A stretch of DNA of 41,438 nucleotides from Zygnema cylindricum (lineage: Eukaryota > Streptophyta > Zygnematophyceae > Zygnematales > Zygnemataceae): positions 64,001-105,438 of the forward strand of contig JBBHKE010001965.1 of assembly GCA_037447655.1 (NCBI GenBank), given 5' to 3'. The position numbers were made by a program, and so were the translations under genes. Below, one piece after another: positions 1-41,438 of the stretch (within the stretch, counting starts at the first letter, position 1; every line of letters begins with the position of its first letter). The notes under the pieces are model-generated. The model was not told the DNA's origin and did not search any database. It was given only the letters and a program-made list of their open reading frames with translations.

Positions 1-382
1 AGATCCATTGATCCTTTTCCGGAGCTGAAAAAGCTTCTTGTATTCTGACTGGTTCCATCGTGCAGGTAGACAATAAAGCAGCCTCGCAGCTTCATAGCTT
101 CGCAGCATCGCAGTTTCGCAATTTAGCAGCATCGCAGCTTCGCAACTTTGGAGCAACGAAGTTTTCACTTGGTTTTATTGTGCTGACAGAAACGAGAGCA
201 GCTTCCTAGTTTCGCAGCCTACTGCTTTGCCTTCTTCCCCCCAGAAAATTTGAGGCTGGAAATGTTGGATCCGTAGGTTGCCGCCGAGGAGGAGGAGGAT
301 GAGGTTTCTCCACACGTGTACCAGCTGGAGGGTCCAAAGTGGGACTATAACAAGTGAGAGGAACACATTGAAAAATAACATA
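1..382 (-). pseudogene. copia integrase-RT linker and RT N-terminus (partial)
   Basis: Bases 1-58 read on the minus strand give EPVRIQEAFSAPEKDQWI, the standard beginning of a copia reverse transcriptase (RVT_2). It matches the copy near 5950-6020. Between this and the integrase lies a proline-rich linker and a stretch of GCAGC-type repeats (60-160). Frames change within the linker. RT continues off the left edge. Confidence 0.75.
55..160 (-). repeat. GCAGC minisatellite in the pol linker
   Basis: Imperfect units of the kind GCAGCATCGCAGCTTCGCA recur here and again at 6020-6135 in the equivalent place of the second copy. On the element's strand they encode Ser-Cys-Asp-Ala-Ala-Lys-Leu-type repeats between the integrase and RT domains. 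Confidence 0.7.
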
Positions 383-1927
383 TTATTCGATTTTGGAATC
401 TTTTTCATCATCTGTCATATCAAAAACATCTATCGATCGACTTTTTTCCTTAACCTGAATATTTCTTGCAGTCAAAAGAGTATTCATATCCGTATTAAAT
501 ACTCTATAGCCTACCGATTCATCATCATATCCCATAAAAATTTCGGGAACTGATTTCGAACTAAGTTTAGAAATTGAGAGATTATCCAACATAAAACATT
601 TACTCCCAAAAACCCGGAAATGACTAACATTTGGTTTTCTTCCGATCCACACCTCATATGGTGTTTTCCCTTTCAGTGCTATAGTCTCTATTCTATTCCT
701 AATATACGACGCACACGAAAAAGCCTCTCCCCAAAATTTGAAATCTATTCCTTTATCTAGTAACATAGATTTTGCACTTTCCGTTAGAGATCGGTTCAGC
801 CTTTCAGATACTCCATTCTGTTCAGGAGTATAAGGAACTGTAAATTGTTGAGAAATGTCGTTTTCTTTCAAATAGTCCAAGAATGCATGAGAAACATATT
901 CCCCTCCGTTGTCGGACCGAAGGGAAAGAATCACTTTCCCATGAAGTTTTTCGGCCCATGCTCGAAAGTGTTTGAAGTGAGTGAGCACTTCACTCTTTTC
1001 TTTCATAAAGTAAACCTTGCTATATCTTGAGAAATCATCCGTAAACGTGACCGAGAACCTGCTGCCACCTAGGGAAGGAACTTTCGACGGTTCGCATACA
1101 TCTGAATGAATAATTTGCAAAAAATCCGTTGCCCGGTTATTAGCTGTCTGAGGTAAGGGCAGCTTATGAAGATTTCCCAAAACACACCCATCACAAACAT
1201 GAGAATCTGTTTGTCCTTATTTAACACCATCTATCATATTTTGCTTTACCATTTTATCAAGCCTTTTAGGATGAACATGACCGAGCCTCTTATGCCACAA
1301 AATATATTCTGGAAGGACACTGAAGTATGCAAAATCAATTTCATTAGCCAAGTCCATCCGGTACAACAAGTTTGGGCCTCTAGTTCCTACCAAAGCTACT
1401 CTCCCATCTTTGCTTACTACCTTTTTTCCATTCTTCCGTAAAATTTCAAAACCTTTCATTTTCGCCACCGAAGTGGAAAACAATATTTTTGTAAACTTTG
1501 GGATATAGAGAACATCATGCAAGGTCCTTTTTACAACTTGACCATTGATGTCACATGCGAACTCCACGGTTCCCTTTGCCATAGCCTCCACACCGGTGTC
1601 ATCAACGTAATAAATTCGACGAGTGGGAATTGGAGTAAGCGTTTTGAAGTAAGCCCGATTGCCACACATGTGGGAGGAGAATCCGGAGTCCATAATCCAC
1701 GCGTTCTCTCGGGGTCCCTCCATGAGATCTTTTGCAAGAGCAAAGAACTCATCATCATCCGATTGCGGATATCTGACCACGTCTTCCTTTTCCTCCGGCC
1801 CTTCGTCTTGTGATGTCTCATCAAATGCAAGGAACGTTGTAAAGTAACTGGCAGTTTTGATGCCACCACTTTTGATGGTGAGTCTTGGACCGCACCCTCC
1901 GTCCCGCACGGTAAATTCCTGTTTCAC
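383..1927 (-). pseudogene. copia protease-integrase region
   Basis: The protease active-site signature MDSGFSSHMCGN lies near 1660-1700, with Asp-Ser-Gly in place of the usual Asp-Thr/Ser-Gly. A GAG-pre-integrase segment follows, with the HHCC zinc-finger histidines in WHKRLGH and cysteines in CDGC. The integrase core has the D,D35E residues in HSDVCEP, LRSDNGGEY and TPEQNGVSERLN. An in-frame TAA at 1217-1219 separates two open stretches that share one frame. The integrase stretch ends at a stop at 383-385, where the related copy at 5640-6715 reads through. The product would have matured the particle proteins and inserted cDNA into the genome. Confidence 0.9.
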
Positions 1928-2674
1928 ACGCTTTTATAAATGCCGGACACAACCGGAAAACATGACCTTGGCCAAAGCAATATACACACCTATCATATTG
2001 CCTATAATTTTGATTTGGGGTAAAGTTTCTATTTCCATTAAATCCAGCCGTCTTATATGTCTGTGCATTGTAAGCTACCACTGACTGACCACCGTTTAAG
2101 GCTATCTGAGTGGCCTCTTCATCTAAGATATAAGCCTAGGCTACTGTTATATTCCATTTACTCTTCTCTAACCTTCTTAACTGCTCCGCAGCTCCTCTAT
2201 ATTCAATAGGAAGCCCTCTCATTAAAATCATAGCTTGATGAAAAAGAGGAAAACTCCCCCCGAAGCATGCATTCTTTGACCATAAAAGCATCAAGCCATT
2301 ATAATATGAGTTCATATCACCCCCAGTATACTTATAGTCCAAAAAATTTCTAGCAGTTACAACCTCATTCTGCTTAGTGGCTAAGACATAAGATTCACTC
2401 CGAGCCGTCCATATTTCAGATGCTGTGAAGATATTGATATATATCATGTTAATATCTTCTGACAAAAAGAACTTCAGAACATGCAATGCTTCCTCATTTT
2501 TCTTTCAAAATCCGGATCAGTATCCGGAAGGATACCACAAAACACATCATATAATTTCACTTGTTTCAGGTAAGACTTAGTCAAATCCGCCCAATAAAGA
2601 TACTTCTGCCCATTTAACACCGAGATCCGTGAGGGAGAGCCCGTGACCTGTTGATTTGAGGCAATTGGTGCCAT
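1916..2674 (-). pseudogene. copia gag polyprotein remnant with CCHC zinc knuckle
   Basis: The gag region starts at the ATG at 2674 and continues to about 1916. It resembles the UBN2/retrotran_gag family: a short N-terminus, a helical capsid-like stretch, then a zinc knuckle read as CVYCFGQGHVFRLC (CX2CX4HX4C) at about 1953-1994, which binds the element's RNA. The frame is broken by a 1-nt shift near 2480 and by an in-frame TAG at 2136-2138; sequence on both sides of each break is still gag-like. It would have been the structural part of the cytoplasmic virus-like particle. Confidence 0.8.
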
Positions 2675-2975
2675 TGAAGAAGATGAAGAAGCACCTAGAG
2701 TGTCATGACAATCAAATATGCAAAGAAGAAACTCTCACGAAATCCCACAAAAGACCAGCTTCACAATGAAACTCTTAAACAAACCGTACACACTTTAAAT
2801 CTGCAAATTTGCCACAATATAAAATATACACCAAAGAAACAACATGCAGAATTTCACAAGGTTCTGCAAAAAGATCACAATGATCTTACAATCCAAAAAC
2901 ACTCAGAAAACTGCTTCGCAGTTTTCCATACAAAAATCATACTTCCTAAAATAATCTAAGTCCTACATATACAAG
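2675..2975 (-). other. Leader between LTR and gag of first copia element
   Basis: This AT-rich stretch has no supported ORF. Its LTR-proximal end (CTAAGTCCTACA on the plus strand, 2955-2966) recurs near 7014 and 9917 and is where a primer-binding site is expected. It does not look like the usual initiator-Met site TGGTATCAGAGC. Confidence 0.5.
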
Positions 2976-3615
2976 TGAACCTACAACTGATCATGCCGTA
3001 CCATAGTTGCCATTGTGGATCGGTACACATATATTCATCAAAACAAAAACCCCACCGTCAACCGTACACAAAATATTTACAATGATCAAGGAGCGGACAA
3101 CCGCTAAAGTGAAATAGTGCGCGGTCAAAGTTCGTCTGCTGAAATGACGGAGCAGTCAAGAGTTCTCTTTCAAAAAATGTCGGCGGACTCTGTCCGCCGT
3201 CCGCGTATTGTTCGTCACTGAGGATGAACCTCCACGTGTAACTTCGGTCCTCAAATGAAACTGTACCTTTTCTTCTAGAACAACCAAACTTGACTTTCTC
3301 ACAGACCGACACGTGTGCCTGAAGTGCACCGAATCTGTGTACTCTCTTTGGAGTTGCATACTCACTAAATTATGTCCCCGTCAATTTATCTTCACACAAA
3401 CTGACTAAAGTTCAGAACACCTTTCTTGCGCACACTGCTATAGCTGCTATGACTCTGCTGTGACTGCTATGAAGCTACGATGTCAGACCACCGCAGCATA
3501 GCAGCATAGCAACAAGCATAGAGTACTCAAGGTTTCCAGATGCGATGTCAGACTTAGCGCAGCATGGCAGTATAGTAGTAAGATATAGAGAGGACTCAAG
3601 GTTTCCAAAACAACA
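2976..3615 (-). repeat. 5' LTR of the first copia-like element
   Basis: On the minus strand this 640-bp block starts with TGTTG at 3615 and ends beside a leader block (2951-2975) that is shared with two other copies, at 7014-7032 and 9915-9940. It carries the GCTGCTATG-type short repeats typical of the other LTRs here. The TGTTG start matches the LTR at 7033-7480. The 3' boundary at 2976 is inferred by alignment to those copies rather than from a second LTR. Confidence 0.65.
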
Positions 3616-4839
3616 TACAGTACACCGTGAATCGTTGTTAGTAGTGTTGTGTACCGGTAAGGATTTGCCGATAACCAATATGGGCCTTTTTTCGGATAGC
3701 CGATAATTGATATATTGGTACGATACATAGTTATCGGTGTTATCGCCAATAAATAGCCGTTATTTATCAGTTATTATTGGCAATAACAACGATAGCGATA
3801 ACTATTGGCGATATCTGCACAGACCGTATAGATAAATGTACGGCCAGTACACTCATCTTTTGTACGTTTTACTCCGTGGACAGCCGTGAACCCTTTTCCC
3901 CCCGATTTCGGTAAAAAATCGCGATATTTCCTTCATTATTTCTAATTTAATGGGGTTTTACTTGGAATTACACCCTCCCATACCCGTCCACAATGCGTTT
4001 TTGACTTTTATTTTTTCTTTACAAGGTTAGTTACTCCTTCATATCACTTCCATTGTGTGTCTAAATTGGTTTTTTTTTAATGCATTTTCATTCCATTTTA
4101 GAAATGATCCGTAATAAGGATGGACGCATCTATGCTAATCATGCACCGTAGCCCTAGCAATTGCTCTATTCTACCCTCAAATTCCCCCCTTGAAGTCCTC
4201 CATATGCCTACTTTTATTGATATTTTAATTTGATCATTGTTTGCAAATGTTTTCTTCTACGGCTGGTCTTTCGGTATCTGTATCGTGTTCACTTACGACA
4301 TCCTGGTTTCCTCATAGAATTTAAACTTCTGCCAATTATATAACCTTTTCCACTCTCATAAATTTCCTTTCTTAGCCCCAGTTTCTCAACATTTTTTATA
4401 AGTTCTTTACTGAGTTCATTACTTTTTAAATCCACACTATTTTCCACTTCTCATGTTATTCCTCATTTTGTGTGAATTTACCATTTTCTCTTTCATCATC
4501 TTCTCTATGCCCTTGTCTAATTTTGTTTTCAGTTCAGTGTTCTCTATATCTAAAGAATATTCTTCAACCAATTTTATTATTCTTAACTCCCCTTTTTTTA
4601 AGAATCTCTTCTCTGTTTAAGTCATTTTTACACACCAATCTATCACAAAAAAAAGTCACAAAAACCGAGTCTTTTTCACTCTCTTCTCTCTCCACACTAT
4701 CTTTGGTGTCAATAATTTTTCCAATCCCTTCTACTTCTCGTCTTCCTTAAATTACCTCGTCCTTTAGTAAGTTTGTGTCACTCACCAATCTGTTATAAGA
4801 AATATTGACAGTATCTGAATCCTTATCTGTCACCTCTTT
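3616..4839. other. Spacer with a TATCG/CGATA-rich block, no gene seen
   Basis: Positions 3650-3830 are packed with CGATA and TATCG pentamers in both orientations, and open with a GTGTTGTGTACCGG-like string that recurs near 36620. The remainder is T/C-rich and AT-rich, with no convincing coding similarity. Open frames at 4472-4750 look like chance products of T-rich sequence. Confidence 0.5.
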
Positions 4840-5610
4840 CTACTCAATCCGAACAACATATATGGTTGGTAAGTAAATCAATTCGTCAACAAAAGTTGTA
4901 TGCCTTTTGTCATCGGTCGAGTCTTGTCTCTCACTCATGAAGCCACTTGATTCTCTTCTTGTTGAGGGTCGAACCAGGTTGTTGTCCCATTCATTTCTGA
5001 AATTTCCTGTAACACATGCACTTTTATAGGATGGAAATACCTTGAAGGTATGTCCTAAATCATTACAGTAAAAATAATTCTTAGGTCGATCTCCGAACTC
5101 ACTACTACTCTTGCATTTTTGAAACAGAGACTTAGATTCTTTCATATTTCTCTCACTTGAAAAAACCTTTCTACTAGCCTTTTCACCTAGAACAAATCTT
5201 CTTGCTAAAGTTAAGCTCCAATCCTTTTTATCAATTAAAATCAATCGATCTAATGCACTCATATATTCTTTAGGTAGGCTTCTCATTAACAAGAGAGCTT
5301 GTAGAGCATCTGTGAAGTTTCCTCTTGCTAAATCATTTTCTACAAATAATACTTGTAGGTCGATACTGTGATTCTCCATACTGCCTTCTACATACTTGTA
5401 TTCATTTTTTTTGGTAACACTAGTTAGCCAATGATACACAGAAGGCTTTGGATACCTACATTCTAAGCACTTCCATAATTCAACTGCACTTTTAAAACTT
5501 AGATATGACATTACTAGTTTTTGAGTCAAAGAGCTATTGATAACCCTTAGACACTCATGATTTTTCTTTTTCCATCCAATTGATATTTCGGCCAAAGTAC
5601 CATCCACCAT
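4840..5610 (-). pseudogene. copia gag fragment (256-codon open frame)
   Basis: This uninterrupted minus-strand frame resembles the gag of the first element but is diverged. It has a capsid-type region with LPKEYMSALDRL, equivalent to LPIEYRGAAEQL in the other copy, followed by a decayed zinc knuckle (YCNDLGHTFKVF) that has lost the first and last cysteines. It lacks a proper gag N-terminus and no protease follows. It abuts an RT fragment at about 5640, so it belongs to a rearranged element. The open frame is long, but the missing cysteines argue against a working gag. Confidence 0.75.
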
Positions 5611-5639
5611 CCATTAGCTCTATCATCTCGAATTAGCTC

Positions 5640-6715
5640 TCGGGCATACACTTCCAATAGTGATATTTAATGGATTTTGTCTTAACATCCATTTGATGTA
5701 ATTCCATTTTTTCAATGGCCGCTAAAGACAACAAAATTCTAACGGTTTAAAACTGGACAATCGGAGAGAAGGTCTCAATTTCTGACTATAGCCTTTAACA
5801 ACTAGTCTAGCTTTATATCTTTCAATAGAGTTGGTTCAATTTGACTTTAAAGACCCACTTACAACCGATGGCCTTTCTATCCGGCGGAAGCTCCACAAGC
5901 TCCCACGTTTCAGCCTCCATTATCGATCGTATTTCATCATTAAGTGCGGAGATCCATTGATCCTTTTCTGAAGCTGAAAAAGCTTCCTGTATTGTGACTG
6001 GTTCTATCGTGTAGGTAGACAATAAAGCAGCATCGCAGCTTTGTAGCTTCGCAGCATCGCAGCTTCGCAACTTCACAGCATTGGAGCTTTGCAGCAGCCT
6101 CCTAGCTTCGCAACTTTGCAGCATCGCAGTTTTCACCTGGTTCCAACGTGTTGACAGAAAAAAAGAGAGCAACTTCGCAGTTTCGCAACCTACTGCTTTG
6201 CCTTCTTCCCCCCGAAAAATCTGAGGCTGGAATTGTTGGATCTGTAGGTTGTCGCCGAGGATGAGGTGGAGGAGGAGGAGGAGGAGGATGAGGATTCTCC
6301 ACACGTGTACCACCTGAAGGGTCCAAAGTGGGACTAGAAGAATTGAGAGGAACACTTTCAAAAATAACATATTCTTTGATTTTGGAATATTTTTCAACAT
6401 TTATCATACCAAAAACATCTATCGATCTACTTTCTTCCTCAACTTGAATAATTATTGCAGTCTGAAGAGTATTCATATCCGTATTAAATATTCTATAGCC
6501 TACCGATTCATCATCATATCCCATAAAAATTGCGGGAACAGATTTTGGACTAAGCTTAGAAATTGGGAGATTATCCAATATAAAACATTTACCCCCAAAA
6601 ACCCAAAATGACCAACATTTGGTTTTCTTCCTGTCCACACCTCATATAGTGTTTTGTCTTTCACTGCTCTAATCTCTATTCTATTCCTAATATACGACGC
6701 ACATGAAAACGATAT
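5640..6715 (-). pseudogene. copia integrase C-terminus, linker and RT N-terminal half
   Basis: Minus-strand reading begins abruptly inside the integrase C-terminal domain (SCASYIRNRIE, then KPNVGHF and a GYDDESVGYRIFNTDMN segment). It crosses a poly-proline linker and the GCAGC minisatellite, then enters RT with ALNDEIRSIMEAETWELVEL and GCKWVFKVKLN. A frameshift near 5830 is followed by ERYKARLVVKGYSQK, and RT-like sequence (AAIEKMELHQMDVKT) persists to about 5650. It is closely related to the first element at 1-1180 but has lost that element's stop at the integrase end. The upstream part of pol has been deleted, as the junction at 6715 fuses it to a gag start. Confidence 0.85.
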
Positions 6716-6771
6716 TGTTCTACAACCACCAGTGCAGGTGGAGGAGCAATAGTAGTAGTAGAAGTAGACAT
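6716..6771 (-). pseudogene. gag N-terminal stub fused to integrase
   Basis: An ATG at 6771 opens MSTSTTTIAPPPALVVVEQ, a plausible gag start located after an LTR (7033-7480) and a 260-bp leader. After about 18 codons the sequence switches directly into the integrase C-terminal domain, so about 3 kb of gag, protease and integrase is missing. Confidence 0.55.
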
Positions 6772-7032
6772 GATACACTCTCAAAAGCTATCAAGAATCC
6801 TACCAAACAGCAGTTCTTAAGTGCTCACCAATTATTATACAAGCATCCAAACTTCACAAAACTCTATCAGAATATAGAGTAACATAAACACTGATAACTC
6901 CCAAAGTTTCAACACAATTGACCCGACAACACTTAAGATATAATACTCAGAAGTTTCCCAAAAACTATCTGCAGTTTTACTACTTGGAAGTCTGGATACA
7001 TAATATGTTATGAGTCCTAAGTCTTATACTTG
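6772..7032 (-). other. Leader of the second copia element
   Basis: This AT-rich non-coding stretch lies between the LTR and the gag stub. The block GTCCTAAGTCTTATACTTG (7014-7032) beside the LTR aligns with blocks next to the LTRs at 2976 and about 9942. Confidence 0.5.
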
Positions 7033-7480
7033 TGTTGAACTGGCAACACCAGTGTACTTGAGAGGTACATCAAACCACCAAGCTACCACTAATCTGTCAA
7101 GCTACCATTGAGCTATCACTAAGCTACCACTGAGCTATCACTAAGCTACCACTGAGTTACCCACTAAGTTACCACTGAGTTCCCACTAAGTTGACTAGAA
7201 TCGTATCTATCGTAGTTGCTCTATCCTGTACAGAATCACATTAAGAATATCAGACGTTGCGTTGTCCGTACGGACCATATCAAATATAATCGTGGTTGCG
7301 TTGTCCTATTTGTGTTGCAGCTTCGCTGCTACGCTGCTCTGCTGTATAGCAGCTGCTCTGCTGTATAGCAGCTGCTCTGCTATATAGCAGTTGCGCTGAT
7401 CTGTTGTATAGCAGCTGCGCTGCTGTGTCTGTATAGCAGCTGCGCTTCTCTGAGAATGAAAGCTTTCCAAAAAGACAACA
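7033..7480 (-). repeat. LTR shared by two tandem copia elements
   Basis: This 448-bp block is bounded by TGTTG and CAACA. On the minus strand it follows RT-RNase H and a polypurine tract (AGGGGAG, 7481-7487), and precedes the leader and gag stub of another copy. That makes it both a 3' LTR and a 5' LTR, as in a tandem array. It matches the inverted block 8668-9162 nearly base for base. Internally it has a 22-bp tandem repeat of the AAGCTACCACTGAGCTATCA type (7080-7195) and a GCTGC/GCAGC block (7316-7447). Confidence 0.8.
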
Positions 7481-7487
7481 CTCCCCT
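7481..7487 (-). other. Polypurine tract for plus-strand priming
   Basis: AGGGGAG on the minus strand sits immediately before the TGTTG of the LTR. The same arrangement appears at 10587 and 10957. Copia elements prime second-strand DNA from such a tract. Confidence 0.6.
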
Positions 7488-7639
7488 ATAGCTTTAGACT
7501 CAATATACTCGAGCAGCTGCGGTGATAGACTAGCTCAGCATCGCAACATAGCAATATAACAATTAGCAAGTCACCCAATCCCACTATATCTCAATGGTGG
7601 ATTTATCGCAGAGTGGCACTATAGCAGTGCAGCAATTCA
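7488..7639 (-). other. 3' untranslated part of copia element
   Basis: Non-coding sequence lies between the RNase H end and the polypurine tract. It contains CAGC-rich words related to the LTR but no ORF. Confidence 0.4.
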
Positions 7640-8667
7640 ACTATTCACTTAATCCCACTGCGTCCCTACAATACTTCAGCTTAGGAGCAAGAAGAGCTTT
7701 AGTGAGCATATCAACAATCATTTTTGCATTTGGCAAATAACATAATTTAATCACTCTAGAGAACACTTTTTCTCTTACAAAGTGTAATCATACATCCATT
7801 TGCTTACTTTTGATGTGATGACTCGGGTTAGAAGCAATGGCAATGGAAGCCTGGTTATCACACAAGATCACCTGTGGACCAACTTGCATGTATCCTAGTT
7901 CTTGTAACATGGATTTTACCCATAAGAGTTCTTTGAGGGCCGAGCTTGCTGCCATATATTGTGACTCCATTGTCGACTGTGGTGTAACCTTTTGAAGTTT
8001 GCTGCTCCATCAGCACGTACAGTTCCCAATTTGTAGAACGAATCCCGTGGTGGATTTTCGGCTTGGCATGTCGCCATAGCTTGCATCACTCCATGTTTGC
8101 AGCTGGACTTCTCCTCCGCCTAGAGTGAGTTTGAGATCTTTTGTTCCTGCCAAATATCTTAAGACTCTCCTTGGTGCATAAAGATCAGATTTTCTCGAAT
8201 TTTCTAGACTCCCGCTCAGTACCCCGACTGCTGCAGCAATGTCAGGACGAATACGGTTCATGAAATATATTAAGCTTCCCACTATCTGTCTATAAGGTAT
8301 TATTGTCATAGGATCTTTCTCCCCTGACTCTAAATACTCGCTAACAATGACACCTGGTTTTGTCTCTTCTCCCTCTAACTTCTGCCGAAACTCCATTGGA
8401 GTTAAACATCCTTTTGCCCCCCGCGTTTTGTACTCATCTAACATGTTTCCAATAGCCTCTTTTTGAGTCAATTTTATTATTTTCTTATTTCTGTCCCTCT
8501 CTCCCTGGATACCCAAAATATATTTTGCCTCACCGAGGTCTTTTATCTCGAACCGTGAGTTTAGGGCAATTTTGATTTTGTTAACTTCAGCCATTGATTT
8601 GCTATTTAATAACAACTCATCTACATATACTGCTATATGCACTATCCCATTTTCCCCCTGTAGAACG
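7640..8667 (-). pseudogene. copia RT C-terminal part and RNase H
   Basis: The minus strand carries the RT palm motif as YVDE within IAVYVDELLLNSKS (about 8600-8640); the family normally has YVDD. Then come GEAKYILGI, the thumb/connection region with IPYRQIVGSLIYFMN and RPDIAAAVGVLS, and RNase H with WSDASYGD, ESQYMAAS and LCDNQASIAIA (residues D, E, D). A stop follows QIGNCTC near 8010 and another follows QMDV near 7785; coding similarity resumes after each, ending with the usual TKALLAPK near 7690. RT begins abruptly at 8667 where an opposite-strand LTR starts. Confidence 0.9.
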
Positions 8668-9162
8668 TGTTGTCTTTTTTTTGGAAAGCTTTCAGTCTCA
8701 GAGCAGCGCAGCTGCTTTACAGACAGAGCAGCGCAGCTGCTATACAACAGAGCAGCGCAGCTGCTATACAGCAGCGCATCTGCTATACAGCAGCGCAGCT
8801 GCTATACAGCAGAGCAGCTGCTATACAACAGAGCAGCTGCTATACAGCAGAGCAGCGCAGCAGCAGAGCAGCGCAGCAGCAGAGCAGCTGCTATACAGCA
8901 GAGCAGCGCAGCAGCGAAGCTTCAACACAGACAGGACAAGGCAACCATGATTATGTTTGATACGGTCCGTACGGACAACGCAACGTCTAATATTCTTAAT
9001 GTGATTCTGTACAGGATAGAGCAACTTCAATAGATACAATTCTAGTCAGCTTAGTGATAGCTCAGTGGTAGCTTAGTGATAGCTCAATGGTAGCTTGACA
9101 GATTAGTGGTAGCTTGGTGGTTTGATGTACCTCTCAAGTACAATGGTGTTGCCAGTTCAACA
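8668..9162 (+). repeat. Copia LTR in inverted orientation
   Basis: Starting TGTTGTC and ending AGTTCAACA, this 495-bp block is the reverse complement of the LTR at 7033-7480. The match runs on for 12 bp past the CAACA end (9163-9174), into what would be the leader. It is longer than its partner in the GCAGC/CTATACAGCAG array (about 8700-8920) and shorter in the AAGCTACCACTGAGC array. It sits exactly at the break in the minus-strand RT, so it looks like the 5' LTR of a plus-strand element that landed in that gene. No 5-bp target duplication is visible, which fits later deletion on the right. Confidence 0.8.
8700..8925 (+). repeat. GCAGC/CTATACAGCAG short tandem array inside the LTR
   Basis: About 225 bp consist of interleaved AGAGCAGCGCAGCTGC and TGCTATACAGCAG units. 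GCTGC and GCAGC alternate, so the strand can fold back on itself. All three plus frames stay open here, which explains the overlapping spurious ORFs. Confidence 0.75.
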
Positions 9163-9174
9163 CAAGTATAAGAC

Positions 9175-9466
9175 CGCGGAAATGTAACAAAAGCAATTGC
9201 ACTTCTCTTCATGGAGTTGCTTTATCTAGGAAGCTCTTTAGAATTTTACAGCCTATACTTATAAGGTAGGTATCATGAATGAATACTCTCAAATTGAGAG
9301 GAAGAGAGTCAATACCATCGCAATGAAGCTTATAATAAAATATGAGAGGAAACTTGAAGATTTAAGATATAACTTTGGAGTTGCAAAAGGGATCCTCTTC
9401 TATGCATGCATTAGCAGCAGGTATAGACTGGAGGGAGCATGATAGAAAAGGAAATGTTGTTCATAG
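9175..9466 (+). pseudogene. Copia gag fragment, direct repeat of 16520-16815
   Basis: This block is about 85-90% identical by eye to 16520-16815 and carries the same string of stops. It encodes gag-like pieces (an Arg-Lys-Arg-Val-Asn-Thr-Ile segment and an Arg-Tyr-Arg-Leu-Glu segment). It begins 12 bp after the inverted LTR, so it may be internal sequence of the same plus-strand element after a deletion. Confidence 0.5.
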
Positions 9467-9941
9467 CCTATTTCAGCCATGGATCACCTTCATAAGCACC
9501 ACCGACTACCTCCTAAACATGTCTGTTTTAAACAACACAGATTACTCCACAATGAACAAAATCACCTCAAACTGCGCCAATATGCAGTATATCCTAAACC
9601 CTATATTATCTTAAAGCTATAGCCAAAATCCACAAAGGCATCAATAAGATATGAGCTGTTGAGATTCCCAAAAACATCAGCTTACCAAACTAACCAAGTA
9701 GAGTCCTCACATAATTCAATAAAAACAACATAATAGAATGAGACTAAATACACAAACATTTTCTAGATCATATAATATATCCAAAAAGTGTCACATCAAA
9801 ATAACAACCAGAGTGATCACACTAACAGGTCAAAGTTGCAGAAAAATAGTCTGCCATGTCTTTAATTAATTAGTCTACCATGTTCTAATTTACTCAGAAA
9901 TGATAATCAAAATTATCTAAGTCCTACAAGTTATACTTAGA
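9467..9941 (-). other. Leader region of the third copia element
   Basis: AT-rich sequence without an ORF. On the minus strand it follows the LTR at about 9942-10586 and begins with the same TAGGACTTAGAT-type block seen after the other LTRs. Confidence 0.4.
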
Positions 9942-10586
9942 GAGTTCACTACTGAATGTACGAAGGCATGCCAGCAGTACGTTATCTACCACCCACCTTA
10001 ATTATTGTAAGTATACCCGAATAATTTGAGGTATGTCGGACTGACTAAATCAACATTTATAAACTAATTAGTATTTAGCCAAACCTCTATGTATAGAATA
10101 TTTACACTGACACCTCCGCAAACTCAACTTACTTAGTCATTTGTGATCTTCTTATGAATCTCGTCCACCGACTTGATTCAAATCAACCGCAATTGCGTTG
10201 TCTCGTTCCGGATAATATTTAACATAACTGCAGCTTCGTCGCAGCTGCGTTGTCTCATACCTGAACATATCCAAAAATAACCGCAGCTTCGTCGCAGGTA
10301 AGTGTCCAATTTAAATTATATTTGTTTCAAATAGATGCGCCGTACCGGTGGCGCATTTTTCAACGTTTCGTACATTTCAAATCAGATCGCTTCGCGATCC
10401 ACCGTCCATTTTTTACTGCGTGTTCACGCCACTCAATAAATCCCTTACTACACTTTAGTTTTATCTGTACGTTCGCTCCCCCAATCCGTGAATCCATTCA
10501 AACCTCCACACTAATAAAACACGCACGAAATGTGGTAAGCGTACAAAATGTCGCATACGCACAAAACTAACTTTTCAAAAACAACA
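9942..10586 (-). repeat. LTR of the third copia element
   Basis: CAACA at 10582-10586 (TGTTG on the minus strand) is followed on the plus strand by CTCCCCG, a polypurine tract on the other strand. The other end lies near 9942, beside the conserved leader block. The length of about 645 bp equals the LTR at 2976-3615. It contains GCAGCTTCGTCGCAG-type repeats (10225-10300). Confidence 0.6.
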
Positions 10587-10960
10587 CTCCCCGAAAATTT
10601 TAGTTTCGTGCATTCGAAATACAATATGCACCGTGTCAAATGTAGTTATACGTTTTAGTACACCTTAATTTTCTTTTTTTATCAACACCACTGCTTCTGT
10701 TGATTCACCATTGCGTTAGCTACCATGGTGCACTAATTTGACATCGCAGTTGCACTGCTCTGTCATCACAATTGCGCTGCTCTCCGCTGTTGCGTTCATC
10801 TCAATTTATCCTCCCCTTCGCGATCCTTCAACTAAGTCTGTACCAAATCACATAAACTATTGTCGACCGAGTACTCCTCTGATTTGCTTACATCTGTAGT
10901 GCATTTATGGCTACAGTGAAATATGTGTGTACAAAACTAAGTCTTCAACAACAATACTCC
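10587..10960 (-). repeat. Duplicated polypurine tract / LTR-edge segment
   Basis: A second LTR-like edge ending CAACAATA at 10956 is followed by CTCCCCTG, 370 bp from the first. The flanking words match on both sides: ACAAAACTAA before each edge and TTTCGTGCA after each. The region 10216-10586 has therefore been tandemly copied to 10587-10956, or two related LTR ends sit in series. Confidence 0.5.
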
Positions 10961-11545
10961 CCTGAAGACTTGGTTTCGTGCACCCCTTAGATACCATTTC
11001 ACATGCAACTAACTGTCCCCTGTACATTGACTCCGGTTCCAACTTTCACTTACTATTGTAGTTCTCCCCCTTCTATATTCTGATCTTTTTTTTTTCAAAA
11101 ATCCTTAGTTCACTTAGCAGCTCTTCAATTGTCCTCCTGCATCGGTTCCTCTATCTATCGTGTCAACTATCGACCTGCCAACTAAGAAATAGACTTTAGA
11201 TTAAAAATTGATTTTTTTTTCTCGATTCGCGCTTCTTCACTTCCCTTGTTCAAATTTGTTCTTGTCTATTTTCCCCAACTCTTTTCCCTACCACGTGTCG
11301 TTTTATTTTTTTTCTTTCTCAACCACTTGAAGTACCGTTGTTTGCCATTACTCGCCACCTTTACTATTCTACCCTTTACTACCGAACTACTACTCCAAAA
11401 AACAATCTCCAATGTCCAATCGCACTGTCACCACTACTTCTACATTGGTCCAAACTCTCTTCAAAAATCTTTCACCCTAAACACACAATTTCTTCCGCTA
11501 ACTCGATGTAAGATTAGATTTTGAAAAAGTATTTTCCCAGGGATA
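10961..11545 (-). other. Decayed 3' region of copia element, no coding signal
   Basis: This lies where RNase H should be if the RT at 11546-12690 and the polypurine tract at 10957 belong to one element. I could not recognise RNase H motifs. An open plus frame at 11246-11524 shows no recognisable domain. Confidence 0.35.
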
Positions 11546-12690
11546 TTAAATTATGCAATTTTCTATGCTGCTTTTAGTGGGAACATTTAAACTTCTAATC
11601 AACACTCCTACAGCTGCAGCCAAGTCGGGTCGGATATAATTCACAAAGTAAATTAGGCTGCCCACTACTTGTCTATAAGGGATAGTCTGCATGATTTTTT
11701 GCTCTTCGGGACGTATTTTATCATCCAACATTATAACTCTCCGTACTAAACTCCCCTCACTTCTTTTGTTCAGTTCCATTGGAGTGGTACAGCTATTAGC
11801 CTTGTCCATCTGAAACTTTTAGAGTATTATCCCAATGGCCTCCTTCTGATTTAGTCTGATTATTCCCCTGCCTAATTATTCCCCTATCTGTGTCTCTCTC
11901 TACCTTAATTCCCAAAATATATCTTGCCTCCCCCATATCTTTCATCTCAGATCGACCTTTTAGATCTATTTTTAGTTTATTAATTTTATCCATGGATTTA
12001 CTAAATATAAGCAAATCATCAATGTAAATGGCAATAAAAATGATACCTTCCTCATGTTCAAACAGATAAATTGAGTGATCTGAGCGTATCTGAATGTGTT
12101 TTAGAATGGTAAAAAACTCATCAAGCTTCTCGTTTACTGTGAAGGTGCCTGTTTTAGACCATAGAGTGATTTAATCAATCGGCATACCTTGCTCTCCTCT
12201 CTTTGTTCCACGAATCCTTCGGGCTGTCACATGAAGATCTCCTCTTCGTGCTCCGTATGCAGGAAGGTTGTCTTGATGTCCATCTAATGCACCTCCGTTT
12301 CTTTCGCTGCTGCCAGACTGAGAAGAATTCGGACTGCGGGAAATTTGACTACCGGAGCAAAGGTTTTCTCGTAGTCGATTCCCTCTTTTTGAGTGAACCC
12401 TTCGGCCACTAATCGGGCATTCTAGCGCTCAATGGTGTTATCTGGGTTAATTTTTAGTTTGAACACCCACTTACACCTGATTTTTTTTCGGGCAGGTGGA
12501 CAATCCACCAACTCCCACGTATCAGCCGCCATTATTGAGGCCATCTCCTTTTTAATGGTTGTCTTCCATCGCTTTCTCCCAAGACAATTCATTGCCTCCT
12601 AATAAGTTTGAGGTTCATCCGGATAAGAAAGTTTGGTTACCATGTTGTTAACTTGTTTTTCTTAAACCCTTTTGTTCCTTCTCCTTCCTC
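11546..12690 (-). pseudogene. copia reverse transcriptase, degenerate
   Basis: Read from 12690 downward the strand gives RCKWVFKLKINPDN, then [40 protein letters not shown] and RLIKSLYGLKQA. The palm motif IAIYIDDLLIFSKS (near 12010-12045) keeps both aspartates. It continues with GEARYILGIKVERD, a frameshift near 11810, and IPYRQVVGSLIYFVN with RPDLAAAVGVL. Stops interrupt it near 12280 and 12230. It is the same copia lineage as the RT at 7640-8667 but clearly diverged. Confidence 0.85.
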
Positions 12691-13195
12691 CTTCAAAATC
12701 AGGCGTTGGAATAGATGGCTCCCGTGGATTTTTTCTAACATTTTCAACTTCTCCGCTGTCTTTTGATTTTGGCTCAATTTCCACCACGTCTTCCGCCTCT
12801 GGCCAGGTTGTCACTTGAGGTTCCACTATTGGTTCTTTCCCAGTCTGATTTCTATTTGCAGGATTATCATCTTCTAGGAAACGTGACTAATTAGGGAGCT
12901 TAAAGTCATCAGAATTTTGTGACTCAAATCCAATTTTAACTGACTTTATATGTTTAAAGGGATCTACACATTTCCCTTCATCCTTAACTACTAGGTGCTT
13001 AACTAGTATTATATCCTCCCTTCTAATATCATACACTCTATACCCTTTTTTATCCTCATCATATCCTAGTAGGAATCCTAGTTTTCCTTTAGGATCTAGC
13101 TATCCAATTTTGCCGATTTGTATTTAGACTGAACACTTGACTCTCGGAAAAATTTAAGTGTGATACATCTGGTTTTCGGTTGGTCCATCACTTTT
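12691..13195 (-). pseudogene. copia integrase C-terminus and linker, degenerate
   Basis: The minus strand reads GFLLGYDEDKKGYRVYDI and then an acidic, Ser/Pro-containing linker leading into MASIMAADTWELVDCPPARK at the RT start. This is the expected integrase-to-RT transition of copia. Several stops are present. It joins a gag-like stretch at about 13195, so the central part of the element is missing. Confidence 0.75.
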
Positions 13196-13460
13196 TAATC
13201 ATCGGGTAACTTCATGAACAGACGGTTCACCTTCATCTTTTTAGTTTCTACTTGTCTAACACTCTCTAGCTCCATAAAAAGTGTTGCAAGCTCATTACAG
13301 AAATCTAGTATTTTCCCCCCTTTGTATGCATATGTATTTGTCTTTTGGTTCGCAAACTGTTGTTGCTGAATTGTACCCCTTCAGTACATCTTTATGAAAG
13401 AAACTCGTAGATCGGATGCCTTTTCAACTTGCAAATGAGAAGATGCAAGTCTTTATGTTA
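13196..13460 (-). pseudogene. copia gag fragment
   Basis: Minus-strand reading gives ILDFCNELATLFMELESVRQ followed by LFMKLPDD. This matches the UBN2-type gag pattern of a helix, a short loop and a Leu-Pro-x-x motif. Stops occur on both sides and the fragment runs directly into integrase C-terminal sequence. The assignment is by pattern only. Confidence 0.5.
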
Positions 13461-14977
13461 AATGGCGAAGAATAAAGTGCTGTGTCGCCATAATATTATA
13501 GTCCCACGTACCAATATCATTCTTACGTTCCTCGGAAGAGGTGACATGTATGTTGAACAGATTACTATAAGTGTTGTTATTGGTGTGATTGTCTCTTTTT
13601 CCTTTTATTTTCCCATCACAATATTTATTCCATCTTCCGACTCCTCCGGTGGAGCTTGATCTGCTCTTTTGGTAAACATGCTTCCTCCAAACCTTGGAGG
13701 AATGGTTAAACCGGATAGATGCCTCACTCCTCCACTTACTATCCCCTAAAACCTTTTATCGCACAGAGCTCCTGTCATCATACTCTCCTAGGATATATGA
13801 AGCAAATTCCATAAAAGATGGGCACCCTAAATGTTGGACCCATAACCCGCAACTCTGAGACCTCCATAGGTCCTCAGAGTAAGCAGTTCACTTGAAGCCT
13901 CTAGGATAGCAATGAACCACTTGTATTTGACCAAGACTGTCTGACACCCTAACAAAAAAAATTATGACTTGACATCAATCCGGTTAAGGTAAGACTCACG
14001 TGAGTCTACCAGAGAAAGAATCAAGCAATTTGCTCCCTTGAGCACTAAGTTATGGATGGTCAAAGTTGACCTATTGCACCGAAGCACCCTGGGAGAGAGG
14101 CTGCTACCTAAGATTTGGCTAAGTCCTAAACCCCTCATTAAGACCTCTACTTTTAGTGTTTGCACCAATTAAATCAGTGTACAGTACAGAAAGGTAATGA
14201 TGCAGGAGTACTTTTTTGCACAGCCATTGTACGGCATGGCCAAGGAGTTGACGCTTGTCACATCCTAGCTTGTTCTGATGCCCTCCTAAAATTCCGCAAG
14301 CCAATAGAAAGCGCCACTTGTCACCTGGTGTGGATGTGACCAAGAACCACCAAAGCCGCCATTCCGCGATGCCGGCTTGCGTCATGGCCGTCCGAATTAA
14401 ATGGGCTTTTCATATTAGTCGTTGAAATAAATGTCCGTAATATTTATTTCGTGCGGTACCTTAGGCCGTACTATAGTTACAACTGAATCTAGGCTCTAGA
14501 GTGCGTTCATTGAGTTAAATGTAATTCTTTTTTTGTACATCTTTAAAAAGCTATCACATCCTATATATCTCAACACAGTTCGTAGACTATAAGACAAGGC
14601 TAACAGCTACAGTCTATTTTGACGGACGGTAGGTACCAAGATCAAATCCAGGTCTGTGAAGCCTTTTTGGTAAAACTACCAAACACCCTTTTTTGTCTCC
14701 TTTAGACAACATAGACATTCATGGCTCTAACTCCCTCTCTAGTCTTTAATGACTGCGATAAGTGTGGGGACTGAGGGAGAAGTTAGAGGCAAACTGTCTG
14801 TGCTCTTTTTTTTCCTTTTATTCTACATTTTCAGACCTAGAAAATACTCAAAGTAAACCACTTATTTCTACAACCTGCTTCTCGGTAACCGGCACTTACC
14901 AAAATTTTATTCGATTTATATAATAGGCCAATATCGATCGTACATGCCAGGTATCGAAATACACGCTTCACGACTTC
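13461..14977. other. Repeat-derived spacer, no gene recognised
   Basis: Short open frames at 13962-14168 and 14119-14385 (minus) have no recognisable domain. The word CTAAGTCCTAA near 14119 resembles the leader block beside the copia LTRs, suggesting further LTR-element debris. Confidence 0.3.
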
Positions 14978-15960
14978 CTAGTGAGCCTTCTTCGCCGCAT
15001 GGCAATATAGGGTGACGACGAAAATTGTCGTCGATATGTCAGGTCTTGTACCTACACTAGGGTACATTAAGCTTCCGATCGCTTCTCGATATGAAATTAT
15101 AACATCCAATTCCTCCTCAAATTCCGATTTTGCATTTTCGGATCCAAAGGTGTGAAAACAAGTTTTGCGTTCAGCATGCCAAACCGTGTCACAACTTCTT
15201 TGCAATATTGAGCCTAGCCCAATTTAAGGTCATCGTTAGGGTGACGAATCACCGCAATTCTTAAAATGTATCCGACCTCTCCCAAATTGGTCACCTCAAA
15301 GTGGAGGCGCAAATAAGCCTTCAACTCATTGATTTTTTGCAGACTGTCAATAGTCATCAAAAAATCATCAACAGATTTGATCTTCTCCTTCCCCGTTAAT
15401 TTAAACTCCTAAATCTGAGGTATTCCGGAAAAAATCAAATTTGGTAAGTACGAAATATAGGCGTAAATACCAAGTACGAGGTGCGTGCTTCAAGTTGTAA
15501 AGAGACTTTCGCAGCCGTCATACCTTCCCTTCATTCGACACAACTTCTTCGGGAACCTTCACGTAAACTTCTTCTTCAAGTTTGCTATTTAAAAACGTCT
15601 TCTCCACATTTATTTGAAGAATTTACTTTTTTCCGGCTACCGCAATCGCCACAATCATCCGTAAAGAATCGAATTTCAGTACAGGAGCATATGTCTCCGT
15701 GTAGTCTATTTCTTCCTATTGCTGAAATCCTTTGCAAACTAACCCAGCCTTCTATTCAATCACATCTCTAAAAACACCAGTTTCATTTTTAAAGACCCAC
15801 TTTGCGTGAATCGCCTTCTTCCTCTCCGGTAAATCTATTTCCTCGAATGTATGGTTCTCAACAATGGACTTGAATTATCTTTCCCAAACAGGTTGTCGTT
15901 TTGACTCCCAATATTCTAAATTTTTTTCTTTCGTAAATGATTGAGGGTTGTCGGTGGAAT
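14978..15960 (-). pseudogene. Reverse transcriptase of a second copia lineage
   Basis: The strand reads YTETYAPVLKFDSLR-like sequence near 15690-15720, LRKSLYNLKHAPRTW-like sequence near 15500, then LRLHFEVTNLGEVGYIL (15250-15310) and YREAIGSLMYPSVGTRPDIS (15050-15105). The Ser-Leu-Met-Tyr and Thr-Arg-Pro-Asp-Ile motifs are copia RT connection motifs. Wording differs from the other RTs here (IPYRQIVGSLIYF), so it is a separate family. Many stops and frameshifts show it is old. Confidence 0.75.
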
Positions 15961-16129
15961 TTACACGAAGTTATTGCTGGAGGAGGAAATCCTCCTTTCT
16001 TGCCGCCGAAATGAAGTAGTGGGTATTTTCGGCATTTCCCCCTTTTCTATCATACGACAAACGTGAATTCATTGGACTTGAGAGGGTATCCTACAAGTAA
16101 GTTTTAGTTTTGCATTCAGTGAGAGGCTA

Positions 16130-16995
16130 TGGAGCCCACATAATTTCACGTTATGGGCCAACCACCTAGTGTGCCCATCTTCGATGGCTCAGGTTTGATC
16201 TATTAGGAAATTATAATGGAATGGGCTATCTTTGAGAAACATTTATGGGGCATAGTGTCAGGTTATATCCGATGGCCACCAGCGGGCTTTGGAAGAGTTC
16301 GATTCTCTAGCTCATCCACGGTCACAAATTCTACCGCAAGGATCACGAATGAGGAGGATGAGGAGGGGGGGTCAATTGTTATAGAAGTAGAGCAAGTAAG
16401 AAAAGGGAATGAACTAGCTCAAGTCATATCAGTGACTAAAGGGATGTCACTACCCGATAAGACGGAGGAGAATGACAATTAGAAATGGCACGACAAGAAC
16501 ATTGGCCAAACACTTCATCTTCGAGAATGTAACAAAAGCCATTACACTTCTCTTCATAGATTTGCATAATCTAAGAAGCTCTTTAGAAAATTACAGCCTA
16601 TTCTTATAAGGTGGGTAGCATGAATGAGTACTCTCAAACTGAGAGGAAGAGAGTCAATACCATCGTAATGACACTTCTGATAGAATATGCGAGGATTAAT
16701 ATTAGACTTCAAGATCTAAGAGATAACTTTGGAGCTGCAAAGGGGATCTTCAAGTGTGTAGGCATTGGCAGCAGGTACAGATTGGAGGAAGCGTGATGGA
16801 AAAGGAAATTTATACCAAAACTTTGGAGGGAAAGGGAAAGGAAGGGGACCGCCCAATGGACGGGATAGGGCAGGCCCAAAAGCTTGTGATTGTCATAATA
16901 ACTATGACAACAATGACTATGACAGCAAGCAGCAGACTGCGGGAACTAGTGAACGAAAAGTACAATATGTACTTAAAGTACGGATTTGTTCGTAA
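16130..16995 (+). pseudogene. Copia-like gag remnant on the plus strand
   Basis: Plus-strand reading begins MGQPPSVPIFDGSG, the usual copia gag opening around a Phe-Asp-Gly core, followed by WAIFEKHLWGIVSG. An acidic insert, several stops and frame changes follow, then a Gly/Lys/Arg-rich stretch near 16800-16870 resembling the basic tail of gag. Positions 16520-16815 are duplicated at 9175-9466. No protease or pol follows. Confidence 0.6.
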
Positions 16996-17290
16996 AATCC
17001 TTATAAGAACCAATTGGCAATTGCAATAGTCGGTTCTGTTCGCCCGTCAATGGTTCGTCTATATTGGCGCGATGCTACGTGGCCAACCGTATCAGAATCT
17101 CTACTGTACTGCCCGACCGGTTGTCGACTTGTCGGTGTCTTCACGCGCATTGTCAAAAATAGTGTTAACGGCCGTTAATAATTTCTGACGGGGTTGAGTG
17201 GACAAGTGGACACCACTCGAAACCTAGGAAGTGTCCTAAAACTAAAAGTGTACATTTTTCGTACGAATTTTTGTAATGGTGTATACTTTT
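16955..17290. repeat. Dispersed repeat, copy A
   Basis: The segment from about 17030 to 17275 (CGATGCTACGTGGCC, a GTTAACGGCC word, TTTCTGACGGGGTTG and AAGTGTACATTTTT) matches 38810-39005 in order and direction. It ends about 300 bp before the GH31 start codon. The family is unknown; it could be part of an LTR or a MITE. Confidence 0.5.
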
Positions 17291-17593
17291 GGTGTTTGCA
17301 TAGCAACTTTTATTCGTTTTCACTTACAGTACGGCTGGATGTCCGTACCGTACCATCCCTAGTTTTCATTATTATAGACGTCGTACGGTATGGTATGCCA
17401 AGTGAACTAAATCAAACCCCTACGAAACCCTAATTGAGCCACATAGCCATGGCTGTCCCGACTTTTGAATCCATTTCTCACCTGCATCCACACGTTTTGT
17501 AGAAAAAAATAAAAAAATCCACACGTTTTTTTTTTTTCTTTTTGTGAAAAACATCTGTGCTCTTTAAGAAAGAATTTTCAAGACAGTCTCGCC
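17291..17593 (+). promoter_or_regulatory. Region upstream of GH31 gene
   Basis: This is the 300 bp before the start codon. It holds a 31-bp-spaced direct repeat of ATCCACACGTTTT (17486 and 17517), with A/T homopolymer runs between and after the copies. No TATA box or initiator can be assigned with confidence. The repeat fits the general habit of short tandem duplication in this window. Confidence 0.35.
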
Positions 17594-20500
17594 ATGGCCT
17601 CTTCATTGCATTCATCGGAAGGAAATGTATCTTTAGTCGATCAAACGAAAGAAATTGCAACTTCTTTCGCAGAATCGGAAAACGTTCAAAAGACGCCACG
17701 TGGAATTTGTTTTAAAGATGATAAAAATGGATTTTCTTGCCAAGTGTCTGTAGTTTCGGATTCCATTTTTCGTGTTTTTTTCCTAAAAGACGACAAGCCA
17801 CCACGACAACCTCACACTTGGACCATTCTAAAACCAGGTTGTGCTGATGTTCCATGGGATGGATTTGATCGAGTTTCTTTGCTAGATTCATTCCCCTTGC
17901 CTTCTTCATCGTCTATTGACATTTTCCCTAGAGACTCTAAATGTACAATTTCAACATCCAATCTTGTAGCTGAAGTATACCTTAACCCTCTAAAAATCCA
18001 ATGGATCTCTAAAAAAAATGGGTCTATTTTTGCATCTGACCGACCTTCTCGACCGTACTTATTCTCCAAAACATCGGATAAGTGTCGACATTACATGGAG
18101 CGCCGTCCTGATGATTTTTTTTTCGGACTCGGCGACAAAACAGGAAATTTGAATTTGCATGGAAGACGATTAAGGACAAATATGACTGATGCTTTAGGAT
18201 ATGACCCTGAGTTTGGAGATCCTCTTTACAAACATTGGCCGTTTCTTCTTGTACGTGATTCATCGACAGGATGTTTTTACGGCATTTTGTACGACAATAT
18301 GGGAGAAGCTTCATTTGACTTAGGGTGTGAACATAGCAATTATTTTGGTCTTTATCGGTCTTATGAGGCTGAATTTGGTGATTTGGATTACTACTTCCTG
18401 ATTGGTCCACGTGTCGAGGACGTGATTCGAAACTTTCTCGTGTTGACAGGTGGCATGGTAGTAGGTCCAAGATGGACATTAGGGTACCATTGCACTGCGA
18501 TGCCATTGGCTGATGCTCCAAATGCTCAAGAACGTATCATGGAATTTATTGCAAAATGTGGAGAATTGGAGGTTCCTTGTAGTGCTTTCCATTTCGGTTC
18601 CGGGTACACAAGGTGAGGACAAAATCAATCTAGATTTTTTTGTTGGCCAAAATATTATCACGTGTCGGGTTTGGTTTGATTTATTTATTTTTTGGCTAAA
18701 AAAAATACCGCGAGTTTTTTCCGGTCCGATTTTCTTTAACTTGGGTAAATTATCATGTGTTTTTTTTCCTTTGGGGGTTGGACATAATGGGTAAAGCATG
18801 AAATGTAGGATGTCTTTTTGTGATTTGTTCTCCGTGAGTCAAAAAGATTTGGCATATGAAGAAGAATGGTTGTTTGTCAATGTGTTGTAATATTGTATGG
18901 TTGTAAAATTTTTGACATTGTCAAGTTGGACGACAAAATTACAAATATACGATTTTTTTACGTAGGAAATGTTTTACTTCTTTTCAGGACTCATCGTATT
19001 CAATTTTGTATGTCGATTGTTTTCTTCTTGTCGTTGTGCAACTTTTCTCAAATTATAGGAGATCATTTTTTGACAAGAGGTTGACAAAAAGTGTTTTTAC
19101 TCACATTTTTTTGGGCAATGTGGTTTACTGTTCACATTTTTCTATAGTAAAGCCTGCTACCTAACCAACTTTTGCCAATTTATATCTGAGCAATATATTT
19201 CAATAGGAGAATATGTAGGTTTGAGGTTTTCTTAAGTGAGTGAAGGGCGGACAAAGCTGTAATTGTGAAATTTTCTGAGTTGCTGACATCTATGGCCAAT
19301 CAGCATATGCTTAAATTTCAGTGACAAGTTATTTGTAAATGGACTTGTAAACATGAGTTTACACCTTTTGTTCTTGAGAAAATGTATTTTGGAGTCGATA
19401 TAATGTAAATTTCTTTCTCCTGATCATCATACTTCTGCATTATAGAGTTGATAATGGACTTATATTCCTTAGCTGTGCCATTATTTTTCCAAAACAGTCT
19501 TCTCTTTCCTCCCCAGACTATACAATCCTATCCTATTTCCTCCTCATCTCTAAAATGCTTTTGACGCGTTTTGTTGCTGAACCTTTTTGACTTTTATCAA
19601 AAATGAGTTTGGCTATTAGTCCTATTTGTATTGCCCTCGGTTCACCTTTGCATTTTTGTTGTTCGTTTTTTGCAGTCATTGATCTAATCGACATTTTTCA
19701 ACTGCCTTTCTATGCAGTATCGGTTCCAAAATATATATTTTCAACTGTCATATTTTGCAGTATTGGTTCTAAACGATATGTTTTCAGCTCCTTATTTTGC
19801 GGTATCTGTTCTAAATGATACCCTTTCAACTGACCTTTTCAACTGCCCTTTTCTTGCAGTATTGGTTTTACACGCTATATTTCTACTGCCTTTTTTTCCA
19901 GTATTGGTCCTAAGTGATATGTTTCCAAGTGCCTTTTGTCTAGTATTCATTCCAAACAAAATGTTTTCTACTGCCTTATTTTTGCAGTATCGGTTCTAAA
20001 CGATATGTTTTCAACTGGAACCGTCAAAAGTTTCCTGACCCTCTCCACCTAATGGAACAGTTTCGAAAGGCTGGTATGAGGGTAGTCGCGAATTTGAAAC
20101 CCTGTTTGTTGGATGATCACCCACAATTTCAAGAAGTCGAGAAATCTGGAGCGTTCATTAAACAGGCCTCGACAGGATTACCGTCGATCAGTCAGTTTTG
20201 GGACGGAGAGGGAGCCCATTTGGATTTTACAAACAAAGTTGCCATTAAATGGTGGCAAGAAGGCCTGAAAACCTCCATTTTGGAATTTGGAATAAGCTCG
20301 TCTTGGAACGGTACTTTTGTCTTTTTACTCTTCCTCCCTTTTCAAAAGAAGAAAAAAGAATGAAAATGCTTGGAATTTGGTATAAGCTTGTCGTCAAATG
20401 GTACATTTGTTTTTCTACTCTTCCCGAAAAAGAAAAAGAAAGAAAATGATTGGAATTTGGAATAAGCTCGTCATGGGATGGTACATTTATCTTCCTACTC

Positions 20501-22850
20501 TTCCCACCTCTCTTTCCCTTTCCAAAAAGGAAAAGAAAAGAAAAGAAAAGAAAATGTTTGCAGTTTAAAATGTGTTGTGTATTAGCAGTCAATAGTCTCA
20601 GAAAGTCTTTTGTTAAGAAAAATACAGAATATCATCTTTCTATTTATCTATTTTTTGATGTTTGTTTTTTGTTCCATAAAATTTCATCTGAATAAGTGTG
20701 AACCAAGAAGGTTCCCGAAAAATATTTATTCAATGCATGGAATTTGAAGATATATCTCTATTGCTGTCTTTATTTTTTGTGTGCTTACCTCTCTCCCTCT
20801 CCCTCTCCCTCTCCTCGGCCCTGCAACATTTGGTACTGGAGTACGATGTTGCTATGGGCATAATTGTGCTACAACTTAATGATAATTGGTCCACAATTTA
20901 TGTGAGAGGAAGAGGGAGAGGGATTGAGGGTTTGTATTTAACCATCTAATGGCTGGTCTTGTTCACGATTACAATTTTGACTTCCGCAACTCCGCTTGAT
21001 TCTCAAAGCTTCACCATTTTAAAGTTTTCAAATTAGAAGAATTTCATTTGGAATTTCAAATTTAAAATATTATCAAACATGTTTTGTCTACGGCTAAGGG
21101 TTACTATGATGTCTGATTTATGTGTGTATTCTCAATTCAATACTTACAATCTACTAGATAATAGTTTATTTAAGAGTTAACATGTATATTCACGTACTAG
21201 AAGAATTTCATCACGTTTCTTTAAGCAAGTTTTTATATAATAATGCCTTCATTCTAACAAACCAGCATTTTCGACAAAAAAAATGAATCTAGTAGTTTAC
21301 ATGTATGCTGAAACACTAAAAGAGCAATTATCATGATCTTTAGGCTAGGTTTTATACTCTTCATATTAACGCTTTTACTTGACTAAACCCACATTTTTGA
21401 CATAAATTTTATCTCCGTTTGTGCCTCATATGACAGTTATGTTTCTATAAGGAAGGTTTTATCTCATAATGATGCTTTCACTCTACTAAACCAACATTAT
21501 CGACGAAATTTTATCTTCATTTGTGCCTCAGATAACAACGAATATGAGCTGTGGGACGAAGACGCTGTTTGTACGGGATTTAATAATAACACAATCCCCA
21601 TCGAACTCGCTAAACCTCTCCACTGTCTCTTCATGACTCGAGCCTCTTTCGAGGAACAGAAAAGGTTTTCTCCAGAGGAAAGGGTCTACACTATTTCTCG
21701 AGCTGGTTGTATCGGTATTCAAAGATACGCTCAAACCTGGTCAGGAGATAATACCACCAGTTGGAAAACTCTCAGATACAACCTGAGGACAAGCCTCCAG
21801 TTTGGACTCTCGGGTATTTTCAACATAGGACACGACGTCGGAGGATTTGCCGGACCTTCTCCCGGACCAGAACTTTTAGTAAGGTGGGTCCAAAGTGGGG
21901 TTTTACACCCGCGGTTTATTATGAACTCGTGGAAAACCGACGGAAAAGTCACGACTCCATGGTTACATCCTCAAATGTTGCCACTTGTCCGATGGGCAAT
22001 TCGTCTAAGATATCGTTTAATTCCTTATTTATATTCACTATATCGTGAGGCTGGGAAATATCACAAACCAATCCTTCGGCCCACGTTTTACGATTTTCCC
22101 GAAGATTCTAAATGTCTAGAAGAATGTGACGATCTCATGGTTGGACCGAGTTTATTAGCGGCCCCAGTAGTACACCCTGGAGTAAGACAAAGAGAGGTTT
22201 ATCTTCCAAAGGGTCCAAAAGGGTGGTATGATTTTTACACGGAGGAGTTTTTTCCGTCAGGTGAAACGGTCACAGTTGCGGCTCCGTTGGATCGTATACC
22301 CCTTTTTGTGCCAGCTGGCAGTTGTCTTTTCTTAACCGCGGAGTCGGACGATTTTAGTCGACTACATGACGAACCGTCCCGTGTGGTCCGGATTTTCCCC
22401 GAACCTCCAGATGTTGCCGCTTCAGATGGGACCAAAAAGGACGACAAATGGCCAGCTGGCACATCTGATGGGACACAAGAGGACATTGAGTTGCAAGCTG
22501 CCGTGTTAGGTGAGACAAAAAAGGACTTTGAGGTGCCAGCTGGCAAGTATGTTTGGGAACCGCGACCTTTACGTTTGTGGGAAGACGACGGAATCGGTAC
22601 AAGTGAATCGAATGAATCTTTTCGTATTTTTAGAATGGAAATCTCGTCGACGAATGAAGCAATTCAGTTGAGTCTTGTTTCTGAAGAGGGGAGTTACAAC
22701 ATTCCGTACAAAAGTATCACCGTTTCTCTCCCTGCCTCGGAAACACGGACGGTTACCATGAAAGTTGTAGAAAAGGAGAATTCCGATAAAGACACGGGTT
22801 CTTCGGGAGTTTCTCTTGTGAGAGGGAGATTTAGGTTCCATGGGATCTGA
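17594..22850 (+). CDS. GH31 family glycoside hydrolase (alpha-glucosidase-like), 3 exons
   Basis: Exons are 17594-18612, 19988-20310 and 21532-22850; all junctions are GT-AG, phases fit, and they join to 886 codons. The start ATG sits in gccATGgcc. GH31 enzymes are retaining exo-acting hydrolases of alpha-linked sugars. Visible marks: an N-terminal beta-sandwich with GLGDKTG at 178-184, the barrel entry WTLGYHC at 294-300, the nucleophile in WNDNNEYE (Asp448), the acid/base in WSGDN (Asp520), and GHDVGGF at 547-553. Usual family members have DMNE where this has DNNE. A C-terminal beta region carries three 14-residue repeats (744-785). No signal peptide or membrane segment is evident, so a cytosolic or plastid site is possible. 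The exact substrate is not predictable by eye. Both introns carry tandem copies of their splice junctions. Confidence 0.92.
18613..19987 (+). other. GH31 intron 1
   Basis: This 1375-nt phase-2 intron has donor AAG|GTGAGG and acceptor TTTTTGCAG|TATCGG. It is T-rich and has no ORF of note. Its last 320 nt are a tandem array of acceptor-like units, listed separately. Confidence 0.9.
19640..20017 (+). repeat. Eight tandem copies of the intron 1 acceptor plus exon 2 start
   Basis: The unit is a T-rich tract, CAG, then TATCGGTTCTAAACGATATG and TTTTCAACTGCC. AG-like ends fall at 19675, 19717, 19760, 19802 (CGG in place of CAG), 19859, 19901, 19943 and 19987, with spacings of 42, 43, 42, 57, 42, 42 and 44. 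The 30 nt after the copy at 19760 match the true exon start at 27 of 30 positions. Only 19987 leads into open exon 2. Confidence 0.9.
20281..20500 (+). repeat. Three tandem copies of the exon 2 end and donor site
   Basis: The last 30 nt of exon 2 (20281-20310) recur at 20371-20400 (24 of 30 identical) and 20451-20480 (27 of 30). Each is followed by GTAC and a T-rich tract ending CTACTCTTCC or TTACTCTTCC. The true donor is at 20311 and decoys are at 20401 and 20481. Using a decoy would include the in-frame TGA at 20361-20363. Confidence 0.9.
20311..21531 (+). other. GH31 intron 2
   Basis: This 1221-nt phase-1 intron has donor AACG|GTACTT and acceptor GTGCCTCAG|ATAACA. It splits the codon of the catalytic nucleophile Asp448 as G|AT. 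Both ends carry tandem copies of the neighbouring junction. A short (CTCTCC) run lies at 20792-20816. Confidence 0.9.
21228..21550 (+). repeat. Three tandem copies of the intron 2 acceptor region
   Basis: Units of about 105-120 bp start near 21228, 21348 and 21457. Each contains a GTTTTTATA-like or GGTTTTAT-like start, a word such as CTACTAAACCAACATTATCG, then AAATTTTATC. The second copy preserves TTTGTGCCTCATATGACAG against the true TTTGTGCCTCAGATAACAA. The first copy is the most diverged. Confidence 0.75.
22419..22544 (+). repeat. Three 42-nt in-frame repeats in the GH31 C-terminus
   Basis: Units 22419-22460, 22461-22502 and 22503-22544 each encode 14 residues: ASDGTKKDDKWPAG, TSDGTQEDIELQAA and VLGETKKDFEVPAG. 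They form an acidic/lysine-rich insert between two beta-strands of the distal C-terminal domain. The length is conserved exactly while the residues have diverged. Confidence 0.9.
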
Positions 22851-24600
22851 GTCTTTCAAAAAAAACGAAATTGCTTTTTTTTTGTAATTTTTTTTTTTTT
22901 CTTAATCACAAGAAATGCCTTCAGGAGAGAGAGACCAATTGAGCTCCATTTAGTGAAATTTTGCAACCACTGTTTTATGCGCTCTAAGTCCGTGCATGTA
23001 ATTTATTGTCGTTCATTATTGTTTTTATTATTTTTTAGTCTTTTTTTGGGTGGTCTATTTTTATGTTGAACAACATGTAGTAGTTGTTACAGAGTATTTT
23101 TAGTGCGATTTCCTCACATAGAGGGTCTTCTCTGCCGGGCGCAAAGAAAGAGAAAAAAAATGCAGAAAAAAGATTGGAAGTAGCAAAAAAAAAAAACAAA
23201 CAAAATGGATGGTGTAATTTTATTTTTTAAAAATGTTTGCTTTGTCCATAGACAATTTTCTGAAGTGACCGTTGGTGATTGGTATAGTAAGTTGACTGCG
23301 GGAAATCCCAATTAAGTCCTTGGAGCTCTCGGGGATTCCAATTTTGAATGTGTTTTAAATGTTATTGTTATTCACGACATGAATCTGCCTAATCATGGAA
23401 ATAGAGACGTGTTTGGGTCGGTGATGATTTGCAAGATACTATTTAGTGTTTAGTGTTTAATTTGAGGGTTTGATTATGATCATTATCGTCTTCATCATTG
23501 TCATGAATTTCTTTCCCAATTTTGGGATGTGAATCGATGTTAGCGTTAAGAAATAATTACTGTAAAAAGACAATTACTGTTATTAACTCTAATTTGGGTT
23601 TAAGGCCATTTGCTAAAAAAAACTTTCTCTAATTTATTCACTAACGCTAATTTGGGTACACTTTTCCCATTGTGTAGCCGCGATTGAAATTTTCACACTA
23701 TAAAATATATGAATCTTTATCTTTGACAAATCATACACAGTCACGTGATTGTGGCATGTGATTGCGTCGGATTGTCAGAACGCAACCAACTCTTTCCGCT
23801 AAAAAGGGTTGCATTTTAGAGTTTTACTTTAATCTAGTTTATTAACCCTAATTTATGTTTTTTTTAACAAATAATGAACGTTGTTCACTGTTTTATTAGA
23901 GTAAATTTACATTAATAAAATTAACTCTAACATGGTTACGGTTTGGGTGGAAAAAAGTATAAAATGACTACCTATGAGGGTTAATGTTAACTCTAATTAA
24001 GTCCAAAATGAACAAACAACCTAATGAACTTACAAAAAACGTCATATAATTGGCTCTCATTCTTGTTCCACGTGGCCAACTCTTCATCCACGGTTGTAAA
24101 AACGACGTAGATTACGTACGACAAAAAAATAATGTACTTTCACAAGTCTCAACTACATTCTTTTGATAACTTGTTGACCTAATTGTTCGTGAGTGTATCA
24201 TGGGCGCCAGTTTTTTCGTTTTCCCCTTTTTTTTCAAGGGATTCTCACTTGTGTAGTCACATTTTCAAAATTTGAGTGCGCGTAATCAACTACATAAGCG
24301 TGGAGTAAAGTTAGGGAGAAAAACTGAATCCCAAAGACGGCGAAAAAACGCTTTTCAACATTATATACAACAAATTTGTTTTTCTCCATTTCTCTTTCTA
24401 TTTTTGTTAGCTTCTATCTCCATCCCATTCTATCCCTCTCCCAAACAATATTTTTCCCTTTTTTCTTTTCATTTTGTTTCTTTCCCTCCCCTTTTTCTAT
24501 CTCTCTCAACCTCCACATCAGTTTTTGTTGCACACTCCCTCTTTACTTTTTTCCCTTTCTATATCCCTTTCTCCCTTTCTCAATTTCTAACACCTTTTTT
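22851..24600. other. Intergenic region downstream of GH31
   Basis: It starts with T-homopolymer runs (22875-22901) where a 3' UTR is expected. AT-rich sequence follows, with scattered TTAACTCTAAT-type words at about 23585, 23630, 23840, 23925 and 23980. No gene was found. Confidence 0.5.
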
Positions 24601-26711
24601 GTTAAATTCTCTCTCCCTCTCCCTTTCTCCAACCCTCTTCTTTTACATCTCCCTCTCCCCCTCCCCCTCCCCCTCCCTCTCCCTCTCCCTCTCCCTATCC
24701 TGCTCCCTTTTCCTCCCCCTCTCCCTCTCCCTATCCCGCTCCCTTTTCCTCCCCCTCTCCCTCTCCCTCTCCCTCTCCCTTCCCCTCTCCCTCTCCCTCT
24801 CCCTTTAAATTTTCCTCCTCAACTTCTCCCTCTCCCTTTCCCTCTCCCTCTCAATCTGCCTCTCCCCATCCATCTCCCTCTCCCTCTCCATCTCCCTCTC
24901 CCTCTCAGTGTGCCTCTCTCCCGTCTCCATCTCCCTCTCCCTCTCAGTGTGCCTCTCTCCCGTCTCCATCTCCCTCTCCATCTCCCGTCTCCATCTCCCT
25001 CTCCACCTCCCACTCCCTCCTCCATCTCCCTCTCCCTCTCCCTCTCCCTCCCTCTCCCTCCCTCTCCTTATTCTTTCCCTCTCCCTCTCAATCTGCCTTT
25101 CCCCCTCTTCCCTCTCCCTCTCTCCCCTCTCCCTCTCAATCTGCTTTTTCCCCTCCTATCTCTCCCTCTCCTCTCAATCTGCCTCTCCCTCTCCTCGCCC
25201 TCTCCCTTTTCCTCTCCCTCTCCTCGCCCTCTCCCTTTTCCTCTCCCTCTCCTCTCCCACTCCCTTTTCCTCTCCCTCTCCCTTTTTCCTTTCCCTTTAA
25301 ATCTTCCTCTCTTTCTCCCTCTCCATCTCTCTTTCCCTCTCCCTCTCAATCTGCCTCTCTCTCCTCTTCTTCTCCTTTCCCCCCCTTTTCCCTCCCCCTT
25401 CTCCTTTCCCTCTCCCTCTCCCTCCCCCTCTCCCTCTCCCTTTCCCTCCCCCTCTCCCTCTCCCTCTCCCTCTCTCTCTCCCCCTCCCTCTCCCCGTCCC
25501 CCTCCCTCTTTCTCTCTCCCTCTCAATCTGCCTCTCTCCATCCTTCTTCTCCCTCTCCCCCTCCCTCTCCCTCGCCCTCTCAGTCTGCCTCTCTCTCCCC
25601 TCTCCCTTTCCCTATCTCCCTCTCCCTCTCCCTCTCAATCTGCCCTTCTCTCTCTTTCTACCTCTCCCTTTCCATACCCCTCTCCCACTCCCTCTTCCTT
25701 TCCATGTCCCTCTCAATCTGCCTTCCCCCTCTCCCTCCACCTATCCCTCTTCCTCTCCCTATTCCTTTCCCTCTCCCTCTCAATCTGCCTCTCTCTCTCT
25801 CCCCTCTCCCTCTCCCACTCCCTCTCCCTCTTCCTCTCAATCCTCCTCTATATTACCACTCTCTCCAGGTTTGCCTCTCCCTCTCCACTTCCATCTCACT
25901 CTCCCTCTCCCTCTCCCGCTCCCTCTCCCTTTCCCTCTCCTCCTCAATCTGCCTCTCCCCATCCATCTCCCTCTTCCTCTCTCTCCCCCCCTCCCTCCCC
26001 CTCTCCCTCTCTCTCCCTCTCCCTCTTCCTCTCAATCTTCCACTCCCATTTTCTCTCTCTCCCTGGTTTCCTCTCCCACTCCACCTCCATCTCCCTCTCC
26101 CTCTGAGAGGGAAAAGGAAAGGTGGAGGGAGAGGGAAAGGTGGAGGGAGAGGCAGATTTAGAGGGAGAGGAAAAGGGAGAGGGAGAGGTAGAGGAGAGGG
26201 AGTGGGAGAGGGAGAGGGGAGAGAGAGGCAGATTGAGAGGGAGAGGGAGAGGGAAAAGGAGAGGTAGGGGCCGAGGGAGAGGGAGAGGCAACTTCCGAAG
26301 GAATGGGAGTGGGAGCGCCTGATTGTGAGGGACAAGGAGAGTTAGGGGCAGATTGAAAGGGAGGGAAAGATGGAAAGAAAGAGGGAGAGGGAGAAGGAGA
26401 AGGAGAGGGAGATGGAAAGGGAGAGGGAGATGGAAAGGGAGAGAGAGGGAGCGGGAGAGGGAGGGTGGGAGAGGAGAGGGAGAAGATGAGGGAGAGGAGA
26501 GGGAGAGGTAGAGGGAGAGGGGAAGGGAGAAGGAGAAGGATAGGCAAATTGATAGGGAAAGGGAGAAGGAGAGGGAAAGGGAGAGGGAGAGGCAAACTGA
26601 GATGGAGAGGGAAAAGGAGAGGGAGAGGGATAGGAGAGGGAGAGGAGATGGAAAGGGATAAGGAGAGGATAGGGAAAGGGAGAGGGATGATGAGAGGGAG
26701 AGAGGAAAGAA
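24601..26711. repeat. Polypyrimidine/polypurine inverted tract
   Basis: From about 24605 to 26104 the plus strand is almost pure C and T (CTCCCT hexamers). At CCTCTGAGAGG (26099-26109) it flips to almost pure A and G until about 26711. The word CTCAATCTGCC recurs at many points in the left arm, and its complement GGCAGATTGAG recurs in the right arm (26152, 26229, 26346; weaker at 26552 and 26592). The two parts are thus reverse-complementary arms of one repeat family. Confidence 0.95.
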
Positions 26712-28920
26712 AATGTATCAAACTTACATATTTTTGTCCTCGTTTCCTATGCTTGTGAAAGATGGGTCTCCACGATGATGACATCCATGTCCAATTGTTC
26801 CTCCATGTTTAGAGGTAAGACCATAAAATGATATGTCAACCCTAAAAAATGGAAATCCCTAACAAACTGGAAAAAAAAAACCCTAAAACTGAAAGTGGAG
26901 GCGAACTATCCGGTTTCTTGTCAAAATAATGACGAGATTCACAAAATGGCACCGCGTGGCTGTGATACGACGAAAACGAATAACGCTGTGGTTGTCATGC
27001 CTCAAAAAAGAACTTTTTTGTGTGCCCCCCGCATTTCACGTTATCGTGGTAACTGAAACGTTTATGCAAGCGTGGTAAAATTTCAATACTGGATGCAATA
27101 TTTTTCCTCTATTTTTTGGTCATTTACTAAAGTTGGCCACGTATTAACATAAAATTTTACGCTAATTAAATAAGTAATGCTAATTAGCGTAACATTGTAC
27201 TCCACTTAAAGCGTTAAAGTGAAACACTTCATTACAAAAAGTGTGATGGAAAAACCATGAAATTACAAAGGGGGTAAAAAAAAAGGAATAGAATATTTAA
27301 AGACCACAGGAGCCAACCGTTACTAAAACAAAATAAAACAAACAAATGAGGAAACCAAAGGCATATGGGCTAACTGGCATGATTAAATAAAATACCAAAG
27401 ATGACTAGACAAAAAAGAAAAACCCACTCTATATGGTGCCCCACAACCCTAACAAACTAAATTCCACACCCCCGAAGATAGTGGATGTGGACTGGATCCT
27501 GTGGAGGAAGGTCTGGGAGGCCCCGCCTATCATTCGCCACCGTGCTTCGACGGAGAAGAGCCGCAGCTTGCGCTCGTTGAAGGGCAACTGATACACGCTG
27601 ACGGTAAAAAGCAACGAGGAGGCTTGGGGGAGGACTCTCTGGACCCCTGGATAATAGAGTCAAATGGCCTTAGAATAGAGTCAACATCTCATCTATTAGC
27701 ATCAAGTTAAGGGACATACGTTTTATTAGTGTAATATTTATCTTTTCTCACGTGTGAAACGTGCAATGTGTTCAGGGTCAACGTCTGAACATGTGTGAAC
27801 AGGTTTGAGCAATTTAGTTTTGTTGTTCAACTTTGAGTGCACTTTCTATTTAGGCTATTTCGAGCATTTTTTTGTACTCAGTACTTGGTAAAGTACAATT
27901 ATGGTACGCACTGACACATTATGTACGCCACACTATTTTTGTTGATTTTAAATTAAAATTATTAATGCTAATTTAACAATACCCTTATTGACGTAAATAA
28001 ACAATTAGAGTTATTATTTCTATTTTAGGTTCGAGGGTCAAAATTTGGGGGTGCCGAACTAGCGTTATTAACTCTAATAGCGATTAAAGGTGTAGCTCTT
28101 GTTAGGATTTTGCTACTGTTGTAAAATTCGTATACGTTGTTCCTTTCTGCCTCCTCCGTTAGTTTGTCATTTTTGTCATTCATTTTCTTTCTCTCTGTTT
28201 TTCCATTTTCTGTTTGTTTGATTACGAGTGATTTCATTTTGGAATCATTTTAGTTTTTTCATTCGTCTTCAAACGAAATATAACTAGAAGAGATTTCCAC
28301 TGTCGATTTCTTTTAATGATTAATGCCCTTCTCTTTTCTATGTTTATGGCTCCACACAATTCAAAATCCAATATTACACTTTCTTCACACTGAGTTTCGA
28401 ATTGGTATTTCGACCTCATCAAAAAAGTTATAAAAGTAAAAAACTTAGTAAAAAGTAAAATGTTCGTTCAAAAAGTAAAATACATCTGTTAAGAGCACAA
28501 ACTACGTGACATATGTCCGTACACTTTGTTCTATGATCTCAAGGTAGAATGAAAGAGACACCAATCACAGCCTCATTGGCCCTCCCTTCCTAGATTTAGG
28601 TCTGTGAAAAAAAAGACGCTCTTTTAGACAAAGAACTCTTGTACGAAACCACAATAACTATCAATTCAAATGCAAGTGTACCTGACAAATCAGAAATCAA
28701 GGGAGACTACTAGTAATTTTCTATAGCACCCGTGATTTCTGGCTCGACATTGGATCTTATCTACTCTCACTCTTCAGATTAAAGTCCTTTATCTTGATTG
28801 GAGACACCGCACTCTCTTTGAAAACTCCATCTTTTTCAAAATTCCGTCTTCTTCTCGGGTGTATCCTTCCTGCTCAGTATTTTTCAAGCAATTCCCATTT
28901 CATTTCCCATATTAACAACT
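26712..28920. other. Intergenic region
   Basis: AT-rich spacer without a supported gene. Exceptions are a GC-rich island at 27480-27660 and a repeat block at 28015-28095 shared with DCD intron 2. The GC island has several overlapping short frames with no recognised domain. Confidence 0.4.
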
Positions 28921-29256
28921 TTAATTTCCCTTCTCATCTCTCTTCCCCTCCATTTTCTCCGTCACCATATCCTTCTCCTTTTCAGTCTCCTCCTTCTCTA
29001 TCTCCATTTCGACCTGTCGCCTGCGCCGGTCCCTCATCTCGTCCCTCATTTTCGACGCGCTTCGATCCGATCCTTCGTGATCTTTGCTTTCGCTTCATTT
29101 CAACCGCGATTTCATTTTCGCCAGCGGCTCTCGATCGGTCTCGCGCAATGGAGCGAACCTCCTCCTCCTCCCCCTCCTCATTCTCCTTTTGTCTGACGAT
29201 CGTCTCCTTCTTTTGAGTCGCCTCCTCCTTTTCCTTCTCCTTCTCGAGCCTTTTCA
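28921..29256 (-). pseudogene. K/E-rich frames beyond the DCD gene stop
   Basis: Directly after the stop at 29257, another frame opens at 29260 (Met-Met-Lys-Arg-Leu) and runs to 28982 with Lys/Glu/Arg-rich content. A third frame gives MEIEKEETEKEKDMVTEKM to a stop near 28921. These could be a C-terminal extension displaced by frameshifts, alternative exons, or simply 3' UTR. The purine-rich strand makes every frame look K/E/R-rich, so composition cannot decide. Confidence 0.3.
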
Positions 29257-32200
29257 TCATCTCCGCAAGCCCGGAGTTTCCGATTCGCCGCCTTCGATCT
29301 CCTTTTCCTTCTCTTTCTCCGTCTCCACGTCGGTCTCTTTTTCATTCTCCTTCTCCTTCTCCATCTTCTCAGTTTCCATCTTCGTCTCCTTCACATATCC
29401 CAATGTCTCATTCTTGTCGTCTCTCTGTGCTTCACCTACTAAAGAGGGTATGGTTCCTTCCTCCTCTAACGTATTTCCAGGGTCCTGAAAGTTCATAAAA
29501 GAACAGAGAGACAACTCATTGATATCAATACAGACATTCAATACTGGGGAGAGGGAGAGCGAGAGCGAGGGAGGGAGGGGAGAGGGGAGAAGCGGAGGGA
29601 GAGGGAGGGCAGAGGGAAGGGAGAGAGAGAGGGAGAGGGCGAGGCAGAGCCAGTAACAAAAGCGATAGAAAAAAGAAAAAGAAAACCGGCTGAACCGATA
29701 TGAACCGGCATGTTCATATCCACAACTTTTGCGTTTTACTTTTTCTTTCTTTATTTCGTTATTTTTGTTTCCACGCCTGCGCAGATACTACAGTTTTCAC
29801 ATTTTCCATTTTTCATTTTGGGTCTTCATTATTATTTTTCTTTTTGTTTCCTTACCTTAATTTGCGTAAATTCCCCTAAGAGACCTGATGTCACGCCAGC
29901 CGCAGCAGCCAAAGCTTCCATAAAATCATCTCCCTCTGTCTCCCTCTCCAAAGTTTCTCCTCTCTTCATATCTGCATGACAGTAAAGCAATAGATCTCAA
30001 GAAATTATTCAAAATCAAGAAATTCACTAAGGAAACACTAAAAAAAATCTTGATAACCTACGTTTTATTTACCTGTTCCATGTAATTTTTTCAAGATAAC
30101 GACTCTTTTTATATCAACACCATCATTGAGAGATACTGAAAAGATGAGCCTTTCTTCATATACATTGACAAATCAGCCAGGAAATCAAGAAATTCACCAA
30201 ATGAATAATGGAGAAAATCACTCTTTCTTGACATGTACTGAGAAAATCTGTTTACTTGAGTCCGAAAATTGAGAAATCCGCCAAATCATTTACTCTTTCT
30301 TGACATATACTGGGAAAATCCGCTTATTTCAGGTCAACAATCAAGAAACCACTAAAATAAAATTGGAAAAATGACTCTTTCATCATACATACTGATAAAA
30401 CCTGTTCATATCAACCCAAGATCAATACATCCACTAAAGAAACATTGAAAAATGACTCTTTCTTGATACGGACTGACAAATTCCGTCTATCTCAGCCCCA
30501 GTCTAGGAATATTTGATAAAGAAATACTGAAGAAATCCTTGATGACCTCAGTTTTCTTTTAGCTGTTCTATATGAAATTTTTAAAAATCTTTTAAGTCGA
30601 ACGTCCAATTCTGGAACTGATAGCCTCAGTTTTTATTCAAGTGTTCTATCTTGCTCAATAGATATTTCTTACTCTCGACCAATACAAACTTGCTGACATA
30701 TTTGTAAAATTATTCAAAAAAAGTTGGTTATTTTACTGTAGGTGACATAAGACTTGTATTTACTCTAAATGTCAAGTGAATGTGAACTAATATGGACAGA
30801 ACAGTACACTGCCCACCGAGTGTGTGTTTTTTTAAAACCCAAAATCATAAAATGGTGTTAATAACACTATGTGGTTGAGTGGTCCATAACGCCACATGAC
30901 GAAAACATAATTTAGTGTAGTCAATACTAAATCTGCTTTCTGGCTGATAATCCAAAAACTCTAAAAGCGATGTAAGGTGCATTTTCACAAGTTAAAATTA
31001 TAATGGTCCATACCGTTTAGGACAACAATATGTATGAGAAATATCTGTGGCCCACACTACATGAGTTGTAGAGGCATAAGATTGGGCCATAAGAACGAGC
31101 AGGATAGAAGACGTTTTTTTTTTATATTCACTTAAATGGTACAAAAGAATCAACTGTTTAAGAACAAAAGATGTTGAAAACTAGTGTGGTCCATATAAAT
31201 TATGATCATTGCCAACACTTTTTTTCGCAATCCTAACATACTTGAAAGGAGAGTCATAGGAATACAATACTATCAGAATTTACTCTCATTTGTAAGAAAA
31301 ATGTGAATGCAAGTAATACAATTTTGCAAGTAACTCATAAACTTCACAATTACTCAAAAAGTGAGTGTAAACTCTTCAACGTTCAATACCCGTATCAGGC
31401 GGTATTAAATTACGTGAAGTTTTACCAAATGACCACCGGTTTCATAAGAATAAAACAAACCGGCAAGTTTTCCAAAACAACCCAAAACTTGAATCATATT
31501 TTTCCCAAAAAAAAGAAACAGACATGGATAAAATTAAAACCAGATGGTACCTGGATTAGGAGTGCTCGTGGATGCCTCTCCATTATTATCAACCTTTCCC
31601 TTTTCGTCTACAGAAATACATTTTGAAATATCTTGTTTCCCTTTAATTATCACTCTTCCTTTCTTTTTTGCTGATTCAGATGACTCTCCTGAAGGACCCT
31701 CTCCTGATAAACGTTTCACTCCACTTACGATCCCCTTTATTGCCACACTTCCGTTTTCTTTCTCTTTCTCTTTATCTTTCTCAGATAATAAAACAGACAG
31801 AGGTTTGGGCCATGGCTTCTTTTTTGGAGGTCCATCTTCCTCCTGTTTGTAAATTGTCACACCTAAAACAGTCATAAAAAAAAAGATAACTAAGAATATG
31901 TCATGGAATCCCCACAAAAAAAAACGATTAGACAGCTTCTTCTCTCTTTCTTCGAGGTTGTGAGATGTAGGTGAACAAATTTATATCCTGAAATAGAGTC
32001 AGTTTAACTGTTCTTGCGATCCCCATTTTCGCGTTAAAAAGAACATCACAAGAGAACAATATTAGAGAGAGCTTCTTCCTTTCTTCAAGGTCGTGAGCAG
32101 TACACAAATGAAGTTCTTATTTTTAAAACTATGAATACACTCAACATAACTTTTCTCGCAGCTAAAGGAAAAACAATATTAAAAGCGTTGCGAGTACCTT

Positions 32201-35200
32201 TTAACCTTGTTGTTGAAGCATTACTGTTTTTCACAGCTGTGGTTTTTGGTTGTCTTTTGTTATTTTGACCACCTTCAGATTTTTGGCCACCTTCAGATTT
32301 TTTACCACCATTATTTTGACCACCTTCAGATTTCTGACCACCTTCGGCTCGTTCCACAGGAGGCGCAAAATTTTCATTTCTACCAAGGTCGGCATTTTCA
32401 TTTCTTTCTCTTTTTTTATTTCTCTCAGGCTTTGCTCCAGATTTGAAATCCTGTCGACTACTGTTACCACTACCTCCCCTCGTCTGCTTGCCACTTTTTA
32501 CGGAATCTTTTTCTCGCTTGTGTTGTAAAATTCGAGAGTTTTCGGGCCCCGGAAGTAATGCAGGTTTTCTAAAAAGGTTTACAAGTTGCTCCACCTGCTA
32601 GAGTAAAACGCCATTAGTGTGAAGTTTGTTTTAGTGTTCATGAATTAAAAAAAGTTTAAGTTATGGATGACGTGGACAATTATTAACCATTTATAGAATT
32701 AGAGTTATGAACTATCGGTACTAGTATTGTACGGTCAGAAAAAAAAACGGCACCAAACTCGTGTTATTAACCTAATAGCTATTCACAGTATACTTTAATA
32801 CGCCTGTCCATTCAGGTTATATCACATAATAAAAAACCATGTTGACGCTACTTTAAGTTTCGAGGACAACAGGGGAAAAACGGGCCCAAATCAGTGATAT
32901 TCAACCTTAATAGCTATTCCTTTTGTACTATGATACACCATTTATAAAAGTTGTAGTCCGAGTACAAGATAGAATGCCAATAAAAAAAATAGCAAGGTGT
33001 GCCTAATATACTTTTGTACCCAATGCAATTTCTGCGATAAAAAAGATTCGTTGAAGCACAAATATGTCCTCTTTCCGGAATTTACGCAGTCCCTTTGTGT
33101 GAGGATAGCCAAGCACTTTACCTGCTCAGAATTTAAGTCGTATCTGAACTTCTTTTGCTTGTAATAGTTTTCGTGTATTGCATCTTTGAACTCCAACTCT
33201 TCCAATTCTCGACACTGATCGATGACACGAATACGTACCTGCATAAGTGTATCACATTCAACATAAAATGTCACCACATAAAATAAAATGTCACTATATA
33301 CACTGCTATTAATGTTAGACACTTTTCGGGCACTCAAACGTCTCTAACTTTATTCTCAACTGCCATTTTTTTATCTTCTAGGGGAGTAAGCCAAAGGTAA
33401 CTGTCCCACCATTCGATTGTGACGTCAAAATTGAAAATCGGAAAATTCTGCGATGAGAAAAAGTACTTTAACTGCCTAAAAAATGTCTAGCACTGACAGC
33501 GATCGGGAGCGTAATTGTTCATTACCAATAGTGTGGTCCACACTATTTACAGACCACCAACAGTAAATAGTTTTAAAAAAGAAAGAGCCAAATCTGTTCT
33601 GTACAAAACATGACCTATTGAGCAACCCGCCAAACCTTGAATGTCTACACACTATATAGAACACAATAATCACAAAACTATGAACATGATAAAAACCTGG
33701 TCAAAACATTGTAAGTAACAAGCCAGTCTCAGCGTGAACATAAAAATTTCCATACTAAAACGTTTCTGGAAACAAGACAAGCTCAAAGTTTTACATAAAT
33801 TTGGACACACTAATACTTGTGCACAGGACATGAAAAGAATATCAAAATCTTCAAATTGGAGTTTTCCACACTAATACTTACGTAAAAAGATCATCAGAAG
33901 AAGATAAAAAAATTATCAAAATCTTGCCACAGAGGGTGGGTAAACTTCAAGAACAAGGTTCAATTTCGACCGATACAAAGTATTTGTTTATCTATCAACA
34001 AATGTTGGAGGAAAACCACAAAACTGAGAAAACAAAAACAAAATGCATTTCTTTCCTTCATTTCAAAACTCTTTTGCTTGACAACATATTTATTTCATTA
34101 CGAGCAAAGTACATTTACGACTTTATCTTTTTAATTTTCATCCACCCCTTCTCCTAGCTCCCTCTTTCGCGCTCTCGCTGACACACATTTCTCTACCATC
34201 GTCGACGGCAAACTCTATACAAAAGGCTAATTCTATAAAAACGGTGAATTCCATCAATAGACAGGATGGGCAAATTCCACATCGTCATACCTGTGCCGGA
34301 AATGACCCAAATCGAAGGAATGCCTCACTGTCGATATTCATCGCCCCATGAGAAGCTGCTTCAAAAATTCCATACATCTTTCTTTCGTCAAAATTGAAAA
34401 GAAAAAGTTTCGATCCAGGAATTAACCTTTCCACCAATTGCCGAGTGGAGGGTGGCCCAGCAAAAAGTTGCCTTTCAAAACACTCTGATTTTGTCTTGTT
34501 GCTACAACTAAAAATAAAGCCTGTGAGAGGAACAATTGTCGGGGTTGGTAAGAGAGGAGGAAGCTTATCCTTCTCCCTTTCCTTAGGTGTATACACTATT
34601 TGAGGACGAGGTACAAACTCCGGTACAGTCATCGGAGTAAGGTGAAAACGCTGACGTGGCGGAGAATGTGGTCCGTGATATGATTCCAGGCGTCTTTGAC
34701 CAACGAGATCGTGGGAATGGTGCATTTCTTCAATTTTGAGTTTACCCTCTTTTACCTTTTCTGAGGAAATTTTAGGGTTTTGACTGTTCAGAGATTCTTT
34801 TGACCATCGAGTCGAGGAGATAGGTCGATCGACAAAAGAAGGGGAAGTGGTAAACTTAGGAGGAGGAGATGAAAGACGAGGAGGAGGAGGAGGAAATTGT
34901 CTGTAGGATATGTGAGCGTGAGAGTGAGAGGAGTGGTGGTAAGAAGGTGGTGGTGATGGGGCTCTTTGTAGAATATCTCTGTCGTCATATGCTTCACCAA
35001 TCCTCCCCCTTGTCTGTCTATCGGCTTCTGACGAAGGACGTATAGACTTACTCTCTAAATAAGACTCATTCTCTAGATAAGATTTGCTGTCCAAGTAAGA
35101 CTTTCTGTCTTGATACAACTTGCTGTCTTGATAAGACTTGTCGTCTAGATAAGTACTGTCTAAATATGATTTGCTGTCTTGATAAGATTTGCTCTCTAAA

Positions 35201-36072
35201 TATGTATTTCTGCCTTGATAAGATTTAATGTCTAATGTTTTATCGTCTTCATAAGATTTGATGTCGTGATACAACTTGGTGTCTGGATATGTTTTCCTGT
35301 CTTGATGAGATTTGATATCTTGATAAGCTTTGGTACCTTGATTTTGAATTTGTTCTGGACCTCTGGAAAATGCAGCAGAGTATTTTGTCTCTTCTGAGTA
35401 TTTTGTCCCATCTGGAAGATGGAGAGGTGGTGGAATTAGGGTTGGAGCACTAGTGAAATCCCTAGAATCTGAAACCCTAGAATCTGAACCAGAAATGTAT
35501 GGGTGTACGGACGTACGGCTGGAGAGAAAGGTACCGCTAGGGTTTCCGGATGAGTACAAATTAGGAACTGCAGGTTCGGAAGGTACATTTCTTTGTCCTG
35601 TAGTGATCCCTGAAGACCTTGGTCTGTACAGATCAGAAGAAGTAAGCCCCTGAGTATTGTACGGATGAGATATATATTTCTGAGAGTGGTAAGGATCTGC
35701 AGTCTGTACAGAGCCGTACGGAACAGATGAAGACAAATGCTGAGACTTGTAAGGATCGGAAACAGGATAGGAGGGAGGGTAAGAATTACTGGTTCTGGAC
35801 GAAATGGAGGGATCTAAATAGGGTTTGATTACATCAGAATAGGGATAATTTGCATGTAATCTACTCACATTGTCACGTCGTTCAAAATTGGATGTAAGAT
35901 TTGAATTTTTTTGAGAGTAAACTTCACCGAAGGGAGAAGGGAGAGGGAGAGAGACAGGGAGAGGAGGAGGAGGAGAAGGTACAATTGTATTGACAGTATG
36001 CCACGTGTCTTCCGCGCGTGTGTACGGATTCCATGAGACTCTGCCAGCGGAAGGATATGTTTCACCATACAT
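29257..36072 (-). CDS. DCD (Development and Cell Death) domain protein, 6 exons
   Basis: Exons in order: 36072-34291, 33238-33122, 32594-32198, 31862-31551, 29971-29856 and 29484-29257. All junctions are GT-AG and phases agree, giving 983 codons plus stop. An in-frame TAA lies four codons before the ATG. The first 517 residues are Pro/Ser/Tyr-rich and disordered, with a Tyr-x-Asp-x-Lys repeat at about 247-344. The DCD domain (518 to about 640) begins GFIFSCSNKTKSECFERQLF, has LFLFNFDERKMYGIFEAAS and continues across the intron with FPAQ|VRIRV, DAIHENYY and KFRYDLN. The tail is Gly-Gln-Lys, then Lys/Glu-rich. DCD proteins occur in plants and several respond to stress or cell-death cues; the domain's biochemical role is not settled. 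Exons 5 and 6 rest on splice sites and phase only. Confidence 0.85.
29487..29855 (-). other. DCD intron 5 with purine/pyrimidine tract
   Basis: The donor is AAG|GTAAGG and the acceptor ACTTTCAG|GACC. On the transcribed strand a 110-nt CTCTCC-type tract (29541-29655) ends in CCCCAG about 60 nt before the acceptor. It resembles the long tract at 24601-26711 and may act as an extra polypyrimidine tract. Confidence 0.7.
29940..30500 (-). repeat. Tandem copies of the DCD exon 5 acceptor region
   Basis: On the minus strand the true junction reads GTGAATTTCTTGATTTT, then TGTCATGCAG|ATATGAAGAGAGG. Copies with the order TTTCTTGATTT, TCAGTATATG-like and TCAAGAAAGAGT recur, with AG ends at 30239-30238, 30311-30310, 30393-30392 and 30474-30473. 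A copy near 30167 keeps TGTATATGAAGAAAGG but has lost the AG. Spacing is 72-82 nt. Confidence 0.75.
29972..31550 (-). other. DCD intron 4
   Basis: This 1579-nt phase-1 intron has donor CCAG|GTACCA and acceptor TCATGCAG|ATATGAAG. Its exon 5-proximal part contains the acceptor-like array listed separately. The rest is AT-rich with no ORF of note. Confidence 0.7.
31863..32197 (-). repeat. DCD intron 3, built of tandem acceptor-spanning copies
   Basis: The true acceptor reads TATGACTGTTTTAG|GTGTGACAATTT. Upstream copies read CTGACTCTATTTCAG|GATATAAATTT (AG at 31989-31988) and GTATTCATAG|TTTTAAAAATA (AG at 32130-32129). The stretch after each copy also matches: CTCACAACCTCGAAGAAAG near 31950-31970 against CTCACGACCTTGAAGAAAG near 32075-32098. 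The unit is about 125-140 bp and fills nearly the whole 335-nt intron. Confidence 0.7.
32595..33121 (-). other. DCD intron 2 with a duplicated repeat block
   Basis: The donor is GAGCAG|GTAAAG and the acceptor CTCTAGCAG|GTGGAG. Two related blocks (32735-32800 and 32870-32940) share the plus-strand pattern CGGCACCAAA or CGGGCCCAAA, then GTTATTAACC/GATATTCAACC, then TAATAGCTATTC. A third relative lies at 28015-28095. Confidence 0.65.
33239..34290 (-). other. DCD intron 1
   Basis: This 1052-nt phase-0 intron interrupts the DCD domain after FPAQ. The donor is GCACAG|GTATGA and the acceptor CTTATGCAG|GTACGT. Just inside the donor, GAATTTGCC-like words recur four times (34204-34281). Just before the acceptor, GTGACATTTTAT occurs twice. 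Confidence 0.85.
35040..35335 (-). repeat. Short tandem repeat encoding Tyr-x-Asp-x-Lys units
   Basis: About 21-nt and related shorter units (TAAGATTTGCTGTCTTGA type on the plus strand) encode peptides such as SYQDSKL, YQDRKSY and SYLESKS. They form residues about 247-344 of the DCD protein, a hydrophilic Tyr/Asp/Lys-rich tract. Confidence 0.85.
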
Positions 36073-36600
36073 TTCGAATCGTTATCCTTTTTTCTGTAAT
36101 GTTGTTTTCAAGAAACTCACGAAAATATAGTACGGCATGGTACGAGAAAGTACAAAATTCTGTATTAAACCTCACTTTTCGTCTGATGTAACCATACCCT
36201 AAGTGTACAGCCGTACGGTCAGGAGGCATTTTTGATTAGGGTTTGGAAGACCAAAAGAAAGAATGATAGCATTAGTTCAAAGATTGATGAAGCCACGTCG
36301 GATTGGTTGCAAGAGTTTCCAGGTTTTCTGTTCCGCCTACCGTACGCATTTGAAAGTACATAATCATACATAAATCGTACATATAAAAGTACTGTAGTGA
36401 GAGGCTATGTGAACACTCCATACTGCTGGATGGACACCCCTTCGAAAAAATCTGGCGACGTGTCTTCGGATATTTCGACTACCTTTTACATGGGATAAAG
36501 TGGATAACCTATAAATATTGTACTTTTAAATTTTTTAGGACACCTACCCCACCCAAACCCCATCAGATATGCCTCCGTACGGATGGCCACTAAGGGGGTG
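36073..36600 (-). promoter_or_regulatory. Upstream region of the DCD gene
   Basis: This sequence probably holds the 5' UTR and promoter. GTACGG-type words are common (36133, 36215, 36575 and others). No TATA box can be assigned with confidence and no ORF is supported. Confidence 0.3.
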
Positions 36601-36800
36601 TCCCCATGTAATCGATTAATGTTGTGTATCGGGTAAAGATTTAAATCCTACATTCGATATACGTAATATCGACCGGTCAGAGGCCTCGATATATCGCACT
36701 GGAAAACAAATTATATCGCGATATATTTGGTAGAAGGTGGGTGGCTGTAAAGATTTGGTACGTTAAATCGTACGGCAAATTGTATCGCAAGGTTTTGGTT
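36601..36800. repeat. TATCG/CGATA-rich block, relative of 3640-3830
   Basis: The block opens with TGTTGTGTATCGGGTAAAGATTT, close in pattern to the opening near 3645-3665. TATCG, CGATA and ATATCGCGATATAT-type palindromes are frequent. It probably belongs to the same dispersed repeat family. Confidence 0.5.
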
Positions 36801-37359
36801 TACTGTTTAAGGTGACTTCCCTATTGGCTCGAGTACATGTGCCACCCACTATAGTACCCTTTTTGGCAACAACAAGCCTTGTTCTCGTTTGAAAGCCTAC
36901 GGTTGGTATTTGTCCTATTCTTCTCGGGGAAAACATGTAATGTCTTGTGGCTTGATCAATGTGTTTACAACTACAAGGGGTTTTCCACGATTATTTTTCC
37001 TCACATCAGTTTGGTATCGTGACGTGGGAAAGAAGAGCTTCAACATGGCCCCCGTCCCATCAACCAGCTTTTCCCTATTGTTCGCGCTTTTTACCCTACA
37101 TCTAGCTATCTCATTTATTCCCTAGGTGGCCCATTAGGAGATGTTACCACTTTGGACTCATTTACTAGTACACTTTAAAGTGACCCTTAGAGAGCGGCTT
37201 TGTTTGCTCTCTCCCACTAACAAGCCTTATGAGCATCCGCTATCGCTTTTCTAAGTATTTTCCCCTTTGGTCGATGATGACACACGTATCATCGGTTCTC
37301 CGAACCAAGTTGTTCCAGCCTTTTACCATTTTTCTAAGCCATTCTCTCGGAGCCCCTAC

Positions 37360-38040
37360 ATGCGTCGCACCATGACCTACTAACTTACCATTGAATTTCC
37401 CTCTCCCTACGTAATTTTGTGTTTGTACACCTCAAGAGGGTCTGACGGTTTTAGGTTCCCCACTTAGCGTCCCTAATGTTGTTCACCAGTTTCTCAAGGA
37501 CGCCCTATCGGATAACCTTTCTCATTGTGAGGATTTTCCGGAACTTCCAAATTCCCAAGTGGCTTTCGCCATCTTAACTCGTTGTTTTGCGTAACGATCC
37601 TTTTACTTGGCTCATAGTACGTCTCAGTTTTTCTTTTCTTTCCTCACTTTCAAATTTTTGTAATCGCCTCTTTCGGATTTTGCATCAACTTGTCGGGCAT
37701 GGTATATTTTGATGATCGGACTCCTCGCTCGTCGCCAATCTTTTACCATTGAGGAAAGGTCATTAGCATTTCAACAATTTGTATTGTCTACTCTTTCGCT
37801 TTTACCAACCGGGCCCAAGATGTAGTTCCTCAATTATCCTCCCTCACCATAAAGAATCACTCTTGGGTGGAACAACATATATCTGATAAAGTAGCCGCCG
37901 TCGACTTCAAGAACCTCCTTGAGGCGTTGCCTAAGGTTGATGCGCAAGCTTTACTTTGCTCATGTTCGGGACCTGGTGTTGGGGATTTCCTCGTTGCTAC
38001 TCTAATTTTTGCCTCGCTCCGCTTATCTTCTAAAAAAAAA
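37360..38040 (+). pseudogene. Probable non-LTR retrotransposon RT C-terminal fragment
   Basis: Plus-strand reading from about 37480 gives VHQFLKDALSDNLSHCEDFP and then ELPNSQVAFAILTRCFA, followed by fragments such as ILHQLVGHGIF in another frame. A Lys-Gln/Ser-Gln-Val-Ala-Phe-x-Leu-Leu block followed by an Arg-Tyr/Phe-x-Leu-Ala-Arg region resembles the downstream part of LINE-type RT proteins. There are many stops and shifts. The assignment is by recalled pattern and is uncertain. Confidence 0.35.
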
Positions 38041-38694
38041 ATTCTTCACTCCGCTTAAATCTCGCCATGCAAATAGGAAATTGTTACTTATGTACACGTC
38101 GATAATGGTTGTAATGGCTGTGGTGTCTATGTTGTCGCACCTTATTTTTTGAAACTGCTTATAACGTCGCAAGTCTTTGCATGGCAGTGTAAATTTACAA
38201 CCTTTTAGCCATGTGTTCTTCGTGGTTGAGAAGATGCATTTGCCTCTGCATCTCTTGCCCGGTCGCCGTGAAATGATATTGAATTCTGAAGTCCCATGCA
38301 AAAAAGAACTGTATTGGATGCAAAGAAAAATCGTGTACTTTTTGTCGTCGTGTGCAATCGTCTGAAACGTTTGAAATCCTTTGAAACGTGCGAAGTTGTT
38401 TTCCTATTTGTGGAGCGGTAAAACTGGAGTTTAGAACACATCTCAGATGTGTTTTAATGGAACGTTTGAAGATGACGTGGCATGATGTGGCTGTGGGTCG
38501 AAAGACACAAAACGAGAACATTTAGTACATTATGAGTTTGGATATGACACAAATTGTATTTTCAATTTCTTCGTACCATTGTAATTTAATCAATACGACG
38601 CTAAGTTTTTGAGGAGAACAACAAAGTAAAAACCTTACTTTGGAACATGGGGACACGCCCTAAGGCTTTTCCAAATGAGTCTGATTTTTTTTGT
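38041..38694. other. Spacer, no gene recognised
   Basis: Several overlapping minus frames (38195-38521 and others) have no domain. Nothing else stands out. Confidence 0.3.
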
Positions 38695-39010
38695 TAAGTA
38701 CGTACTTTTCCGTTCATTAGATCTTGCATTTTGCTGCTTGTTGTCCTAGTGACCGTCGTATAATACTGTAGTTGATATGTTAACGCGTCAAAAATAATCC
38801 TTAACACCAAATAGTCGGTTTGGTTCAGCAGGAAACATTGGCACGATGCCACGTGGCCGACCATGTAAAAAAATTGTACTTCCCACTTGTTGGCGGTTTG
38901 TGTTAGCGGCCATCGGTACGAACGCAAATTTTTTGACGAGGTTGGTTGATAACCCTTGAAACCCAATTGTTGTGCTGAAAGTGTTCATTTTTGTACCACT
39001 TCTAACCACC
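38695..39010. repeat. Dispersed repeat, copy B
   Basis: It shares in order AGTCGGTTTGGTTC, CGATGCCACGTGGCCGACC, GTTAGCGGCC, TTTGACGAGGTTGG and AAAGTGTTCATTTTTGTACC with 17025-17285. Its left edge (GTACTTTTCCGTTCATTAG, 38702-38720) matches 16950-16970 only in inverted orientation. Confidence 0.5.
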
Positions 39011-40281
39011 AAGCCTCTTGAGCTTTCCACTTAGCAATTTCTGAAATGAGTCATATTTACCGTACAGAACAAGTACTTCGCGTCTTTGTTTGACTGTTCC
39101 GACTTGTATTCAGTATTGCATGACATTTTGCAGTTGTTACGAATGTTACTACAAATACGTCTGGCCGATGTATCGGAGCAGAGGAGATGAAAGTTTATAA
39201 ACTAATTGTTCGGTTGTGAAATAATCGGTGGTACTAAATAATTGACCTGTAACTATTTAGCACAGCTCCAAATACGTTACGTAACCAAGTGACGGTATAA
39301 GAGTCACATCATTAGGCACTCAGCACATCATCATTTCACACATTCGAGTCACACCTAGTATGCAGCTATCGGAAACATATGGTGGTCCCTGGTGAATGTC
39401 TATTAGAATAGTACAATCCTTGTTATATTTGAAAAGATATGATGGAGAAGAAAATAGGAGAGTCCTGAACAACGATGGAACATCAATAATCAGGCTTCCG
39501 CAATGATTACGTGGCAAACTTACTAACGCAAATACACACATGGACAAACTAAATAGTTACTGGTAATGTTATTATGCAGGCATGCACGGTCCCCCCTTCT
39601 GCAAAAAATAAACAAAAATATAATATTTTATACATCATTCATAATACATAATATCTGGCAGGAGTCACCAACCAAATAGAAATCAGCATACATTCCTTTT
39701 CAAACATGGGCATAGTGAAAAAAGCAACAAAACAAACTCAAAAATATTTCCAATTTCCAGAATGCCCCTTCAAATGATACATGAGATATTTTTCAGGGTT
39801 CAGAATTGAGGCAAGGCAATAAAACAAACACACAACACACTTGCGGATAAAAAACAAAAGACACAAAAGACTTGAAGACTGAATTGGGTGCAAGCACATG
39901 CCGAAGAAACGCAACAATACACCGTATATCGCTATTAGTATAAATGTGTTTTTCGCCATTTAAAACATTTTTTCTCCGTGCACACTTGTCAGATTTTTGA
40001 TTGGAGAGTTCCAATCGGAAGGTACGAATCGTTCTTTCTATTGCAACAAGTCGAACTTAGAATCGATAAGTGTGCACAGAGAAAAGTTGACTCACGCGGC
40101 GAAAAAAACATTAACGCGAATAGCAATACACAGAGCAGGTTTACTTTCCCACGGTGAATTACTGAAACTTCTCCAAAACCTCATCAAATTTATAATACAA
40201 CGAATATACATTCTTGTCCCCACTATATCGGAAGACAAACGGCTTTACCAACAAACTTCAACTGATTTCATCGTCACTTAT
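39011..40281. other. Spacer and probable 3' UTR side of PEX7
   Basis: AT-rich with no supported gene. The part next to 40282 is expected to include the PEX7 3' UTR. The plus-strand frame at 39997-40350 overlaps the real exon and is a shadow. Confidence 0.4.
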
Positions 40282-40768
40282 TCACGAGGCTCTTGGATCC
40301 GTTCCATGTTGCCAAACAAAAACCGTTTCGTCCCAAGCACAACTCGCTAACAAACCGTCGACAAGACTACTCATATCCAATCCTACCGCGAATTCCGTAT
40401 GATGGTCATATCTCGCTAAAAGTGCATCTTCTACTGCTCGAAAATCCCACATACAAACAGTCATATCATACGAACACGACCCGATAATTCCTTCGTTGTG
40501 AGGCGAAAATTTCACCCTCCTCACAGCATATCCATGACCTTCCAAAGCCGCAATTTCCCTTTGTGGTTGTCTCACGTCCCAAACACGAATAATCTTATCA
40601 ACGGAACCCGATACGAGAAGACAATCGTTGTATTTGTTCCAGTCACAGGAAAGAACTTCACTTTGTCCGGCCGGAATAATTAAAGAAGCTCGAGGTTCTC
40701 GAACGTCCCAAACTCGCAATGTGTGATCACCGGAAGCCGAAGCAAATACATCCGCATGGGCCGGATTC
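40282..40768 (-). CDS. PEX7: PEX7, peroxisomal PTS2 receptor, last exon (161 codons)
   Basis: The exon starts after acceptor CATTTCAG at 40769-40770 and ends at a stop at 40282. Its first base completes the Trp codon of the conserved Trp-Asn-Pro. It carries the C-terminal WD40 blades: SASGDHTLRVWDVREP, LSCDWNKYNDCLLVSGSVDK, VWDVRQP, GHGYAVRRVKFSPHNEG, SCSYDMTVCMWDF and YDHHTEFAVGLDMS, ending WDETVFVWQHGTDPRAS. These are hallmark PEX7 segments, and the end Asp-Pro-Arg-Ala-Ser is the plant PEX7 terminus. PEX7 binds cargo with an N-terminal PTS2 signal in the cytosol and brings it to the peroxisome with PEX5. The N-terminal half should lie beyond the right edge. Confidence 0.93.
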
Positions 40769-41438
40769 CTGAAATGAATTAACAAAAAAGAATGATAGTA
40801 AAAGAGGATAAGAGAATAGGAAGGAGAAAAGGAAAACGATCAGAAAAATTGGAGTGGGCTGGATTCCTGAAACCAATCAACAAAAAAAGAGAGTGGAAGA
40901 AAACAAAAAGATAGGAAGATAGGAAGATGGGAAGAAGATGGGAAAATAGACAGAAAAATTGGCATGGGCCGTATTCCTGAAACAAATTAACAAAAAAGAT
41001 AGTAATGAAGATAAGCTAGGAAGATAGAAAGATAGAAAGATAGGAAGATAGGAAGGTAAGGAGATAAGAAGTTAGAGAGATAGGAAAATTGAGAGATAGG
41101 ACGATAGGGTAGTGGGAAGATAGGGAGATAGGAAAAACGGAAGGGTAGGAAGCTAGGGAGATAGGAAAAACGGAAGGTAGGAAGATAGGGAATAGGAAGA
41201 CAGGAAGATAGGAAAATAGGAGGAAAGGAAGATAGGAAGATAGGGACATAGGAAGAAAGGAAGATGAACGGGAATATAGAAAGAAGATAGGAAAACAGTC
41301 TGAAAACTTGGCATTCAGTCAGAAAAATGACTAATATTCAGGTTTGAAATTTAAGGAGATTTTGTGGACAAGATATAAATAAGAACAAAAGCTAATATAA
41401 ATAGTTAAATGAATTCACTGACATACAGATAAAACGGC
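40769..41438 (-). other. PEX7 intron (partial), with tandem acceptor copies and GATAGGAA array
   Basis: Besides the true acceptor at 40769-40770, copies of the junction lie at 40867-40868 (TTTCAG|GAATCCAGCCCA) and 40977-40978 (TTTCAG|GAATACGGCCCATGCC). Each is followed on the transcribed strand by an AATTTTTCTG word, and a partial relative occurs near 41300-41330. Between 41010 and 41290 is a (GATAGGAA)-type array, read as CTTCCTAT pyrimidine units on the gene strand. The donor is outside the window. Confidence 0.85.
41010..41290. repeat. GATAGGAA-type minisatellite
   Basis: Imperfect 8-bp units (AGATAGGA, AGATAGAA, GATAGGGA) run for about 280 bp. On the PEX7 strand this is a pyrimidine-rich intron segment. 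Confidence 0.85.

Follow-up and report, generated by a model that had tools for sequence, protein, structure and literature searches.

Genes at the locus

The introns described here lie in a window of 41,438 nucleotides, the whole stretch of Zygnema cylindricum DNA that was analysed. A GH31 glucosidase-like gene runs on the plus strand through three exons (17594-18612, 19988-20310 and 21532-22850), which join into an 886-aa open frame. Exon 1, whose frame stays open across the join, matches Pfam PF13802 (E 2e-28), and exon 3 matches PF01055 (E 6.5e-44) and PF21365 (E 8.1e-25); in exon 2, the first 30 nt correspond to the ladder of acceptor copies, and the last 31 nt to the array of donor copies. 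A tblastn search of plasmids with exon 1 returned 87 records (20 of them listed), the best place in each having less than 60% identity. The DCD gene resides on the minus strand, where the exons 36072-34291, 33238-33122, 32594-32198, 31862-31551 and 29971-29856 join into an open frame of 908 aa; a further exon, starting from 29484, comes after this five-exon join. The product carries a Dev_Cell_Death domain (Pfam, E 6.5e-25), which hints at a plant. Within exon 1 of the gene, at 35044-35342, coding 18-bp repeats specify KSYQDS-like peptide repeats. The third gene is represented by its last exon (40285-40768, minus strand), which matches the Pfam WD40 profile (E 5.8e-23). Among PDB entries the exon matches the PTS2 receptor 3w15 (E 5.7e-28), but many other WD40 proteins score better, and the name PEX7 is therefore putative.

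No tRNA or Rfam match was found in the window. A pattern search of viral contigs gave no match in one run; in another, seven stretches matched and none of the seven was confirmed.

Splice junctions present in multiple copies

Thirteen junctions of seven introns were each compared with 300 dinucleotide shuffles (minimum p 0.003; 26 tests in total); the set takes in neither end of DCD intron 5, nor the PEX7-like donor, which falls outside the window. A query made of intron and exon bases reached p=0.003 at 4/13 junctions, namely the acceptor of GH31 intron 1, the donor and the acceptor of GH31 intron 2, and the PEX7-like acceptor. Values between 0.01 and 0.05, unsafe after 26 tests, were obtained for the GH31 intron 1 donor (0.010), the DCD intron 4 acceptor (0.043) and the DCD intron 1 acceptor (0.050). 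The query made of exon bases only was clear at three of the 13 junctions: GH31 intron 1 acceptor (p=0.003), GH31 intron 2 donor (p=0.003) and PEX7-like acceptor (p=0.007). Among the rest, the same query gave p=0.050 for the DCD intron 4 acceptor and p=0.40 for the GH31 intron 2 acceptor. Self-comparison of the seven introns with their flanks agrees with the shuffle test. Tandem copies of three junctions in two genes are present, each including both intron and exon bases (30 exon nt at the GH31 intron 1 acceptor, 31 at the GH31 intron 2 donor, 12-15 at the PEX7-like acceptor); a fourth junction is merely abutted by an array.

The first-pass annotation had described multiplied junctions in three unrelated genes. 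The GH31 and PEX7-like genes stand, with three junctions between them; the DCD gene, for which at least two had been claimed, is not confirmed, as none of its eight tested junctions gave a clear copy and both arrays counted there lie inside introns. Two of the three junctions listed for GH31 hold, the intron 1 acceptor and the intron 2 donor, the array at the intron 2 acceptor being almost intron-only, with about 6 exon nt. The single junction listed for the PEX7-like gene is borne out by the exon-only result. Repeat units do include exon bases at the three junctions, and the arrays are, as stated, ladders of AG or GT decoys.

Arrays of the GH31 gene

The acceptor of intron 1 is preceded, at 19666-19987, by a ladder of seven decoys (TRF; BLAST self match, E 7.5e-22; unit rows), making eight copies with the real site. 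Each unit, of about 42 bp, joins a largely pyrimidine intron stretch of no more than 15 nt, which ends in AG in six of the seven decoys, to about 30 nt of exon 2. Repeat offsets in the intron are 85, 184 and 269. Further acceptor-like matches located before 19660 were discarded as chance level, since 163 of 500 shuffles reach their score.

Decoys differ by 17-38% from the real copy, and by 24-47% from each other. Their distances to the real copy read, from far to near,.38,.20,.17,.21,.28,.23 and.32. The process had been called serial. A single age fits the seven decoys (chi2 7.0, 6 df, p=0.32), though seven units of about 42 nt afford low power, and only one of the seven is more diverged than the decoy nearest to the exon; the order expected of serial duplication, with the youngest copy nearest the exon, is not seen in these short units, again at low power. 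With the same reservation as to power, the ladder is better explained by one amplification and subsequent non-coding decay than by units added serially at the exon. Differences from the real exon are spread evenly over codon positions (15/68, 13/66 and 17/70); intron parts are more diverged (30/93) than exon parts (45/204, Fisher p=0.06), as constraint on the exon would predict. Splicing at any of the seven decoy acceptor positions leads to a stop at residue 342-376, not 887. Coding use of the ladder was rejected on the basis of these stops and of the even codon-position differences.

Intron 2 carries decoy donors at its 5' end (20311-20549; TRF, self match, unit rows), arranged in units of 80-90 bp, with copies at 20371-20448 and 20450-20549. 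Both are clear decoys and both keep the GT; splicing from either of them, behind exon 2, yields a stop at residue 465, not 887. An additional donor-like copy at 20738-20798 is marginal, its score being reached in 20 of 500 block shuffles, and was left uncounted. On the acceptor side of the same intron an array of units of about 107 bp spans 21216-21537, ending about 6 nt into exon 3. This junction was considered as a third exon-bearing case and, given the exon-only p, was counted as abutting only.

Intron 2 also hosts, at 20788-20929, two 26-nt arms, one of CTCTCC type and one of GAGAGG type, which are 88% complementary and flank 90 nt. The same motif makes up a 2.3-kb tract at 24381-26709, in which the CTCTCC type switches to the GAGAGG type at about 26105; the two halves are predicted to be able to pair.

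The ladders might be functional, providing for regulated splicing that gives frame-broken transcripts. AG is retained in six of the seven decoy acceptors (P 0.04 if change went at the intron rate), GT in both decoy donors, and all nine decoy choices tested in GH31 (seven acceptor positions, two donors) lead to an early stop. At the exon rate, however, retention of AG has a P of 0.17, and one decoy reads GG. Moreover, copies were recognised partly via TTTTGCAG, which favours those bearing AG. A regulatory role is, all considered, very unlikely.

Arrays of the PEX7-like and DCD genes

In the PEX7-like intron an acceptor-side array with units of about 98-120 bp occupies 40769-41314 on the minus strand (TRF, self match), mixed with a AAGATAGG-type simple repeat. 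It comprises two decoys with 12-15 exon nt, plus older decayed sequence. Simple repeats, A/G-rich or C/T-rich, were detected by TRF inside both this array and the GH31 donor array, and sequences of these types are prone to slippage. The richness of the window in simple repeats could suggest that the arrays are artefacts of assembly, due to collapsed or stuttering repeats, but the divergence of the GH31 ladder decoys from the real copy is too high for one misassembled locus, and this origin is barely credible.

Repeats of the DCD gene are found away from its junctions. In intron 4 an array of five units of about 81 bp extends from 30501 to 30128 on the minus strand (self match and unit profile; feature limits 30128-30537). 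It is internal to the intron, ending about 156 bp before the acceptor, and the 68-position profile of the unit gives no match at the intron 4 junction. One copy at 30222-30140 matches the exon at 17 of 22 bases and is a marginal candidate. Intron 3 hosts, at 31930-32097, a repeat pair offset by about 133 bp (minus strand, self match), again inside the intron. DCD junction arrays were rejected on the basis of the shuffle test and of the failure of the unit profile to reach the junction. Unit lengths do differ between arrays, as had been noted; the 73-82 and 125-140 bp classes listed among junction repeats are, however, most likely intron-only repeats.

Retrotransposon sequence is present in the window, and the arrays could be fragments of a dispersed mobile or satellite element. 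Yet, with low-complexity filtering and E up to 1e-3, all matches of the six intronic arrays in the window lie no further off than 700 bp, and unit lengths vary from one array to another. The first-pass annotation had likewise seen no duplication of a transposon; a dispersed element finds no support within the window and is a highly improbable source.

Towards the left of the window, where retrotransposon sequence lies, AGCAGAGCAGCTGCTATAC-like units form two arrays of opposite orientation, at 7328-7452 and 8699-8912. Arrays of GCAGCTTC type are found at 77-155 and 6027-6129, the latter within a long minus-strand frame which, judged by eye, is putatively copia polyprotein-like.

Placement of the arrays

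Eleven tandem arrays were identified in the window, including two wholly in introns, one in a coding exon and four in non-genic DNA. With the threshold unchanged, shuffled sequence yields 1.7 per window (three replicates); the repeats themselves exceed chance. Whether arrays prefer junctions was assessed on the six intronic arrays, defined by an offset of 25-300 and E up to 1e-4, which excludes the one weak internal match of DCD intron 5 (E=0.001). Whole-array placement used footprints of 322 for the GH31 intron 2 acceptor side, 410 for DCD intron 4 and 560 for the PEX7-like gene, which are wider than the original clusters. Factors of 1, 1.5 and 2 for the detection of junction arrays were assumed.

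Three of the six intronic arrays straddle a junction by at least 10 nt, against 0.59-1.53 expected (P 0.011-0.16 according to the null model, for a window selected post hoc). Random placement of units gives 0.86 of six (P=0.04), and P rises to 0.09-0.16 if junction arrays are detectable 1.5-2 times longer; random placement of whole arrays gives P 0.01-0.16, set by the protrusion allowed into exons. Lowering the limit to 5 exon nt, which takes in the abutting GH31 array, brings the count to four of six (0.97-1.65 expected, P 0.007-0.049). In GH31 alone, P is 0.02-0.06 for at least two of three arrays straddling, and 0.0004-0.003 for three of three with the abutting array. The probability of at least four arrays straddling by 10 nt is 0.0006-0.03, whereas just three fit that definition. 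Removal of three low-complexity arrays gives 6/7 with P 0.0004, a value on which no reliance is placed. All these P values understate chance because the window was picked for looking striking. Enrichment of arrays at junctions is only suggestive, and the claim that the arrays imply a shared process at junctions goes beyond what three of six can carry.

Introns carry six arrays in 7.1 kb, whereas non-genic DNA, which is partly retrotransposon, carries four in 28.2 kb; the density is higher in introns (P=0.007). This counts against uniform duplication, because a uniform process does not predict such density. For five of the six intronic arrays the nearest acceptor is at most 160 nt away (P 0.017-0.024, with the cut-off set after seeing the positions). 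Together with the straddling of junctions by half of the arrays, these figures could be explained by hypothesizing that duplication is biased towards junctions or acceptors. Breakage or slippage would be promoted by pyrimidine tracts, or by structures formed co-transcriptionally close to the 3' splice site, and introns would grow by copying their own ends. The arrays number just six, however, and their window was selected once it had been read; DCD intron 3 is 335 nt long, which makes proximity to its acceptor almost inevitable; one or two weak arrays may be due to chance, given the yield of shuffled windows; and under the most permissive null the straddling has P up to 0.16. A bias of this kind is unlikely. 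The broader proposal that introns of this genome grow preferentially beside acceptors, the pyrimidine tract and the exon edge forming a duplication hotspot where each unit is a self-sufficient splice site able to absorb DNA harmlessly, is a shade more doubtful.

Origin of the arrays

The junction arrays are probably ordinary small tandem duplications tolerated by splicing. Tandem duplications can carry splice sites. Local duplications with units of about 42-135 bp, in two to eight copies, may have arisen via replication slippage or microhomology-mediated repair, and some of the duplicated stretches would have spanned an exon-intron boundary by chance. Such an event would be tolerated because the copy joined to the exon body retains a complete splice site; the protein would be unchanged, and the surplus copies would turn into intron. 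At donors, the exon-side copy would be transcribed first. At acceptors, every unit would bring its own pyrimidine run and AG, so that the last copy may act alone. The choice of the exon-side copy as the spliced site would follow from the reading frame alone. Surplus copies would decay without constraint, plausibly as neutral sequence, and junction arrays may stay recognisable longer than intronic ones, because the exon copy is held by selection.

Breakpoint microhomology is readable by eye at two of the three sites. TTG or TTTG is common to the exon edge and the array end at the GH31 donor. In the PEX7-like gene, ATGC is shared by the exon edge (CCCATGCGG) and the far edge in the intron (AATGCCAAG); one unit join reads CCATGCCAA, and the other is changed at that place (CCCACTCCAA). 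No clear microhomology is found at GH31 intron 1. The chance of such identity at fixed breakpoints is 0.016 for at least 4 nt and 0.051 for at least 3 nt.

The origin by tolerated duplication is favoured by the microhomology at two of three sites, the even distribution of differences over codon positions, the compatibility of the ladder with a single age, the higher divergence of intron over exon parts, the stops introduced by decoys, and the occurrence of other arrays wholly inside introns, in a coding exon and in non-genic DNA. Against it are the excess of straddling arrays, the gap in homology at GH31 intron 1, the retention of AG measured at the intron rate, and the higher density of intronic arrays. 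One window cannot demonstrate the existence of a special junction-copying process, and the locus is to be taken as an illustrative case only. Should junctions prove to be hotspots, or safe harbours, for duplication, they would offer a simple route to longer introns and shifted splice sites with an unchanged protein. The seven decoys and the one real acceptor of the GH31 ladder amount to a natural experiment on the choice of splice sites among similar sequences.

Comparison with known systems

Tandem duplication of exon sequence containing AGGT can lead to intron gain or to alternative splice sites. There, as here, the duplicated DNA holds splice signals, and exon bases end up inside an intron. 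In the present case, by contrast, existing introns seem to have been lengthened, and no new intron is shown. Like the arrays, the minisatellites and other variable tandem repeats of introns consist of partly decayed units, tens of bases long, that run head to tail at several offsets; the arrays differ because in each of them the exon boundary makes up one of the units. NAGNAG and other tandem acceptors similarly place several possible AG sites before one exon, but in the GH31 ladder the sites are spaced by about 42 bp, and the choice of a decoy would add stops.
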